This document shows, one piece after another, positions 1 through 64,000 of a DNA stretch of 64,000 nt. A program made the translations under genes and the position numbers. The notes beneath the pieces were generated by a model, which did not search any database, was not told the DNA's origin, and was given only the letters and a program-made list of their open reading frames with translations. Source of the DNA: Parasedimentitalea psychrophila (GTDB lineage Bacteria; Pseudomonadota; Alphaproteobacteria; Rhodobacterales; Rhodobacteraceae); NCBI RefSeq assembly GCF_030285785.1, contig NZ_CP127247.1, positions 4,053,501 to 4,117,500 on the forward strand, in the 5' to 3' direction. Position 1 is the stretch's first letter. Each line of letters starts with the position of its first letter.

Positions 1-894
1 GTGGTCAGACATTGACCGGATGTCACGCTTCCGCGGCAACCAGCGCCTGGCTCGTCGATTGGTGTTCTCGACTGTGCCTTTCTGCCAGGGTGAAGATGGA
101 TCACAAAACCACGTCAGGGTCCCGATCTCGGCTTGCAGATGCGGCCAGGAAACAAACTCGGTTCCGCGATCAAAGGTGATGGATTTACGGGCCATGAAGG
201 GCAGATCTCTGATCGCCTTGATGATCTTGCCCATGACCGGTTTTGTGCGCTTGCTTGGATTCTTCAGCAGCACCGTGAAACGGCTCACGCGTTCAACCAG
301 AGTAGTAACGTTCGTCTGCCCAAGCTTCTGTTTGAACAGGATCAAGTCTGCTTCCCAGTGGCCAAATTGACGCCGGTGGGCCACATCATCCGGGCGAAAC
401 AAGATGCTGACATCGCGGTTAAATTTCGGGAGTAGGTGCTTTCTGGCGCGCCGCGGTGTACGTGATTTGCGGTGTGTTGGAAGATACCACCACAGCTCTT
501 TGTTCAGGCCTTCCTTTGAGTAGATGTAGCGATAGATTGTCTCTTGGCAGACCCGCAGTGCTGCGTTGTCGTAAATCATGCGGTTGCCGATCTGCTCAGG
601 TGTCCAACCGTTTTTGAGACGTTCGACCACGTACTTACGTAATGCCCGATGCTTGATCAGTTTACGTTCTCGCGCACGCCGCCCGGACGCCACCAACTGG
701 GCAGCAGCACCGTAGTACCCATCACACTTCGGCATACACGGGTCAGAGAAATGGTTGCGCTTCAGCTCTCGAAATATCGTAGATCGACAACGCTTCAAAA
801 CACGTGCCATCTCGTCAACAGGGACCTTTGCGTGTCTCCAGCGTTCTATTCTGCGTCGTTCTGTGATACTAAGTTGGCTATAAACGGTTCCCAT
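1..894 (-). CDS. IS30-family transposase, C-terminus cut by window edge
   Basis: Translating the minus strand from the ATG at 894 gives an uninterrupted reading frame to base 1 (298 codons, no stop). It begins MGTVYSQLSITERRRIER, the IS30-type N-terminal helix-turn-helix region. Catalytic-core landmarks follow in order: FGHWEADLIL (first Asp, near base 347), ITFDRGTEF (second Asp, near base 165) and a KGTVENTNRRARRWLP block with the third acidic residue. The frame lacks only the last few dozen residues expected of the family. A good ribosome site (AAGAGGA) precedes the ATG. The copy looks intact and is probably active, unlike the transposases near 39 and 53 kb. Confidence 0.9.
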   Translation of the reverse strand, partial: MGTVYSQLSITERRRIERWRHAKVPVDEMARVLKRCRSTIFRELKRNHFSDPCMPKCDGYYGAAAQLVASGRRARERKLIKHRALRKYVVERLKNGWTPEQIGNRMIYDNAALRVCQETIYRYIYSKEGLNKELWWYLPTHRKSRTPRRARKHLLPKFNRDVSILFRPDDVAHRRQFGHWEADLILFKQKLGQTNVTTLVERVSRFTVLLKNPSKRTKPVMGKIIKAIRDLPFMARKSITFDRGTEFVSWPHLQAEIGTLTWFCDPSSPWQKGTVENTNRRARRWLPRKRDIRSMSDH

Positions 895-902
895 GCCGAT
901 TC

Positions 903-937
903 CTCTTGTTAGATAAACTACTGTTTTCTAACAAGAG
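903..937. repeat. 11-bp inverted repeat at the upstream end of the IS30 element
   Basis: CTCTTGTTAGA at 903-913 is repeated exactly in inverse as TCTAACAAGAG at 927-937. It lies just upstream of the transposase start, where the terminal inverted repeat or a protective hairpin of an IS30-type element is expected. The other end of the element is outside the window, so the repeat cannot be matched to it. Confidence 0.5.
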
Positions 938-1078
938 TCGCAGTTGGGGGTAGCGCGCACCCTACCTCTAAATGAATGACCCATAATAAGTATTATGTTA
1001 TATTTTGCCATGGTGATTTTGGATTGTCAAGATGTGCATATCCAGCGTAGCTTGCCCCCACACAACCGAAAGACACGA

Positions 1079-1846
1079 ATGTTCATAGAAAAAACTTGCG
1101 TTGTGGTCACCGGCGCTGCGAGCGGAATTGGTCGCGCGCTGTGCCGCGCGCTGGCTCAGCGAGGCGCAGCTCATGTCATTTGTACAGATATTGACTTGGC
1201 TGGAGCACAGGCTGTCGCAAGTGAAATCAACGGCATGGCATTCGAGCTTGATGTCAGCAGCGAAGACCAGATTTCTCACCTGATTTCCTGTGTTGAAGAG
1301 ACCATCGCGCCGATAGATCTGTTCTGTTCAAATGCTGGAATTCTGACACTTGGTGGTGTCGATGTCGACAATGATAGCTGGCAGCGAACATGGGACATCA
1401 ACGTGATGTCTCATGTCTGGGCCGCCCGGCACATGGTACCCAGAATGGTTGAGCGCGGTGGCGGATACCTTTTGAACACAGCCTCGGCAGCCGGCCTCCT
1501 AAATCAAATTGGCGCCGCACCCTATGGCGTTACCAAGCATGCCGCTGTTGGTCTGGCGGAATGGCTGGCGATAACTTATGGCGATTTGGGCATTGGTGTC
1601 TCAGTGCTTTGCCCACAAGCTGTGCGGTCGAAAATGATACGTGGTCTGGAAGATGACGTGGCCAGCATCGATGGCATATTGGAGCCAGAGGTGGTGGCAT
1701 CGGCTTGCATCGAAGCCATTGAAAACGAGACGTTTCTTATCTTACCTCATGGGAAGGTTCTGGACTATATGCGGGCGAAAACCACAGACTATGATCGTTG
1801 GCTAAGCGGCATGCGTAAACTTAAGAGTATTTATGTAAAGCATTAA
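1079..1846 (+). CDS. SDR-family NAD(P)-dependent oxidoreductase
   Basis: The protein has about 255 residues, the classical short-chain dehydrogenase size. The N-terminus carries the cofactor-binding TGAASGIG glycine motif, then a CSNAG motif (NNAG-like) near residue 83, and the active-site Ser followed by Y-G-V-T-K near residue 145. I start it at the internal ATG (1079) because the upstream in-frame codons from 995 encode no conserved sequence and the glycine motif should lie near the N-terminus. Substrate is unknown. It stands alone between an IS30 element and a probable terminator. It could be any alcohol or acyl reductase of this large family. Confidence 0.8.
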   Translation: MFIEKTCVVVTGAASGIGRALCRALAQRGAAHVICTDIDLAGAQAVASEINGMAFELDVSSEDQISHLISCVEETIAPIDLFCSNAGILTLGGVDVDNDSWQRTWDINVMSHVWAARHMVPRMVERGGGYLLNTASAAGLLNQIGAAPYGVTKHAAVGLAEWLAITYGDLGIGVSVLCPQAVRSKMIRGLEDDVASIDGILEPEVVASACIEAIENETFLILPHGKVLDYMRAKTTDYDRWLSGMRKLKSIYVKH

Positions 1847-1873
1847 ATAACAGTTACTTGCAGGAGGTATTTA

Positions 1874-1936
1874 ATGTCTCAATTACCCATGGGGATCTGC
1901 GGTAACAGCCGCCCTGCCCTTGTGGCGGCCTTTTAG
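1874..1936 (+). CDS. possible 20-residue leader-type peptide
   Basis: An ATG at 1874 is preceded by an ideal ribosome-binding site (CAGGAGG) 6 bases upstream. The frame runs 20 codons to TAG at 1936. The second half of the frame is the GC-rich stem and T-run of a terminator-like hairpin, so translation and hairpin formation would be mutually exclusive. No homology is recognised. It may equally be a decayed gene start. Confidence 0.25.
   Translation: MSQLPMGICGNSRPALVAAF
1908..1934 (+). terminator. rho-independent terminator-like hairpin after the SDR gene
   Basis: GCCGCC (1908-1913) pairs with GGCGGC (1924-1929) across a 10-base loop and is followed by CTTTT. The position, about 60 bases after the SDR stop codon, fits a terminator for that gene. 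The T-run is short. Confidence 0.5.
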
Positions 1937-2019
1937 TCGGACCCATTTTGGGTTGTTTTCACTTGAGAAGTCGGGACTTAGAGGGCCATGTGGACCAAAA
2001 CGCCCCTAGCATTGGCTGT

Positions 2020-3048
2020 CTACTTGCAAAGCGCCTCCAATCCGTGTCGGGCAAAAAGTGGGACATAACGTCCAAGTTTTATGGCTCGCTCCGGGTTAGA
2101 GGCATTGCCGTCCAGGGCCCGTTTTAGCACACCTTGAAGAATTGCCGCCATGCGGAAAAAACTGAAGCTCAGGTAAAATCCAAAATCTTCGATTTCCGGG
2201 AGCCCCCGATCGGCACAGTACATGTGGATAAACTCTTGATCTGAGGGCAAACCTTGTGCTTCTCGATCGACCCCTGCAAGACCGCGGCCCTCGGAGCCCT
2301 GGGGCATCTGCCATTGCATGATCACCGCTGCCAGGTCGGCATAGGGGTGGCCAATGGTCGATAATTCCCAATCCAGAACCGCAAGACAGCGGGTGCCATC
2401 GGTTTGGAAAATCATATTGTCGATGCGGTAATCGCCGTGAACCAAAGTCCGCTGGCCGTCATCTTTTGGCATTGTCGACTGCAATTCCCGGATCAACCTG
2501 TCCATATCCGGGATAGGATCGGTCTCCGCAGCGCGGTACTGTTTTGTCCAGCGGGCCAGTTGCCGTTCAAAGTAATTCCCTGGCGGGCCGTAGTCCGCCA
2601 AACCAACGGCATCGACATCCACCATATGAAGATCCGCCAGTACTTTGCCCATGCCTTCAATCACTTGTCTTCGATGCGACCGGTCCAAACCATGCAATGT
2701 TGGTTCGACAAAATTGCGCCCAACGACATGTTCCATGACATAAAAGGATGATCCGATGACATCTTCATCTTCACACAGTAAATGCATGGCCGCGACCGGC
2801 ACATTTGAATCGAACAGCGCTTTTTGGACCCGGAATTCCCGGTCCACCGCATGGGCCGATTTCAACAAAACACCGGCGGGTTTGCGGCGCAATACATAGT
2901 TGCACGCGGGGGTTTTCAACAGGAAAGTCGGATTTGACTGCCCGGTTTCAAATTTAGAAGCCGTCACAGGCCCCTCAAAGCCTGGCAGGTGCGGTCGCAA
3001 ATATGCCGCGACGGCGACAAGATCCAGGGCGGCTTTGTCTGCAAACAT
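2020..3048 (-). CDS. APH-family phosphotransferase (ACAD10/11 N-terminal type)
   Basis: The protein has 342 residues with a kinase-like fold of the aminoglycoside phosphotransferase superfamily. Visible motifs are a nucleotide-binding VLRRKPAG segment near residue 52, the catalytic loop LVHGDYRIDN near residue 200 and the metal-binding DWE near 225. The HPYADLAAVIMQW segment after DWE is typical of the subgroup fused or linked to acyl-CoA dehydrogenases in fatty-acid metabolism. The start at 3048 has a GGGAG site. Physiological substrate is unknown, possibly hydroxyacyl-CoA. The divergently transcribed quinone oxidoreductase starts 138 bp away, so the two may share a regulatory region. Confidence 0.8.
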   Translation of the reverse strand: MFADKAALDLVAVAAYLRPHLPGFEGPVTASKFETGQSNPTFLLKTPACNYVLRRKPAGVLLKSAHAVDREFRVQKALFDSNVPVAAMHLLCEDEDVIGSSFYVMEHVVGRNFVEPTLHGLDRSHRRQVIEGMGKVLADLHMVDVDAVGLADYGPPGNYFERQLARWTKQYRAAETDPIPDMDRLIRELQSTMPKDDGQRTLVHGDYRIDNMIFQTDGTRCLAVLDWELSTIGHPYADLAAVIMQWQMPQGSEGRGLAGVDREAQGLPSDQEFIHMYCADRGLPEIEDFGFYLSFSFFRMAAILQGVLKRALDGNASNPERAIKLGRYVPLFARHGLEALCK

Positions 3049-3186
3049 ATTTGTCTCCCAAGTGAGAAGGTAACCCTATGGATCCTGTACAGAATTGCAT
3101 TTTCGAAATTCATTGACAACGCCATCGGGGAGCAGAAGACTTGACGTAACTTTGGCTATGTCCGGCCAAATTATGGAGAAAACAAA

Positions 3187-4182
3187 ATGAAGGCAATGCT
3201 CAGCACCGCTCCGGGCGGGCCAGAAACGTTGCAATGGAGCGCCCTGCCAACGCCGGTTCCCGCATCCGGGCAACTGCTCGTACGGATCCATGCGGCCGGA
3301 GTGAATTTCCCCGACACATTGGTCATTCAAGACCTGTATCAGATGAAGCCCAGCCGCCCTTTTGCACCCGGTGGTGAGGTTTCTGGCGAGGTGATTGCCA
3401 TTGGCGATGACGTTGATGGGTTTTCACTGGGGGACCGTGTTTTGGCGCTGACTGGCCATGGCGGCTTTGCCACCCATATCTGTGTCGCGGCTGATCGCGC
3501 CGTCAAATTCCCGTCGCAGATGTCCTTTGAAGACGCCGCCTGTTTTATCTTTACCTACGGGACCTCATACCACGCGTTGAAAGACCGGGCCCGGATCCGG
3601 GCCGGAGAAACCTTGCTGATTTTAGGTGCCGCCGGAGGGGTGGGAAGCGCCGCGATCGAACTGGCAAAAGCAGCTGGCGCACAGGTGATTGCGGCGGTCT
3701 CGAGTGAGGAAAAAGCAGTCTTTTGCCGCACTATTGGTGCCGATGAAACCCTCGTCTATGGCCGCGATCTTGATCGCAGCGGTCAGAAGGCGTTTTCGAA
3801 TGAGATCAAGCGTCTTGCGGGCAATGATGGTGTGGATGTTATCTATGATGCGGTGGGTGGAAACTATGCTGAGGCGGCGCTCAGAACTCTGGCCTGGGAG
3901 GGGCGCTATCTGGTCGTCGGGTTTCCTGCGGGCATTCCAAAAATTCCCCTGAACCTGACACTGTTGAAAGGCTGTCAAATCCTGGGCGTGTTTTGGGGCG
4001 CCTCGGTGCTTCGCGATCCCAATGCCCATTCAGAAAACATGTCTGACTTGTTTGATCTCTACGCGGCTGGTAAAATAAAGCCGCGCATCAGCGCCCGTTT
4101 TGACATGCAACAAGCCGGCAAAGCCCTGCAGATGATCCAAGATCGAAAAGTAGTAGGGAAAATTGTTCTGACCAACGGTTGA
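3187..4182 (+). CDS. NADPH:quinone oxidoreductase family protein
   Basis: The protein has 331 residues, a zinc-independent medium-chain dehydrogenase/reductase. It starts MKAMLSTAPGGPETL, has the GroES-like N-terminal domain with AGVNFPDTL near residue 38, and a Rossmann motif GAAGGVGSAAIELAK near residue 143. No structural-zinc cysteine cluster is seen, consistent with the quinone-oxidoreductase/enoyl-reductase branch. The start has a GGAG site 8 bases upstream. It is divergent from the APH-family gene, a pairing common where both act on acyl-CoA or enone metabolites. The specific substrate is not known. Confidence 0.85.
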   Translation: MKAMLSTAPGGPETLQWSALPTPVPASGQLLVRIHAAGVNFPDTLVIQDLYQMKPSRPFAPGGEVSGEVIAIGDDVDGFSLGDRVLALTGHGGFATHICVAADRAVKFPSQMSFEDAACFIFTYGTSYHALKDRARIRAGETLLILGAAGGVGSAAIELAKAAGAQVIAAVSSEEKAVFCRTIGADETLVYGRDLDRSGQKAFSNEIKRLAGNDGVDVIYDAVGGNYAEAALRTLAWEGRYLVVGFPAGIPKIPLNLTLLKGCQILGVFWGASVLRDPNAHSENMSDLFDLYAAGKIKPRISARFDMQQAGKALQMIQDRKVVGKIVLTNG

Positions 4183-4330
4183 TAGACCTTTGCCACGCTG
4201 CTGCGCTTGCATTTTTGCCCCAATTGTCAATTTAATCTGATGGCAGGCGAGTATTCTGCAAGTTCTCTTCCGACTTCCCGGAATGGCTGTCATAATCCGC
4301 CCTAATAAGACGAATAAGGAACGAATTGAA

Positions 4331-4774
4331 ATGCGCAGTATCTTGGTTTTGAACGGTCCAAACCTTAATTTGCTGGGGAGTAGACAACCTGAAGTCTACG
4401 GACGAGTCACATTGAAAATGATTGACACCAATTGTATCGCTCAGGGCAAATCTCTGGGCGCTCAGGTTGTTTGCCAGCAGTCCAATCACGAAGGTGTCCT
4501 GATTGATGCAATCCATGCGGCCAAGGGATGCCATCACGGCATTGTTGTGAATGCCGGAGCCTATACTCATACCTCAATTGCCCTGATGGATGCGCTCGCC
4601 TCGGTTGAGCTGCCCTGCATCGAAGTGCATCTCTCCAACATTCACGCGCGCGAAGATTTCCGGCAGGTTTCCCATATTTCCAAGGTGGCACTTGGACAAA
4701 TCTGCGGCTTTGGATCTTTGGGTTATACGATGGCGATCAGCGCATTAATTGCCCATCTTGAAGAGACCGGTTGA
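4331..4774 (+). CDS. aroQ: type II 3-dehydroquinate dehydratase
   Basis: This enzyme catalyses the third step of the shikimate pathway, 3-dehydroquinate to 3-dehydroshikimate, in the cytosol. The 147-residue protein has the family signature near its N-terminus (LNGPNLNLLGSRQPEVYG, with the catalytic Tyr), the QSNHEG motif, the VVNAGAYTHTS loop and the EVHLSNIHAREDFR segment with the catalytic His. I use the ATG at 4331, where the conserved sequence begins and AAGGAACG precedes it, rather than the upstream frame. The stop lies 2 bases before the start of the LuxR gene, so the two are probably co-transcribed. Confidence 0.93.
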   Translation: MRSILVLNGPNLNLLGSRQPEVYGRVTLKMIDTNCIAQGKSLGAQVVCQQSNHEGVLIDAIHAAKGCHHGIVVNAGAYTHTSIALMDALASVELPCIEVHLSNIHAREDFRQVSHISKVALGQICGFGSLGYTMAISALIAHLEETG

Positions 4775-4776
4775 AT

Positions 4777-5532
4777 ATGAAACTGACTGAGTATCTGCAT
4801 TTCATTTCCAGTTGCCGAAGTCTGGAAGAGTTGTGGGTCGCCCATATAGACCAAATGGCACAATACGGATTTGATCGGCTGATCTACGGCTACACCCGTT
4901 ATAAGACGGAGACCTCACTCGGGGATCCAGACGATTTTGTCATTCTTTCCAATCACTCCAATGAATACCTTAATGGTTTCATGCACACAGGGCTTTACTT
5001 TCACGCTCCGATGACACGCTGGGCGCTGGACAACGAGGGCGCATGTAGCTGGCGTCAAGTCTACGCCATGGAAGCCAACCGGGAGCTGAGCTCAAAAGGC
5101 CTAAAGGTCATTGAGTTCAACAAGCGTATGGAAATGACTGCTGGATATACAATCAGCTTCCATTCTATTTCCAAGCGGTTCAAAGGGGCCATTTCACTGG
5201 CTGGGAAACGCGGGAGGACACAGGATGATCTGGATGAGATGTGGCATGAGCACGGCACTGATATTATTCTAATAAACAATATTGCCCATTTGAAAATTCT
5301 ATCCCTGCCCTATTCCCCTCCCAACCGTGGGTTGACGAAGCGGCAACGCGAAGCCTTACAATGGGTCGGGGATGGCAAGACCACACAGGATATCGCGATC
5401 TTGATGGGCTTAACTGCGGCGACGGTTGAAAAGCATTTGCGTTTGGCAAGAGATTCGTTGTGCGTAGAAACCACTGCCCAAGCGGTTTTGAAGGCTGCAT
5501 TACAAAACCAGATGTTTGTAATGGAGGCTTAG
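4777..5532 (+). CDS. LuxR-type transcriptional regulator with divergent autoinducer domain
   Basis: The protein has about 251 residues. An N-terminal region of about 165 residues resembles the acyl-homoserine-lactone-binding domain (YLNGF, YFHAPMTRW, CSWRQVY). A C-terminal LuxR-type helix-turn-helix follows: LTKRQREALQWVGDGKTTQD through TAATVEKHLRLARDSL. Several residues that contact the lactone in TraR/LuxR appear replaced; for example HAP stands where DP is usual. No luxI-type synthase is in the window, so this is a LuxR solo. An in-frame TTG at 4771 overlaps the aroQ stop, but the ATG at 4777 is the more natural start. Ligand and targets are unknown. Confidence 0.8.
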   Translation: MKLTEYLHFISSCRSLEELWVAHIDQMAQYGFDRLIYGYTRYKTETSLGDPDDFVILSNHSNEYLNGFMHTGLYFHAPMTRWALDNEGACSWRQVYAMEANRELSSKGLKVIEFNKRMEMTAGYTISFHSISKRFKGAISLAGKRGRTQDDLDEMWHEHGTDIILINNIAHLKILSLPYSPPNRGLTKRQREALQWVGDGKTTQDIAILMGLTAATVEKHLRLARDSLCVETTAQAVLKAALQNQMFVMEA

Positions 5533-5780
5533 GCGTGTTTGTCTTTCAAGCCGATTTAGTCGAGCTTAAAAAGTATGGTATTCAATACTTCCACCAATAG
5601 GTGAAATAGAGCATCCTACATTTGTTCCGTGAGTGGTGGCTTTAGCCAAAGGGACATTCGGGTGAAGAGGTTTATATTTCGAACCAGTCCAACTCGTTTT
5701 CTGTTTTAGATGCGTATTTTCTGTATCTGGTCGGAAGCCAAAGAAGGGACCTTCTCATCCCCATCTGGAGGGATCCTTCG
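5533..5780. other. intergenic stretch without recognised features
   Basis: Between the LuxR stop codon and the A-tract at 5781 I see no supported reading frame, RNA gene or clear promoter. The base composition is more AT-rich than the neighbouring genes. Confidence 0.5.
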
Positions 5781-5820
5781 AAAAAAAAACGGGGTCGCGG
5801 TGACGCGGCTCCGTTTTTTT
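5781..5820. terminator. bidirectional rho-independent terminator
   Basis: An A-run (5781-5789) leads into an 11-bp stem, 5789-5799 with 5804-5814 (two G-T pairs, GTGA loop), followed by seven T. It can terminate the luxR transcript on the plus strand and back up the rpsB-tsf terminator on the minus strand. Confidence 0.85.
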
Positions 5821-5844
5821 GGCTGCCCAGCTACCGCCAAATAG

Positions 5845-5876
5845 CAAAAGACCCGCTCCAGTCCGGAACGGGTCCA
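5845..5876 (-). terminator. terminator of the rpsB-tsf transcript
   Basis: On the minus strand GACCCG pairs with CGGGTC, and an inner TCC/GGA pairing closes a short loop. The hairpin (5850-5874) is followed by TTTT. It lies 45 bases after the tsf stop codon. Confidence 0.75.
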
Positions 5877-5920
5877 ATTTAGATCAAAACAACCCAGCGT
5901 CAAAAACGCCGGACCGAAAT

Positions 5921-6796
5921 TTAACCCTGTGCGACCTTGGCAACCTCAGCGGCAAAATCTTCTTTCACAACTTCGATGCCTTCGCCAACTTCGAGGCGGA
6001 CAAAACCGGTGATTGTGGCGCCCACTTCTTTGGCTGCAGCTCCGACCGTCAGGTCAGGGTTCACCACAAACGACTGGTTCAGCAATGTCGATTCGCCGAT
6101 GAATTTCTTCATCCGGCCAATGATCATCTTCTCAATCACCGCTTCTGGTTTGCCGGACTCGCGCGCGATATCCATCTGGATCTGCTTTTCTTTTTCAACA
6201 ACCGCAGCGTCCAGGTCCGCTTCGCTCAGAGCCGCCGGGTTTACCGCAGCAATATGCATGGCGATCTGCTTACCCAGGGCCTCAGTACCACCGGTCAGCG
6301 CAACCAGGACACCAATTTTGCCCATTCCAGCGATGACCGCGTTGTGTACATAAGACACAACTACGTCACCTTCGAGCGCAGACATGCGGCGTACCGACAT
6401 GTTTTCACCAATCGTAGCAACCTTGGCAGTCACCACTTCAGCGACAGTCTTGCCGCCCATGTCCGCTGCATTCAGGGCATCGACATTCGACACACCCAGT
6501 GCAACCTTAGAGATCCCAGCGACCATCTCTTGGAAGTCAGCATTTTTACCAACGAAGTCGGTTTCGGAGTTCACCTCAACAGCGACACCCTTGTTGCCTT
6601 CAACGCAGACGGCAACCAGGCCCTCAGCGGCGGTACGGCTGGATTTTTTAGCTGCTTTGGCCAGACCCTTGGTACGCAGCCAGTCAACGGCAGCTTCCAT
6701 GTCACCATTGGTTTCTGTCAGGGCTTTTTTCGAGTCCATCATGCCTGCGCCGGTCGCGCCGCGCAGTTCTTTCACGAGTGCTGCTGTGATTGCCAT
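5921..6796 (-). CDS. tsf: translation elongation factor Ts
   Basis: EF-Ts is the nucleotide-exchange factor that regenerates EF-Tu-GTP. The 291-residue protein starts [20 protein letters not shown], the N-terminal UBA-like module with the family signature. It then has the TDFVGKN motif and the two-domain core with ending HDVGMP-like equivalents. It lies 78 bp downstream of rpsB on the same strand, the standard bacterial rpsB-tsf order. A strong ribosome site (AGGAG) precedes the ATG. Length and order are typical and nothing looks disrupted. Confidence 0.97.
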
Positions 6797-6874
6797 CTTT
6801 TGGCTCTCCTCAAATCTAAACGGATTTGGGGCAGGTCAGACCCTGCCCCATCTATTTAACCTGTGACGGTTGGA

Positions 6875-7642
6875 TCAGGCTTCGGCGTTTTCGGCCGGAA
6901 CTTCTTCAACCAGGGCTTCTTCGAAAGCACCCAGATCAACGCCAGCGGCACCCAGTTGAGTGGACATGCCTTCCAGAGCAGCACGTGACGCCAGGTCACA
7001 GTACAACGCGATCGCGCGGGATGCGTCATCGTTGCCAGGAATGATGTAGTCAACGCCATCAGGCGAGCAGTTGGTGTCGACGATTGCAACAACCGGGATG
7101 CCCAGCTTGTTGGCTTCGGCGATGGCCAGCGCTTCTTTTTTCACATCGATGACGAACAGCAAATCAGGTACGCCGCCCATTTCGCTGATACCGCCAAGCG
7201 AAGCCTGCAGCTTGCCGTGGTCACGCTCCATGCCCAGACGTTCTTTTTTGGTCAGGCCATCAAAGCCGACTTCCATCTTCTGGTCGATGTCTTTCAGGCG
7301 CTTGATCGACAGGGACACAGTTTTCCAATTGGTCAATGTGCCGCCGAGCCAACGGTGGTTCATGAAGTACTGAGCTGATTTCTCAGCCGCTTCGGCGATT
7401 GGTGTCGCAGCCTGACGCTTGGTGCCGACGAAAAGCACGCGGCCGCCTTTGGCGACAGTGTCGTGGATAACCTGCAAAGCCTGGTCCAGCATTGGAACAG
7501 TTTGGGTCAGATCCATGATGTGGATGCCGTTACGCGCGCCGTAGATGTACGGACCCATACGTGGGTTCCAGCGCTGTGTCTGGTGGCCAAAGTGTACGCC
7601 AGCTTCGAGCAGCTGACGAAGAGTGAACTCAGGAAGAGCCAT
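6875..7642 (-). CDS. rpsB: 30S ribosomal protein S2
   Basis: The 255-residue protein starts [20 protein letters not shown], with the S2 signature ([15 protein letters not shown]) at residues 15-30 and the second signature [15 protein letters not shown]-type segment near residue 155. The C-terminus has the short acidic tail seen in alphaproteobacteria. It is the first gene of the rpsB-tsf operon. A candidate promoter and a leader hairpin lie upstream, where S2 autoregulation acts in other proteobacteria. That regulation is inferred, not shown. Confidence 0.97.
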
Positions 7643-7736
7643 ATTCGTATTACCTTTCCGGTTTTTTCCTCGGCGGGGGTCTTAGAGCGGATGCTCCAAC
7701 CGGCGGTCTGTTGAGGATGTCTCCCCCAATCAGGCC

Positions 7737-7794
7737 AAACCCCGCCTGCGGGTTTGAATGACGCGCGTATAAAACAGGTTGTGGCAGGGTGCAA
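7737..7794 (-). promoter_or_regulatory. rpsB promoter and leader hairpin
   Basis: On the minus strand TTGCAC (7789-7794) and TATACG (7766-7771) are 17 bases apart, a sigma-70-type promoter. Downstream at 7737-7755 is a hairpin, AAACCCGC with GCGGGGTTT around AG. It sits about 100 bases before the rpsB start and could be part of a regulatory leader. Confidence 0.5.
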
Positions 7795-7816
7795 GCGTCA
7801 ATGACAAAACAGCGGC

Positions 7817-8662
7817 CTAATCGGCCGTTTCCCGGCCCGCGCGGCCAGTCGCATGGCCGCTGCGTATCTTGTCCTCACAATAGGCAGCCAGAACCTTGCG
7901 ATTGGTAAAATCAGACACGCGGACCGCAGGATGATAGATCAATTCAACTGAGCCCTGACGCAAGACCGCCAAAGTCTTGAGAAAATGCGGCGCAAAATCC
8001 ATATCCCCCCACCATCCGTAAAACCTCTTCGGTTCTCCTTTTGGCGGGTGGTATACAACAGACACCGGTTGCACCGACATTAAGTCACGCAGCTGATCAC
8101 TGAAGAACGCCGCAAACAATGTTGTTTTAAAGGTCAAAACCCGCAGCCCGTCGGTTGAGGTCCCTTCGGGGAAAAACAGTAGCTTATGGTCCGCCTTGAG
8201 GCGCTGCTCAAACAGCAAAGTTTGCTCGCGCGCTTTCTTGGGGTTGCGCTCGATGAACACGGTACCGGTTGCCCGGGCCAGCCAGCCGATACCCGGCCAT
8301 TTTGCCACTTCTGCCTTGGAAACAAAATAGATCCGCTTGCGGGCATTGAGGGCAAAAATATCGAGCCAGGACGAGTGATTGGCCACCACAGCGCCAGGCT
8401 CTTTCATCAAGTCACCGCTGGACCGGAAACCGATCCCCATAATCCGAAATGCGTTTCGGCACACAAATTGAGTGATATAGGGGGTAATGGGGCGGTGCAT
8501 CCCGAAGAATGGCCGCTCAAACAAGCGAACCATGAGCAGGATCACCAGCCCGCCAAAGACCAGCACCGCCAAGATCAGGCAGCGCAGCACAACCAACCCC
8601 CAGCCAAACCCGGACATCTGAATCGGATCCGGCTCAGCCTCACTGTGCCAACCGGGGCTCAT
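7817..8662 (-). CDS. olsA: 1-acyl-glycerol-3-phosphate acyltransferase-type protein, ornithine-lipid step 2
   Basis: This is a PlsC-superfamily O-acyltransferase of 281 residues. It has a hydrophobic N-terminal membrane segment (residues 22-45), the catalytic NHSSWLD motif (H-x4-D) near residue 94, and an FPEGTSTDG motif near residue 170 that binds the acyl-acceptor phosphate or carboxylate. It overlaps the upstream olsB by 4 bases (ATGA). In that pairing OlsB makes lyso-ornithine lipid and OlsA adds the second acyl chain, giving a phosphorus-free membrane lipid. By sequence alone it could also act on lysophosphatidate; the context favours ornithine lipid. Confidence 0.85.
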   Translation of the reverse strand: MSPGWHSEAEPDPIQMSGFGWGLVVLRCLILAVLVFGGLVILLMVRLFERPFFGMHRPITPYITQFVCRNAFRIMGIGFRSSGDLMKEPGAVVANHSSWLDIFALNARKRIYFVSKAEVAKWPGIGWLARATGTVFIERNPKKAREQTLLFEQRLKADHKLLFFPEGTSTDGLRVLTFKTTLFAAFFSDQLRDLMSVQPVSVVYHPPKGEPKRFYGWWGDMDFAPHFLKTLAVLRQGSVELIYHPAVRVSDFTNRKVLAAYCEDKIRSGHATGRAGRETAD

Positions 8663-9420
8663 CCGCGGCCTCGTCCGTTTGAATACAGTCGTCTTTGCCG
8701 GCTGCTTATCTTCTCGATGTCAAGAATGAGGAACACGTCGGTGGTGTTGAATTTGTAATCAATAAAGGCGCCATCTCCCACGCAACCGCCAAGGCGCAGA
8801 TAGGCCTTTATCAATGCGGGCGTTTCGATCATGGCCTGGCGGCGGTTCAGATCATCTGGTGAAACCAAATCCATCGGCTGATAGGTCCTGGCGCGGACCC
8901 GCAGATTGGTGGGCGCAAGATGGTTTTGGCGCAGCATCGAAAGCGGATTGGCCAAAACCGAAGGATCAGTGCCGTGAAAACTGGCAACACCAAACAAAAC
9001 TTCGATGTGATGCTGCTCCACATAGGCGGCCAGCCCCGACCATAAATGAAACATCGCAGTGCCGCCGCGATAGGCTGGATGCAGACAGGACCGCCCCAGT
9101 TCCAAAAGCTTGCGGCCTGAAGCTCTGAGCTCCGTCAGGTCATATTCGGTCTCGCAGTAGAATTGCCCGGCGCGCATTGCCTGATCTTCCCGCAACAATC
9201 GGTAAACCCCGGCCAGGGTGCCATTTGTATTGTCCCAGACCAGCATGTGATCGACAAAAGGATCAAAACCATCCCGTTCCAAACCCTGCTGATGGTCAAC
9301 CAGATCCCCACTGCCGCCGAGCTCTTGCACAAAAACCTGATATCGAAGCGCCTGCGCAGCCTGCAGGTCCGCTGCGGTTTCAGCAATCTTCACGGTAAAA
9401 GCAGGGAGGTGGTCTGGCAT
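8659..9420 (-). CDS. olsB: ornithine N-acyltransferase (OlsB-type GNAT)
   Basis: The enzyme acylates ornithine with a 3-hydroxyacyl group from ACP to make lyso-ornithine lipid. The 253-residue protein has the OlsB/hemolysin-like GNAT layout: ALRYQVFVQELGG near residue 26, DHMLVWD near 55, ELGRSCLHPAYRGG near 110 (acetyl-CoA/ACP-binding turn) and GVASFHGTDP near 150. A TTG lies two codons further upstream, but I use the ATG at 9420. It is translationally coupled to olsA. Ornithine lipids are widespread in marine Rhodobacteraceae under phosphate limitation; no Pho box was identified here. Confidence 0.88.
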   Translation of the reverse strand: MPDHLPAFTVKIAETAADLQAAQALRYQVFVQELGGSGDLVDHQQGLERDGFDPFVDHMLVWDNTNGTLAGVYRLLREDQAMRAGQFYCETEYDLTELRASGRKLLELGRSCLHPAYRGGTAMFHLWSGLAAYVEQHHIEVLFGVASFHGTDPSVLANPLSMLRQNHLAPTNLRVRARTYQPMDLVSPDDLNRRQAMIETPALIKAYLRLGGCVGDGAFIDYKFNTTDVFLILDIEKISSRQRRLYSNGRGRG

Positions 9421-9530
9421 GGTCAACAGCTAACACAGATTGAAGTCAGGCGCAGATAGACTGCATTGCGATGATTAAGCAACATTTTAAGCAAAATTTA
9501 TCAAAAACGTTAACTCTTCATCAACCGTTA

Positions 9531-9713
9531 TCACGGATCAAATACTGGTGTCAGAGCAATGCGGGATCCGTCGATCACCAGCTTGCCTTGATCACGGAAA
9601 TTTACGGAGATTTTGCCGCCGATATTTGACTGCACCTGCCCCAGCCCCCAATCGGGGTGATCAGGGTGCCGCACAAACATACCGGGCGTTAAAATTGCAT
9701 TGAGGTCGGTCAT
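9531..9713 (-). CDS. DUF3553 domain protein
   Basis: The 60-residue protein starts MTDLNAILTPGMFVRHPDHP, followed by DWGLGQVQS and KISVNFRDQGK. This matches the small DUF3553 family, which has a CarD/Tudor-like beta-barrel look (a PDWGxGxVxS strand motif). The ATG at 9713 is preferred over the longer frame because conserved residues start there. It is divergent from chpT with 29 bp between start codons, so the two promoters must overlap. Function is unknown. Confidence 0.7.
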   Translation of the reverse strand: MTDLNAILTPGMFVRHPDHPDWGLGQVQSNIGGKISVNFRDQGKLVIDGSRIALTPVFDP

Positions 9714-9742
9714 AACGGATTGGCCCAATTCGGAGGAAAGAC

Positions 9743-10339
9743 ATGGGTATAGATAACGTCGATTTGGCGGCTTTGATAGGGTCAAGGATCTGTCATGATT
9801 TGATCAGCCCGGTGGGCGCCATCAACAATGGCCTGGAGTTGCTCGGCATGTCTGGCGACCTCGCCGGTCCTGAACTGGAACTGATTTCAGACAGTGTTGG
9901 CAATGCCAATGCACGCATTCGTTTCTTCAGAGTGGCCTATGGCAGTGCCGGCAATCAGCAACTCGGTCGCGCCGAGGTCGTTTCAATTCTGGAGGACATG
10001 TGCAAGGGCGCGCGGCTTCAGTTTCAGTGGTCACCGCTGGATCCCTGCAACCGCCAGGAGGTTCGTCTTTCGTTTCTGGCGCTTCAATGCCTTGAAACTG
10101 CCCTGCCCTATGGCGGCACCGCCAGGGTCTATTGCGCCGATGGCAAGTGGACTGTGATTGGCGAGGCGACAAAGATCAACGTGAATGACGATCTTTGGGC
10201 GCGGATCAGTGGTGGGCAATCCAACGCCACGATCACCCCGGCGCTGGTTCAGTTTGCCATGCTGCCAGAGGTCGCCAAAACCATGGGGCGTACGGTACGG
10301 GTTGAACAAAGCCTGGATAAGGTCACGATCAATTTCTAA
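9743..10339 (+). CDS. chpT: ChpT-type histidine phosphotransferase
   Basis: ChpT relays phosphate from the hybrid kinase CckA to CtrA and CpdR in alphaproteobacteria. The 198-residue protein carries the dimerisation/phosphoacceptor helix SRICHDLISPVGAINNGLEL at residues 14-33; His18 is the expected phosphorylated residue. The C-terminal half is a degenerate GHKL-like domain without a functional ATP site, as in ChpT. An ideal ribosome site (GGAGG) precedes the ATG. In roseobacters the CckA-ChpT-CtrA relay controls motility and gene-transfer-agent genes rather than an essential cell cycle. That is family knowledge, not visible here. Confidence 0.88.
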   Translation: MGIDNVDLAALIGSRICHDLISPVGAINNGLELLGMSGDLAGPELELISDSVGNANARIRFFRVAYGSAGNQQLGRAEVVSILEDMCKGARLQFQWSPLDPCNRQEVRLSFLALQCLETALPYGGTARVYCADGKWTVIGEATKINVNDDLWARISGGQSNATITPALVQFAMLPEVAKTMGRTVRVEQSLDKVTINF

Positions 10340-10355
10340 TGCAGGCCTATCTGCC

Positions 10356-10400
10356 AAAAGGCGCCTACAACCCTGTCGGGACGGAGGCGCCTTTTGTTTT
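10356..10400. terminator. bidirectional terminator between chpT and proA
   Basis: AAAAGGCGCCT (10356-10366) pairs perfectly with AGGCGCCTTTT (10385-10395). T-rich sequence follows on the plus strand and the A-run provides T on the minus strand. It sits exactly between the convergent chpT and proA stop codons; the proA stop touches it. Confidence 0.92.
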
Positions 10401-11664
10401 AGCTACGGATGGTTCCGTTGCCGCGCACCAGGTATTTGAAACTGGTCAACTGTGCCGCGCCAACCGGACCTCGGGCATGCATCTTGCCGGTGGCGATGCC
10501 AATTTCAGCCCCCATGCCAAACTCACTTCCGTCAGCAAACTGTGTTGAGGCATTATGCATCAGGATGGCACTGTCGAGTTCGCTGAAAAAGGTCTGAACT
10601 GCGTCTGGATCTTCGGTGATGATACAGTCTGTATGCTGGGAATGATGGCGACGTATATGCGAGATTGCATCTTCGATACTGTCCACCCGTTTTGCAGCGA
10701 TGATCATGTCGAGATATTCACAGCCCCAGTCGGCTTCACTTGCAGTCACCATATTCTCCGGGCCAGGCAGGCCTTCCTGGGCTCGGATTTCAACGCCTGC
10801 AGCCATTAAGGCCGATAGAATATCCTTACCCAGGGTTTCACATATATCCCGGTGGATCAGCAGACATTCTGCCGCACCGCAAATGCCAGTGCGCCGCGTC
10901 TTGGCGTTCAGCACCACCTCCAGCGCCTTCTTTGCATCGGCCGTTTTGTCGATATAAATATGCACGATGCCTTCGAGATGCGCAAACACCGGAACCCGCG
11001 CCTCACGCTGGACCAGCCCCACCAGTCCCTTGCCACCGCGTGGGACGATAACGTCAACATAGTCGGTCATCGTCAGCAATTGCTGAACGGCGGCGCGGTC
11101 CCGGGTCGGAACCAGTTGGATCGCATCCAGCGGCAGTCCGGCGGCAGTCAGCCCGGTGACCAGACAGGCCTGGATGGCCTGGCTTGAGTGGAAACTCTCG
11201 GATCCGCAGCGCAGGATCACCGCATTGCCGGACTTCAGGCACAGCGCTCCCGCGTCAGCCGTCACATTCGGGCGGCTTTCATAGATCACCCCAATAACCC
11301 CCAAAGGCGTGCGAATCCGTTGGATATTGAGGCCCGACGGCTGATCCCATTGTTCCAAAATCTGACCAACCGGATCGCCCTGTTCAGCAACCGCGCGCAG
11401 GCCGTCGACGATGCTCTGGATCCTGGTATCGTCCAGCATCAACCGGTCCATCATCGCAGCGGACAGGCCTTTGGCGCGGCCAAATTCCAGATCGCGTTGG
11501 TTGGCGGCGATGATCTCACCCCGCTGCGCCCAGACCGCATCACCTGCGGCCCTCAGCGCCCGGCGCTTGTCTGCGCCCGATGCGGTGGCCAAAATTTGCG
11601 ACGCGGCTTTGGCACGGGCACCAATATCGGCCATGAGTTCGGGAATGTTTTCAATGTCTTTCAT
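10399..11664 (-). CDS. proA: glutamate-5-semialdehyde dehydrogenase (gamma-glutamyl phosphate reductase)
   Basis: This is step two of proline biosynthesis: NADPH-dependent reduction of gamma-glutamyl phosphate. The 421-residue protein has the aldehyde-dehydrogenase fold, the [16 protein letters not shown] region, [10 protein letters not shown], and the catalytic cysteine in [14 protein letters not shown] start at the ATG at 11664 (SD GGAAAGG). A longer frame from a TTG at 11733 adds 23 non-conserved residues. It follows proB on the same strand with 78 bp between them and ends at a strong terminator, so it closes the obgE-proB-proA operon. Confidence 0.95.
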
Positions 11665-11742
11665 CAGTTGCAGGCCTTTCCCAATGTGGGGCGCTAGAGA
11701 GTTTTTTGCCTCCGGCGGAGGTATTTTCAACAAGAAGAAGAG

Positions 11743-12849
11743 TCAGAGCGCCATATCATCGCGGTGGATCAGGGCGGCGCGGCCGGGATAGCCGAGCGTG
11801 GTCTCGATCTGGTACGACTGCAGCCCTGAAATGGCGCGGGCCTCGGCGCCGGTGTAACGGCTTAACCCTTGCCCCAGTTTGTGCCCGGTTGTGTCGAGAA
11901 TGGCCAGTGGTTCACCACGGCCAAAATTGCCCTGCACATGGGTGACCCCTGCCGGCAGCAGACTTTTGCCGGACTTCAAAGCCCTTGCGGCGCCGATGTC
12001 GATGGTGATTTCGCCGCGCGGTTTCATCGCTGCGATCCAACGTTTGCGGGCGGTCTGGGGGTCCGTATGCGCAGCAAACCAGGTGCAAGGCGCACCGTCG
12101 TCCAGCATTTTCAATGGGTTTGAGTGGAAACCTTCTGTGATGGCCATGGCGCAACCTGCTGCTGTGGCCACTTTGGCTGCCATCAGTTTCGTGATCATTC
12201 CGCCCTTGGACAGCCCGGAGACACCCTCCCCGGCCATGGCTTCGATCTCTGGCGTAATCTGCTCAATCCTATCGTAACGGATGGCCTTTGGATCCAGCGC
12301 CGGATTGGCGCTGTAAAATCCATCGACGTCAGACAGCAGGATCAGGCAATCGGCACCCGTCGTCACTGCGACCTGGGCCGCCAGCCTGTCATTGTCACCA
12401 TAGCGGATTTCGTCGGTTGCAATGGTGTCGTTTTCATTGACAATCGGCACCACTCCAAACCCCAACAGGGTCTCAAGGGTGGCACGGGAATTCAGGTAGC
12501 GGCGACGGTTTTCACTGTCCTCCAGCGTCACCAGAACCTGAGCGGTGTTGATCCCATGCGGCTCCAGTGCTGCTTCATAGGCCCGCGCCAGCCTGATCTG
12601 GCCCACAGCCGCAGCCGCTTGCGACTGCTCCAGCGGAAGATCCGCGCCAGACAGCCCAAGGACAGCCCGGCCCAGGGCGATGGAGCCGGACGACACCAGG
12701 ATAACGTCGATATCTTGCTGTCGCAGCCAAGCGACATCTTCCGCAAGAGCCCGCAGCCATTCGGCACGCAAAACCCCCTCATCGCGGTCAACCAGCAAGG
12801 TAGAGCCAATTTTGACAACGATGCGTTTTGCGCTGCTTAGGGACGCCAA
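11743..12849 (-). CDS. proB: glutamate 5-kinase
   Basis: ProB phosphorylates glutamate in the first step of proline synthesis and is normally feedback-inhibited by proline. The 368-residue protein has an amino-acid-kinase domain ([11 protein letters not shown] at 10-20; [20 protein letters not shown] near 148; LSDVDGFY) and a C-terminal PUA domain from about residue 275 ([19 protein letters not shown]). Length is full. Its start overlaps the obgE stop by 13 bases, indicating coupled translation. Confidence 0.95.
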
Positions 12850-13871
12850 CTCTCCGCCTCCTCAGCGGGTTTTGACCGGATGCGGTCAGCTTCGATTTCT
12901 GCTCTCACAGCCCGCAATACCTCGGGCAGACCTTCGCGGCTGACGCCGGACATCAGCAGCACCGGGCCGCCAACCGCGGCCTCCAGTTCGGCCTGAGCTG
13001 CGGCGCGTTCCTCATCGTCAAGAGCGTCGATTTTGTTTAGCGCCGTGACCCTGGTCTTGGTGGCCAGTTCGCCGCCATAGGCCTCTAGCTCGCCAATGAT
13101 TGTCCGGTAGTCCTCAGCAATTGTGTCAGAGGTCCCATCAACCAGATGCAGCAGCAGCGAGCAGCGTTCCACATGGCCCAGAAAACGATCACCAATCCCG
13201 CGTCCCTCATGGGCTCCGGCAATCAAGCCAGGAATGTCGGCAATGACAAATTCAGCATTATCAATGCCAACCACCCCGAGGTTCGGGTGCAATGTGGTGA
13301 ACGGGTAGTCGGCAATTTTTGGCCGCGCATTGGAACTGGCCGCCAGAAAGGTGGATTTCCCTGCGTTCGGCAGACCCAACAGGCCGGCATCGGCAATCAG
13401 CTTCAGCTTCAGCCAAATGGTACGTTCCACGCCTTCCTGGCCGGGGTTGGCGCGCCGTGGGGCCTGATTGGTTGCACTTTTGAAGTGAAGATTGCCAAAG
13501 CCGCCATTGCCGCCCTTGGCCAATTGGATGCGCTGACCAACTTCAGTCAGATCGGCAATCACGGTTTCCTGATCTTCGTCCAAAATTTCGGTGCCGACCG
13601 GGACCCGCAATACAATGTTGTCGCCATCTTTACCGGTGCGCTGCTGGCCCATGCCGCTTTGGCCGCTTTTGGCAAAGAAGTGCTGCTGATAGCGAAAATC
13701 AATCAGCGTGTTCAAGCCATCGACAACCTCGACCCAGACGGTGCCGCCTTTGCCGCCATCGCCGCCGTTAGGGCCGCCATATTCCGCATTCTTCTCGCGT
13801 CGAAAGCTGATACAGCCATTGCCGCCGCCACCGGACCGGATGTAGACCTTTGCCAGATCGAGGAATTTCAT
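12837..13871 (-). CDS. obgE: GTPase ObgE/CgtA
   Basis: Obg is an essential ribosome-associated GTPase in large-subunit assembly and stress signalling. The 344-residue protein starts [20 protein letters not shown], the glycine-rich Obg fold (1-158). The G domain follows with the P-loop GLPNAGKST, switch region [24 protein letters not shown] and a C-terminal SGVSREG. It lies downstream of rplU-rpmA and a GNAT gene and overlaps proB, the conserved alphaproteobacterial arrangement. Confidence 0.97.
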
Positions 13872-13999
13872 GACTGCTCCTTTTCGCAGGGGCCAAATCG
13901 CCGACCCAGGCGTGATAGTATCAAGTGATCCAAGGCAGGAGCCGATAGTGCTCCGCCTCGCTTAACGCCTGCCTTAACGCATCATGCGCGGCGCGCCAA

Positions 14000-14536
14000 T
14001 CACAGTTTTCGGCTATAGGTCCAGGTTGGCACCGCCGCATTGCGCGAAACTGAAAATGTTTCAGCATCGCCCAGATATTCAAAGCCGCAGTGGGTCAACA
14101 CCCGCGCCGAGGCGGGATTGTCCTGAAAGACAGAGGCAAACATAGCCGCGTTGTTCAGCGGATTTGCATCCACCAGCGCCTTTAGCGCCTCGGAGGCCAG
14201 GCCAGTGTTCCAGAACACCGGTGCGATCCAAAATACGGCTTCCGACTGGTTGCGATCCATTCGTTTTAATCCGATCACCCCCTTCAGTTCGGCACCGCCA
14301 TCACGGGTTCCATCAATCGCCCAGATATCTTCGTCACGGTCGTCGGCCGAAGCACGCGCAATATAGGCCTCGGTCGCCCCCGGTGGTAGCGGATGAGGAA
14401 TAGAACTGGTCATTCGGGCGACACGTTCGTCGCTGGTATATTGGAAGAGCAATCCTTTATCCGATTTTCGCAGCGGACGCAGGACAAAATGCTCAGCCTC
14501 GATGAGCGGTTGTATAGGTGTTTGATCCAGGCTCAT
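14000..14536 (-). CDS. GNAT-family N-acetyltransferase (RimJ/RimL type)
   Basis: The protein has about 178 residues with [15 protein letters not shown] near the N-terminus, [18 protein letters not shown] (acetyl-CoA-binding loop region) near residue 108 and [14 protein letters not shown] near 150, all typical of the ribosomal-protein alanine acetyltransferase branch. I prefer the ATG at 14536 because GAGGA lies 8 bases upstream; an ATG at 14551 has no ribosome site. Its place between rpmA and obgE suggests co-expression with translation genes. The target is unknown. Confidence 0.8.
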
Positions 14537-14695
14537 GCAGATGTTCCTCATTCAATCGGTACTAGTTCAACGGACAATCTTGTCCGATCGGCAGACATCA
14601 GACCTGCAAAATCAATCTGTGTCAGGTGCCACAACAGAAAGAGGGACCGGCTTATCACCGATCCCCCAAATTTTTCTTAACCTTGTGGGTTCGGT

Positions 14696-14965
14696 TTATT
14701 CAGCGGCCTCCGCCACTGGCAGAACCGAAATAAAGGTGCGGCCTTTAAGGCCTTTGTGGAAGGTAACAGCGCCTTCGACAACAGCAAAGATCGTATGGTC
14801 TTTGCCCATGCCTACGCCTTCGCCCGGCCAAAACTTGGTGCCGCGCTGACGAACGATGATGTTACCCGAGATGGCCGCTTGGCCACCATATAGTTTCACG
14901 CCAAGGCGGCGACCAGCAGAGTCGCGGCCGTTACGGGAGGAACCACCAGCTTTTTTATGTGCCAT
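14696..14965 (-). CDS. rpmA: 50S ribosomal protein L27
   Basis: The 89-residue protein starts [20 protein letters not shown], the L27 signature, with the [19 protein letters not shown] block. The N-terminal tail reaches the peptidyl-transferase centre. It lies 11 bases downstream of rplU in the usual rplU-rpmA pair. No N-terminal cleavable extension of the Firmicutes type is present. Confidence 0.97.
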
Positions 14966-14976
14966 TCTGTCTCTCC

Positions 14977-15534
14977 TTAGCCTTTAGCCAGATCTTTGGC
15001 TTGCTCAACCCATTCGGGCTTCACTTTAACCGCTTCGATACCAGCAATGTCATCTGCCGACAAGGCTGCGATCTGAGCAAAGCTGGTCAGGCCAGCGTCG
15101 TTCAGTTTGACGGCGGCGGCAGGGCCTACACCGGTCAACTGTGTCAGATCATCAGATGCAGCGATATTGGCAGCCGGAGCGCTTTTACCCGTTGCAACTT
15201 TTACACCAGTGGCGTCAGAACCCGAAGCTAGGATCTCAGTGATCCGGACCAGTGTCAGCTTTTGACGGTGACCTTTGGTGCGCTTAGAAGAGTGCTTACG
15301 ACGGCGCTTGACGAAGTGGATCAGTTTTTCGCCTTTGATCTGGTCGATGACCTCGGCCTGCACTGCAGCGCCTTCAACAAAGGGTGCACCCACAACCGGA
15401 GCGTCGCCGCCCAGCATCAGGATGTCGTTGAACTGAATTGTTTCGCCAGCATCAGCAGCCAATTTTTCAATACGGAGAACGTCACCCGCATGAACTTTGT
15501 ACTGCTTGCCGCCAGTCTTGAGGACCGCAAACAT
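14977..15534 (-). CDS. rplU: 50S ribosomal protein L21 with C-terminal helix-hairpin-helix-like extension
   Basis: Residues 1-100 are canonical L21 ([37 protein letters not shown]). About 85 extra residues follow, ending in [20 protein letters not shown] and [15 protein letters not shown], a helix-hairpin-helix pattern. The extension is common in Rhodobacteraceae L21 annotations and roughly doubles the usual 100-residue protein. I use the ATG at 15534; the frame also allows 15552. It is the first gene of the rplU-rpmA operon and has a clear promoter upstream. Confidence 0.95.
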
Positions 15535-15672
15535 GCGTCTTTCCTTTTTCAACCGCGTTCTGTGGTCCCCTTATCGGGCGTTTCGGCCTAGGCCACCTCG
15601 AACGGCGCGTCCCGTTGGGGACGAATTACGTAATAAGCCCCGCCCAAAAGAGATTTCGGGCCGGGATGCGGG

Positions 15673-15701
15673 CTTATGCGGCAGTTGGGCAGGCCTGTCA
15701 A
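15673..15701 (-). promoter_or_regulatory. sigma-70-type promoter of rplU-rpmA
   Basis: On the minus strand a perfect TTGACA (15696-15701) is separated by exactly 17 bases from CATAAG (15673-15678). The start codon of rplU lies about 140 bases downstream, leaving a long leader. Confidence 0.75.
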
Positions 15702-15741
15702 GCCCAACAAAAATGGGCCCGACACTCAGCTGTGCGCCCAG

Positions 15742-15765
15742 CCCAGAACCCGGCCCAGAACCCGG
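15742..15765. repeat. 12-bp tandem duplication
   Basis: CCCAGAACCCGG occurs twice in direct succession, 15742-15753 and 15754-15765, in the spacer between the DUF2059 gene and the rplU promoter. No function is suggested. Confidence 0.7.
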
Positions 15766-15789
15766 CCCCTCTGGCTCCGCTCTGTGTCG

Positions 15790-16641
15790 CTAGATGTCTT
15801 GTCCTGCGGTCAATTCAGACAGTCGGGACGCCAGCAGTTCAAATCGGTTTGCGGTGATTTCATACTGCACCGCATTCAGCAGTTCATAGACGGTTTGCAT
15901 CAGCGGCTGTTCCAGCGCGACGACATAATCCGACATGTCCTGGTCCGAAAATGCCTGGTAGATATATGCCGAACCCGCCAAGGAGGACGCGAGCAGCGCC
16001 AGCCGCAAATCTGCCTCTTGTTCTTTCATCAAGGCTTGCAGACCTTCGACGCTCAGCTCCAGTTCAATCACCCCAGCGTCGCGGGCCGCCATGAGAAAGC
16101 GGAGCTGGATCTGTTGAACGGCCTTAACCCCGGTACCCGAGGAGTCAATTGCGGCCGCCATACGTTTCAACAGAGCCAAGCGCTCAGCGCCATCGCGGAC
16201 AAGATCCGAGATGATGCGTCGGCCGGCTGCTTGGACAACATCGTCCTCTTCGATCATGTGAGCCGAATTTTCAGCCGCAACCAGCCGTTGGCCTAAGGCG
16301 CTGGCATAAAACGCCGAGGCATGGGCCAAGGCTTCCTCATCAAGCGTCTCCACCAGGATTTGCAGCGCCAGTTCATGCATCACATCTGTATCAAACACCT
16401 GATGCGACAGACGCGCCCAAGCGGCGCCAAATTCGCCGGGCTCCAGCCCCAACATGTCGGGTGCACTGCCGGCAGACAGGGCGATACTGTCCAAGGCAAC
16501 ATCAAAACCAGTGACTTCAAGGAAGGTTTCAATCTGGTCACGATCTGCAGCAGCGGCGGCATTTGGAATAAAAAGGGATGCAAGAAAAAGGGCGCGCAGG
16601 CCACGCATCAAGACTGCGGGAATGGGAAAGGCATATTTCAT
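15790..16641 (-). CDS. DUF2059-type exported protein
   Basis: The 283-residue protein has an N-terminal signal peptide (MKYAFPIPAVLMRGLRALFL..., likely cleaved after AAAA near residue 32). The central segment ASAFYASALGQRLVAAEN near residue 110 is the DUF2059-like motif, with predicted all-helical content around it. It is therefore a periplasmic protein of unknown role. It is upstream of, and on the same strand as, rplU but has its own spacing of about 250 bp, so it is probably an independent unit. Confidence 0.7.
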   Translation of the reverse strand: MKYAFPIPAVLMRGLRALFLASLFIPNAAAAADRDQIETFLEVTGFDVALDSIALSAGSAPDMLGLEPGEFGAAWARLSHQVFDTDVMHELALQILVETLDEEALAHASAFYASALGQRLVAAENSAHMIEEDDVVQAAGRRIISDLVRDGAERLALLKRMAAAIDSSGTGVKAVQQIQLRFLMAARDAGVIELELSVEGLQALMKEQEADLRLALLASSLAGSAYIYQAFSDQDMSDYVVALEQPLMQTVYELLNAVQYEITANRFELLASRLSELTAGQDI

Positions 16642-16920
16642 AGCTCAACACCTAAGCGATTCACGCGGCCTGACAATGGAAAACCGACGGTGCTGACCGA
16701 ACTGTGACAGGATTTGGCACCGTCTCGACATGATTATGGACCACGGCGTAGAGCGGCAGAATATCGACATTGTATGGTTGGCCTCGGCTGATGCTGGTAC
16801 TGGAGAAGCGGTTCATCAGCCCGATTCAGACAGGGCTGTCTGGTGATAGTCCCGAGGGGGATCAGCAATATTTCATTGTCAGCAGGCCTGTCGAAAGCCT
16901 TGCTCCAAGGTGAACAATAA
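16642..16920. other. intergenic region upstream of the sulfur-oxidation cluster
   Basis: No supported gene is seen. The last 50 bases before 16920 are duplicated near 52741-52780, together with the operator-like site and start of the following gene, so the promoter of the next gene is probably here. Confidence 0.4.
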
Positions 16921-16923
16921 TAC

Positions 16924-16933
16924 ATATTCGAAT
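16924..16933 (+). promoter_or_regulatory. candidate SoxR operator 1 (ATATTCGAAT)
   Basis: ATATTCGAAT lies 22 bp before the ATG at 16956 of the SoxG/H-type gene and contains the palindrome TATTCGAATA. Close variants of ATATNTGAAT occur at the soxB, soxT1 and soxV/soxS promoters and at the duplicated fragment near 52785. SoxR of the ArsR family is encoded in the same cluster. Binding is inferred. Confidence 0.5.
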
Positions 16934-16955
16934 AGGAGAATTATTGGAGAAAATG

Positions 16956-17876
16956 ATGAAGTTACCCAGAAGGAAATTTCTTGCGGGCAGCGCTGCACTG
17001 ACCGCTGGCGCAGCACTCGGCCTGCAATCCTCACCGGCCCATGCACAGGTCGCGTTTGGGGACATGACAATCGATGTTGTTAGCGATGGATTTTTGACAT
17101 TGCCGGGCAGCTTCATATTCGACCCGATGCCACAGGATGAATTGCTGCCCATTCTCAAAACCTACGGTCAATCCGCCGAGGTTCTGACCCCGCCGTGCAA
17201 TGTCACCCTGCTGCGACAAGGGGATCGGACGATCTTGTTTGATGTTGGGTCCGGGCCGGACTTCTCTGCGAATTCGGGACGTCTTCTGGACTCTCTAGAG
17301 GCCTTGGGTGTCGCCCCCGACGATGTGACCGACATTATCTTTACCCATGCGCATCCGGACCATTTGTGGGGGCTGCTGGATGATTTTGACGACCCTCTTT
17401 TTCCGGCTGCCAGCTACATGATCGGCAAAACCGAATGGGAGTATTGGATGGATCCCAACACCATAGATACCATCGGCGGCGGCCGTACCACCTTTGCCAT
17501 CGGCGCACAGCGCAGACTGTCGATGATCAAAGATCAGATCACCCTGTTTGGCGACGGCGAGGAGATCCTGCCGGGCATCGCAGCACGCGCAACGGTTGGC
17601 CACACCCCCGGCCACATGGCGCTGGAAGTGCACAGCGGCTCCGAATCGGTGATGATCCTGGGCGATAGCATTGGTAACGATCATATCGCCTTTGCCAAAC
17701 CTGACTGGAATTCAGGGTCTGATCAGGATCCCGAAACAGCAGCCAAAACAAGGACGACCCTGATGGATCAACTGTCCCATGAAAAAACCCGGGTGATCGG
17801 ATATCATCTGAGCGGCAATGGCATTGGTTATGTGGACAAGATGGCCGACGGCTATGCTTTTGTGGCGGAGGCATGA
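16956..17876 (+). CDS. periplasmic metallo-beta-lactamase-fold hydrolase, Sox-associated (SoxG/SoxH type)
   Basis: The roughly 306-residue protein begins with a twin-arginine signal (PRRKFLAGSAALTAGAA). It then has a metallo-beta-lactamase fold with the complete metal motif THAHPDH near residue 130, a further His in VGHTPGHM and the Asp in ILGDS. The role in thiosulfate oxidation is undefined. Paracoccus-type sox clusters end with two predicted zinc hydrolases, which this pair resembles. I use the ATG at 16956 (GGAG 6 bases upstream) because it is the only start conserved in the truncated duplicate at 52817. The next gene follows with start codons overlapping the stop. Confidence 0.78.
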   Translation: MKLPRRKFLAGSAALTAGAALGLQSSPAHAQVAFGDMTIDVVSDGFLTLPGSFIFDPMPQDELLPILKTYGQSAEVLTPPCNVTLLRQGDRTILFDVGSGPDFSANSGRLLDSLEALGVAPDDVTDIIFTHAHPDHLWGLLDDFDDPLFPAASYMIGKTEWEYWMDPNTIDTIGGGRTTFAIGAQRRLSMIKDQITLFGDGEEILPGIAARATVGHTPGHMALEVHSGSESVMILGDSIGNDHIAFAKPDWNSGSDQDPETAAKTRTTLMDQLSHEKTRVIGYHLSGNGIGYVDKMADGYAFVAEA

Positions 17877-17878
17877 CA

Positions 17879-18823
17879 ATGAAACACGCAATTCTTGCTT
17901 TTGCCCTGCTCACCGCCCCGGCCTTTGCCAGCGAAGACATCGCCGATCAATATCCCGGTTCTGTGCTCTATTCCAAACCATATGAAGTGATCCCGGGTGT
18001 GTTTTCGGCAATTGGCGCCACCGCACCGCCGACCTATGAAAACGCCGGTCACAACAATAACCTGAGCTTCATTATAACCGGCGACGGCGTTGTGGTGATC
18101 AATGGCGGTGCCTCATACCAGCTGGCCAAAGCGCTGCACCTTGAAATCAAGGCGATTACCGATCAGCCGGTGAAACTGGTGTTCAACGAAAACGGTCAGG
18201 GCCATGCCATGCTTGGCAACTCCTACTGGGCGGATCAAGGTGTTGAAATCCTGGCCCATGTGGACGCTGCTGCTGATTTCGAAGCCCACGGCGGCCAATC
18301 CTTGCGGGCGGCTCAGGCACGGGCCAAGGAACAGGCAGATGATACCCGGGTGGTTTTACCCACTCAGACATTCGAGGACGCTTATGTGGTCGAAATGGGC
18401 GACATGCGGATCGAAGCCCGCTACCTAGGCCCATCCCACAGCCCCGGAGATATCGTCATTTGGCTGCCTGAAAAAGGCCTGGTTCTCGCGGGGGACATGG
18501 CCTTTCACGAGCGCATGCTGCCGATTTTTGAGCATACAATGACCGCCGATTGGGTCGAAACATGGGATGCCGCGTTTGAGCCGCTAAACGCCACCTATGT
18601 CATTCCCGGACATGGTCATCCCACCAATATGGATCAAGTGCGGCGCTATACCCGTGACTATCTGGTCTATCTGCGGGCAAAAATCGGCGCCCATCTGGAG
18701 AATGACGGCGATCTGGCCAGCGCCTATTATGTTGATCAGTCGCCCTACGCCAATCTTGACACTTTCGAAGAGCTTGCAACCAAGAACGCAGGCCGGGTCT
18801 ATGAGCAGATGGAATTCGAATAG
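17879..18823 (+). CDS. soxH: SoxH-like metallo-beta-lactamase-fold protein with altered metal motif
   Basis: The roughly 314-residue protein has a cleavable signal peptide (MKHAILAFALLTAPAFA). The fold is recognisable: NNNLSFIITGDGVVVINGGA, then GPSHSPGDIVIWLPEKGLVLAGD and VIPGHGHP, which supply the later metal ligands. At the place of HxHxDH the sequence is ENGQGH, so the first two His and the Asp are missing and only the last His remains. The start at 17879 has GGAGG seven bases upstream; the ATG at 17873 overlaps the preceding stop. It is co-transcribed with the upstream MBL gene and ends at a terminator. Catalytic activity as a zinc hydrolase is doubtful or altered. Confidence 0.72.
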   Translation: MKHAILAFALLTAPAFASEDIADQYPGSVLYSKPYEVIPGVFSAIGATAPPTYENAGHNNNLSFIITGDGVVVINGGASYQLAKALHLEIKAITDQPVKLVFNENGQGHAMLGNSYWADQGVEILAHVDAAADFEAHGGQSLRAAQARAKEQADDTRVVLPTQTFEDAYVVEMGDMRIEARYLGPSHSPGDIVIWLPEKGLVLAGDMAFHERMLPIFEHTMTADWVETWDAAFEPLNATYVIPGHGHPTNMDQVRRYTRDYLVYLRAKIGAHLENDGDLASAYYVDQSPYANLDTFEELATKNAGRVYEQMEFE

Positions 18824-18830
18824 TCCGGAC

Positions 18831-18870
18831 AAAAAAATGGCCATTCAGATCCCGTTCTGATTGGCCATTT
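18831..18870. terminator. bidirectional terminator between soxH and the DUF302 gene
   Basis: AAATGGCCA (18835-18843) pairs with TGGCCATTT (18862-18870), with an inner TCAG/CTGA extension. A-run and T-run flank it. It separates the converging plus-strand MBL pair and minus-strand soxD-DUF302 units. Confidence 0.85.
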
Positions 18871-18913
18871 CCCACTTTAGACAGCGGATATTGGGTCGAT
18901 ATTTAACCAGCCA

Positions 18914-19363
18914 TCACTCCGCCAAAGCCTCAATCACGATCTCTTCCAACAGGGACTGAACCTCCTGCATCGGGCCTTTTGGGTAATTGCGATAGCCCAC
19001 CATGACCTCGCCCGCACGCTCCGCGACAAAAATTCCGTAGGGACAATGGGCGATGTTCATCGGGTCGGCTTCCATCATTTTGCGCGACAAAACGGCCGAA
19101 CAGAAAATGTAGATCTCGGCATTATCAAACAGGGTGATGTCGCTACCCACGTCCTGCCCTGTGCGGTTCAGCATCTCACCGACATGACTGGTGTAGTCGA
19201 TATTCAGCCCTTTATCGATAATCGCACTTTCGACGCTGAATGCCGCGTCATCAAAGCTGCCATCGTATTTGTAAACCGTCGAGGCACCGTCCGCGATCGC
19301 AGGCCCCGCAGCGCTAACCGTTGCCATAACAGCCAACATGCCGCCAATTAAAAATGATCTCAT
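18914..19363 (-). CDS. DUF302 domain exported protein
   Basis: The 149-residue protein has a signal peptide (cleavage near AIADG, residue 25) and a DUF302 domain: VESAIIDKGLNIDYTSHVGEM, DITLFDNAEIYIFCSAVLS and IAHCPYGIFVAE. Two cysteines, in FCSAV and HCPYG, are retained. It lies after soxD on the same strand, in the place where soxE or soxF is found in Paracoccus-type clusters. A terminator separates it from soxD. Function is unknown; DUF302 proteins recur near sulfur-oxidation genes. Confidence 0.75.
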   Translation of the reverse strand: MRSFLIGGMLAVMATVSAAGPAIADGASTVYKYDGSFDDAAFSVESAIIDKGLNIDYTSHVGEMLNRTGQDVGSDITLFDNAEIYIFCSAVLSRKMMEADPMNIAHCPYGIFVAERAGEVMVGYRNYPKGPMQEVQSLLEEIVIEALAE

Positions 19364-19408
19364 GATTTCACTCCCCGATTGTCAGCACCCTTGCTGCGAT
19401 TTTACGGC

Positions 19409-19444
19409 CAAAAAAAGACCCTTGCGGCAAAAGCAGCAAGGGTC
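19409..19444 (-). terminator. terminator after soxD
   Basis: On the minus strand GACCCTTGC pairs perfectly with GCAAGGGTC (19436-19444 and 19417-19425) and is followed by a run of T (A-run at 19409-19416 on the plus strand). It lies about 30 bases after the soxD stop. Confidence 0.88.
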
Positions 19445-19472
19445 TGGAAAACTCACCTATAGAGCCCCGGCT

Positions 19473-20498
19473 TCACTCATCAAACAACCTGAGGTATTCG
19501 ATAATTGCAAGCTGATCGGCCGGCTTTTTAATGCCGGAAAAGGACATTTTTGTGCCCTTAAGATAGGCCCTCGGCTTGGCCAGAAATTCTGCAAGCTCTG
19601 CTTCCGTCCAAACCAATCCACCCTCAGCGGCTGCCTTCAGTGGTTTTGAGTACCGAAAGCCGTCAACCGCGCCAGCGGCGCCACCCACAATGCCTGTCAG
19701 GATCGGCCCAGTGCGGTTTTTTGCCCCCTCGCCGATCTGATGGCAGGATTTGCATTTCTTGAAAACCTTGGCCCCAGCCGCAGCCAGCTCAGCGTCAATC
19801 GCATTGGCGGCCACATCTTCAACCTTGGCCTCGGTGATCTCTGTGACCTCCTCCTCAGCGGGTTCGACCTGATCCGGTGTCACGTCCAGAACCAAGGCCC
19901 GCATGGTCACAACAACATCATCCTTGCAGTTCGCCATGCAGGGCTCGCCTGTCCACAGCGCATATTCCGTCTCGGCGCGGTCATCGATGATGAAACCACC
20001 GGCGTTTGGCATCTCAACGTCAAAGAACGTCTCGTTCGACAGGACAAAATCATCTTCGATCAGGTCGTTGGAATAGAGGATATAGGCGACGATGGCATAG
20101 ACCTCATCATCCGACAGGCTCCCCGCGTTGCCGTAAGGCATGGAGCGTTTGATGTAGTCAAAGGCGGTTGTCAGATGCGGCCAATAAGACCCGACAGTCT
20201 TGAGCGGGTCGTCATGGTTCAGCGTATCCGCCCCACCTGCCAGCTTTGGCCAGTTGCCGATGCCTTCGGCAAAATCACCGTGGCAGGCGGCGCATTTGTC
20301 GGCGAATATCTCTTCACCAATCAGGGCATCCCCCGAGCCAACCGGCAACCCGGTGCCATCAGGGCTGATATCGCCGTCCCAGGCAGCGATTTCTGCCGGC
20401 AGAGCCGCGCGACCCAGACCAATTTTGCCCGCAAACGCCGGTGCCGCGATCAGGGTGATCGCAACAGCCACAGCTGCTGAATTAAGAAACTTCGACAT
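19473..20498 (-). CDS. soxD: SoxD diheme cytochrome c subunit of sulfane dehydrogenase
   Basis: SoxD passes electrons from the SoxC molybdenum centre to cytochrome c in the periplasm. The roughly 341-residue protein has a signal peptide (ending AAPAFA) and two c-heme motifs, CAACH near residue 72 and CKSCH near residue 257. The N-terminal GLGRAALPAEIAAWDGDI segment is typical of SoxD. I prefer the ATG at 20498 (GAGG upstream) over an in-frame GTG at 20510. The gene overlaps soxC by 17 bases. Confidence 0.92.
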   Translation of the reverse strand: MSKFLNSAAVAVAITLIAAPAFAGKIGLGRAALPAEIAAWDGDISPDGTGLPVGSGDALIGEEIFADKCAACHGDFAEGIGNWPKLAGGADTLNHDDPLKTVGSYWPHLTTAFDYIKRSMPYGNAGSLSDDEVYAIVAYILYSNDLIEDDFVLSNETFFDVEMPNAGGFIIDDRAETEYALWTGEPCMANCKDDVVVTMRALVLDVTPDQVEPAEEEVTEITEAKVEDVAANAIDAELAAAGAKVFKKCKSCHQIGEGAKNRTGPILTGIVGGAAGAVDGFRYSKPLKAAAEGGLVWTEAELAEFLAKPRAYLKGTKMSFSGIKKPADQLAIIEYLRLFDE

Positions 20499-21765
20499 TT
20501 TCTGCCTCACCGTTAGACCGCACCAGCCAGGTTTGGATACAGTTGTTATGATAGATCGAGTTCAACCCACGCACCTCGCGCAACTGCGTCTTGGTGGGTT
20601 GCACATAGCCGGTGTCATCCATGGCGCGCGATTGCAGCATCATTTCGGAGCCGTCCCAGTTGGTGTCGAGATAGAAACGCGTCAGCGCCATCTTCTCACC
20701 AGGCTTGGCAAGACGGGCTGTCTCCCAGCTCTTGCCGCCGTCCTTGGAGACATCCACCCGGTTGATCGCGCCGCGCCCGGACCATGCCAGGCCGGTGATG
20801 ACCAGTGGCCCGGTGCCATGTTTGATCGGCGCCTGCGGGCTGGGGCTTGTCACAACCGACTTTGCATCCATCGCCCAGGTCCACTTGCGGCTGGTGCCAT
20901 CGTCCAGAGTATCAGTGTATTTGCTGGTCTCTTCGCGGCTTTCAACCGGGCCGTCCGTCACCTCTATCCGACGGATCCATTTGACCCACAGGTTGCCCTC
21001 CCAACCGGGAACGACCAGACGTACAGGGTAGCCATGCTCTTTGCGCAGTGCTTCGCCATTGGCCTTAAAGGCGACCAACACGTCATCAAGCGCCTTTTCC
21101 ATCGGGATTGAGCGCCCATTTGACGAGGCGTCAGCGCCTTCGACATAAACCCATTTGCCCGTAAGATCGCCCGCAGTATCAAAGCCCGCTTCCTCTAGCA
21201 GGGTGCGCAGCGGCACGCCGGTGTATTCCATGTTGTGGATCATACCGTGGGTGAACTGCGCGCCATTCAGCTGCGCGCCTGCCCATTCCATGCCGGTGTT
21301 GGCGGCACATTCGCAGAAATACACGTGGTTTTCGCGCGGGAACCGTTCCAGATCGGCGTAGCTAAACACCAGCGGCGTATCGACTAGACCGTGGATCATC
21401 AGGCGGTAATCGTCTTTTTTCAGATCAATTGCACCCGAGTGATGGCGCTCAAACGCGCAGCCCTGAGGTGTGATGGTGCCATCCAGCGCATGGATCGGCG
21501 TGAAGTTGATAGAGCTGACGGTATCGGCAGTCAGCCATTCCACATTGCGACGAATGACGTCGCCCTCATGTTCACTGGGCAGGCCATAACGCGCCGCATC
21601 GACACCGTCACCGAATTCCTGTGCCCATGGCTGGATCTCGGTGATCAAGGGGTCCGCGGTTTGGGCGGCGGCCACACTGGTTGTCAGAGCCCCTGCCCCA
21701 GCCGCCACCGCCCCACTTAGGAACGCGCGCCGAGAGCCAACTGTATCGTTTTCATTATCTGACAT
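20482..21765 (-). CDS. soxC: SoxC molybdenum subunit of sulfane dehydrogenase
   Basis: Together with SoxD this protein oxidises the SoxY-bound sulfane sulfur, so thiosulfate is converted to sulfate without stored sulfur. The 427-residue protein has a twin-arginine signal (SRRAFLSGAVAAGAGA) and a sulfite-oxidase-type molybdopterin domain (FERHHSGAIDL, HVYFCECAANTGMEWAG with the likely Mo-binding Cys). A C-terminal dimerisation domain follows (TGLAWSGRGAINRVDVSKDG). It is preceded by soxB and overlaps soxD, the usual BCD order. Confidence 0.93.
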   Translation of the reverse strand: MSDNENDTVGSRRAFLSGAVAAGAGALTTSVAAAQTADPLITEIQPWAQEFGDGVDAARYGLPSEHEGDVIRRNVEWLTADTVSSINFTPIHALDGTITPQGCAFERHHSGAIDLKKDDYRLMIHGLVDTPLVFSYADLERFPRENHVYFCECAANTGMEWAGAQLNGAQFTHGMIHNMEYTGVPLRTLLEEAGFDTAGDLTGKWVYVEGADASSNGRSIPMEKALDDVLVAFKANGEALRKEHGYPVRLVVPGWEGNLWVKWIRRIEVTDGPVESREETSKYTDTLDDGTSRKWTWAMDAKSVVTSPSPQAPIKHGTGPLVITGLAWSGRGAINRVDVSKDGGKSWETARLAKPGEKMALTRFYLDTNWDGSEMMLQSRAMDDTGYVQPTKTQLREVRGLNSIYHNNCIQTWLVRSNGEAENVEVS

Positions 21766-21797
21766 ATCAGATGCCTTTTTGTTGTGGAGTGCGGAGC

Positions 21798-23501
21798 CTA
21801 GGCTCCAACCACTTTCACACTGTTGTTTGGATCAAGCGAGATCGTGCCTTGTTTGGCGATATGCGCCTCGACCACGTCCCAGATTTTTGGACCTTCGGTG
21901 TCTTCATTGACCGACGCCCAGCCCGCAACCTGATAGGTCTTGGTGGGATCAATGAGTTCGCCGGTCTTGAGCAGCGTCATTTCGGTGATGCGGCTGCCTT
22001 GCGGTTTGGTGACGTCAATCCGGTATCCAAGGCCACCGACCCGCACCATATCGCCGCCCTGCTGATAGTAGGGATCGGGATTGAACAGGTTGTCGGCGAC
22101 ATCCTCCAGCACCACATGCAGGAATTCACCGGTCATCTCGGTCCTGTAGGCCTCGCCATAGGTCATCGAGGTGACGTTCCAGATATCTTCGCGGGTGATG
22201 TCTTGCCCCGGCAGAATGGAGGGCCCCCAGCGCACGCCAGGCGACAAAGCAATATCGGCCTCGCGTTCGGAAATCAGCGCGTCACAGATCAGGTCGTCCC
22301 AGGTGCCGTTAAAGTTGCCTCGGCGGTACAGGGTCTGATCATCGCCGGTGCGGCCAATGACCTCGCCCAGCTTATCCGCATAGGGTGCCCGTTGCGCGTC
22401 GATCAACTGTGCCACCTCGGCATCGGGGGTGATTACGTCGGAAAAGATCGGGATCAGTTTGTGGCGAAAGCCCATCATCCGGCCGTTGCGGACATCCAGA
22501 TCCACCCGGCTGACAAACTTGCCGTTTGAGCCGGATGCGACAATAATGGTGTCGCCCACCAAAACAGGTTCCGGCAGCGCGTCATGGGTGTGGCCCGACA
22601 GGATCACGTCAATGCCGGTCACTTTGCCTGCCATCTGCTTATCAACGTCGAAGCCGTTATGGCTCAGGCAGACCACCAGTTCGGCGCCTTTGGCGCGCAC
22701 CTCATCGACCATTTCCTGCATCCGCTCGTCGCGAATGCCAAACGAATATTCGGGGAACATCCAGCCGGGGTTTGCGATTGGCATATAGGGAAAGGTCTGG
22801 CCGATCACAGCCACCTTGACGCCACCACTCTCAAAGAACTTATACGGCGGAAACAGCTCTGTTGGTTCGTTCCACTCGGCGTCAAAAATGTTCTGACCCA
22901 AGGCCGCAAATGGCAGGTTTTCGACTATCTCGTTCACCCGCTCTGAGCCCAGCGTGAATTCCCAATGAAAGGTCATCGCATCCGGCTTTAGCGCATTCAT
23001 CACGTTGACCATGTCCTGACCGGCGGTCTGATAGCAGGTATAGCTGCCATGCCAGGTATCGCCACCATCCAGCAACAGGGCGTCGGGGCGCGCGGCACGG
23101 ATCGATTTGATGACGGTGGCAACCCGGTCGATGCCGCCAACCCGGCCATAGGCCTGTGCCAGTGATGAGAAATCACTGTGGCTCAGCGCATAGGCAGAGG
23201 CGCTGCCGTCATCAATGCCGTAAAGCTTGCGGAACTCAGCACCCGTCACATGCGGAACCGCCCCCTTGTTTCCCCCAACCCCGATATTGACCGAAGGTTC
23301 GCGGAAATAGATCGGCTTTAGCTGCGCGTGAATGTCGGTGATATGGATCAGCGAGACATTGCCGTAGGTGTCAAACTCTAACAGCTTGTCCTGCGTCAGC
23401 GATTGCTGCGCCGCCACCCGCGCCCAGTTTCCAAACCCGGAGGCCCCATAAAGCGCAGCTGCTGCCATGCTGGTTTGCATAAAATCGCGGCGAGATATCA
23501 T
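21798..23501 (-). CDS. soxB: SoxB thiosulfohydrolase
   Basis: SoxB hydrolytically releases sulfate from the SoxY cysteine-S-sulfonate. The 567-residue protein has a twin-arginine signal (SRRDFMQTSMAAAA) and a dimanganese 5'-nucleotidase-like fold: DIHAQLKPIYFRE near residue 57, GGDTWHGSYTCYQTAG near 145, FHWEFTLGSERV near 175 and SGHTHDALP near 300. The C-terminal domain is complete. It is separated from soxA by a hairpin and a candidate operator, so soxBCD can have its own promoter. Confidence 0.96.
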   Translation of the reverse strand: MISRRDFMQTSMAAAALYGASGFGNWARVAAQQSLTQDKLLEFDTYGNVSLIHITDIHAQLKPIYFREPSVNIGVGGNKGAVPHVTGAEFRKLYGIDDGSASAYALSHSDFSSLAQAYGRVGGIDRVATVIKSIRAARPDALLLDGGDTWHGSYTCYQTAGQDMVNVMNALKPDAMTFHWEFTLGSERVNEIVENLPFAALGQNIFDAEWNEPTELFPPYKFFESGGVKVAVIGQTFPYMPIANPGWMFPEYSFGIRDERMQEMVDEVRAKGAELVVCLSHNGFDVDKQMAGKVTGIDVILSGHTHDALPEPVLVGDTIIVASGSNGKFVSRVDLDVRNGRMMGFRHKLIPIFSDVITPDAEVAQLIDAQRAPYADKLGEVIGRTGDDQTLYRRGNFNGTWDDLICDALISEREADIALSPGVRWGPSILPGQDITREDIWNVTSMTYGEAYRTEMTGEFLHVVLEDVADNLFNPDPYYQQGGDMVRVGGLGYRIDVTKPQGSRITEMTLLKTGELIDPTKTYQVAGWASVNEDTEGPKIWDVVEAHIAKQGTISLDPNNSVKVVGA

Positions 23502-23531
23502 AGTGGGTCCTAGCTATTACAACATATACGC

Positions 23532-23541
23532 ATATATGAAT
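23532..23541 (-). promoter_or_regulatory. candidate SoxR operator 2 (ATATATGAAT)
   Basis: ATATATGAAT lies 31 bases upstream of the soxB start, in an AT-rich patch otherwise unusual in this GC-rich region. It differs from the other operator candidates at one variable position. It suggests separate SoxR control of soxBCD. Confidence 0.45.
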
Positions 23542-23554
23542 TCGTTAGAGGTGG

Positions 23555-23587
23555 AAAAGCCCCAACACCATCCGGCATTGGGGCTTT
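23555..23587 (-). terminator. hairpin between soxA and soxB
   Basis: On the minus strand AAAGCCCCAA pairs perfectly with TTGGGGCTTT across a 12-base loop and is followed by TTTT. It would end or attenuate the soxXYZA transcript before soxB. Confidence 0.75.
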
Positions 23588-23596
23588 GATTGTTTT

Positions 23597-24433
23597 TTAG
23601 TTCCGAACTGAAGGCGTTTCAACAGAAAGCCCCTGGCCGCGCGATGCGATATACAATTCAAGCGATTTGAATTCATCGCCGCCAACCTTGTATGGTTGCG
23701 CCCGAATATTCTTCATACAGCCCTTAAAGCGTGCGTGAGTAGAATTCAGCTTGGCATTCTTCAGACGATAAGTCGGAAAGCCGTTGGTCTGGCCCTGACT
23801 CAGGTGATCGGCGCGGATCATCGTGTCATAATTGTCTTCATGACAATTGGAACAGGACATATCCAGTTGGCCAACACGGGTATAGTATAGCTCTTTACCC
23901 TTTTCCCAGAACGCCGCAGCCTCGCCGTCAATGGCCACGTTCATCGGCATGCCACGCGATTGCAGGCCTATCAAAGCGGTCATTCCAGTCATCTGACCAC
24001 CAGAATATTTCCAAGGCTCTGCGCCCATCTGCTCGGTCCGGCACTCGTTCACCAGATCTTCCATGGTGACCAATTCGCCGTCCTCAGCCCGCGGCAACGT
24101 GGTGCGCAGACCTGCAAAGTCTTCGACATTCTCGTGACACGAAGCACAGGATTTGTCTTCGCTGCCGTCCACTTCGTTCCACAGATCGATTGCCTTATCG
24201 ACAAAGACAAAACCCGGATTGTCAAAATCATCGAGCTGCAGGGCCCGGGTTTCCTTTGTACGATAGATCCAGCCTGACGTCACTTCATCAAGGTTCTCTG
24301 CATGTGAAGGGGCTGACGCCTGAATGGTAAACGCCTGCCCTTCGATAGATAGTGTTGCAGCTTCATCCGCATGGGTACTGACTGCCATCCCCATAAAACA
24401 TGCCGTACTTACCAGTAGTTTAAATGCTTTCAT
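23597..24433 (-). CDS. soxA: SoxA cytochrome c subunit (diheme type)
   Basis: SoxAX couples thiosulfate to the SoxY carrier cysteine. The 278-residue protein has a signal peptide (STACFMGMAVSTHA). Two c-heme sites are present, CASCH near residue 102 and CSNCH near residue 200, so this is the diheme class. The C-terminal RFKGCMKNIRAQPY contains the active-site cysteine that carries a persulfide. The open frame extends 54 codons upstream, but the ATG at 24433 is followed at once by the signal peptide. It is the last gene of soxXYZA. Confidence 0.94.
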   Translation of the reverse strand: MKAFKLLVSTACFMGMAVSTHADEAATLSIEGQAFTIQASAPSHAENLDEVTSGWIYRTKETRALQLDDFDNPGFVFVDKAIDLWNEVDGSEDKSCASCHENVEDFAGLRTTLPRAEDGELVTMEDLVNECRTEQMGAEPWKYSGGQMTGMTALIGLQSRGMPMNVAIDGEAAAFWEKGKELYYTRVGQLDMSCSNCHEDNYDTMIRADHLSQGQTNGFPTYRLKNAKLNSTHARFKGCMKNIRAQPYKVGGDEFKSLELYIASRGQGLSVETPSVRN

Positions 24434-24461
24434 TCGGTCGTCCTCCCTAAACTGTCCGACC

Positions 24462-24791
24462 TCAGCCGATCGCGATTTTTTTCGCTGTTTCGTAGACTGA
24501 CCCGTCATCATCGTACCAAGTGAACTTGAACTCGCCCGCTTCGGGAACCAGCGCTTCAAATTGGAAGTACGGGTTTGTCGAAACAGCCGGCTCAACCGTC
24601 ACGTCGATTACATTCTGCCCATTAAAATCCGCAGTGAAACGGTTGATAATTGAGCGTGGAATAAGAGCGCCATCGTCGCCTTTGCGCTGACCGGATTCCA
24701 TCTTGTGGCTGATCAGAGTTTTGATGGTAACAACGTCACCGGCCGAAGCCTTCTTTGGGACTTTGACACGAGGTTTTACACCAGAAGCCAT
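24462..24791 (-). CDS. soxZ: SoxZ sulfur-carrier complex subunit
   Basis: The 109-residue protein forms the SoxYZ carrier with SoxY in the periplasm; it has no signal peptide and is exported with SoxY by the twin-arginine route. The sequence shows the family pattern: VVTIKTLISHKMESGQRK near the N-terminus, IPRSIINRF, and the C-terminal FTWYDDDGSVYETAKKI strand. Spacing to soxY is 21 bp. Confidence 0.95.
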   Translation of the reverse strand: MASGVKPRVKVPKKASAGDVVTIKTLISHKMESGQRKGDDGALIPRSIINRFTADFNGQNVIDVTVEPAVSTNPYFQFEALVPEAGEFKFTWYDDDGSVYETAKKIAIG

Positions 24792-24812
24792 AGTTTTTCT
24801 CCTCGTTTGAGT

Positions 24813-25235
24813 TTAGCCGCCGCAGCCGCCGATAGTTACTTTTACAGTCGCGCTTGCTTTGCGGAACGAACCGTCTTCCATTTTAGCAATTGCCACGACG
24901 TCTTGTGTCTTTGCCAAACGGATACGTGTCGATCCCGAACGCGAGCCTGCCAGAGGTCCGAACTTAAAGGTCGCGACAGCCGGTGTTGGATTGCCTGCGG
25001 CAAACAGAGCAATTTCAACCGCTCCGGGGGCCGAAACCTCAACAGGAACAGTATTGCCGTTTTCCGCGATTTCCGGTGCGATCAGGTCGATGCCACCCTC
25101 AGTAACTTCGGCGCCACCCGTCAGGGCGGTGATCGCCTCATCGGTCAATGATGCAAATGCCGGAAGGCCAGATAGCGATGCAATGGCAAGTGTAGCAGAG
25201 CCAAGCGCAAGCGCTTTTCGACGTGTTAGGTCCAT
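24813..25235 (-). CDS. soxY: SoxY sulfur-carrier protein
   Basis: SoxY holds all pathway intermediates on a C-terminal cysteine. The 140-residue protein has a twin-arginine-like signal (LTRRKALALGSATLAIASLS) and ends in GGCGG, the mobile carrier arm. The ATG at 25235 is used; the frame allows one five codons upstream, but AGG AAA lies suitably before the later one. It stands between soxX and soxZ in the standard order. Confidence 0.95.
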   Translation of the reverse strand: MDLTRRKALALGSATLAIASLSGLPAFASLTDEAITALTGGAEVTEGGIDLIAPEIAENGNTVPVEVSAPGAVEIALFAAGNPTPAVATFKFGPLAGSRSGSTRIRLAKTQDVVAIAKMEDGSFRKASATVKVTIGGCGG

Positions 25236-25267
25236 TTCATTTCCTCCCATGGAGTCTGGGTCAGTGA

Positions 25268-25720
25268 TTATTCTTTTAGGGTTTGCAGATAGGCGATGAC
25301 ATCTTCGACCTGTTGTGCGGTCAAGATGCTTTTGCCTTCAAAACCTTTGAGCGGGCGTTCATAACCCGTATCTTGATAAAACGCAGGCATGATGGTGCCG
25401 TCAAAAACCATTTTGGAATTGGCCACAATGGCACGAAGCTCCTGCTGCTCCCAACGATCCGCAACACCGGTCAATTCAGGACCGACCTCGCCGTGAAACG
25501 ATTCCTCAGGCATCTCAGCGTTGACGTGACAGGCCAGACAATTGCCCAGCTTTCTGTTCTTGAAAACGTCACGGCCGTTTACCGGGTCTCCGGCAACGCC
25601 TGTCAAAGAAGCCAAAACCACGCCGTCCTCATAGTTGACGTCGTTTGGAGCCACGGGCTCAGCGGCCAATGGATTGGCCAGCAAACCCGCCACTGCGATT
25701 GATATACCGATGATCCTCAT
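25268..25720 (-). CDS. soxX: SoxX cytochrome c subunit
   Basis: SoxX is the small heme subunit that accepts electrons from SoxA. The 150-residue protein has a signal peptide (MRIIGISIAVAGLLANPLAA), a single heme motif CLACH near residue 64 and the distal Met in GTIMPAFYQ near residue 109. I start at 25720 (GGAG upstream, followed by the signal), not at the in-frame codon at 25741. It is the first gene of soxXYZA and divergent from soxT1. Confidence 0.94.
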   Translation of the reverse strand: MRIIGISIAVAGLLANPLAAEPVAPNDVNYEDGVVLASLTGVAGDPVNGRDVFKNRKLGNCLACHVNAEMPEESFHGEVGPELTGVADRWEQQELRAIVANSKMVFDGTIMPAFYQDTGYERPLKGFEGKSILTAQQVEDVIAYLQTLKE

Positions 25721-25785
25721 GCATCCTCCCAAACACTTCAATTCGGGATACCGTAGCGCACGACCCCGTGATGACGCAACAACAA

Positions 25786-25801
25786 ATTCACTTACATGAA
25801 T
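25786..25801. promoter_or_regulatory. candidate SoxR operator upstream of soxX
   Basis: ATTCACTTACATGAAT is a dyad of ATTCA and TGAAT 66 bases upstream of the soxX start. Its right half shares TGAAT with the ATATNTGAAT sites. It is weaker than the other candidates. Confidence 0.35.
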
Positions 25802-25969
25802 TATTGTATTTGTTGGATTAAGCTGAGACCTTCAAGATATCAGAGCCCTGGTTGGCTGCATGGGGATCCTTCCAGCAGGCGTGGATCGCGGCACCAGGCA
25901 AGCTCGACAGGCAGAGGCGCAGCTGATCTGCATCAATACAGGTCAGGGAATCAATCACTACACATAGCA

Positions 25970-25979
25970 ATATGTGAAT
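25970..25979 (+). promoter_or_regulatory. candidate SoxR operator 3 (ATATGTGAAT)
   Basis: ATATGTGAAT ends 15 bases before the soxT1 ATG at 25995. It overlaps an in-frame GTG at 25974, which argues against that GTG as the start. Confidence 0.5.
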
Positions 25980-25994
25980 TATTTGGAGCATGGC

Positions 25995-27056
25995 ATGGAC
26001 CTGATCACCCTGATTGAGAGGATTGGCGAGGCCCCCACTGCCGCCCTGTTTGGCATGGTCACCGGCGTGGTGTTTGGTGCCTCCGCCCAACGCTCCCGGT
26101 TCTGCCTGCGCGCCGCCACGGTAGAATTCGCCCGCGGCAAAATGCAAGGCAGCGTCGCCGTTTGGCTGCTGACCTTTTCCACCGCGCTGGTCTGGGTGCA
26201 GGGCGCACAGATGCTGGGGCTGATGGACGCCTCCAGCGCCCGGATGATGGCGGTGCCCGGAAGTTGGTCAGGGGCGGTGATTGGCGGGCTGATTTTTGGC
26301 GTCGGCATGGTGCTGGCCCGCGGCTGCTCAGGACGGCTATTGGTCCTCGCCGCCACCGGAAATCTGCGCTCACTGGTGTCTGGATTGATCTTTGCCGTGG
26401 TGGCGCAGATGAGCCTGACCGGTATCTTGTCATCGCTGCGCAACCAACTGGCGTCTCTCTGGGTCACCAGTGGAGGCCGCAATATGGATCTACTGGCAAC
26501 AACCGGTCTGCCAGCCTATTCTGGCTTTCTCATCGGTGTTGGTATCGCGGCGCTGGCCCTGGTCCTTGCTCGTCGCAACTGTATCGGAACGTCGCGCCTG
26601 GTGTTTGCCTCAGGCGTTGGCTTTGCGGTGGCGCTGGGATGGGTGCTGACCTATTCGTTGAGCTTGGTAGCCTTTGACCCGGTGCAAGTTGAAAGCGCCA
26701 CCTTCACCGGCCCCTCGGCCAATACGCTGATGTTCTTTCTCGATCGCGACTCGGTGCTGGAATTCGACGTTGGCCTGGTGCCCGGCGTATTCATCGGTGC
26801 CTTTGTTGCCGCAGCGCTGGGAGGAGAGCTGAAATTTCAGGCATTTGACGATGCCCCCACCATGCGCAAGGCGATGGCAGGTGCGGCGCTGATGGGCTTT
26901 GGCGGCATGCTGGCCGGTGGCTGCGCCATTGGCGCGGGCGTCACCGGCGGCTCCATCTTTGTCGGCACCGCCTGGCTGGCGCTGTTCTGTATGTGGATTG
27001 GCGCCATGGCAACGGATTGGCTGGTCGATCAGCGGCGCGCCACCCAAATAGCCTGA
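25995..27056 (+). CDS. soxT: YeeE/YedE-family sulfur-compound transporter (SoxT type)
   Basis: The roughly 353-residue inner-membrane protein has about ten hydrophobic segments. The YeeE/YedE hallmark cysteines sit in repeated half-motifs: SRFCLRAA near residue 37, ARGCSGRLL near 108, RRNCIGTSR near 195 and GGCAIGAG near 312. Members of this family import thiosulfate or related species. I choose the ATG at 25995, which has GGAG six bases upstream. Context between soxX and soxWV supports a role in thiosulfate uptake or sensing. Confidence 0.82.
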   Translation: MDLITLIERIGEAPTAALFGMVTGVVFGASAQRSRFCLRAATVEFARGKMQGSVAVWLLTFSTALVWVQGAQMLGLMDASSARMMAVPGSWSGAVIGGLIFGVGMVLARGCSGRLLVLAATGNLRSLVSGLIFAVVAQMSLTGILSSLRNQLASLWVTSGGRNMDLLATTGLPAYSGFLIGVGIAALALVLARRNCIGTSRLVFASGVGFAVALGWVLTYSLSLVAFDPVQVESATFTGPSANTLMFFLDRDSVLEFDVGLVPGVFIGAFVAAALGGELKFQAFDDAPTMRKAMAGAALMGFGGMLAGGCAIGAGVTGGSIFVGTAWLALFCMWIGAMATDWLVDQRRATQIA

Positions 27057-27247
27057 GTGCAGGGCCAGCCGCACAGTAGGCCCCACAGCAAACCAAACAG
27101 GCAAAGCTGCAGATGTCGCGTTATGAGTATTTAGAGCAACGAGAATAACGGCGCGCCGACTTAAAGGGCTTCTTTTTGCCTAAAATACTCAAAAAACACC
27201 GGCTGCCATTTGCAGACCCACATCTCCGCAGTCAGCGCTTGCCGTGT
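27057..27247. other. spacer between convergent soxT and soxW
   Basis: About 190 bp without a supported gene. No convincing terminator hairpin was found, only short T-rich segments. Confidence 0.4.
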
Positions 27248-27811
27248 TTAATTGGATTGCTCTGACAGCCTACGGGCATGATACTTCTGGAAACCTTCGT
27301 CTCCATCATATCCCTTTTCGACAATCCAGTTGAGCATATTGAAGGTGGTATGGCGGCCAAAGGCCCCAGGCATGGTTGCCACTGCTGCCGTCGCCGCACT
27401 GGCATCAGCCGCTACGTCCTCCGGGAAAAACAGGATCATCGGCGTGAACAGCGCGCCCCATTTATTGACAATCTGCTTTTCCGGCATGGTCACCCCATCA
27501 AAGTCGGTAACGTCGACGTCGCCAAACATATTGATCTGCACCACAAAGAAATTTTCTTCAATATAGGTGGCGATTTCCTCCACCGGGAACACCTCTTCGT
27601 GCATTTTCTTACAGTAAATACAGCCACGCTGTTCGATGATCACCATCAAGCGTTTGCCTGTGGCGTTCGCTTCGCCCAGATCCTCGCGTAGGTCCTTGAA
27701 GGTGTCCCGCATCCATGGCGCCTTATGCAGTCCGTCGTCGCCCACTTCGGCTGCAAAGGCGCCAAGCGTCATCGCAAATAACAGCGCGCATCCCGATAGA
27801 AAATATCTCAT
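27248..27811 (-). CDS. soxW: SoxW periplasmic thioredoxin
   Basis: The 187-residue protein has a signal peptide (MRYFLSGCALLFAMTLGAFA) and a thioredoxin-like fold with the redox motif GCIYCKK (CxxC) near residue 64 and a cis-Pro segment FTPMILFF near residue 122. SoxW takes electrons from SoxV and keeps periplasmic Sox proteins reduced. It lies 15 bp downstream of soxV with a GGAG ribosome site. Confidence 0.85.
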   Translation of the reverse strand: MRYFLSGCALLFAMTLGAFAAEVGDDGLHKAPWMRDTFKDLREDLGEANATGKRLMVIIEQRGCIYCKKMHEEVFPVEEIATYIEENFFVVQINMFGDVDVTDFDGVTMPEKQIVNKWGALFTPMILFFPEDVAADASAATAAVATMPGAFGRHTTFNMLNWIVEKGYDGDEGFQKYHARRLSEQSN

Positions 27812-27826
27812 ATTGTCCGCTCCATG

Positions 27827-28567
27827 TTAACGCAGAACACCAATATCCGGCGCGATTGCCAGCATCCATTGCGCAATGTAGTTCATTGAATTTGTGGCGA
27901 TCAGCAGCCCGAATACAATCAGCATGGCCCCCATGATCTTTTCGATCCGCCCCAGATGTCTGCGAAATTTTGACATCCACCGCATAAAGGGACCGATAAA
28001 GAAAGCCGCCAGCACAAACGGCGCAGTCATCCCTAATCCGTAAACAAACAACAGCCCTGCCCCGGCCGAGGCCGTTTCCGCGCCCGCTGCGGTGAATAGA
28101 ATTGCCGCCAGGACCGGTCCGACACAGGGGGTCCAGCCGAATGCAAACGCTAAACCAATAATATAGGCCCCCAGCAGGCTAACTTTTGAGGTGTTGCCCG
28201 CGTCGGACCGCAATTGCCGATAAAGAATGCTGATCCGAATAACCCCGAGAAAATGCAGCCCCATTGCAATAATGATTGCCGCCGCAAACCATCGCAGAAT
28301 ATCGAAATAGTCGCGGACAATCTGGCCAAACACCGTTGCCGCAGCCCCGAGCCCCATGAAGATTGTAATCACCCCCGCCGCAAAGAGGCAGGCCGCAAGC
28401 ACCGCGCGCATCCGCGTTTTGCCATCAATCTCGGCCTCCGCAGAGATCTGGTTCATGCCCACCCCCGCAAGGTAACTCAGATAGAACGGCACGATCGGCA
28501 GGATACAGGGTGACAAAAAAGACAGAATGCCCGCAAAAGCAGCACCTGCAAGGGTAATTTCCATCAT
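27827..28567 (-). CDS. soxV: SoxV, CcdA-family membrane thiol transporter
   Basis: SoxV moves reducing equivalents from cytoplasmic thioredoxin across the membrane to SoxW/SoxS. The 246-residue protein has six hydrophobic segments and the two CcdA cysteine motifs, SPCILPIVP near residue 19 and TPCVGPVLA near residue 142. It is divergent from soxS; an operator-like pair lies between them. Confidence 0.88.
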   Translation of the reverse strand: MMEITLAGAAFAGILSFLSPCILPIVPFYLSYLAGVGMNQISAEAEIDGKTRMRAVLAACLFAAGVITIFMGLGAAATVFGQIVRDYFDILRWFAAAIIIAMGLHFLGVIRISILYRQLRSDAGNTSKVSLLGAYIIGLAFAFGWTPCVGPVLAAILFTAAGAETASAGAGLLFVYGLGMTAPFVLAAFFIGPFMRWMSKFRRHLGRIEKIMGAMLIVFGLLIATNSMNYIAQWMLAIAPDIGVLR

Positions 28568-28590
28568 ATTCAGGCACCTACTCTTGTATA

Positions 28591-28608
28591 ATTCAAATAT
28601 TCATATTA
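28591..28608. promoter_or_regulatory. candidate double SoxR operator between soxV and soxS
   Basis: On the minus strand ATATTTGAAT (28591-28600) is followed on the same strand by a partly overlapping TAATATGAAT (28599-28608). The region lies 24 bases before soxV and 31 bases before soxS, so one site could control both directions. Confidence 0.5.
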
Positions 28609-28638
28609 TGTTGTTTGTTAAGCAAAGGTCAATTTCTC

Positions 28639-29007
28639 ATGTCACTACGTTTCATTATTTTCAGCATGGCGCTGAGCCTGTCATCGGCGTTTTCCGCTGC
28701 GGCTGACACCGTTTTGGTGATGGTGGAGGAAAAGGGATGTGTCTGGTGCGCCCGCTGGAACGAGGAGATCGCGCAGATCTATCCAAAAACGACTGAGGGC
28801 AAAGCTGCGCCTCTGCGGCGTATTGATATGCAGGCAGCACGGCCCGATGATTTGACCTTTAGCCGTTCACTCAACTTCACGCCTACGTTTGTCTTGATGG
28901 TTGACGGAATAGAAGTATCCCGGATCGAAGGATATCCTGGAGAGGACTTTTTCTGGGGACAGTTAGGGCAAATGTTGTCGGACGCCAGCATTGATGTATC
29001 TGGATGA
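28639..29007 (+). CDS. soxS: SoxS thioredoxin-like periplasmic reductase
   Basis: The 122-residue protein has a signal peptide (MSLRFIIFSMALSLSSAFSA), a redox motif KGCVWCARW near residue 32 and a cis-Pro-like FTPTFVL near residue 83. SoxS reactivates the SoxYZ carrier by reduction in Paracoccus-type systems. The start at 28639 is preceded by AAAGG. soxR follows in the same direction. Confidence 0.82.
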   Translation: MSLRFIIFSMALSLSSAFSAAADTVLVMVEEKGCVWCARWNEEIAQIYPKTTEGKAAPLRRIDMQAARPDDLTFSRSLNFTPTFVLMVDGIEVSRIEGYPGEDFFWGQLGQMLSDASIDVSG

Positions 29008-29073
29008 GCTTTGTATATTAAGGCAAGCACTGCGACTTTAATGGCCGATACCAATCTAAAGAAAGAGAACCAG

Positions 29074-29409
29074 ATGGGCCTGCCAGTATTTGACGGCAAT
29101 ATGTGTGCCGAAGACATGGACAAGATGGCAGACAATGCCATGAAAGCTTCCTATTTCCTCAAGGCAATTAGCCACGAGGGGCGCCTGATGATTCTATGTC
29201 ATCTAGCCTCGGGTGAAAAATCAGTTACCGAACTTGAAAACCTGCTGTCATCGCGGCAGGCTGCTGTATCGCAACAATTGTCTCGGCTACGGCTGGAGGG
29301 GTTGGTGACGCCTCGGCGCGACGGCAAGGTGATCTACTACAGCTTGACGGATGATCGTCCGAAGAAAATCATGGAAGTTGTCTACGATCTGTTCTGCCGC
29401 GGCGACTGA
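29074..29409 (+). CDS. soxR: SoxR, ArsR-family repressor of the sox genes
   Basis: SoxR represses sox transcription and is thought to sense a sulfane-sulfur inducer through cysteines. The roughly 111-residue protein has a winged helix: EGRLMILCHLASGEKSVTEL, then the recognition helix SSRQAAVSQQLSRLRLEGL and the wing RRDGKVIYYSL. Cysteines occur in NMCAED, ILCHL and LFCRGD. I take the ATG at 29074, after an AAAGAGAA stretch; an ATG at 29041 lacks a ribosome site. It lies between soxS and soxT2. Confidence 0.85.
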   Translation: MGLPVFDGNMCAEDMDKMADNAMKASYFLKAISHEGRLMILCHLASGEKSVTELENLLSSRQAAVSQQLSRLRLEGLVTPRRDGKVIYYSLTDDRPKKIMEVVYDLFCRGD

Positions 29410-29454
29410 CCCTCAATCCCGGTGCTATTGCAAAGGACGTAATGGAACGCGGCG

Positions 29455-30510
29455 ATGCTTGATCTGATCCCTGAACCCATACTTGTTGCCCTTGTCGGCC
29501 TTGCGGGCGGCGTGTTGCTTGGCCTGGCTGCGCGCATCGGCCGGTTCTGCACTTTGGGCGCCATAGAAGACCTTTTTTACGGAGAGAACACGCTGCGCCT
29601 GCGGATGTGGGGGATGGCGATTGGGCTATCGGTAATCGGCACCTTCAGCCTGTCTGCGGCGGGTCTGCTTGATCTCAGCCAAACGCTCTATCTGTCACGG
29701 CACTGGAACCCGCTGGAGAGCATATTCGGCGGGCTGCTTTTCGGCTATGGCATGGCTCTTGCTGGCAATTGCGGTTACGGCGCTTTGGCGCGGGTCGGCG
29801 GCGGTGACTTGCGAGCGCTGCTGATTGTTCTGGTGATGGGAATCTCCGCCTATATGACATTGGGTGGCCCGCTGTCTTCTCTGCGCATCTGGCTGTTTGG
29901 AGCCTCTGAACAAGCGGTCAACGTCCCCACATTTGCCCATCTGGCCGCACCGCTGATGGGCGCGTCAATGGAGGTGACCGGAATAGCGATCGGAGTGGTT
30001 ATTCTGGCGCTGACACTGGCGAGCAAGGCGTTGCGGCGCTCTGCCAGTCATGTATTTTGGGGGGCGGTTGCCGGTCTGGCGATCGTTTCAGGCTGGGCCG
30101 GAACATATTGGGTCGCCAGCAACGGGTTTGACGCGACACCCGTTGTCAGCCACACATTTTCAGCCCCCATTGGCGAGACGCTGCTGTACCTGATGACCTC
30201 ATCCGGCAATTCAATCAGCTTTGGGACAGGGTCTGTTGCTGGTGTGTTGATCGGCGCCTTGATTGGCAGTCTGTACAAAGGCCATTTCAGATGGGAATCC
30301 TGCGATGACCCCCGCGAACTGCGCCGGCAATTGCTCGGAGCCGCCCTGATGGGGATGGGGGCCGTTGTTGCGGTTGGCTGCAGTGTTGGTCAAGGGTTGG
30401 CAGCCTTTTCGGTCCTGTCTTACAGCGCCCCGCTGACGCTGCTATCCATCATGATCGGTGCCGCATTGGGCCTGCGACAATTGATCCTAGGGTTTGCGCC
30501 GTCAGTCTGA
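29455..30510 (+). CDS. second YeeE/YedE-family transporter-like protein (SoxT paralogue)
   Basis: The 351-residue membrane protein has about nine hydrophobic segments and the same cysteine half-motifs as the first paralogue: GRFCTLGAIED near residue 30, AGNCGYGAL near residue 104 and VGCSVGQG near residue 311. It is directly downstream of soxR. In other sox and sHdr clusters one paralogue imports thiosulfate and a second is linked to signalling; which applies here is unknown. Confidence 0.8.
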   Translation: MLDLIPEPILVALVGLAGGVLLGLAARIGRFCTLGAIEDLFYGENTLRLRMWGMAIGLSVIGTFSLSAAGLLDLSQTLYLSRHWNPLESIFGGLLFGYGMALAGNCGYGALARVGGGDLRALLIVLVMGISAYMTLGGPLSSLRIWLFGASEQAVNVPTFAHLAAPLMGASMEVTGIAIGVVILALTLASKALRRSASHVFWGAVAGLAIVSGWAGTYWVASNGFDATPVVSHTFSAPIGETLLYLMTSSGNSISFGTGSVAGVLIGALIGSLYKGHFRWESCDDPRELRRQLLGAALMGMGAVVAVGCSVGQGLAAFSVLSYSAPLTLLSIMIGAALGLRQLILGFAPSV

Positions 30511-30626
30511 CTGTATTTTGACCTTCATGCGATGCCTGCGAGCATCTAAATGGCAGCGCAAGACAAATTCACCCACTCAAAAATCGTTCAGTCTGAACCC
30601 AGCGAATGGCTGAGCGACTGCGACAG
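30511..30626. other. spacer after the second soxT
   Basis: No supported feature is seen before the IS21 remnant begins. Confidence 0.4.
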
Positions 30627-30880
30627 AGGTGGTCGCGGGACTTCGAAACAGTAGTTAAGGTTATGATTCCCGAAACAAAATGTCCATTGAGTCGGTTGGA
30701 TGATCTGAGTGTCGCAGAGTAAAATCCCGCCGTCTGACAGCCGAGGCGAAGAAGCTGAGGGGGGCGAGATGTCTTTACTACAGCCGGGTCCGGCCTGGGT
30801 GCCATGTCGATGGCATGCGCAATCGCGCGGCGGCTCGTCTATTTGGGATTGACCGGGCCGAAACCTCGCAAACGCCGCTT
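30627..30880 (+). mobile_element. IS21-family left-end remnant 1
   Basis: From AGGTGGTCGCGGGA at 30627 to about 30880 the sequence parallels the better preserved copy at 53054-53340: the ATGTCCATTGA block, GCGGAGTAAAATC-type block, and the start of istA. The frame of istA is broken and only about 40 codons of similarity remain. It abuts the dctM stop codon. Confidence 0.65.
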
Positions 30881-30901
30881 GCAAGGGGCTCAAATCACAG
30901 C

Positions 30902-32224
30902 TCAACTGATGATCAGCCCGGGAAACACCGCTATAAGAACGAGGACGATCAACATCACCCCAACATAGGGCAGCGCACCGGCGAAAATCGATTCCAACGA
31001 CGTCCGCTCATCACCAAGTGTCGAATGCACCGTAAATATCGAAATTCCAAATGGCGGTGTCAACAGCCCGACTTCCACCGCAATGACGGTGATGATACCG
31101 AACTGGATCAGGTCAAAGCCAAGCCCCTGCGCAATCGGAGCCGCGATGGGGACAACGATCAGCAAAATTGAACTGCTGTCCAGGATCATGCCCAACAGCA
31201 GCACCAGAACCACATAGACAACCAGAAATCCCACCGCGCCGAACCCACTGTTCTGGACAAAATCTCCGATGGCAAAGGGAATGCCCGCAACAGCCAGCAT
31301 CTGACTGTAGAAACTGGCGGCGACAAGCAAGGCCAGAATTCCGACCGAGATCGAGCCGGTCTCGGTCAACACCTGCCAACACTTGCGCAGGTCCAGGCTG
31401 CGGCGCAACAAAGCGACGATCAGAGCGGCAAATGCCCCCACGCCTCCGGCCTCAGTGGGGGTGAAGAACCCACTGTAGAGACCGCCCAGAACGAACAGCA
31501 CCAGCACGACGATAGGCGACAATTTCCGCAAAATTTCAGGCACAGGCATGGTCGGGAGCGGTGCGTGGTCCTCGTCCTTTTGGGCCAGATACTCCTGCGT
31601 AAACACAAAACCGGGCGCAAATTTGGCCACCAGAATGATCCACAAAACGAACCCAGCAGCCAACAGCGCCCCAGGGACCAGCCCGGCGATGAACATGCGG
31701 CCAATGGATTGTTCCGCCAGCACCCCATAAATGATCAACAGCAGGCTCGGTGGGATCAACATGCCCAGCACCGAGCTTCCTGCGACGGTGCCCGCCGAAA
31801 AAGATGCACGATAGCCGTGCCGCGTCATCTCGGGCACCGCGACCTTGGTGAATACGGCGGCAGAGGCAATAGAGACGCCGGTGACGGCGGCAAAAACTGT
31901 ATTCGCGGCAACCGTGGCAATGCCCAGCCCCCCCAACAAGCGACGCAACAACGCCTCCGCAACATCAAAGGTATCCTTGCCGACGTTCGAAATGCTGACC
32001 AGATGTCCCATCAGGACAAACAGCGGAATGGTGGCAAACAGGTAATTCGCCACACCGTTATAAGAGGCCATCGACATCAGGCGCATTGACAGGTCGAAAT
32101 TCCCACGGATCATCCAGACCCCGGCGAAGGCCACGGCCATCAGGGCAACGGCAATGCGCATTCCCATCAGGACCAGCAGGAACAACACACCGATTAAGAT
32201 CAGGCCGATGGAAATACTGCTCAT
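30902..32224 (-). CDS. dctM: TRAP transporter large permease (DctM type)
   Basis: The 440-residue membrane protein has twelve or so hydrophobic segments and the DctM features LLIPPSLLLIIYGVLAEQS-like and GLLTPPFGISIFTVHS-like loops. It forms the Na+-coupled channel subunit. I start at 32224, one base after the small-subunit stop; the upstream 76 codons of open frame are an artefact. It closes the dctP-dctQ-dctM set. Confidence 0.9.
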   Translation of the reverse strand: MSSISIGLILIGVLFLLVLMGMRIAVALMAVAFAGVWMIRGNFDLSMRLMSMASYNGVANYLFATIPLFVLMGHLVSISNVGKDTFDVAEALLRRLLGGLGIATVAANTVFAAVTGVSIASAAVFTKVAVPEMTRHGYRASFSAGTVAGSSVLGMLIPPSLLLIIYGVLAEQSIGRMFIAGLVPGALLAAGFVLWIILVAKFAPGFVFTQEYLAQKDEDHAPLPTMPVPEILRKLSPIVVLVLFVLGGLYSGFFTPTEAGGVGAFAALIVALLRRSLDLRKCWQVLTETGSISVGILALLVAASFYSQMLAVAGIPFAIGDFVQNSGFGAVGFLVVYVVLVLLLGMILDSSSILLIVVPIAAPIAQGLGFDLIQFGIITVIAVEVGLLTPPFGISIFTVHSTLGDERTSLESIFAGALPYVGVMLIVLVLIAVFPGLIIS

Positions 32225-32225
32225 T

Positions 32226-32783
32226 TCAGTGACCCTTTTTGGATTTAGTCTGAACCGCGCTTTCGATTGCAACGGTGAAAAAAGCAAGGCTGGTGGCACC
32301 GGACCCAAGCACCACCAACAGGTGGAACGGCAAAGTTGGCAGCGTCCAGACCCCGCGTACTCCGAAAAATTCGGACGTGACCCAAGCCTCATGTGTGTCT
32401 GGCCAGGCGGCGACAGCCACGAGAGCAAACAGCACCGTACCGACCAGCGCAAACAGAGCGTCCAGCAGGTGCACCGCGTGCGGTGAAAAGCGCCGGATGC
32501 CGCGCAGCAGGAAGTCAGCCCGGATCAGCGACCCGTTCAAAGCTGCAGCAGGCAACATTAGGAAAACGATCGCCACCACACTGCGGGCGGAGATTTCGGC
32601 GACACCGGTGATCGGAGTGGCCAGAAAATTGCGGCCGACCACATCGGCGACAATCAATAGCATGATAGCGAAAATCCACACGGTTCCGATCGCCGCGACG
32701 GCGTTCAAAACGATCTGCAAGCCCCATTTCAACGGGTTTGTGCTTTGGGTGAGACCCATATCTTGTAACATTTCATTTCCCAT
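32226..32783 (-). CDS. dctQ: TRAP transporter small permease (DctQ type)
   Basis: The roughly 185-residue protein has four hydrophobic helices and a DctQ pattern (ADVVGRNFLATPITGVAEIS near residue 48). Start is uncertain: ATGs at 32783 and 32771 are both possible. It follows dctP with about 30 bp between them and precedes dctM by one base. Confidence 0.85.
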   Translation of the reverse strand: MGNEMLQDMGLTQSTNPLKWGLQIVLNAVAAIGTVWIFAIMLLIVADVVGRNFLATPITGVAEISARSVVAIVFLMLPAAALNGSLIRADFLLRGIRRFSPHAVHLLDALFALVGTVLFALVAVAAWPDTHEAWVTSEFFGVRGVWTLPTLPFHLLVVLGSGATSLAFFTVAIESAVQTKSKKGH

Positions 32784-32815
32784 TTGACCGAGCAAAACCG
32801 CGTGGATTCGGGTGT

Positions 32816-33889
32816 TTAGGCTTCGGTGGACCAATCACGCGCTGGGGTGATCCCACGTGCTTTCAGCTCACCAAAATAGGCCTTTAGAACCGTCGCTGCA
32901 GCCGGGCCGTTGGCGTCCAACCAGGGTTTGGCAACATTGGGCAGCGTTGCAGCCCATCTTTCACGCTCGGCCTGGGCCATGTCCGTGACTTGCAGGCCAG
33001 CCGCTACCATTTCGTTCATCGCATTGGTCGAACGCTCGGTGACATAATCACCATGGCTACGCGAGGTGATCCGGCCCGCTTCGCGCAGCGCGGTCTGGAC
33101 CTCGGCGGGGAGACGATCGTGGAACCGTTTGTTCACCGCGATGCCGCCAAAATACATCGAGCCGAATCCGACGCGCGTCAGTTGCGGAGCAACTTCGTAA
33201 ACACGGGTCGGCTGGATGCCACTGGCAAAGGACAGCGCCCCTTCGGATACACCGGTCTGGATGTCGGTGTAATAGGTCGTCAGCGCGCCGTTCACCGGTG
33301 TGGCACCCGTATCGCGCAGCCAGTTCGCCGAAGTTCCCGGCGCGTTCAGGCGACGGTTCTTCACATCATCGACCGAGGTGATCGGAAAGTTCGAATAGAC
33401 ATCATAGCTATCTGTCACCAGCGACGACAGGTGCACCATGTTCTGATCGGTCCAGCCGGCACGCAGTTCCGGCAGCTCATCCGTCAGCTTGTCGAAAATG
33501 TCGATAACAACATTGTGGTCGGGATTGGCGAATGGCGTGAAATAGGTGACATTCTGCAACGGCATTGCAGAGCCTTCCCAAACCGTGCCGACCATGCCGA
33601 TATCAACAATTCCATCACGCACTGCGGTGCGAGTGTCTTTGAACTTGTACAGCGTGCCGCCGTAGTTCTCGGTCCAGTTTACCGCGTAATTGCCTCCGGC
33701 GTCAGCCAGCAAGCGGTCCAGCGCGGGCTGCAATGCGTTCTGCATTGCATAGACCCAGATGTTGTTGGTCGGATGGCTTGAGCCGATCTGGATATTGATG
33801 GTTTCCGCCGCCAACAGGCGGGTGTTCAGAAACGGGACCGCCAGCGAAGCGGTTGATGCAGCCAAAAAGGCCCGGCGTGTAGATTTCAT
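32816..33889 (-). CDS. dctP: TRAP transporter substrate-binding protein (DctP type)
   Basis: The 357-residue periplasmic protein has a twin-arginine-like signal (STRRAFLAASTASLAVPFLN). It shows a DctP fold with SSHPTNNIWVYAMQ at the mature N-terminus, GIVDIGMVGTVW near residue 94 and KNRRLNAPGTSANWLRDTGA near residue 180, where the ligand carboxylate is usually bound. Ligand is unknown. It lies directly downstream of the Cox-like hydroxylase genes, so the transporter probably brings in the hydroxylase substrate or a related organic acid. Confidence 0.88.
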   Translation of the reverse strand: MKSTRRAFLAASTASLAVPFLNTRLLAAETINIQIGSSHPTNNIWVYAMQNALQPALDRLLADAGGNYAVNWTENYGGTLYKFKDTRTAVRDGIVDIGMVGTVWEGSAMPLQNVTYFTPFANPDHNVVIDIFDKLTDELPELRAGWTDQNMVHLSSLVTDSYDVYSNFPITSVDDVKNRRLNAPGTSANWLRDTGATPVNGALTTYYTDIQTGVSEGALSFASGIQPTRVYEVAPQLTRVGFGSMYFGGIAVNKRFHDRLPAEVQTALREAGRITSRSHGDYVTERSTNAMNEMVAAGLQVTDMAQAERERWAATLPNVAKPWLDANGPAAATVLKAYFGELKARGITPARDWSTEA

Positions 33890-33948
33890 AATGTCCTCCC
33901 TTAGAAATCCCGCGTCCTGCGCGGACAGTATTTAGGTATCGGTGGTGC

Positions 33949-34410
33949 TCAGGTGACAGGTTCTTCCTCTTCGGCGGTCAAAGCCTTGGTGAAATTGGCA
34001 AAGAATTCATCGGTCAGTTTCTTGGCTGTCGACTTAATCAAACGATTGCCCAGGGCGGCCAGCTTGCCCCCCACGGCCACGTCTGCGGTATAGTCAAGCA
34101 CGGTATAGTCACCCTCAGGGGTCAGCGTTACCAGCGCCGCGCCTTTGGCAAATCCAGCGATCCCGCCAGACCCTTTGCCCGATAGGGTGCAGGACTTACC
34201 CGGATCAATATCGCTCAACTCGATTTCGCCCTTAAAACGCGCCGAGACCGGGCCAATCTTTAGCTTCACCACGGCGACAAAGCTTGTATCGCTGGTCTGC
34301 TCCAGGCTTTCGCAACCTGGAATAGACTGCTCCAGCACATCGCGATCAAATAGCGCGGCCCACACCTGATCCGGCGTTGCGGCAAGGTTTTGACTGCCTA
34401 AAAGTTCCAT
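33949..34410 (-). CDS. coxG: CoxG-family SRPBCC protein
   Basis: The 153-residue protein is a carbon-monoxide-dehydrogenase-subunit-G-like START/SRPBCC protein: PDQVWAALFDRDVLEQSIPGCE at the N-terminus and the glycine-rich GKGSGGIAGFAKGAALVTL near residue 82. CoxG helps target CO dehydrogenase to the membrane in Oligotropha; the role with other molybdo-hydroxylases is less clear. Fully consistent with its place after coxL-like. Confidence 0.85.
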   Translation of the reverse strand: MELLGSQNLAATPDQVWAALFDRDVLEQSIPGCESLEQTSDTSFVAVVKLKIGPVSARFKGEIELSDIDPGKSCTLSGKGSGGIAGFAKGAALVTLTPEGDYTVLDYTADVAVGGKLAALGNRLIKSTAKKLTDEFFANFTKALTAEEEEPVT

Positions 34411-34436
34411 TCATGCTGTCCTTTCATGGGCCAGAT

Positions 34437-36791
34437 TCACACATGACCAAGGGCAGTCAGAATGCGCAGCGGTGTCATGGGCGTTTGAGAAATACGCGCG
34501 CCCAGTGGGCGCAGCGCGTCATTCACCGCGTTCATCGCGGCGGCTCCGGCGGCAGCGGTTCCCGCTTCTCCAACGCCTTTGGCGCCAAGAATGGTATCCA
34601 ATGTCGGAGTTTCGATGTGGGCGATCTCGATGTCAGGCATTTCGCCGGCCATCGGCACCAAATAATCCACCAGAGAGGCATTGGTCATCTGGCCCATGTC
34701 GTCATACAGGCATTCCTCAAAGAACGCTGGTCCCAGACCCTGGACCACACCGCCACGGATCTGCTCGTCCACCAGCAGAGGATTGATGATGCGACCGCAA
34801 TCTTCGACCACCCAGTGTTTCAACAGACGGGTCACGCCGGTTTCAATGTCGACCTCGACATGGCTGGCCTGAATGCCGTTGGTAAAGTCGAACGGATAGC
34901 CTGAGGGCGCAAAATGCTGTGCAGCGGTCAGGGAATTGTCGCTCCCCTTGGGCAGCGTGTCCGGGCGATAGGTCGCAATGCGGCCGATTTCAGCCAGGGT
35001 GATCCGCTCTTGGCCTGTTGTCTTGTCGACCACGGCGCCGCTGGCCAATGCCAAATGCATCGGGTCAGCTTGCAAGATTTCACCAGCCAGGGTCAGAATC
35101 TGTGCCTGCAATTTGCGCCCAGCCCGCAGGGCGGTTTCGCCGCCGATGCCGGCACCGCGACAGGCCCAGGTTGCGCCACCACTTGGGGTATTGTCGGTGT
35201 CGCCAGTGGTCACTTTTACCTGATCCGGCGTCACCCCCAGTTGATCCGCCACAATCTGCGCGATGATGGTTTCGGTGCCCTGGCCTTGCTCAGTCACCGA
35301 AATGGCGCAATGCACGTCACCAGCCGGCGTCAGACGTATAACCGCACCGTCCTGGGCCGAAATGCGGGCGCCACCGATGCCATAAAAAGCCGCGCCCGGG
35401 TTGGTGATTTCCACGAAGGGTGCAATGCCGATGCCGCGATAGATGCCCTGTTTGCGCAGCGCGATTTGCTCTGCGCGCAGCGCCTCATAGCCGATCATCT
35501 GGTGCAGTTTTTCCAAGCTTGCCTGATGCGACAGTTTTTCAAACTGATATCCGGTGGCCGAGATATGCGGATAGGCGTCATCCGCCAAAAGATTGCGACG
35601 GCGTATCTCAAACGGATCCAGATCCAACAGTTCGGCGGCGCGATCCACCAAGGCTTCGGTGACCGCACAGGCAATCGGGTGACCAACCGCGCGGTACTGG
35701 CTGGTCTGCACCTTGTTCTGAAACACCACCGACAGACGGCCGCGATAATCGGGCATCTGATACGGAGCCCCCATCAGGCGGATCACCTGATTTCCCTCAG
35801 CTACGCTGGTGCGGGGATAGGATGAGAAGGCGCCGATCTGGGTCATGTCATCCACATCCATCGCCAGAATGCCGCCCTCTGCGTCCAGCGCCATCCGCGC
35901 CGTGACACGGTGGTCGCGGGCGTGGATGTCGGACACAAAGCTTTCCAGCCGATCCGCCACGAACCGCACTGGGCGGCCCAGCATCAGGCTGGCAGCAACC
36001 GCCGCCATTTCCTCGTGATAGACATGCAATTTCATGCCAAACGAGCCACCGATATCAGGTGCAATCACCCGCACCCTGCCCTCGGACAGGCCAAAGTGGC
36101 GGGCATAGACGTCTTGAAACTGGTACGGCGTCTGGGTGCCATGGTGCACGTCCAACTGCCCGGTTGACGGATCAAAGTCAGCAATGATGGCGCGCGGCTC
36201 CAAGGTGACAGCGGTGTGTCGTCCAAAAGTGAACTTTCCCTCAACCACATGCGCCGAGCGGGTGAAGGCATCATCCAGATCAGGTGTTTCCAATACCGTC
36301 TGGAAACACATATTGCTGTTGATCCCCTCTGCGGCCAAGGGGGTCCCTTTGACCAGTGCTGCGTCGCCATCAACAACGGCGTCTTCGTCTTCGATGTCCA
36401 GCATGACAAGCTCGCAGGCGTCTTCGGCCTCTGCCCGGCTATGGGCCAGGATCATCACCACCGGATGGCCAACCCAAAGAACTTCATTACTCGCCAACAT
36501 GTTCTGCGCCCCACTTTGCATACCCGCAAAGTGATCCAGGGTGCCGGTCCATGGCACGCAGGTGTGGTTTAGGGTTTCGGCAGTAAACACCCGCACGACT
36601 CCCGAAGCTGCGGCGGCCTCCGAGACGTCCAGTTCAACGATATTTCCCTTGGCCATCGGGCTGCGCACAAAGGCCGCATGCACCATACGCGGCAGCGCCA
36701 GATCGGTCACAAACCGCCCCCGCCCAGCCAAGTGGCGAAATGCATTTTTGCGTCGGTGCGATTGCCCAATATGGTTTTTGGAAGGGATCAT
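34437..36791 (-). CDS. xanthine-oxidase-family molybdopterin subunit (CoxL-like)
   Basis: The 784-residue large subunit binds the molybdopterin cytosine dinucleotide cofactor. Motifs: GRGRFVTDLALPRM-like start, QTPYQFQDVYARHFGL near residue 216, DIGGSFGMKLHVYHEE near 240, and the C-terminal GVGEAGTAAAGAAAMNAV containing the catalytic Glu. At the active-site loop it reads QYRAVGHP, not AYXCSFR (form I CO dehydrogenase) or AYRGAGR (form II). It is therefore unlikely to be a CO dehydrogenase. It overlaps the 2Fe-2S subunit gene by 4 bases. Confidence 0.85.
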   Translation of the reverse strand: MIPSKNHIGQSHRRKNAFRHLAGRGRFVTDLALPRMVHAAFVRSPMAKGNIVELDVSEAAAASGVVRVFTAETLNHTCVPWTGTLDHFAGMQSGAQNMLASNEVLWVGHPVVMILAHSRAEAEDACELVMLDIEDEDAVVDGDAALVKGTPLAAEGINSNMCFQTVLETPDLDDAFTRSAHVVEGKFTFGRHTAVTLEPRAIIADFDPSTGQLDVHHGTQTPYQFQDVYARHFGLSEGRVRVIAPDIGGSFGMKLHVYHEEMAAVAASLMLGRPVRFVADRLESFVSDIHARDHRVTARMALDAEGGILAMDVDDMTQIGAFSSYPRTSVAEGNQVIRLMGAPYQMPDYRGRLSVVFQNKVQTSQYRAVGHPIACAVTEALVDRAAELLDLDPFEIRRRNLLADDAYPHISATGYQFEKLSHQASLEKLHQMIGYEALRAEQIALRKQGIYRGIGIAPFVEITNPGAAFYGIGGARISAQDGAVIRLTPAGDVHCAISVTEQGQGTETIIAQIVADQLGVTPDQVKVTTGDTDNTPSGGATWACRGAGIGGETALRAGRKLQAQILTLAGEILQADPMHLALASGAVVDKTTGQERITLAEIGRIATYRPDTLPKGSDNSLTAAQHFAPSGYPFDFTNGIQASHVEVDIETGVTRLLKHWVVEDCGRIINPLLVDEQIRGGVVQGLGPAFFEECLYDDMGQMTNASLVDYLVPMAGEMPDIEIAHIETPTLDTILGAKGVGEAGTAAAGAAAMNAVNDALRPLGARISQTPMTPLRILTALGHV

Positions 36792-37276
36792 GACGCCTCT
36801 CCTGCCTGGCCTGAACGCATTTTTGCGGTGGCCGAGATTGCATCGACAATCGCCTCATAGCCAGTGCAGCGGCAGTAGTTTCCAGACAGAGCTTCGCGTA
36901 TCTCGGGGCGCGACGGCGTAGGATTGTCCAACAAAAGGGCCTGGGCTGACATCAACATGCCATTGGTACAGAAGCCGCATTGCAACGCATTGCGATCATG
37001 AAATTTTTCCTGAAGATCTTTGATCAAGCCGCGTTCATTCAAACCCTCGATTGTCTCGACCTTATGACCCGAGGCTTGCACTGCCAATACCAGACAGGCG
37101 TGGACCGGCGCGCCGTCCAGCATCACAAGGCAGGCACCGCAGGCCCCCATTTCGCACCCTAAATGGGTGCCGGTCAGTTGTAAGTTGTCGCGCAACAGAT
37201 CCGCAAGGCTGGTGCGCGGCTCGACGGCTTCGCGCACCGCGTCGCCATTGATGGTCAATGTAATGTCGGTCTTCAT
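36788..37276 (-). CDS. 2Fe-2S subunit of the molybdo-hydroxylase (CoxS-like)
   Basis: The 162-residue protein has an N-terminal plant-type 2Fe-2S cluster (GCEMGACGACLVMLDG, with a further Cys in HACL) and a C-terminal helical 2Fe-2S domain (QCGFCTNGMLM; NYCRCTGYEAI). It transfers electrons from the Mo centre to FAD. It overlaps both neighbours by 4 bases. Confidence 0.94.
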   Translation of the reverse strand: MKTDITLTINGDAVREAVEPRTSLADLLRDNLQLTGTHLGCEMGACGACLVMLDGAPVHACLVLAVQASGHKVETIEGLNERGLIKDLQEKFHDRNALQCGFCTNGMLMSAQALLLDNPTPSRPEIREALSGNYCRCTGYEAIVDAISATAKMRSGQAGEAS

Positions 37277-38133
37277 GCCACCGCCTCTAGATTTGCCAGA
37301 ATTCGCCCCAGCAACACGCGCGCCAAATGCAAGCGCATGGTTGCTGGAAACTGCAGATCATCCGGTGGATCAAGATCATCGCCAAGCGCCGCCTTGGCGT
37401 CGGCAATCGATGCATCATCAATCACCCGACCCATCAATGCTGCCTGCGCGGCGACGGCTCTTGTGGGGCGGTTTCCAACCGAAAACAATGCGATACTGAT
37501 GTCCTCCAGAACACCGTCCTTGGCGACCGCCTGAACCGCAGCGCCGACCATGGCATAGTCACCCTGCCGCCTGACTATCTCGTCAAAGCCAATCACCTGC
37601 CCGGCCACCGGGCTAGGAACATGGATCGCCAGCAGGATTTCCCCAGGCTCTATCGCCGTCTCGTAGATGTCCAAAAAGAACTCATCCGCAGGCACACGAC
37701 GGGTGCCTTTTGGCGATGCAATCTCAAGCTCAACCCGCATGGCAACAGCCGCTGCGGGGAACTCTGACGCCGGGTCTGCATGGGCCAAGCTGCCGCCCAG
37801 AGTCCCGCGATTGCGAATGGCAGGATGGGCCACAAATGGGGCCGCCGCCGCAAACAGCGGCGCCTGCGCTGCGATCAACGGATCATTGATCGCCTGAACG
37901 TGCCGGGTCATCGCACCGATGCGAAGCCATCCATCCTGAAACGATATGCCGGACAGCGCCGCGATTTCAGATAGGTCAATCATCAAGGCCGGCGCCTGAA
38001 GACGCAGGGCCAGAGACGGTACAACACTGTGCCCACCTGCAAGGTAAACCACATCATCACCCGCCGCGGCATAGGCCGACATTGCGCCTGCAACGCTCTC
38101 CGCCCGTATATATTCAAACGCCGGTGACTTCAT
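37273..38133 (-). CDS. FAD-binding subunit of the molybdo-hydroxylase (CoxM-like)
   Basis: The 286-residue protein has the two FAD motifs of the family, LAGGHSVVPSLALRL near residue 31 and TLGGSLAHADPASEFPAA near residue 110, plus the C-terminal CO-dehydrogenase flavoprotein domain. It is the first gene of the coxM-S-L-G-dctPQM unit, next to a TetR operator. Confidence 0.92.
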   Translation of the reverse strand: MKSPAFEYIRAESVAGAMSAYAAAGDDVVYLAGGHSVVPSLALRLQAPALMIDLSEIAALSGISFQDGWLRIGAMTRHVQAINDPLIAAQAPLFAAAAPFVAHPAIRNRGTLGGSLAHADPASEFPAAAVAMRVELEIASPKGTRRVPADEFFLDIYETAIEPGEILLAIHVPSPVAGQVIGFDEIVRRQGDYAMVGAAVQAVAKDGVLEDISIALFSVGNRPTRAVAAQAALMGRVIDDASIADAKAALGDDLDPPDDLQFPATMRLHLARVLLGRILANLEAVA

Positions 38134-38172
38134 TTTTCGCCCTTAGTATTCTGCCTCTCCGCCAGCTTTATA

Positions 38173-38237
38173 ACCAAGCGGTCACTTTTGATAAGCGTAC
38201 ATCGCAACATCCGTCAAGAAAAAAGTGACCGCTTGGT
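38173..38237. promoter_or_regulatory. paired 17-bp inverted operators of the TetR regulator
   Basis: ACCAAGCGGTCACTTTT (38173-38189) and its exact reverse complement AAAAGTGACCGCTTGGT (38221-38237) flank a 31-bp spacer between the divergent coxM-like and tetR genes. Each arm contains an AAGCGGTCACTT-type core like those of TetR-family sites. Spacing suggests two dimers or one repressor per promoter. Confidence 0.75.
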
Positions 38238-38285
38238 AATTTTCACCAAATCGGTTATCCTTGCCCAAACATTTGCGAGAGACCG

Positions 38286-38981
38286 ATGGCAGGATCAGAC
38301 AGTAATAAAAGCGAGACCGCGCCGCGTCGCAAAAACATGCGTCGCGAGGACCGCGAAAAAATGATTATTTCGGAGGCGGTACGGTTCTTTGCCGAATGTG
38401 GCTTTGAGGGGCAAACCCGAGAGCTGGCGAAACGGATGGGCGTCTCTCATGCTGTGATCTACCGGCATTTCGACAGTAAAGATGCTTTGATAGAGCGGGT
38501 TTACGACCATGTTTACGTAAAACGATGGAACCCGGATTGGGAGCCGTTAGTGCTGGACCGCAGCCGCAGTCTCCAGGATCGGATGATACAATTCTATATC
38601 GAGTATGCCAACCGCGTTTTTGACTATGATTGGGTCCGTATATTTGTGTCCTCGGGGCTGAAATCCTATGGGCTGACAGAACGCTACCTGGACATCATCC
38701 GGACCAAAATCATTCGGCCGGCCGCGTTGGAATTGCGCTACGAAGTTGATCGGGGCTCCAGCGCTGCCGTTCCAACTGAAGAAGACCTTGAGTTGTTCTG
38801 GGGGCTGCACGGAGCCGTTTTTTACATTGCGATACGCAAGTACGTTTATGGCGAACGAGTTGAAATTGACATTGAATTGGCTGTTACAAACACCGTGAGT
38901 GCCTTTTTCAACGGTTTCGAAAAAACCGTCCCTTTCAAGCCATCAGAGATAGCCAAAATTCGCTCCCCTACGGTTCTTTAG
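38286..38981 (+). CDS. TetR/AcrR-family regulator
   Basis: The 231-residue protein has an N-terminal DNA-binding domain: EKMIISEAVRFFAECGFEGQ, then TRELAKRMGVSHAVIYRHFD and the KDALIERVYDHVY helix. The C-terminal ligand domain is unclassified. It is divergent from the molybdo-hydroxylase operon with the 17-bp inverted repeat between, so it probably represses both directions until a substrate-derived ligand binds. Confidence 0.85.
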   Translation: MAGSDSNKSETAPRRKNMRREDREKMIISEAVRFFAECGFEGQTRELAKRMGVSHAVIYRHFDSKDALIERVYDHVYVKRWNPDWEPLVLDRSRSLQDRMIQFYIEYANRVFDYDWVRIFVSSGLKSYGLTERYLDIIRTKIIRPAALELRYEVDRGSSAAVPTEEDLELFWGLHGAVFYIAIRKYVYGERVEIDIELAVTNTVSAFFNGFEKTVPFKPSEIAKIRSPTVL

Positions 38982-39070
38982 AGTTCAATTGGCATTGGTG
39001 CGTAACTCAACCAGAACCCCGCCCTTCCCCCGGGCGCGATCATCGCTACAATCAGGCCTAGAGGCAACTC

Positions 39071-39349
39071 GGGTCACTCTCGATCTGATTGGACGTTAAC
39101 ATGTTTTGGGAGGGTAAACTCTTAGGCAAACGGGGGCGGCAGCAGGCCTACAGCGATGCTGCAATACAAGCCTGCCTGTCCATAAAAGTCCTCTTTGGTT
39201 TGCCTTTTCAGACGGCTGGGTTTGTGGAAAGCCTGCTGGATTTGGTTGGGCTGGACTGGGCCGTTCCTGACCTTCGCATTTTGTGTCGCCCACTGCCCGG
39301 AAACACATGTTTACACGTGTGAGAGGGACAGAAACCATTGCCCGTTATT
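39071..39349 (+). pseudogene. IS5-family transposase N-terminal fragment with nonsense codon and mini-insertion
   Basis: In one frame the sequence reads GSLSI, stop (TGA at 39086-39088), LDVNMFWEGKLLGKRGRQQ, AYSDAAIQACLSIKVLFGL, AGFVESLLDLVGLDWAVPDL. Family members have Trp (TGG) at the TGA position. The expected LCRRQKT segment is split after LCR by a 36-bp insertion (copy B of the mini-insertion family), after which CAGAAACCATTGCC continues. About 85 codons remain. Confidence 0.75.
39291..39327 (-). repeat. palindromic mini-insertion copy B
   Basis: Read on the minus strand: CCCTCTC, core ACACGTGTAAACATGTGT, then TTCCGGGCAGTG. It interrupts the IS5-type transposase between codons for LCR and RQK (about 36 bp; contains an in-frame stop). 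It is 33/37 identical to copy A. Confidence 0.85.
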
Positions 39350-39372
39350 ATTTCCTACCATGGCTCACCAGG

Positions 39373-39512
39373 GCCATTGAATCGGTTGGATGATCTGACT
39401 GTCGCGGAGCAAAATCCCGCCGTCTGACACCTGAGCGAAGGAGCTGAGGGTGGGGGGATGTATTCAGTGGAACTTTACAGCCGGCTACGGCCTGGGTGCC
39501 ATGTCGATGCGC
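39373..39512 (+). mobile_element. IS21-family left-end remnant 2
   Basis: About 140 bp parallel to the copies at 30670-30810 and 53135-53275, from CCATTGAATCGG through the first codons of istA (GTGGAACTTTACAGCCGG). It breaks off at about 39512. Confidence 0.65.
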
Positions 39513-39708
39513 TGTTCGGTATCAACACTTGAAAACTGAAAACCTATGGCTGCAAGCCAAGGAAAAGGGAGAACCCCATTAGTATCTTTCTGAATGGCGC
39601 CCGAAATCGAGCAGGCCTCTCTCTTGGGGAATGCCTCTGGTGCTGCTGCGGCCTCCCGCATACTGAAAGCATGGATGAGTCGAAAATGTATTGCCCGAGC
39701 CATTCGCC

Positions 39709-39747
39709 CATTGCCCGGCAGGCGATGCAAAGCATCGCTGAGAGGGG
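39709..39747 (-). repeat. palindromic mini-insertion copy D
   Basis: Minus strand: CCCCTCTC, core AGCGATGCTTTGCATCGCC (GCGATGC/GCATCGC stem), then TGCCGGGCAATG. It sits between codons for YNRTVR and EWLGQYIF of an IS3 orfB. Confidence 0.88.
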
Positions 39748-40054
39748 CGAACCGTGCGATTGTAGCGCTCAATATAGGCGTTCTGTTGCGGGTTTCCGGG
39801 CTGGATGTATTCGAGCCTAACACCTTGCTTCGCAGCCCATGCCATTGGGGTTCCGCTAACATATTCGGGCCCACTATCTACTCGGATTGTATTTGGCTTC
39901 CCCCGCCCTTCGATGATCTGGTTCAAACTGCGCACAACGCGCTCAGCTGGCAGTGAAAAATCTACTTCGATGCCCAAGCCTTCGCGATTGAAATCATCCA
40001 GGACGTTTAATGTCCGGATGGACCGGCCGTCAGCCAGTTGATCCGCCATGAAAT

Positions 40055-40095
40055 CCCCTAACGGCGTTTGCTACGCAAAAGCCTGTCGGGCAGTG
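40055..40095 (+). repeat. palindromic mini-insertion copy E
   Basis: Plus strand: CCCCTAAC, core GGCGTTTGCTACGCAAAAGC plus C (TTTGC/GCAAA and GGC/GCC pairing), then TGTCGGGCAGTG. It lies antisense to the IS3 orfB, between the codons for WS and DFMADQ, and appears to replace four bases (ATGG). Confidence 0.85.
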
Positions 40096-40135
40096 AACGA
40101 CCAAGTGTCATTCGGCATATTCACCGAGAGGTTCC

Positions 40136-40243
40136 TTACGCAGGCCCGATCAGTGAATGCGTGCATTCAGCTGCCGGTCCACCGCCCTCTGCCTGCTTCA
40201 AGATCGACATAATTTGTGCGTCGCTAAATCGTGCTGTCTTCAT
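40136..40243 (-). pseudogene. IS3-family orfA fragment
   Basis: The ATG at 40243 has a GAGGAG site. The product starts MKTARFSDAQIMSILKQAEG, then GGPAAE, the helix-turn-helix start of an IS3 orfA. It hits TAA after 35 codons. Most of orfA and the orfA/orfB junction are deleted before the orfB remnant begins. Confidence 0.7.
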
Positions 40244-40367
40244 CAAAAATCTCCTCAGATATCTTGCCGAGGAAATTCTACTTTTGAACACCGATAATCT
40301 TAGGGGGGATTACCCCGCCAGCGGCGCGCAATTGGGTATGTGGGTCGCGGGTGGCCAGCTGAAACGC

Positions 40368-40769
40368 TTACTTTTCACCCAGGAAAGCCGTCGCCTCAAC
40401 TTCGAGAAGCGCCTCGTCTTCTATCAAATCCAAGACGACAACCATTGACATTGCGGGGAAATTAGAGCCCAGCACCCGGCGGTAGGCCTGGCCAATTTCG
40501 CGTTGATGAGCCAGATATTCCTTTTTGTCTTTTACAAACCAGGTCAGACGCACGAGGTCTTCGGCGGTTCCGCCAGCGGCTTCAAGCACCGTCAGAATAT
40601 TCCGAAGCACCTGCTCCATCTGGCCGATAAAACTATGTTCGACAAACACCTGGTCTGCGGTCCAGCCCACTTGGCCACCGACATAAAGCGTACCATCGCC
40701 AGCCAAAACACCGTTCGCATATCCCTTGGCAGGCGCCCAACCTTCGGGGTGAATGATTGTATTGTTCAT
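40368..40769 (-). CDS. RidA-family protein
   Basis: The 133-residue protein has the RidA/YjgF fold: GVLAGDGTLYVGGQVGW near residue 19, QMEQVLRNILTVLEAAGG near 50 and the C-terminal ALLEVEATAFLG. The substrate-binding Arg of true RidA enamine deaminases is expected near residue 105, where YRRVLGSNFPAMSMVVV lies. Start at 40769. It ends the transporter block of the 2-aminobenzoate cluster, where an enamine or imine hydrolase would make sense after ring reduction. That link is inference. Confidence 0.82.
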   Translation of the reverse strand: MNNTIIHPEGWAPAKGYANGVLAGDGTLYVGGQVGWTADQVFVEHSFIGQMEQVLRNILTVLEAAGGTAEDLVRLTWFVKDKKEYLAHQREIGQAYRRVLGSNFPAMSMVVVLDLIEDEALLEVEATAFLGEK

Positions 40770-40824
40770 GTTCTTCTCTCCTGCAAATGTTGTTCTAGCT
40801 TGGCAGCAATCTGAAACTGATCTG

Positions 40825-41514
40825 CTAAACGCCCAGGTACCGATCGGTGATTTGCGGTGTAAGGTCACTAAATGCACCACTCCAGACAGAGCGGCCTTTT
40901 TCGAGGATTACCCCTGTGTCGGCCACCGTTCCCAGTTCCTTCAGAGATTTGTCGATAACCAGGATCGCCATATCTGTCTCATTTTTCAGCCGGGATATTA
41001 CGGCCCAAATTTCGGTTCTCACCACCGGAGCCAGACCTTCAGTCGCCTCGTCGAGGATCAGCAAACGCGGGTTGGTCATCAGCGCACGGCCGATTGCCAG
41101 CATTTGTTGCTCGCCGCCAGACAGCGAGGTCGACAGTTGATCACGGCGTTCCTCCAACCGGGGAAAGAGTTTGGCAATGGCCGAAAAATCCCATGCACCA
41201 GGCCGGGCCGAGGCAATCAGGTTTTCATAGACGGTCAGATTTGGGAAACAGCGGCGGCCTTCGGGGACAAGACCCAAGCCTAGGCGCGCCGCGCGGTGCG
41301 TTGGTACATTTGCCAGGTCTTGCCCGGCGAAAAACACGCTGCCGCCACGATTTGCCAGCATGCGGCAAATCACCTTAACAGTCGTCGATTTCCCCATGCC
41401 ATTTCGGCCCAGAACGGCAAGGACCTGCCCCTCGTCTATACTGAGATCAACATCAAAAAGAGCCTGAGATGACCCATAAAACGCAGACACATGCGACAGT
41501 TCCAATAGGCTCAT
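40825..41514 (-). CDS. livF: ABC transporter ATPase, LivF type
   Basis: The 229-residue ATPase has Walker A GRNGMGKST near residue 36, signature LSGGEQQMLAIGRALM near 133 and Walker B LLILDEATEGLAP. It is the second ATPase of a branched-chain-amino-acid-type (HAAT) importer. Start overlaps the livG stop by 4 bases. Such transporters next to aromatic-acid CoA ligases often import benzoate-like acids. Confidence 0.92.
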   Translation of the reverse strand: MSLLELSHVSAFYGSSQALFDVDLSIDEGQVLAVLGRNGMGKSTTVKVICRMLANRGGSVFFAGQDLANVPTHRAARLGLGLVPEGRRCFPNLTVYENLIASARPGAWDFSAIAKLFPRLEERRDQLSTSLSGGEQQMLAIGRALMTNPRLLILDEATEGLAPVVRTEIWAVISRLKNETDMAILVIDKSLKELGTVADTGVILEKGRSVWSGAFSDLTPQITDRYLGV

Positions 41515-42272
41515 GTCTCGTCGTCCTCCCCTAGATAGGCCGTTCGTACGATTGGATTGGAGCGGATTTCATCCACCGTGCCTGTCGCAACAATCTTGCC
41601 GTAAACCAATACGCTGATCCTGTCCGCCAGCGAAAACACCGCGTCCATATCGTGCTCAACCAATAGGATTGGTGCCTTGTGGCGCAACTGATCCAGAAAT
41701 CCGGTCAATCGAAGTGATCCTTCGGCTCCCAGACCGGCCATCGGTTCATCCATCAAAAACACCTTGGGTGACAACGTCAGGGCCACCGCAACCTCCAATT
41801 GGCGACGCTGACCATGCGACAGCTCGGATGTACGCGTCTTTGCAAAACCGTCCAGGCCAACCTGCGACAGCGCGTCATTTGCCACATCCAAAAGCGCCGT
41901 GTCTTTCATGGCCGGGCGGAAAAACCCCTTAAGCCCGATCTTGCCGCGGTGTCCCAAAGCCCCGAGCACCACGTTCTGCGACACCGTGTAATCCATTGCC
42001 AGGGACGAGACCTGGAAGGTGCGGCCCAGACCAAGCCGTGCCCGTTCGACCGTGGTTTTACCGGTGACATTCTCACCATCAAACCAGACCTCGCCGCTGT
42101 CAGCCTGCAAGCCACCCGCAATCTGTTTGATCAGCGTTGATTTACCGGCCCCGTTTGGACCAATTAGCGCATGGATTTCGCCCGGGACCAAGGTCAGCGA
42201 AATGTTGTCACTGGCCTTCAGCGCCCCGAAAGATTTTGAAATATTGCGGACATCGAGAATAGGATCAGTCAT
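41511..42272 (-). CDS. livG: ABC transporter ATPase, LivG type
   Basis: The 253-residue ATPase has Walker A GPNGAGKST near residue 36, signature LSHGQRRQLEVAVAL and Walker B VFLMDEPMAGLG. Starts at 42272, overlapping the livM stop by 8 bases. Forms the heterodimeric motor with LivF. Confidence 0.92.
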   Translation of the reverse strand: MTDPILDVRNISKSFGALKASDNISLTLVPGEIHALIGPNGAGKSTLIKQIAGGLQADSGEVWFDGENVTGKTTVERARLGLGRTFQVSSLAMDYTVSQNVVLGALGHRGKIGLKGFFRPAMKDTALLDVANDALSQVGLDGFAKTRTSELSHGQRRQLEVAVALTLSPKVFLMDEPMAGLGAEGSLRLTGFLDQLRHKAPILLVEHDMDAVFSLADRISVLVYGKIVATGTVDEIRSNPIVRTAYLGEDDET

Positions 42273-43248
42273 GGGCAACCTCCCGGCCGACAATCAATTC
42301 AATCAGGCCTCCACGCGCGAACAGAACCACGCCCAGCAGGATTGCCCCGAGATAGACATGCCAAAACTCGGATAATCCCCCCAACAGATACTCAAGCAGA
42401 ATAAACACAGCCGCGCCGACAACCGGCCCAAACAGGCGCCCGGTGCCTCCAAGGATAATGAAGATCATTATCTCGCCCGACATCTGCCAGCTGAACATTG
42501 TCGGACTGACAAACCGGTTCAGATCGGCAAACAATGCTCCCGATAGGCCGGTGATTGCGCCAGAAATCGTAAACGCGATCAAATAGAGCCTATAAGGAAC
42601 CATTCCAACGGCCTGCATCCGCTCTTCGTTCTGGCGCGCCCCCCCCAGTGCCAAACCAAAGGATGATTTTGCAATGCGCGACACCACGAACAGGACGATA
42701 CAAAGAAGCGCAAAGCAGATGCCAAAGAACTGGATTGGATCAAGTGTGTTCAGTCCGGGGAAGCCATTTCGAACATAGATAACAAGCCCATCCTCGCCGC
42801 CATATGCGGGCCAACTGATCATGAAAAAGAACAGCATTTGACCAAAGGCCAGGGTGATCATTATGAAATAGACCCCAGAGGTGCGCAGACTGAGCGCGCC
42901 GATAACCAGGGCAAACAGTGAACTGATCAAGACGGCAAACAGCCATATGAGCGGCATTGAATTGGTCCCGTCAATGACCAGCGGCCAGTCCATCAAAGAC
43001 GTGTAGCTTTGCGCATGGCTGGCCAGAATGCCCATTGAATAGCCGCCAATACCAAAAAAGGCGGCATGTCCTAAGCTAACAAGCCCACCAAGACCAAGGG
43101 CAAAATTCAGACCAACCCCCGCGATGGCAAAGATAACGGCCTTGGTCGCGAGGGTTATAATAAAGGGCTCGTCCACACGCAGCGCCCAAAGCGGGACGGC
43201 TAGCAGGCCAAGCAAAACACAGGCGTTTAGGATTGTTTCATTGCGCAT
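42265..43248 (-). CDS. livM: branched-chain-type ABC permease, LivM
   Basis: The 327-residue permease has about eight hydrophobic segments and LivM landmarks LNFALGLGGLVSLGHAAFFG and AFTISGAITGLSGALFADLN. The ATG at 43248 is used; the preceding frame is not conserved. It begins 1 base after the livH stop codon. Confidence 0.92.
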   Translation of the reverse strand: MRNETILNACVLLGLLAVPLWALRVDEPFIITLATKAVIFAIAGVGLNFALGLGGLVSLGHAAFFGIGGYSMGILASHAQSYTSLMDWPLVIDGTNSMPLIWLFAVLISSLFALVIGALSLRTSGVYFIMITLAFGQMLFFFMISWPAYGGEDGLVIYVRNGFPGLNTLDPIQFFGICFALLCIVLFVVSRIAKSSFGLALGGARQNEERMQAVGMVPYRLYLIAFTISGAITGLSGALFADLNRFVSPTMFSWQMSGEIMIFIILGGTGRLFGPVVGAAVFILLEYLLGGLSEFWHVYLGAILLGVVLFARGGLIELIVGREVAHD

Positions 43249-43249
43249 G

Positions 43250-44167
43250 TCACGAACTTCCAAACAGGCCAGTGGGCCTAAACAACAAAACACCGGCCAT
43301 CAGCACGTAAATGGACATCGACGCGAGGGATGACCCAACTGAAGCGGCGGCTGACGGCTCCATGATCAAACCAAATGCGGCGGGCAATAGAAACCCGGCC
43401 AGCGTATCGGTCAAGCCAACCAGCAATGCGCCCAACAGGGCTCCTTTGATGGAGCCAATTCCGCCAATAACGATGACGACAAACGCCAGGATCAAAACAG
43501 GCTCGCCCATTCCGACTTGAACCGATTGAATGGCGCCGATCAGCGCGCCGGCAAATCCCGCCAATGCCGCGCCAAGTGCAAAAACAAACGTGTATAGTTT
43601 CGATATATCAACACCCAAAGCTGCAATCATTTCCCGATCGCTTTCGCCGGCGCGAATTTGAATACCAATGCTGGTTCGGGCAATCAGTGCAAACAGCCCA
43701 GCCGCAACGAGCAGCCCAACCGCGATAATCGCCAGACGGTATTGCGGATATTGGATTCCGAAAGGCAAGCTAATGGGGCCGGACAGATACTCTGGAATTT
43801 CCAAAAACAGCGGGAATGATCCGAACAGCCACCTGGTGCCTTCGGAAAAGATCAGGATCAGCGCAAAGGTCGCCAGCACTTGATCCAGATGGTCCCGGTT
43901 ATATAGCCGCCGGATCACGGTCATTTCAACAATAGCCCCGGCCACGGCCGCAGCAACGAGGCTGGCGGCAAGAGCCAGCAGAAACGATCCGGTTGCAGCA
44001 GCGGTCGCAGCGGCTGCAAATGCGCCAATCATGTAAAAGGACCCATGTGCAAGATTGATCAGCCCCATCACCCCAAAGATCAAGGTCAGGCCGGCCGCCA
44101 TCAAAAACAACATCACTCCGAATTGCAGTCCATTTAGAATTTGCTCGATGAGCAATACTAGCGACAT
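43250..44167 (-). CDS. livH: branched-chain-type ABC permease, LivH
   Basis: The 305-residue permease starts MSLVLLIEQILNGLQFGVML, has GLINLAHGSFYMIGAF (permease hallmark) and the C-terminal ILAFVVIVIGGIGSIKGALL segment. The ATG at 44167 is preferred over the longer frame. It follows the binding-protein gene with 50 bp between. Confidence 0.92.
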   Translation of the reverse strand: MSLVLLIEQILNGLQFGVMLFLMAAGLTLIFGVMGLINLAHGSFYMIGAFAAAATAAATGSFLLALAASLVAAAVAGAIVEMTVIRRLYNRDHLDQVLATFALILIFSEGTRWLFGSFPLFLEIPEYLSGPISLPFGIQYPQYRLAIIAVGLLVAAGLFALIARTSIGIQIRAGESDREMIAALGVDISKLYTFVFALGAALAGFAGALIGAIQSVQVGMGEPVLILAFVVIVIGGIGSIKGALLGALLVGLTDTLAGFLLPAAFGLIMEPSAAASVGSSLASMSIYVLMAGVLLFRPTGLFGSS

Positions 44168-44217
44168 TCCCCGCCCCCCTTTTGGTGCCGGGCCGAATGA
44201 ACGGCCCGGCAGTCTCA

Positions 44218-45351
44218 CTACATTTTGCATTCAGCAACGTAAGCGTTCGAGTGATCTTCCAGCGCCGTAGACACAATTTTGTTTGTGTAAATGTCACCTT
44301 CCTTGATCACTTCACGCACGAAAACGTCCTGAATCGGGTGGTTGTTTTCCGCAAAGGAAAAATCCCCCCTTGTTGACGCAAATTCTGCCGCCTTCAGCGC
44401 AGCCTGGAAGGCGTCGGCGTCGGCAACGTCAGCAACGTCAACCGCGCTGATCAAAAGATTCGCGGTGTCGAAACCCTGAGACGCATAGAGCGATGGAAGA
44501 CGGCCGTATTCAGCCTGAAAGCTTGCCACAAAGGCTTCGTTTGTGGGGTTCGCGATGTCTTTTGACCACTGGCTGGTGTTTGCAACGCCAAGTGCTGCGT
44601 CACCAACAGCCTGAAGAATGCCTTGGTCAAAGCTGAAGGCTGGCCCGACCAAAGGAAGTTCAAGCCCACTGTCGGCGTATTGCTTAAGGAACGAAATGCC
44701 CATGCCGCCTGGCAGGAAGAAATACACGCTATCAGCGCCGGATGCCCGGATTTGAGCAATCTCAGATGCATAGTCTTTTTGGCCAAGTTTCGTGTACAGC
44801 TCACCTGAAAGCTCGCCCTCATAGACACGTTTGAAACCGGTCAATGCGTCTTTGCCAGCTGGGTAGTTTGGCGCCAGAACAAAGGTGTTGTTATACCCGG
44901 TGCTATTAGCATGGGCGCCGCCCGCTTCGTGCAGGTTGTCATTCTGCCAAGCAACGTTGAAATAGTTCTTGTGACACCCCTTCCCGGCCAGTTGTGATGG
45001 ACCTGCGTTTGGCGACAGGTAAAATTTACCCTGTGCCAAGGCGCTTGGCACAACTGCCATCGCAAGGTTTGACCAGATAATGCCGGTCAGAATATCAACT
45101 TTTTCCGACTGGATCATCCGGTCAGCCAGTTGAACGGCAATGTCAGGCTTGCGTTGATCGTCTTCGATCACCACCTCAATGTCATCGCGACTGGCTTGTT
45201 TAATGGCCAGCATAAAGCCGTCACGCACGTCAATTCCCAATCCGGCACCACCACCTGAAAGGGTGGTTATCATGCCGACTTTCACATCGGCCTGCGCCAG
45301 GCTGGCAGCGGATGTCAGCGCCGTTACCAGCGCGAGAAATTTAAGTTTCAT
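44218..45351 (-). CDS. branched-chain-type ABC substrate-binding protein
   Basis: The 377-residue periplasmic protein has a signal peptide (MKLKFLALVTALTSAASLAQA) and a type I binding fold (VGMITTLSGGGAGLGIDVRD, SPNAGPSQLAGKGCHKNYFN). Similar proteins beside benzoate or anthranilate CoA ligases bind aromatic acids. Ligand is inferred to be 2-aminobenzoate or a relative. First gene of the transporter block. Confidence 0.87.
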   Translation of the reverse strand: MKLKFLALVTALTSAASLAQADVKVGMITTLSGGGAGLGIDVRDGFMLAIKQASRDDIEVVIEDDQRKPDIAVQLADRMIQSEKVDILTGIIWSNLAMAVVPSALAQGKFYLSPNAGPSQLAGKGCHKNYFNVAWQNDNLHEAGGAHANSTGYNNTFVLAPNYPAGKDALTGFKRVYEGELSGELYTKLGQKDYASEIAQIRASGADSVYFFLPGGMGISFLKQYADSGLELPLVGPAFSFDQGILQAVGDAALGVANTSQWSKDIANPTNEAFVASFQAEYGRLPSLYASQGFDTANLLISAVDVADVADADAFQAALKAAEFASTRGDFSFAENNHPIQDVFVREVIKEGDIYTNKIVSTALEDHSNAYVAECKM

Positions 45352-45531
45352 GTGTTAGATCCTCCTGTGTTGTCCTCGACGGTTTTAAAAGCGCTTTAAA
45401 GGTCAGCGCCTTAACGGCCTACTTGATCCCGTCGAAACCAAGTAGTTTGCCACGTATGAAGTGCCCGATATCCGTGTGATCGTCGAGAAATAGTTTCCGC
45501 AACAGCTTTCTCTCAGCCCCCAACCCAATCG

Positions 45532-47154
45532 CTAGGCGTTTATTTCACGCAGCAAAAAACGTTGGATTTTGCCGGTTGGCGTTTTGGGCAGCGTTTCGCG
45601 AAACTTGATTGATCTGGGATATTTGTATGGCGCGATGGTTTCCTTGACATAATCCTGCAGCAGCTTGCGGGTTTCATCTGTTGGATTGGTTCCCGGCTTC
45701 AAAACGACATGCGCCTCAACCAGCATGCCGCGATCTTCGTCAGGAATGCCCACAACCGCACATTCCGACACTGCCGGATGCCCTAGAAGCGCAGACTCAA
45801 CCTCAGGTCCGGCAATATTGTAGCCAGACGAAATGATCATATCGTCATTTCTGGCCGCAAAATGCAGATAGCCATCTTCGTCCATGGTGAAACTGTCGCC
45901 GGTGATGTTCCAACCCTCGCAGACATAGTTGGATTGCCGGTCGTCATTCAAATACCGGCACCCGGTTGGCCCCCGAACAGCCAGACGCCCGGTCTCGCCC
46001 TGCGGCACGTCCTGCATATCGGAATCCACGATCCTTGCTTCATAGTTGCCCACGGTTTTCCCGGTGCAGCCCGGCCTGTGATCTTCAAACCGATTAGAGA
46101 CAAAGATATGCAGCAACTCAGTCGCGCCAATGCCGTCCAACATGGGCTTCCCCGTCTTCCTGATCCAGTCGTGATAGATTGGCGCAGGAAGGGTTTCCCC
46201 GGCTGAAACTGCCGCGCGCAGAGACGAGAGATCGGCGCCTTTTTCCATCGCTGCAAGCATGACCCGGTATGCCGTTGGCGCGGTAAAGCAAATCGTGGCT
46301 TTGTACTGCTGGATGATTTCAATCAATGACGGTGGTGACGCATTTTCCAGCAGTGTTGCAGCAGCCCCAAACCGCAGCGGGAAAATGGCCAGGCCACCAA
46401 GCCCAAAGGTAAACGAAAGCGGTGGGGAGCCGACGAAGACATCCGTCGGCTGAACATTCAGAACTTCCTTGGCATAGCCATCAGCAATGATGAGCAGATC
46501 GCGGTGAAAGTGCATTGTGGCCTTGGGTTTACCCGTTGTTCCCGACGTGAAGCCCAAAAGGGCAACGTCATCACGACCGGTTTTGGCAGGCTCGAATTGA
46601 ACAGGTTTCTCTAGCGCCAAGTGGTCCAGTTCGGCCGAATGGTTCATCGTGCCATCAAAGCCCAAAATATGCTTGAGATATTTGCTCGTTTTCTGACACT
46701 TAACCAGGTCATCCATCAGCCGCGTGTCGCACAGGGCGTGGGTGATTTCGGCCTTGTCGACAATCTGCCCAATTTCACCGGCGCGCAGCATCGACATAGT
46801 ATTGACGACAACTGCCCCAACTTTGGTTGCCGCCAACCAGCAAGCGACCATTGCCGGGTTATTGGCCGACCGAATGAGAACCCTGTTGCCCGGTTGCACC
46901 CCCATGTCGTCGACCAGGACATGCGCCAGTCGATTGCTCCAATCCGCCAACTCTTTGTATGTTCGCCGACGACCATTGCCAATCAGGGCGGTGTTGTCAC
47001 CGAACCCCTTGGCAACCATTGCATCGGTCAGTTCATAGCCAACGTTGAGGTACTCAGGGTAGTCAAACCCGTCGAGCAGAAAATCCGGCTGTTGTTCAAC
47101 CGGTGGCAACCCATCTCTTGAAAACCTGTCTACATGTCCGGTTGGTCCCAACAT
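45532..47154 (-). CDS. abmG: 2-aminobenzoate-CoA ligase-like enzyme
   Basis: This AMP-forming acid:CoA ligase activates the aromatic acid in the cytosol. The 540-residue protein has the P-loop-like LGFTSGTTGKPKATMHFHRD near residue 190, GIGATELLHIFVSNR near 320, and the C-terminal PKTPTGKIQRFLL with the adenylating Lys. Residues and length match the 2-aminobenzoate/benzoate-CoA ligase group. It starts one base after the acyl-CoA dehydrogenase stop codon and is the last catabolic gene of the operon. Substrate is inferred from the adjoining bifunctional monooxygenase/reductase. Confidence 0.82.
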   Translation of the reverse strand: MLGPTGHVDRFSRDGLPPVEQQPDFLLDGFDYPEYLNVGYELTDAMVAKGFGDNTALIGNGRRRTYKELADWSNRLAHVLVDDMGVQPGNRVLIRSANNPAMVACWLAATKVGAVVVNTMSMLRAGEIGQIVDKAEITHALCDTRLMDDLVKCQKTSKYLKHILGFDGTMNHSAELDHLALEKPVQFEPAKTGRDDVALLGFTSGTTGKPKATMHFHRDLLIIADGYAKEVLNVQPTDVFVGSPPLSFTFGLGGLAIFPLRFGAAATLLENASPPSLIEIIQQYKATICFTAPTAYRVMLAAMEKGADLSSLRAAVSAGETLPAPIYHDWIRKTGKPMLDGIGATELLHIFVSNRFEDHRPGCTGKTVGNYEARIVDSDMQDVPQGETGRLAVRGPTGCRYLNDDRQSNYVCEGWNITGDSFTMDEDGYLHFAARNDDMIISSGYNIAGPEVESALLGHPAVSECAVVGIPDEDRGMLVEAHVVLKPGTNPTDETRKLLQDYVKETIAPYKYPRSIKFRETLPKTPTGKIQRFLLREINA

Positions 47155-47155
47155 T

Positions 47156-48313
47156 TCAATCTCCCTGGAATGCAGCCATTGTCTGGCGCGCAATGATTAC
47201 TTTCTGAACATCAGAAGCACCTTCGTAGATTCGTAAGGCGCGGATCTCTCGATATAATTTTTCAACCACCTCACCCGATTTCACGCCATCACCGCCAAAC
47301 AGCTGCACAGCCTGATCAATGACAATTTGGGCCTGATCGGTCGAAAATAGCTTGGCCATCGCGGCCTCACGGGTAATCCGTGGCGCGCCGGTATCTTTGG
47401 CCCATGCCGCCCGGTATACCAGCAATGCAGCGGCATCTACGTCCGTCGCCATATCGGCAATGTGACCCTGCACCATTTGCAAATCAAACAGCGTAGCGCC
47501 TTGAATTTCACGCGTACTCACCCGCTTCAGTGCTTCGTCCAGCGCACGGCGGGCAAACCCAAGGGCCGCTGCGGCCACGGTTGAACGGAACACGTCCAAA
47601 ACCGACATTGCAATTTTGAACCCCTGCCCCTGCGCGCCAATCAAGGCCGACGCGGGTATCCGGCAATCGGCAAACCGAAGCCGCGCCAGTGGGTGGGGCG
47701 CAATGGTTTCAAGCCGTTCAACAACCTCAAAACCGGGCACATCCGCCGGTATGACAAAGGCCGAAAGACCGCGCGCCCCCGGTGCATCCCCGGTGCGGGC
47801 AAAAACGGTATAGACGTCGGCAATTCCACCGTTCGAAATCCAGGTCTTTTCACCATTCAACACATAGCTGTCACCGTCACGTGTTGCTGTCATGGTAGAG
47901 TTGGCAACATCTGAGCCAGACTGCGGTTCGGTCAGCGCAAAGGCGGCGATGGCCTTGCCTGTCCTTGTCAAAGGCAGCCAGTCCTCCTGCTGCGCCGGTG
48001 TCCCGAACAGCGACAATGCCCCGGTCCCAAGACCCTGCATCGCAAAGGCGAAATCTGCCAGACCATCATGGCGCGCCAGCGTTTCACGGGTCAGACACAG
48101 GGCGCGGACATCAAAGGTCTCACCCGCGCCGGCCGCGGAGCTTTGCAGCCAGCCAGCGTCGCCCATTGCTTTGACCAATATGCGGCACGCGCTGTCGGTG
48201 TCACTGTGATCAACCGCCGCCACGGTGCCCGCCGCCCAGAGGTCAAGCGACTCCGCCAATACCTTGTGGCGAGGTTCAAAAAATGGCCAGTTCAGAAAGG
48301 TCTTATCGGCCAT
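47156..48313 (-). CDS. acyl-CoA dehydrogenase
   Basis: The 385-residue FAD enzyme has [20 protein letters not shown] near residue 120, [20 protein letters not shown] near residue 150 and the C-terminal [20 protein letters not shown] and [14 protein letters not shown] signatures with the position of the catalytic base. It probably oxidises a CoA-bound ring-cleavage or alicyclic intermediate. Its start codon shares one base with the hydratase stop (TGATG). Confidence 0.9.
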
Positions 48314-49128
48314 CAGTTGCCCTCAAATTCTGGTTTTTCTTTTCCGACAAAGGCATGATAGGCGCGCTCAAAGTCCCTCGTCTGCATGCAGATCGCCTGG
48401 GCCTGGGCCTCGGATTCAATCGCTTGCTCTAGCCCCATGTTCCATTCCTGATTGAGCTGGGTCTTGGTGATACCATGGGCGAATGTAGGTCCCGCAGCCA
48501 ATCGAGACGCCATCTTGATCGCGGCGGTCTCCAGATCATCAGCGCCGTGAATGGCGTTCCAGAAACCGGAGATATGACCTTCCTCGGCCCCAAATGAGCG
48601 ACCGGTGTAAAGCAGTTCAGCGGCCCGGCCCTGACCAATAATGCGCGGCAACATCGCACAGGCCCCCATATCGCAGCCCGCCAGCCCGACACGGGTAAAC
48701 AAGAACGCACATTTGGCCTCTGGCGTGGCCAGTCTCAGGTCTGCAGCCATTGCGACAATGGCACCGGCACCGACACAAATACCATCCACGGCCGCAATGA
48801 TCGGCTTGCCACAGGTAATCATCGCCTTGACCAAATCACCGGTCATCCTAGTGAAGGCCAGTAGCTCTTTCATATCCATTTTGACAAGCGGGCCGATAAT
48901 CTCGTGCACATCGCCGCCCGAACAGAAATTGCCGCCGTTAGAGCCAAATACCACCACGTCTACATCTTCAGCATAAACCATTGCCCGAAACGTATCGCGA
49001 AGTTCGGCATAGCTTTCAAATGTCAGCGGGTTCTTGCGATCGGGCCGGTTCAGGCGGATCACCGCAATCTGATCCTTTACCTGCATTTCAAAATGCTTGG
49101 GTTCAAATTCAGTCATCCGAGTCATCAT
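48313..49128 (-). CDS. enoyl-CoA hydratase/isomerase family protein
   Basis: The roughly 271-residue crotonase-fold protein has [20 protein letters not shown] near residue 25, the oxyanion-hole segments [15 protein letters not shown] and [20 protein letters not shown], and [20 protein letters not shown]. Start is ambiguous: four tandem ATG codons follow AAAGGAG, and I take the third (49128). It overlaps the marR gene end by about 20 bases, so translation is tightly coupled. Confidence 0.87.
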
Positions 49129-49570
49129 CATCATCTCCTTTGGCCTGCTTCAGCATGTCACGTAGGGTATCCAGGTCGTCGTGGTCGAAACCCGAAAACA
49201 ATTTGTCGACTTCGGCTTCATGCGCGGCGGCTAGTATTTCAAACTGGGCGCGGCCCTGATCCGTCAATTGCACCTCGATGACACGCCGGTCGGTTTTTAC
49301 AGGTGTTCGCGTCACCCATCCGTCCTGCTCAAGTCGGCCAATGATTGCGGTAGCATTTCCGTTGGAAACCAACAACATACGACTAAGGTCGCTCATCTTT
49401 ATCGGGGTTTGATTTCGGTGCAATGCTGCCATCACATCAAATCGGGGCAATGTCGTATTGTATTCCACTCGTAGAAATTCGCGCAGATGGCTTTCTGATC
49501 TGCGGGTGAGGCGTAGTAATCTGATCCAGGTGCGCAACCGCCGCCGCGATAGTGAGATTGTATCGCTCAT
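49109..49570 (-). CDS. MarR-family regulator
   Basis: The 153-residue protein has the MarR winged helix: [20 protein letters not shown], then [20 protein letters not shown] and the wing [16 protein letters not shown]. It ends in an Asp-rich tail (DDDDDSDD). It is embedded inside the catabolic operon, overlapping both neighbours, and resembles regulators of aromatic-CoA pathways that respond to CoA thioesters. Operator not identified. Confidence 0.86.
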
Positions 49571-50307
49571 ATCTCACCTCCGGCAATGGAAATGGCCTGA
49601 CCATTGATACCCTCGGATCCTTTGCCGCACAGCCAGAGGGCGGCGTTTGAGACCTCATGCGGCTGCACCAGCCTTTTTTGCGGGTTGTGTGACGCCAGTG
49701 CCGCAATTGCATCAGGGCGGGCTTTGCCGGTTTTTTCGACAATGTTCTGGATCGTTCTTTCGGTCATTTCCGTTTCCAGAAATCCGGGGCACAGCGCATT
49801 GACCGTGATGTCCCGTTTGGCGGTTTCCATGGCCAGTGAGCGGGTCAATCCGACAACACCATGTTTGGCTGCCGCATAGGGGGCCACATATGCATATCCC
49901 TTGAGCCCCGCCGTAGAGGCCACCGATATCAGCCGTCCCCAGCCCTGCATCTGGTTTAGCCCTTCACGCAGCGTCAAAAACACCCCGGTCAGATTGATCG
50001 CCAACATCGCGTTCCAGTCCGCCAGCGATGTCCGCCCAAACGGCGCACTGGTCGAGGCACCGGCATTGGCAATGACAATGTCCACCGGGCCCGCCGCTGC
50101 AAACAGCGCCTGCACATCGTCTTCGCTGGTGACATCAGCCCGTATGGCGCGGGTATTTGCTGTTTCACTGGCCACAGCGTCAAGCCTGTCCTGCCTGCGT
50201 CCAGAGATCACCACCTCAGCGCCGACAGCCGCAAAATGGGCGGCCATGTCGGCGCCAAGCCCGGTCCCTCCGCCGGTAATCAGCACCCGTTTGCCAGTAA
50301 GTGTCAT
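49567..50307 (-). CDS. SDR-family oxidoreductase in the 2-aminobenzoate operon
   Basis: The 246-residue protein has [13 protein letters not shown] near the N-terminus, NAGAS, the active site Ser then Y-A-A-A-K ([14 protein letters not shown]), and CPGFLETEM. Longer frame upstream is not conserved. The ATG at 50307 overlaps the stop of the upstream gene by 4 bases. Likely a 3-hydroxyacyl-CoA or ring-hydroxy dehydrogenase in the pathway. Confidence 0.87.
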
Positions 50308-52595
50308 ACCCGGATTGCCTCCTGCGCCTTTTCTTGCAGGCGATAGGCCTGATCGCGCCCGGGAAGGTAAGGATCCGGCCAGCTGACGGCGCCATCGCCA
50401 AGCGAGGTCCCGGCATGCAAGGTCCAATAGGGATCGGCGAGATGCGGCCGCCCCAGACAAACAAGATCGGCCCGTCCCGCGATCAGAATTGAGTTCACGT
50501 GATCGGTTTCAAAGATATTGCCCACCGCCATCGTCGGCATGCCCAACTCGTTGCGAATACGGTTCGAAAACGGAGTCTGAAACATCCGGCCATAGACCGG
50601 ACGGCCCTCAGAACTGGTCTGACCCGCAGAGACATCGATGATGTCTGCACCAGCCGCACGGAACAGCCTAGCAATCTCTACCGCATCCTCTGGTGTCACA
50701 CCATTTTCTTCAACCCAATCATTGGCCGAGATCCGAACAGAGAGCGGTTTATCAGCAGGCCAAGCCGCCCGCATGGCGGTCAGAACCTCCACCGGATAGC
50801 GCATGCGGTTTTGCAGACTGCCGCCAAATTCATCAGACCGGCTATTAGACAAAGGCGAGATGAACGAGGAAATCAGATAGCCGTGCGCCGCATGCAATTC
50901 CACCATGTCAAACCCAGCCAGGTCCGCCATTTGGGTCGCGGCGACAAATTGATCCCGCACCGCATCCATTTCCGCACGGTTGATTTCCCGAGGTGTGGCG
51001 TTGCCATCAGACCAGGGGATTGGCGAGGCCGAAACAAGATCCCAGTTGCCCTCATCGAGAGGCGCATCCATTTCCTGCCAGCCTACCTGAGTCGAGCCTT
51101 TGCGTCCCGAATGGCCAATCTGGCAGCAGGTTTTGGCAGCGGTTTCGGAATGGACAAAAGCATTCAAACGCGACCATGCGGCCTGATGCTCTGGCGCATA
51201 TAACCCGGGGCAGCCGGGGGTGATGCGCCCCTCGGGACTGACACAGGTCATTTCGGTATAGACCAAAGCAGCGCCGCCTTTGGCGCGCTCACTATAGTGA
51301 ACGAAATGCCAATCGGTGGGGCATCCATCCACCGCCTTATACTGCGCCATAGGTGACACCACGATACGGTTGGCCAGCTCCATATTTCCCAGTTTAAACG
51401 GCGCGAACATCGGCGCCCTGACCGGCGCATCCGCAGGTACACCTGCCTTGGTCTGGAACCAGCGCTCTGCCTTTTCAACCCAGGCTGGATCACGCAAACG
51501 CAGGTTTTCATGGCTGATACGTTGGGATCGGGTCAAGAGGTTGTAATTGAACTGGACGGGGTCCTGATCCAGATAGCGTTCCACCTCTTCAAACCATTCC
51601 AGAGAGTTGCGCGCGGCGGATTGCAACCGCAAGACCTCTAACCGCCGCTCCTCCTGATAGCGCTGAAACGCCTGTTCAAGCGTTGGTTCTGAGTGCACGT
51701 AGTTGGCTAGGGCAATGGCGCTATCGAAAGCAAGACGGGACCCAGATCCGATTGAGAAATGTCCGGTCGCCGCCGCATCGCCCATCAGCACAACGTTTTC
51801 ATTGTACCATTTTTCGCAAATGACCCTTGGGAAATTCATCCAGACAGCCGATCCACGCAAATGGTTGGCATTGCATATCAGATCGTTGCCATCGAGGTAT
51901 TTCGCAAAAACCGCCTGACAGGCCGCCACGGTTTCTTCTTTGGACATAACGGCAAAGCCAAATCCATCCCAGGTTGGCTGCAGGCATTCCACAATGAAGG
52001 TCGCTGTATTGTCATCGAACTGATAGACATGCGCCCACATCCAGCCAAACTCGGTTTTCTCGAAAATAAATGTAAAGGCGTCAAATTTCTGATGGGTGCC
52101 GAGCCAGATGAACTTGCACAGGCGGGTGTCGATATCGGGCTTGTAAACATCTTCGTATTCTTTGCGCACCAATGAGTTGATGCCGTCAGTCGCTACGACA
52201 ATATCATAGTCCTTGCGGTACTCTTCGGCGCTTTTGAAGATCGTCTCAAACTGCATATTTACCCCCAGTTCACGGGCCCGCGCCTGCAGGATGATAAGCA
52301 ATTTCTTGCGGCCGATCCCGGCAAATCCATGCCCCCCCGAAACCGTCCGATCGCCATTGTGCTCAACCGCGATATCATCCCAATAGGCAAAGCTATTGCG
52401 GATCTCTGCCGTGCTCTTGGGGTCATTTTCCTGCATTTGATCAAGGGCATCATCTGAAAGAACCACCCCCCATCCAAAGGTGTCATTGGCTTTGTTTCGC
52501 TCAAGAACCGTAACTTCGGTGCTTGGATCGCGCAACTTCATGCTGATCGCAAAATACAAACCTGCGGGCCCGCCGCCGAGACACATTACCTTCAT
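50304..52595 (-). CDS. abmA: bifunctional aryl-CoA monooxygenase / OYE-type reductase (2-aminobenzoyl-CoA or salicylyl-CoA type)
   Basis: This 763-residue fusion is the key enzyme. Residues 1 to about 385 are an FAD-dependent aromatic hydroxylase: [20 protein letters not shown] at the start and [20 protein letters not shown] near residue 275. Residues 400 to 745 are an old-yellow-enzyme FMN domain: [40 protein letters not shown]. The same architecture is known for 2-aminobenzoyl-CoA monooxygenase/reductase, which hydroxylates and dearomatises the ring, and for salicylyl-CoA 5-hydroxylases. The nearby CoA ligase favours the former. First gene of the operon. Confidence 0.88.
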
Positions 52596-52667
52596 GACAT
52601 AGCCTTTTGTTTATATGATTCTTGGCGCTTCACTTTCGATCGTAGCGGCAGAGATTCATTATTTCAA

Positions 52668-52690
52668 GCTTGAAGCTTTAAGCTTCAAGC
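52668..52690. repeat. 23-bp perfect palindrome
   Basis: GCTTGAAGCTT (52668-52678) and AAGCTTCAAGC (52680-52690) form a perfect 11-bp inverted repeat around one base, about 75 bp upstream of abmA. It could be an operator for the operon (on the minus strand) or a remnant of mobile DNA. Confidence 0.6.
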
Positions 52691-52740
52691 AATGCCCGCC
52701 CCACCAGTCTTGAGCGACGTCACTGGCACCACAAAACGCT

Positions 52741-52921
52741 TTGCGGTTGCCTCGAAAGCCTTGTTCCAAGGAAAACAATGATACATATTTGAATAGAAGA
52801 ACTAATGGAGAGCGTGATGACGTTACCCAGAAGAAAATTTCTTGCGGGCGGCGCTGCACTGATCGCTGGCGCCGCACTGGGCCTGGGTGCTGTCAAACCA
52901 ATTCGAACTCGTCTCAGTTAA
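52741..52921 (+). pseudogene. truncated duplicate of the promoter and signal peptide of the Sox-associated MBL gene
   Basis: 52741-52890 parallels 16885-17030: the upstream block CTCGAAAGCCTTG, the ATATTTGAAT operator-like word at 52785-52794, the GGAG ribosome site and the ATG at 52817. The product reads MTLPRRKFLAGGAALIAGAA, then LGLG, then diverges and stops after 34 codons at 52921. All the catalytic domain is missing. Confidence 0.85.
52785..52794 (+). promoter_or_regulatory. duplicated candidate SoxR operator (ATATTTGAAT)
   Basis: This is the counterpart of the 16924 site, carried along with the pseudogene. It matches the soxV/soxS site exactly. Confidence 0.4.
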
Positions 52922-52938
52922 TCGCTAAAACCAGGAAC

Positions 52939-53052
52939 CTATGCTGAACAAAGTTGACGCCACTCGGAGAGAGCGGCGGTGCGGTTGAGCTTGAAATTTT
53001 CGCGTGAATAAAGGTGACGTTCCTGATTGTAGTGATTGCAAACCGAGGCGTG
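52939..53052 (-). pseudogene. C-terminal fragment of a DDE transposase (possibly IS6 family)
   Basis: On the minus strand the frame ends CNHYNQERHLYSRENFKLNR, TAALSEWRQLCSA, then TAG at 52939. The ERHLxxR...RxAALxEWxxL ending resembles transposase C-termini I associate with IS6-like elements. Only about 38 codons remain; family assignment is tentative. Confidence 0.45.
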
Positions 53053-53053
53053 G

Positions 53054-53497
53054 AGGTGGTCGCGGGAATTCGGACCAGTAGTTAAAGAGGTGGTCGCAGG
53101 ATTTCGGCCCAGTAACTAAGGGTGTGAACCCCGGAGACAAAATGTCCATTGAATCGGTTGGATGATCTGACCGTCGCGGAGTAAAATCCGGCAGTCTGAC
53201 ACCCGAGGCGAACGAGCTGAGGGTGGGGATATTCAGTGGAACTTTACAGCCGGGTACGACGTGCGTGCCATGTCGACGGGATGAGCAATGGCGCGGCGGC
53301 GCGTCTAATTGGGATTGATCGCAAGACCGTTGCGAAGATCCTGAAGCATTCAGTTCCGCCGGGATACCGCCGGGAAGGTCCACCAGCCCGCCCGAATCTT
53401 GATCCGTTCGTGGCGATTATCAGTCAGATCCTCGCGGAGGATATGAGCCGGATCAAGAAACGACGTCATACCGCCAAGTGTATCCATGAGCGCCTGT
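53054..53497 (+). mobile_element. IS21-family left-end remnant 3
   Basis: The longest of three copies. It begins with a 34-bp tandem repeat (53054-53087 and 53088-53121, 28 of 34 identical), as IS21 ends often carry repeated short motifs. A non-coding leader and the 5' part of istA follow. The element stops at about 53497. Confidence 0.7.
53236..53497 (+). pseudogene. IstA transposase N-terminal fragment
   Basis: The GTG-started frame reads MELYSRVRRACHVDGMSNGA, ARLIGIDRKTVAKILKHS and ends in KKRRHTAKCIHERL, the N-terminal helix-turn-helix and following linker of IstA. The rest of istA and istB are absent; unrelated sequence follows. Confidence 0.75.
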
Positions 53498-53584
53498 GTT
53501 GTTGGACACTTATTATTGCAGTAACAGGAAGAGCCCGGAGGACGCCGGAAGAAGGCGGATAGAACCTTACAAACAAGGGGTTTT

Positions 53585-53903
53585 GTGACGGCGGGCAGTA
53601 TCCTGGGCAGGTTTGAGGGCTGGCTGTACCTCGCAGTGATCCTCGACCTGCATTCCCGGCGCGTCATCGGGTGGGCCGTCAGCAATCGGATGAAGCGTGA
53701 TCTGGCGATCCGGGCTTTGAACATGGCCATAGCCTTCCGATCACCACCTGCGGGCTGCATTCATCATACGGACAGGGGCAGCCAATACTGTTCCCACGAT
53801 TACCAGAAGATCCTGCGCCAACATGGGTTCAGGGCATCCCCTCTCCCACATGTAAACATGTGCTGCCGGGCAGTGCATGAGCGGCAAAGGTAATTGCTAT
53901 GAT
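53585..53903 (+). pseudogene. IS3-family orfB transposase, 5' part, split by a mini-insertion and by IS110
   Basis: From about 53613 the frame reads [67 protein letters not shown], the IS3 DDE core with the second Asp in HTDRGSQY. After RAS a 37-bp insertion (copy A) intervenes; then MSGKGNCYD continues (53877-53903) and is cut by the IS110 element. The 3' part resumes at 55225. Confidence 0.88.
53838..53875 (+). repeat. palindromic mini-insertion copy A
   Basis: CCCCTCTC (53838-53845), core CCACATGTAAACATGTGC (CACATG/CATGTG palindrome), then TGCCGGGCAGTG to 53875. It splits IS3 orfB between the codons for RAS and MSGKGN. Removing 53840-53876 restores the frame exactly. Confidence 0.92.
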
Positions 53904-53919
53904 TGTGAGTATGCTATTG

Positions 53920-54085
53920 CGGCTTGATGGTCTGACCCATGCTACGATTGGCTCCGTGTCATTGCGTTGACGTGTCGACCATCAAGTCGCCCTGGCAACC
54001 GGCGAGATGTGACTTCATAGGAGCCTGTCGGGGACGCCCCTTCACAGTCTTGTCCTCTCTGAACGGATGCCTGGGCATCGTCAAT
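53920..54085 (+). ncRNA. candidate bridge-RNA region in the IS110 left end
   Basis: Upstream of the IS110 transposase, four successive hairpins can be drawn: CTTGATGGTC/GACCATCAAG (53923-53932 with 53977-53986, large 44-base loop), TCGCC/GGCGA (53987-53991 with 54001-54005), GGGG/CCCC (54030-54033 with 54037-54040) and GATGC/GCATC (54066-54070 with 54075-54079). IS110-type elements encode their target- and donor-recognising bridge RNA here. Guide loops were not assigned. Confidence 0.45.
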
Positions 54086-54096
54086 GAGGGGATCAA

Positions 54097-55208
54097 ATGT
54101 CCATTATTGAAACAAGCCTTAGGGCCACCGATATTATCATTGGTGTCGATACACACAAGTCCATCCATGTCGCCGTGGCGATCAATGAACAGGGTACTCG
54201 CCTCGCTGCTATCTCTGTTCCCACCAATTCCAAAGGGTACATGGAATTAGATAACTGGTCCCGGTCACTGGGTTCGGTTCAGGCATTTGGGATCGAAGGA
54301 ACCGGGCCTTACGGTGCTGGTCTTTCCCGTTATCTGATGTCTCTGGGCCTGAATATTGTTGCGGTAACACGACCCAACTATTACCCGACAGTGGTTTGCC
54401 CTTGCAAATCATGAGAGGGCGACAATTGCGTTATCAGCAAGGAAAGAATGACAGTCTTGACGCTGAGGGCGCTGCCCGGTCTGTTCTCAGCGGGCAGGCA
54501 ATTGCTGCACCCAAAACCCAATTCGGTTCTGTGGAGATGATCCGCCACTTGAAGATCGCCCGTGATACAGCCGTAAAAAGTCGTTCTGTGGCGTTGGTTA
54601 CACTCAAAGCACTGATTATAAATGCGCCTGCCGAACTGCGCGATAGCCTTGATCAGTTAAAAGGCAAAATTGCGCTGATCCGACATATTGCGGCGTTCAG
54701 ACCAGGGCCGATCACATCTACAACCGCGTCAGCCAAAGCTGCCATGCGCTCGTTGGCACGCCGATGGTTGATGTTGAATGACGAAGTCGCAGAACACGAC
54801 AAGGAACTCAAAACCTTGGTAGAAGCAAAGGCACCCAGCTTGATGGCCTCTCACGGGATCGCAACACTTACAATCGCGGAAATGCTGATATTGGTTGGCG
54901 ACAATCCAAGCCGCATTCGATCCGAAGCAGCGCTGGCAAAATTGTGTGGTGTTTGTCAGTTCCCAGTTTCGAGCGGGAAAACACACAGGTTCAGGCTCAA
55001 TCGTGGTGGAAAGCGACAAGCCAACGCAGCTCTATATCGGGTCGCAATTGTCAGGATGAGAAACCATGAACCAACACTCGCATATGTTAGAGAGCGCACC
55101 AAAGACGGTAAAAGCAAAAGTGAGATCATTCGCTGTCTCAAACGCTATATCGTCCGCGAAATCTTCACACATCTTTGCAGGCCAGAAACACAGGAAAAGC
55201 CATGTTGA
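54097..55208 (+). pseudogene. IS110-family transposase, frameshifted by a 41-bp mini-insertion
   Basis: The N-terminal part (from the ATG at 54097) has the RuvC-like DEDD domain: IIGVDTHKSIHVAVAI, AFGIEGTGPYGAGLSRYL. After ...VAVTRPN the 41-bp copy F intervenes; the frame then continues RQLRYQQGKNDSLDAEGAAR with the remaining acidic residues. The C-terminal Tnp_20 domain contains HGIATLTIAEMLILVGD and CQFPVSSGKTHRFRLNRGGK with the catalytic Ser region. Without the insertion the gene would be one intact frame of about 355 codons. Confidence 0.88.
54384..54420 (-). repeat. palindromic mini-insertion copy F
   Basis: Minus strand: GCCCTCTC, core containing TTTGC AAGG GCAAA, then TGTCGGG followed by TAATA rather than CAGTG. 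The whole 41-bp segment 54379-54419 splits the IS110 transposase between the codons for RPN and RQL, a clean break. Confidence 0.82.
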
Positions 55209-55224
55209 CAAACATAGGAGCTTC

Positions 55225-55473
55225 AATGCCGCTGTGGAGACGTTCTTCAAAACCATCAAGGCCGAGCTTATCTGGCGTAGTTCATGGGAAACACGGCGGC
55301 AGGCTGAGATGGCGATCTTCGAATACATAAACGGGTTCTACAACCCACGCCCCTCTCGGGATATTGCTTCGCAATACCCTGCCGGGCAGTGGGCGGCACT
55401 CAGCATTGAGTTGGAAAAGCCCCGTCGCCTTCGAATGAAAAGTAGATTAAACGAGCACCTGAGGCGGCACTAA
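55225..55473 (+). pseudogene. IS3-family orfB transposase, 3' part, frameshifted by a mini-insertion
   Basis: Continuing from 53903, the frame reads [42 protein letters not shown], including the third catalytic residue (E of VETFF). Copy C of the mini-insertion (55350-55393) follows. Beyond it the expected [14 protein letters not shown] is present in a shifted frame. Confidence 0.88.
55350..55391 (+). repeat. palindromic mini-insertion copy C
   Basis: CCCCTCTC (55350-55357), core GGGATATTGC TTC GCAATACCC-type palindrome (55358-55379), then TGCCGGGCAGTG (55380-55391) and GG. It splits the IS3 orfB C-terminus after FYNPR; the 43-bp length shifts the frame. Confidence 0.92.
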
Positions 55474-55507
55474 AGCGGGACAGGTCCAAACAGCCAGAGG
55501 TCTGCGT

Positions 55508-56539
55508 TCATGCCGTTATACGTGCCATCAAGGTGACCGGGAACAGTTTTGTGGCATTGGTCACTTCTCCATCGCGGCCTTCCAAACGGTTGCGCAGGAT
55601 TTTACCCGCCTCATAGCCCATTTCATAGCTGGCAACATGGATTGTTGTCAGTGGTGTGGACAATTGCCCGGACACTTCAAGGTCGCCAAATCCTGCAATG
55701 GCGAGATCCTCGGGAAGGTTTATGCCACGGGTTCGGCATTCAAAGATCGCGCCGACCGCCAGGGTGTCAGTGCCAAAAAACACCGCATCCACATCGGGGA
55801 ATTGCTCCAACAGATCGCCAAGCGCTTTTTTACCGTCGGCCAGACTGCGTCCCCCTTCCATTGGAAAGATACGCTCAACCGAGGCTCCGGTGTTCAGCAG
55901 GGCCTCCTGAAACCCCTGTAGTCGCTGGGCACCGCGCCCCTGTGACCGTCCGACATAGGCGATGTGCTTATAGCCGCATTTTCCAAAATGCTGCCCCATC
56001 ATCCGGCCACCTTCATAGTTGGAAAAACCGACCAGCATATCAATCGGGTCAGGGGTGAAATCCCACATCTCCATAACCGGAATATTCTGATCGCGAAGCC
56101 GCGCGCGGGTGGCTGTCGATTGCACAAGACCGGTAAAAACCAGCGCGGCCGGGCGCATGGGCAATACGGAATTCAGGGCTTCGGCTTCGACCTCCTCGGA
56201 GTAGCCGATCTGCGACATCATGAGTTTATAGGCGCTGCCCTCTAGGGCGTCGGCTGACCCCTGCATGGCGTTGGAAAAATGCGGGTTGCGCAGATCTGAC
56301 ACAAAGAAGGATATGATATTTGAGCTGCCCGAACGCAGGTTGCTGGCAAAAGGATTGGCAACATAACCGGTTTTCTTGACGGCTTCCGCCACTTTCAGGC
56401 GGGTGGATTCCCGCACCTTTCCAGGATTTTGCAAGGCGCGTGACACGGTAATTGGTGCCACGCCAGCCAATTTGGCAACATCTTCGATCCGGACGGTTTC
56501 CGTCGCTTTTGCGAAAGGTTTATCTCTTGAACGTGCCAC
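55508..56539 (-). CDS. LacI-family transcriptional regulator
   Basis: The 343-residue protein has the LacI headpiece (VRIEDVAKLAGVAPITVSRA, then LQNPGKVRESTRLKVAEAVK) and hinge, and a periplasmic-binding-protein-like effector domain (DLRNPHFSNAMQGSADALEG; VDAVFFGTDTLAVGAIF). It is the last gene of the enolase-like operon. Two near-identical TGATAACGTT sites upstream of operon genes are its probable operators. Effector unknown. Confidence 0.9.
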   Translation of the reverse strand: MARSRDKPFAKATETVRIEDVAKLAGVAPITVSRALQNPGKVRESTRLKVAEAVKKTGYVANPFASNLRSGSSNIISFFVSDLRNPHFSNAMQGSADALEGSAYKLMMSQIGYSEEVEAEALNSVLPMRPAALVFTGLVQSTATRARLRDQNIPVMEMWDFTPDPIDMLVGFSNYEGGRMMGQHFGKCGYKHIAYVGRSQGRGAQRLQGFQEALLNTGASVERIFPMEGGRSLADGKKALGDLLEQFPDVDAVFFGTDTLAVGAIFECRTRGINLPEDLAIAGFGDLEVSGQLSTPLTTIHVASYEMGYEAGKILRNRLEGRDGEVTNATKLFPVTLMARITA

Positions 56540-56575
56540 GTAATGCTGCCTGCCTTTATCTGAACCGGTTTCTAA

Positions 56576-57856
56576 TCACGGCGTGAGAAACGTCCAATAG
56601 TCAAGAGATCTGTTGCGCTCCTCGATACGGATGACCTCATTCCATTTGCAGGTCCGCTCACTGCGGGTCATGGAGCCAACCTTGATCTGATCAGCGCCAA
56701 AACCAACCGCAAGATGGCTGAGGGTCACGTCCTCCGTCTCGCCTGAACGGCCGGACATGACAGTGTTCCAGCCAAAGGACCGCGCCGCCTGCGATGCATC
56801 GAACACTTCGCTGATAGTGCCACATTGGTTGGATTTAAGAAGCACGGAATTGCAGGCTTTGTCGTGGCCGGCTTTTTCAACCTGTGCAGCGCTGGTGGTC
56901 AGATAGTCGTCGCCGATGATCTGCATCCGGTCCCCCAACAGTTCGGTAATGGCGACAAACCCTTCAGTGTCATCTTCTCCCAATGGGTCTTCAAGCGACA
57001 CAATCGGATAGTCATTGCTCCAACGCTCAAGCTCGGCAATGAACTCACCGGTGCTCAGGCTGCGGTTCTCCAGCGCCAGATGATAACGTCCGTCGCGCCA
57101 AAATTCACTGGCGGCGACATCCAGTGCGAGGGACACATCGGTGCCAGGGCGCAAACCTGCATCAGAAATCGCCTGAGTGGTCAGGCCAAGCGCCACCTCG
57201 TTATTGTCAAAATCAGGCCAAAGCCCGCCCTCATCGCAGACGCCGGCAATCTGACCGCGTTTCTTCATAATGGCATGGGCGGCGATATAGATTTCGGCGG
57301 TCCATTCCGCAGCTTCGGCAAAACTGGTCGCGCCATTGCAGATCACCAGAAAATCCTGCACATCGACACGGTTGCCGGCATGGGCGCCGCCACCAAAAAT
57401 CTGGATCATCGGGGCCGGAATTCCGGCTGCAGACACATTGAAGCTCTGCTGCAGGTGCTGCCACAACGGCATGTTCAGTTCCGCAGATGCTGCCCAGGCC
57501 ACTGCACCTGACACTGCGACACAGGCGTTTCCGCCCAGCGTCGATTTTTGTGCAGTTCCGTCCAATGCGATCAAAGCCGTATCAATCGCCCGCTGATCTG
57601 CCGCATCCATACCGGTAAGCGCCGGGCCGACGAGGCGGTTAACAGCATCAATGGCCTTATTGACCCCAAGCCCGCCCAGCCGAGTGCCACCGTCCCGAAG
57701 ATCTATCGCCTCGCGTTTTCCGCGCGACGCGCCGGCCGGTGCGATGGAGCGCCCGCTGCGCCCAGAGGCAAGGGTCACTTCGGCCTCTACTGTTGGTCGG
57801 CCACGGGAATCCCAGACCTGGCGGGCTTTTATCGAGGCAATGGTCGTATCGGCCAT
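56576..57856 (-). CDS. enolase paralogue with altered active site
   Basis: The 426-residue protein aligns along its length with enolase: SIKARQVWDSRGRPTVEAEV, GGAHAGNRVDVQDFLVI, CDEGGLWPDF, LDVAASEF, VSLEDPLGEDD, IGDDYLTT, LLKSNQCGT, SGRSGETEDVTLSHLAVGF. Metal ligands (Asp/Glu/Asp) and the catalytic Lys remain. The histidine of SHRSGETED is Gly here (SGRSGETED), QEF is QDF and the flexible-loop SGAS is AGAS. It lies in a catabolic operon, not a glycolytic one. It probably dehydrates a different sugar-acid phosphate. Confidence 0.85.
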   Translation of the reverse strand: MADTTIASIKARQVWDSRGRPTVEAEVTLASGRSGRSIAPAGASRGKREAIDLRDGGTRLGGLGVNKAIDAVNRLVGPALTGMDAADQRAIDTALIALDGTAQKSTLGGNACVAVSGAVAWAASAELNMPLWQHLQQSFNVSAAGIPAPMIQIFGGGAHAGNRVDVQDFLVICNGATSFAEAAEWTAEIYIAAHAIMKKRGQIAGVCDEGGLWPDFDNNEVALGLTTQAISDAGLRPGTDVSLALDVAASEFWRDGRYHLALENRSLSTGEFIAELERWSNDYPIVSLEDPLGEDDTEGFVAITELLGDRMQIIGDDYLTTSAAQVEKAGHDKACNSVLLKSNQCGTISEVFDASQAARSFGWNTVMSGRSGETEDVTLSHLAVGFGADQIKVGSMTRSERTCKWNEVIRIEERNRSLDYWTFLTP

Positions 57857-57868
57857 GAAATCAGCTTT

Positions 57869-58885
57869 CTATTTGTTCTGAACGAGTTGCGCGAAATCTG
57901 AGATTAACTGCGCCAGGGTTCGGTGGTCTTGGGAAATCAGTTCACGGGCCGCGCTGCGCACCAGCGTGCGTTGCGTCGTTGTCAGATATTCCGCAGGGGA
58001 CTTGCCATCAATCCGGGCCAATAGCAGGCAGGGCAGCAATTGAAGGACATGGCGGGTGACCATTGCCTGCTGTTGCGGTGGAAAGCAGGCAATCCAGGCA
58101 TCATAAAAATGTATCGCACTGGTCAGGAATGCGGGTTCCAGTTGCGGAATATGCGCGGCCTTCAGCAAGAAATGGTTCAGGCAAAACGCAGCATCAAATG
58201 CAGGGTCGCCATACCAGGCACATTCCGCGTCCAGAATAACCGGCTGATTGTCGCTTTTGCGGATCAGGATGTTCTTGGGGCTAAAATCCCCGTGAACCAG
58301 CGCCGTTTGTGTTGCAGCAGTTTGCGCCAGCACTGCCAGGATTTTTTCCGACAGGTCCAGATGGACTGTAGCAGTGAAGCGCAGATAGGGATCAAGCCGT
58401 AGCGCGTCAAACAGGCTGTCAGTGGCAAAAGTTTCTGCAACCTCCGGATCATTGCTAGTGGCTGCGTGCAGGTGGCCCAGTGTTGCCCCGACTGTTGCCG
58501 CGATGTCAGGATCAGCATCACCTGCCAGCATTAAGGACTTCCAGTTGTCAAACTGCTCTGGCGGCAGGAATTCGAGGATTACAGTGCCAAATTCTGCTGA
58601 ATCGGCAATCACTTGCGGCGCTGCCCCTGGGATGATGCTATTGGCGCGGCGCAGCCAGGCCACCTCATAGCTGTTACGCTCCAGCGGTACGGTCCAGTCC
58701 TCGGCGACCTTAAGCTTGGACAGCGCCCGCTTGGCGCAGAACTGCCGCCCGTCATCGGTGCGAAACCGAATAATGTCAGAGGAGACACCCCCGGTCAGCG
58801 GTGCAATGTCGCTAATCGAACTCGCCACCAACCCTGCCTCCTGCAGCATAGGTGGCAGGATGTTATGCCAGTCGTCCGAAGGCAT
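57869..58885 (-). CDS. APH/choline-kinase-family phosphotransferase
   Basis: The 338-residue protein has a kinase-like fold with VHGDFSPKNILIRKSDNQPV (catalytic loop) near residue 210, then LDAECAWYGDPAFDAAFCL (metal-binding Asp). I use the ATG at 58885, which shares a base with the FAH stop (TGATG). It probably phosphorylates a small catabolic intermediate, making the substrate for the enolase-like enzyme 12 bp downstream. That is inference. Confidence 0.82.
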   Translation of the reverse strand: MPSDDWHNILPPMLQEAGLVASSISDIAPLTGGVSSDIIRFRTDDGRQFCAKRALSKLKVAEDWTVPLERNSYEVAWLRRANSIIPGAAPQVIADSAEFGTVILEFLPPEQFDNWKSLMLAGDADPDIAATVGATLGHLHAATSNDPEVAETFATDSLFDALRLDPYLRFTATVHLDLSEKILAVLAQTAATQTALVHGDFSPKNILIRKSDNQPVILDAECAWYGDPAFDAAFCLNHFLLKAAHIPQLEPAFLTSAIHFYDAWIACFPPQQQAMVTRHVLQLLPCLLLARIDGKSPAEYLTTTQRTLVRSAARELISQDHRTLAQLISDFAQLVQNK

Positions 58886-59730
58886 CAGGCGCTCCAGTTT
58901 TGGCAAGTCTGGCGCTGGCGGCCAAGCCCGTCGATTTCCAGCTCTACCACATCATCTTCGGACAGGAACACCGGCGGGTTCTGGCCAATGCCAACACCCG
59001 ATGGGGTTCCCATTGAAATCAGATCGCCCTCTTCAAGGCGCATAAAGTTGCTGAGATAGGCAACCACGGTTTCGATGTCGAAAATCATCGTATTGGTGCG
59101 GCCGTCCTGAAACTGTTTGCCATTCACCCAAAGCCGCATGCCCAGATCCATGGCGTCAAACGACCCATCTTCTGGCATCATCCAGGGGCCGGTGGGGCAG
59201 AAGCTGTCCCAGCTTTTACCTTTGACCCACTGGCCGCCGCGCTCAAGCTGATATTCGCGCTCTGAGACATCATTGATCAGGCAGTAGCCTGCGATATGGG
59301 TCTTCGCCTCTTCTTTGCTGATACAGACGGCGTCTTTGCCGATCACCACGCCCAGTTCAACTTCCCAGTCGGTTTTCTTTGATCCGGGCGGGATCAGAAT
59401 AGGATCAAACGGTCCGGAAATCGTGGTACTGGCCTTCATGAACACAATGGGTTCCGACGGTGGGTCCATTTTCGCTTCTTTAGCGTGCAACACACAGTTC
59501 AGGCCGATGCAGATAATCTTGCCGGGGCGCGGAATACAGTTGGCGATCCGGCTGCCCTTGGGGATCTCTGGCAGCTGAGAGATATCGGCTTTCAGCAATG
59601 TTTCCATCGCATTGCTCAACTGGCCACGACCATAATCCTGAACAAGGGATGACGCGTCGCGGTAGATGCCAGTGCCGTCAATGACGCCCGGTTTTTCGTT
59701 GTCCGTAGTGCCAAACCTGAAAAGCTTCAT
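58885..59730 (-). CDS. fumarylacetoacetate-hydrolase-family enzyme
   Basis: The 281-residue protein has the FAH-family C-terminal core: IGLNCVLHAKEA near residue 80, WEVELGVVIGKDAVCISKEE (metal ligand Glu) near residue 125, LINDVSEREYQLERGGQWVK near 155 and GDLISMGTPSGVG near 240. Such enzymes cleave diketo acids, e.g. 2,4-diketo-3-deoxy sugar acids. Start at 59730; a LacI-type operator lies 13 bases upstream. Confidence 0.87.
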   Translation of the reverse strand: MKLFRFGTTDNEKPGVIDGTGIYRDASSLVQDYGRGQLSNAMETLLKADISQLPEIPKGSRIANCIPRPGKIICIGLNCVLHAKEAKMDPPSEPIVFMKASTTISGPFDPILIPPGSKKTDWEVELGVVIGKDAVCISKEEAKTHIAGYCLINDVSEREYQLERGGQWVKGKSWDSFCPTGPWMMPEDGSFDAMDLGMRLWVNGKQFQDGRTNTMIFDIETVVAYLSNFMRLEEGDLISMGTPSGVGIGQNPPVFLSEDDVVELEIDGLGRQRQTCQNWSA

Positions 59731-59742
59731 TGTGATGTCCTG

Positions 59743-59760
59743 AATGATAACGTTGTCATT
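59743..59760. promoter_or_regulatory. LacI-type operator upstream of the FAH-family gene
   Basis: AATGATAACGTTGTCATT has the central AACGTT typical of LacI-family operators and is nearly identical to the site at 60850. Confidence 0.7.
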
Positions 59761-59804
59761 TGGATAGCCTGCCTGCAGTGCCTGCGTCAAGCGCTTCGTG
59801 CGGA

Positions 59805-60812
59805 TTACACTGCGGGGCGGGCGATATTATACAGGCAGTCCCCCGGTTGGGACGCTGTAGGAAGGCGCCTGGAGATAACAATGCCGTCTTCTTCGAAATG
59901 ATACGGAACCGCTGCGGCTTTTGGTCGTTCTGGGTTGTACATCCAGCCTGCAATCTGGCCCTTTAAAACCGGCTCATTCAGCGAAACGGCAGGCTCAAAC
60001 CAACCCGTTTCTGACGCGTAAACAAACTGCGACTGACGGCGGAGATCAAGAATTCCCATCTCAACTTTGTCGGTCGAAACTTCGCTGATTAGGCGCGATT
60101 CAGTGATGCCCAGATGAAGCAACAGCCCGTCAATAGCCTGAGCGGCCCCCTCGATTGACTGCCGGGTTGCAGTGCCGCCGCCGCCGAATTCACCGCTGAC
60201 CCCCAAGACACCGGCGCGCCGGGCGGCCCCCATAGATGTCGGGCTGGAACTGTTGGTCCCCGCCACGAACCCATAGGGCATTCCAAGCGCCGACATTGCA
60301 TCAATTTGTTTATTATTCATCGTTTTATCAGGATTTTCCTCACATAATGCGCAGCTGATATGCTCCATAGTTGTGCCGCCAGAATGCAGGTCAAATACCA
60401 TGTCGTGCTGCGGCATAACCTCGACCTCCATGTGGTTGGCAATACGCTGAGTCGGCGTGCCGGATGCACTGCCGGGAAAGGCCCGGTTCATGTTGCCGCC
60501 GTCCAGCGGCGAGCATCGCTTTGCCGCCATCGCGGCCGGGGCGTTCAGGCTGGGAATCACCGTGATCGCGCCGTTCACCTGCCGTCCTTCCAGCGCCCGG
60601 ATCAGTTTGAAAATCGCCAACGGCCCCTCGTATTCGTCGCCATGATTCCCGCCCAGAATAAGCAGCGATTTCCCGGTTCCACCGCGCCAACGCCAGACCG
60701 GTATCTGAACCTGATAATAAGGTGACCGGTCGATTGAAAATGGAACACTTAGCATCCCGGCTGTTGCGCCGAAGGCGTTCCAGTCAACGTTGGATTTTAC
60801 CGCATTATGCAT
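59805..60812 (-). CDS. succinylglutamate desuccinylase/aspartoacylase-family deacylase
   Basis: The 335-residue protein is an M14-type zinc deacylase: LLILGGNHGDEYEGPLAIFK near residue 50 (His and Glu ligands), NMNRAFPG near residue 100, VFDLHSGGTTMEHI near residue 140 (third ligand His) and VSGEFGGGG near residue 220 (catalytic Glu). It removes an acyl group from an N-acyl amino acid or amine, as in ectoine degradation (DoeB type). Start 60812; it leads the minus-strand operon. Confidence 0.82.
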   Translation of the reverse strand: MHNAVKSNVDWNAFGATAGMLSVPFSIDRSPYYQVQIPVWRWRGGTGKSLLILGGNHGDEYEGPLAIFKLIRALEGRQVNGAITVIPSLNAPAAMAAKRCSPLDGGNMNRAFPGSASGTPTQRIANHMEVEVMPQHDMVFDLHSGGTTMEHISCALCEENPDKTMNNKQIDAMSALGMPYGFVAGTNSSSPTSMGAARRAGVLGVSGEFGGGGTATRQSIEGAAQAIDGLLLHLGITESRLISEVSTDKVEMGILDLRRQSQFVYASETGWFEPAVSLNEPVLKGQIAGWMYNPERPKAAAVPYHFEEDGIVISRRLPTASQPGDCLYNIARPAV

Positions 60813-60849
60813 GATGAAGCTCACAAAGTTTCTTGACAGATGTTTTGTA

Positions 60850-60867
60850 AATGATAACGTTACCATC
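60850..60867. promoter_or_regulatory. LacI-type operator in the divergent promoter region
   Basis: AATGATAACGTTACCATC lies between the divergent deacylase and Gfo/Idh genes, 38 bases from the former and 57 from the latter. It shares AATGATAACGTT with the site at 59743, tying both arms of the cluster to one regulator. Confidence 0.7.
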
Positions 60868-60923
60868 AGATCGACGCAATACAATTTGCCCACCCAGGGT
60901 AAAGTTTTAAAGGAATAACTCAG

Positions 60924-61970
60924 ATGAGTTTAAGGGTAGCTATCGCGGGGTACGGCGTTGCAGCGCGTGCGCATGCCGAGGCCTATGCTGCGATTGAAGA
61001 ATTTGAGATTGTTGCTGTTTTCTCACCTGCCCCGGAAACCGAGTCTCCGCTGATTCGGGCGCAACTTGGCAGTCAGGTTGCGGTTTTCGACCAGTATGAT
61101 GAGATGTTGAACGCCGTTAACCCGGATGTGGTGTCAATCTGCACAATGCATGATGTGCACGCCGAACAGGCTATCAAAGCGGCCAAGGCTGGCGCGCATA
61201 TTGTATTGGAAAAGCCGTTTTGCACCAAAGAGGCTGATCTGGCCCGGTTGCGCCACGCCGTAGAGCTTGCTGGTGTCACGGTCTGCGCCGGATTTCACGA
61301 GTTTCACGAAGGCCAATTTCGCGCGGCGCTTGACCTTGTTGAACAGGGTGCGCTTGGCGCGCTGCATCTGATGGAGGTCGATTATCTTAACGGAATTGGT
61401 CCCTGGGCACCACAGTTCTGGTGGGCTAAAAGACGCGAGACGGGCGGTAGCAGCCTGTTGGTTGCGGGATGTCATGCGCTTCAGTTTCTAATGCTTTGCA
61501 AGGCAGGCATTGAGGTGACCGAGGTGACGTCTTACGCAAACTCTACCCGTTCATCTGAGTTTGCTGATGTCGAATATGACACCACCCAAATCTCATTGAT
61601 GAAGTTTGAGGATGGGTCCATCGGTAAGGTGACCTCCTGCATCGACGCCCAGCAGCCTTATACCTTCAGGGCCACTCTGGTGGGCAGTAAGGGGTCTTTG
61701 ATTGATCGCCGGTTTTCCAGCCCTGCCCCACACGGTGAAGGGCGGGAAAAGTGGACCGAGATCCAGGCCCGTCATCTGGATGATGGCGACGCCATAACTG
61801 GCGACATGTATCAGCCGATGTTCCGCGCGTTTCTGGACTGTATCAGCCAGGGCCAGCCAATGCGGTATTCGGATTTTGAGACCACAATGAAAATGCACCG
61901 GGTTCTATTTGCTGCAGACAAGTCGGCGCAGACAGGCCGGCCGGTCAAAATCAGTGAAATTGCGTGTTGA
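60924..61970 (+). CDS. Gfo/Idh/MocA-family oxidoreductase
   Basis: The 348-residue NAD(P)-dependent enzyme has a Rossmann N-terminus (VAIAGYGVAARAHAEAY), the EKPFCTK motif near residue 97 with the catalytic Lys, and the C-terminal Gfo domain (GGSSLLVAGCHALQFLM with the active-site His near 185). It probably oxidises a sugar, inositol or sugar-acid derivative. First gene of the plus-strand operon. Confidence 0.88.
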   Translation: MSLRVAIAGYGVAARAHAEAYAAIEEFEIVAVFSPAPETESPLIRAQLGSQVAVFDQYDEMLNAVNPDVVSICTMHDVHAEQAIKAAKAGAHIVLEKPFCTKEADLARLRHAVELAGVTVCAGFHEFHEGQFRAALDLVEQGALGALHLMEVDYLNGIGPWAPQFWWAKRRETGGSSLLVAGCHALQFLMLCKAGIEVTEVTSYANSTRSSEFADVEYDTTQISLMKFEDGSIGKVTSCIDAQQPYTFRATLVGSKGSLIDRRFSSPAPHGEGREKWTEIQARHLDDGDAITGDMYQPMFRAFLDCISQGQPMRYSDFETTMKMHRVLFAADKSAQTGRPVKISEIAC

Positions 61971-61992
61971 TGCCAACAGGCATGAAAAAGTG

Positions 61993-63108
61993 ATGAAGGG
62001 GAAGACGTTGTCAGAACGGGCGATCGAGTTAACCGGGATATCCAAGTCCTACGGGGCACAAATGGTGCTGGAAGATATCAACCTGACCATCGACCCTGGA
62101 GAGTTCGTGGTCTTTGTCGGCCCTTCGGGATGCGGCAAGTCAACATTGCTGCGGATGATTGCCGGTTTGGAGGAAATCACTGGGGGTAATCTTCAGATCA
62201 ACGGCCGCAACATGAACACGGTGCACCCGTCCAAGCGCGAAGTGGCGATGGTGTTCCAGTCTTATGCGCTTTATCCGCATATGACGGTGGGGCAGAACAT
62301 CGGTTTCAGTATGAGACTGGCGAAAGTCGGCAAGGCTGAAATCAATGAAAAAGTGATGCAGGTGGCAAAGGTTTTGCAGCTGGATCAACTGCTTGATCGC
62401 AAGCCTTCGGAATTGTCCGGGGGCCAACGTCAGCGGGTCGCCATCGGCCGCGCCATCGTGCGTGACCCTCAGGTGTTCCTGTTTGACGAACCCCTGTCCA
62501 ACCTTGATGCCGCCCTTAGGGTGCACATGCGTCTGGAGCTTGAGCGGCTTCATAAAAAGCTAAGCGCCACTATGGTTTATGTCACCCATGATCAGGTCGA
62601 GGCCATGACCTTGGCCGACAAGATCGTGGTTCTGAACGGCGGCGGCATTCAGCAGGCCGGCTCGCCGATCGAGCTTTATACCCGGCCATGCAATCGGTTT
62701 GTCGCCAATTTCATTGGTTCGCCGTCGATGAATTTTCTGGCAGCCGAACTGGGAGATGGCGGCCAGGTCGTGATCGCAGGTCAAACAGTAGCAACCCTGC
62801 CGGTACTGGCCAATGCCGTGTTGGGCGACGTTATGCTTGGCGTGCGACCTGAACATCTGCGGCTGAATGGCGAAGGTGAGTTCACTATTGAAGGCACCCT
62901 AAGCCAGAGCGAGCTGCTTGGAGCGGAAACGCTTCTTTATATAACGGCTGCGGACGGCACGCTGATGACAGTGCGCGAACCTGGAATTTCCCGCGTCCGG
63001 CCCGGCGACAAACTGAAACTCAGCGCCGATCTGCAAGATCTGTTCCTGTTTGAGAATGGCGACGGCGCTGATCAGGGCCGGGCGTTGATTGATTACGACG
63101 CGCGCTGA
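61993..63108 (+). CDS. ABC transporter ATPase, UgpC/MalK type
   Basis: The 371-residue ATPase has Walker A GPSGCGKST near residue 42, signature LSGGQRQRVAIGRAIV near 136, Walker B VFLFDEPLSNLDAAL and a C-terminal TOBE/OB-fold extension of the carbohydrate importer class. Start is uncertain between 61993 and an in-frame TTG at 62008 that follows AAGGGGA. No permease or binding-protein gene is present in the window; these may lie beyond its right edge. Confidence 0.88.
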   Translation: MKGKTLSERAIELTGISKSYGAQMVLEDINLTIDPGEFVVFVGPSGCGKSTLLRMIAGLEEITGGNLQINGRNMNTVHPSKREVAMVFQSYALYPHMTVGQNIGFSMRLAKVGKAEINEKVMQVAKVLQLDQLLDRKPSELSGGQRQRVAIGRAIVRDPQVFLFDEPLSNLDAALRVHMRLELERLHKKLSATMVYVTHDQVEAMTLADKIVVLNGGGIQQAGSPIELYTRPCNRFVANFIGSPSMNFLAAELGDGGQVVIAGQTVATLPVLANAVLGDVMLGVRPEHLRLNGEGEFTIEGTLSQSELLGAETLLYITAADGTLMTVREPGISRVRPGDKLKLSADLQDLFLFENGDGADQGRALIDYDAR

Positions 63109-63156
63109 AATCTTTCGGACTGACCTAACGACAAAAACCCCTGGGAGGGGTGAGAT

Positions 63157-63909
63157 ATGAGACTTGCAAACAAAACCGCCTTTATCACCGCAGCTGGCGC
63201 CGGAATCGGTCGCGCCACGGCACTGGCTTATGCCCGTGAAGGCGCCCGTGTCATTGCCACCGATATCAATGCTGATGCGCTGGATAGCCTGCGCGCTGAA
63301 TTGGCAGATATTTCAGCCGCCGGGCATGAGGTCGCGGTGCTGGACGTCACCAACCACGATGCGGTCAAAGGCTGCGTTGCGGCGCATCGCGACGTCAATG
63401 TGCTGTTTAACTGCGCCGGCTATGTGCATGAGGGCACGCTGGAATCTACCTCATCCCAAGACTGGGACCGCTCCTTTGACATCAACGTCAAATCGATGTT
63501 CTTGCTGACCCAGGCCTTTCTGCCGCATTTCATTGCCAATGGCGGTGCCAGCGTCATTTGTATGTCCTCTGCCGCGTCCAGCCTGAAGGGCGTGCCCAAC
63601 CGGTTTGCCTATACCGTGACCAAGGCAGCGGTGCTGGGGTTCATCAAATCGGTCGCCGCCGATTACATTGGTGACGGCATCCGGGTGAACGGCATTTGCC
63701 CGGGCACGGTGGATTCACCGTCGCTGGCCGGACGCATCAACCAGGCCGCAGATCCAGAAGCTGCCTGGAAGGCATTTGTTGCGCGCCAACCCATTGGCCG
63801 CGTCGGCACCGCCGAAGAGATCGCCGCCATTGCGCTGCATCTTGCAGGTGATGAATCCGCTTACACAACAGGAACATGGGTGGTCGCTGACGGCGGCATC
63901 ACGCTTTGA
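63157..63909 (+). CDS. SDR-family oxidoreductase, similar to 2-keto-3-deoxy sugar-acid dehydrogenases
   Basis: The 250-residue protein has FITAAGAGIGRATALAYARE, NCAGYVHEG, the active-site Ser then Y-T-V-T-K (RFAYTVTKAAVLGF) and CPGTVDSPSL. The overall pattern resembles the 2-keto-3-deoxy-L-fuconate dehydrogenase group, whose product is cleaved by an FAH-family hydrolase. An FAH-family gene is in the divergent arm. Ribosome site GGAGGGG. Substrate inferred. Confidence 0.83.
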   Translation: MRLANKTAFITAAGAGIGRATALAYAREGARVIATDINADALDSLRAELADISAAGHEVAVLDVTNHDAVKGCVAAHRDVNVLFNCAGYVHEGTLESTSSQDWDRSFDINVKSMFLLTQAFLPHFIANGGASVICMSSAASSLKGVPNRFAYTVTKAAVLGFIKSVAADYIGDGIRVNGICPGTVDSPSLAGRINQAADPEAAWKAFVARQPIGRVGTAEEIAAIALHLAGDESAYTTGTWVVADGGITL

Positions 63910-63926
63910 ACACTAAAGGCACAGCA

Positions 63927-64000
63927 ATGAGCATTGAAAGATTTCAGAAAAACCCGCGCATGAGCATGGCAGTAAAACACGCCGGAAGCCTGCATATCTC
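63927..64000 (+). CDS. RidA-family protein, cut by window edge
   Basis: An ATG at 63927 opens a frame to the window end: MSIERFQKNPRMSMAVKHAG, SLHIS. This is the N-terminus of a RidA/YjgF enamine-imine deaminase-like protein. It lies 17 bp after the SDR gene in the same operon. Confidence 0.7.
   Translation, partial: MSIERFQKNPRMSMAVKHAGSLHI

What the first reader, a model, noticed from the sequence alone, without database searches (positions are those of the whole stretch)
39291..55393. Family of six tiny palindromic insertions, all inside transposase genes
Six segments share constant arms, CCCCTCTC on the left and TG[C/T]CGGGCAGTG on the right, around an 18-22 nt variable palindrome: A 53838-53875, B 39291-39327 (minus), C 55350-55391, D 39709-39747 (minus), E 40055-40095, F 54384-54420 (minus, right arm partial). 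The arms are conserved while the stem sequences differ, the reverse of REP elements. Each interrupts recognisable transposase coding sequence (two IS3 subtypes, IS5, IS110). Deleting A (37 bp) or F (41 bp) restores the codons cleanly. None was seen in the roughly 60 kb of other sequence. Explanations: a miniature mobile element that prefers or tolerates IS DNA; a host process that silences transposases; or translationally bypassed hairpins comparable to mitochondrial byp elements.
Basis: seen in the sequence. Interest (0 to 1): 0.92.

Follow-up and report, generated by a model that had tools for sequence, protein, structure and literature searches.

The report
Tiny hairpin parasites of transposons
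This marine bacterium and many relatives carry a family of about 40-base mobile DNA hairpins with constant ends and changeable stems that insert precisely, mostly inside the genes of other jumping elements, so they look like parasites of parasites whose moving enzyme is not yet known.

Summary
The six segments are real; a recount finds exactly these six in the window and 144 copies in the fetched parts of its genome, against 0-1 in shuffles. 57 of 198 genomes of the family hold exact matches, none the reversed pattern. Arms are constant (CCCTCTC, TGCCGGGCARYG); stems vary but keep pairing (91.4% against 63.9% for swapped halves). Filled and empty copies show insertion without target duplication at C|GAYG; removal restores register at 43 of 65 testable sites. 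In relatives 88 of 124 elements lie within 250 bp of transposase sequence against 94 of 2148 random points, but some lie between genes. Filled ISs are multicopy. Best reading: non-autonomous REP-like hairpins riding on insertion sequences; single-strand (HUH-like) insertion is inferred. The enzyme is unidentified: no Y1 transposase or reverse transcriptase match in this genome. Translational bypass is not supported: both orientations occur, in-frame lengths are not favoured, and an IS3 lineage lacking part of its integrase core is also multicopy. Eight searches of an open-licence library found no description.

The parts
53839..53875 (+). Element A, 37 nt, stem CCACATGTAAACATGTGC, in an IS3 transposase gene, same direction
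   Evidence: empty homologues and delta 0
39291..39327 (-). Element B, 37 nt, one arm mismatch, directly beside a DDE_Tnp_1_5-type (IS5-like) fragment that runs on the opposite strand
55351..55391 (+). Element C, 41 nt, bulged-A stem, at the end of an IS3 transposase fragment; the empty homologue has one nt more than the joined flanks
39709..39746 (-). Element D, 38 nt, beside an IS3 fragment, same direction
40056..40095 (+). Element E, 40 nt, diverged left arm; flanks read as an IS3 remnant on the opposite strand
   Evidence: site resembles L134_4216, whose empty form is in L085; assignment by reading
54379..54419 (-). Element F, 41 nt, diverged right arm, inside an IS110 transposase gene, opposite direction
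   Evidence: place in the gene read from sequence
40145..40183 (+). Possible degenerate seventh copy (5 arm mismatches) near E
   Evidence: weak, shuffled windows give 50-62 matches at this stringency
54097..55208 (+). IS110 transposase split by F into ORFs 54097-54414 and 54396-55208
   Evidence: IS110 profile match to 54255-55205
53525..53839 (+). IS3 transposase fragment ending at A
55060..55350 (+). IS3 transposase fragment ending at C
39747..40070 (-). IS3 fragment beside D; its frame overlaps the first bases of E
39089..39289 (+). DDE_Tnp_1_5-type (IS5-like) fragment beside B

Best explanation
A family of non-autonomous mobile hairpin elements of about 34-47 nt. SHOWN: constant arms (CCCTCTC left, TGCCGGGCARYG right) flank a stem that changes sequence but keeps pairing, usually with a bulged A in 22 and 24-nt stems; insertion is without target duplication at C|GAYG, mostly with no loss, sometimes one nt lost at the left end; the family is spread over Rhodobacteraceae and lies in or near transposase fragments of 12 seed groups (about 11 IS families; labels mine from Pfam matches); whole ISs that carry elements occur in up to 8 copies. 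INFERRED: the elements persist mainly by riding on ISs (hyperparasites), which are copied in trans by related or former intact transposases and homogenised by recombination. Read on the complementary strand, the element lies 3' of a CRTC tetranucleotide, starts with the right arm and then carries the bulged hairpin; this resembles REP and IS200/IS605 ends, so single-strand insertion by an HUH-type enzyme acting in trans is the likeliest mechanism. The enzyme is not identified.
For: Copies and controls. Insertion: filled/empty pairs; 43 of 60 pairings viewed have 0 nt difference; 43 of 65 non-self sites have delta 0. Target logo over 202 sites: -1 C 72%, +1 G 78%, +2 A 64%, +3 T 57% or C 28%, +4 G 65%. 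Pairing: 1129 of 1235 inner pairs Watson-Crick, 91.4% against 63.9% for swapped halves; 26 of 32 pair positions have two or more pair types; A at position 4 in 59 of 65 distinct 22-nt and 20 of 23 distinct 24-nt stems. IS bias: 144 of 213 sites; 88 of 124 against 94 of 2148. Spread within ISs: all 8 IS5 copies and all 5 IS110 copies (one split) carry elements; IS30 has 6 filled copies (one partial) and 3 empty. Trans mobilisation: an IS3 lineage with the element where 78-91 aa are missing against longer homologues is multicopy.
Against: No Y1_Tnp match in the own genome, only a borderline association of Y1 with elements in relatives (9 of 18 against 48 of 180, p 0.054), and of 20 Y1 loci scanned only L240 has good arms, L248 one doubtful match. 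Three near-identical intact Y2_Tnp (IS91-type) genes exist, but the ends of their shared segment do not carry the arms. The lean of mismatches to one strand is not significant (38 against 27, p 0.21). REPs in print are mainly extragenic. The occasional loss of one base at the left end is not predicted by simple HUH cleavage. The IS bias may be stronger than riding explains. Of 30 ORFs beside sites that the first profile run had left without a match, put to Pfam, 21 had no match.
Confidence: 0.5

Rival explanations
1. Targeted insertion: the unknown enzyme or a host process prefers IS DNA, for example as a silencing defence or by acting on transposition intermediates.
For: 71% of elements against 4.4% of random points lie near transposase sequence; five candidates lie within 0.7 kb of one IS and five within 0.85 kb of another; 44 of 108 own elements of that set have a neighbour within 300 bp.
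Against: Filled ISs multiplied, so silencing would be ineffective; intergenic copies exist; the target is only about 5 nt; riding plus counter-selection in host genes also gives enrichment.
Confidence: 0.25
2. Translational bypass: ribosomes or RNA processing skip the hairpins so that the transposases stay functional.
For: IS5 and IS110 have no element-free near-identical copy in this genome; removal restores register at 43 of 65 sites; in a doubly filled IS5 copy an open frame runs through both inserts.
Against: Both orientations: 34 same and 21 opposite, including both in one IS5 gene; removal is off by 1-2 nt at 12 of 65 sites and by more at 10; only 36 of 232 distinct elements have a length divisible by three; an IS3 lineage without part of its integrase core is multicopy too; element-free open IS30 copies exist.
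Confidence: 0.05
3. A structure-recognising recombinase (integron-like) or retrotransposition inserts the hairpin.
For: No target duplication; structure kept while sequence varies; different stems at the same site in near-identical IS110 copies could be exchange; the left end is less exact than the right in several pairs.
Against: No RVT_1 match in the own genome (the control search rings in 3 of 14). The arms do not resemble attC core sites as I recall them. Integrases were not searched for.
Confidence: 0.15
4. Ordinary repeats or chance palindromes inherited with the ISs.
For: Many filled IS copies are near identical and share the element by descent.
Against: 213 distinct sites, empty sites, reversed-pattern control 0 in 198 genomes, 144 copies against 0-1 in shuffles.
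Confidence: 0.01

Closest known systems
GTAG and CGTC REPs (Di Nocera 2013, PMC3733652; outline and passages seen)
   Same: Small palindromic repeats with varying stems and one unpaired conserved end; CGTC REPs are mainly alphaproteobacterial, lack a dedicated transposase, and the tag varies (TGTC, CCTC); here the 5' flank on one strand is CRTC.
   Different: Here CRTC is target sequence present in empty sites, a constant 12-nt arm separates it from the stem, the other end is GAGAGGG and not CCA, and most elements lie near transposase sequence; that paper reports only a few fortuitous associations of CGTC repeats with transposase genes.
REP/TnpAREP and IS200/IS605 ends (PMC8266576; passages seen)
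   Same: A hairpin, bulged in some systems, beside a tetranucleotide; ssDNA cleavage and recombination; bulge and tetranucleotide matter for the E. coli enzyme.
   Different: No Y1 match in this genome and no GTAG; arms constant and stems free.
Rickettsia palindromic elements (passages of PMC3733652, rest recalled)
   Same: Palindromes inserted within genes.
   Different: Hosts there are protein genes of many kinds; here mainly IS genes, and lengths divisible by three are not favoured.
Mitochondrial byp elements (recalled; search listing only)
   Same: Short hairpins inside coding sequence.
   Different: Both orientations here and no sign of restored expression.
Integron attC sites (recalled)
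   Same: Variable hairpin between conserved ends.
   Different: Different core motifs as recalled; integrase not searched for.

Membership tests
REP/RAYT (GTAG) | GTAG next to the hairpin | tested here: not met
   Logo shows C|GAYG (CRTC on the other strand)
REP/RAYT (GTAG) | RAYT (Y1_Tnp) gene in the genome | tested here: not met
   PF01797: 0 matches in own genome; control rings in 5 of 14
REP/RAYT (GTAG) | Palindrome of 20-50 nt at high copy | tested here: met
   144 copies of about 34-47 nt; size range from PMC8266576 passage
CGTC REP | CGTC-type tag directly at an 8-9 bp stem, and a CCA tail | tested here: not met
   CRTC is target and 12 nt from the stem; tail GAGAGGG; definition from passages of PMC3733652
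CGTC REP | Mainly extragenic | tested here: not met
   88 of 124 within 250 bp of transposase sequence
IS200/IS605-type HUH element | Insertion without target duplication 3' of a short target | tested here: met
   (one nt sometimes lost)
IS200/IS605-type HUH element | Covalent tyrosine intermediate, ssDNA substrate | not testable with these tools
   needs biochemistry
IS91 MITE | Ends shared with the Y2_Tnp elements of the genome | tested here: not met
byp-like bypass element | Fixed orientation to the reading frame | tested here: not met
   34 same and 21 opposite; that byp elements have a fixed orientation is recalled
byp-like bypass element | Interrupted gene still yields full-length protein | not testable with these tools
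   needs proteomics
MITE with terminal inverted repeats | Terminal inverted repeats and target duplication | tested here: not met
   arms are not complementary (by reading); no duplication
Integron attC | Linked integrase | not tested
   no integrase family was searched
Rfam family | Match above gathering score | tested here: not met
   0 matches in window 38000-57000

The most novel reading that the evidence does not exclude
A class of transposon-hunting hairpins: a mobile element of about 40 nt whose insertion machinery, not RAYT and not reverse transcriptase, directs it into insertion-sequence DNA of many unrelated families, with recognition by arms and by the shape of the stem, and exchange of stems at occupied sites.
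Probability: 0.2. Interest if true: 0.88.

Novelty: new variant of a known kind. Interest (0 to 1): 0.64.

Why it matters
These would be among the smallest mobile elements known, living mainly inside other mobile elements and spread over a large marine bacterial family. They interrupt transposase genes of about eleven IS families, so they may shape IS activity and IS annotation. Near-identical filled and empty ISs in one genome give a natural assay for finding the enzyme, and the constant-arm, free-stem design makes structure recognition directly testable.

Tried and rejected
Rejected or indecisive: translational bypass as the general explanation (see rivals). Y1/RAYT in the same genome. REPtron layout: of 20 Y1 loci scanned, L240 (G089) has elements on both sides of a Y1 gene (one of them with two mismatches), L248 has one doubtful match, 18 have none; one search lists further Y1 places that were not scanned. 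IS91-type Y2 elements as source: ends do not match. Reverse transcriptase. Rfam. Search for a recurrent non-transposase gene near elements: the recurrent clusters were IS genes, an ABC transporter, a dehydrogenase, four frames without Pfam match (at least one lies opposite a transposase) and one not scanned. The ORF-span test of excision was too noisy. The codon-position test was indecisive; copies are mosaics. The first transposase profiles were contaminated by element-encoded residues and were redone with elements masked. The wobble-strand test is not significant.

Limits of the counts: the fuzzy search behind the site statistics missed many copies. A plain recount finds 144 copies of at most 2 mismatches with a stem, 38 of them not in the set, F and E among the missed. 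The logo, orientation, frame and IS-bias numbers rest on the incomplete set of 297 members (own and fetched), which also contains a few matches with poor stems. Pfam or NCBIfam on ORFs beside sites without a match in the first profile run: 7 of 30 transposase, 1 dehydrogenase, 1 weak amidase, 21 none; NCBIfam 1 of 10 (IS3).

Failed calls: BLAST parameter error; script time-out.
Full report
OBSERVATION. The six segments of the finding are in the sequence. A plain recount with at most two arm mismatches and a stable stem finds exactly these six in the window and none in 10 shuffled windows; in all fetched regions of the window's genome (356 kb) it finds 144 copies (73 exact, 48 with one and 23 with two mismatches) against 1, 0, 0, 0, 0 in five shuffles. 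Over the whole genome (5.0 Mb, 4 contigs) a strict pattern has 34 hits against 0 for the reversed pattern and a relaxed one 99 against 2; all of these lie on contig C1. The earlier fuzzy search that feeds most statistics below gave 123 candidates, 108 with at most two mismatches, at 64 distinct sites; it missed 38 copies of the recount, E and F included, so those statistics rest on a part of the family.

ANATOMY. Element = CCCTCTC, a stem-loop of mostly 18-24 nt, TGCCGGGCARYG. In 157 distinct stems of the 18, 20, 22 and 24-nt classes, 1129 of 1235 inner pairs are Watson-Crick (91.4%), against 63.9% when halves of different elements of one class are combined; 26 of 32 pair positions show at least two Watson-Crick types with two or more sequences each. 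59 of 65 distinct 22-nt stems and 20 of 23 distinct 24-nt stems have an A at position 4 that the pairing leaves out; on the other strand this is a bulged T on the 3' side of the stem. I recall such a bulged T in IS608 hairpins; no call shows it. Mismatches lean towards pairs that would be G.T on the complementary strand (38 against 27), not significantly (p 0.21). Folding four complementary strands as DNA gives a small second hairpin in the right arm in three of four, with weak z-scores (-1.1 to -1.9).

INSERTION. Filled and empty copies define the ends. In IS30 of this genome there are six filled copies (one partial) and three element-free copies with stop-free frames of 387, 377 and 387 aa. 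Empty TATGTC|GAGCG against filled TATGTC|element|GGCG: net +37 for a 38-nt element. In IS5, four of eight copies have a second element where the other four are empty; one such pair has 100% identical 120-nt flanks; net +40 for 41 nt. Across own and fetched loci 192 pairings at 72 sites were found; I viewed the best 60, of which 43 show 0 nt difference and 17 show -1 to +4. Of 107 sites with homology on both sides to a long open frame (260 aa or more), 42 matched only their own frame running through the element and were dropped. At the other 65, exact removal gives the reference's register at 43, an offset of 1-2 nt at 12, and larger differences (-29 to 285 nt) at 10. Some reference frames carry an element elsewhere, so they are not all untouched genes. 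I saw no target duplication in the pairs viewed. The logo over 202 distinct sites is C|G-A-Y-G-G.

WHERE. With elements masked, profiles grown from Pfam-identified seeds put 144 of 213 distinct sites within 250 bp of transposase sequence of 12 seed groups, IS3 most often (64); 69 sites had none. In the fetched relatives 88 of 124 elements qualify against 94 of 2148 random points at least 1.5 kb from elements. A separate Pfam tally agrees: rve 21 and rve_3 18 of 103 ORFs beside elements against rve 2 of 79 control ORFs (only the 25 commonest families are shown). ORFs beside sites that had no match in the first profile run mostly had no Pfam match (21 of 30). By eye I read some of the unassigned sites as IS3 or IS21 pieces; others are at contig ends or have poor stems, and some are intergenic: elements in L219 and L220 lie between convergent open frames, one in L116 lies 48 bp after a dehydrogenase ORF. 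So the family is IS-biased, not IS-restricted. Orientation to the gene is mixed: 85 same, 59 opposite by best hit; 34 and 21 among the 55 sites with offsets of at most 2 nt.

DISTRIBUTION. 57 of 198 genomes drawn from the same family have an exact match, own included; the reversed control is 0 in the rows shown. A scan of viral contigs gave 6 stretches, one without a stem.

LIFE INSIDE ISs. The IS5-like element (884 bp) has 8 copies at 95-100%, all filled, four doubly; the next relatives are 64% identical. The IS110 has 4 full copies and 1 split copy, all with two elements; the longest next relative is 69% identical. At one IS110 site three copies share one stem and two another, with flanks about 99% identical where compared; this could be re-insertion, exchange or gene conversion. 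Single and double IS5 copies do not separate cleanly by their other differences, so recombination between copies is likely. An IS3 lineage has an element where 89 aa of the transposase are missing against one homologue (78 or 91 against others); it exists as three full copies plus fragments, and no copy without the gap was found. So absence of an intact copy does not show that filled transposases work. In the doubly filled IS5 copy that I translated, an open frame runs through both inserts, with a misread stretch between them; this may be coincidence.

MECHANISM. Shown: clean insertion, target, structure kept by paired changes, spread with ISs. Inferred: on the complementary strand the element follows CRTC, begins with the right arm and carries the bulged hairpin; this is the layout of REP and IS200/IS605 substrates, where a tetranucleotide and, for the E. 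coli enzyme, a bulge are needed (passages of PMC8266576). But the own genome has no Y1_Tnp match. 18 of 198 genomes have one; 9 of these 18 hold elements against 48 of the other 180 (my count; p 0.054). Three near-identical Y2_Tnp (IS91-type) genes of 401 codons are present; the ends of the 2576-bp segment they share do not carry the arms. No RVT_1 match was found. Integrases were not searched. The enzyme is unknown, lost, or of a kind not tested.

BYPASS. Against it: mixed orientation, no excess of lengths divisible by three (36 of 232 distinct elements), the gapped IS3 lineage, and element-free IS30 copies that could act in trans. Not excluded for single cases.

LITERATURE. Eight searches of an open-licence library found no description of this family. 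I saw the outline and passages of PMC3733652 and passages of PMC8266576, and search listings only for the rest. CGTC REPs of alphaproteobacteria are the nearest described kind; tag position, tail and location differ.

VERDICT. A real and widespread family of minimal hairpin elements, not found described in those searches, best filed as a new variant of REP-like small palindromic mobile DNA, with an unusual preference for insertion sequences and an unidentified mobiliser.

Noticed in passing
window 40145-40183: Possible seventh, degenerate copy with a GAATGC/GCATTC stem and five arm mismatches, close to E.
   Followed up: partly
window 1-927 (-): An IS30-type transposase frame at the start of the window (profile E 1.4e-89).
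   Followed up: no
L043 1625-2548 (G000:C1 445324-446247): In this doubly filled IS5 copy an open frame runs through both inserts (+38 and +40 net), with a misread stretch of about 14 aa between them.
   Followed up: partly
L068 2048-2088 and L071 2094-2134: Near-identical IS110 copies carry different hairpin stems at the same site, as if stems were exchanged or re-inserted.
   Followed up: partly
L042 1996-2688 and L080 8986-9245: A DDE_Tnp_1_5-type IS carries five elements within 700 bp; a second copy, 98% identical over 1021 bp, carries several of them.
   Followed up: no
L044 1712-2690: IS3 lineage with an element at a gap of about 89 aa in the transposase, present in several copies.
   Followed up: yes
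L219 1533, L220 1520: GGGCCTGC-type elements between convergent open frames, possibly serving as terminators.
   Followed up: partly
L240 902 and 2013: A Y1 transposase gene lies between two elements in inverted orientation (the second with two mismatches), beside an IS110 fragment; this layout was not seen at 19 other Y1 loci scanned.
   Followed up: partly
L259, L260, L261: Three near-identical IS91-type Y2_Tnp elements; 2576 bp are identical between the first two.
   Followed up: partly
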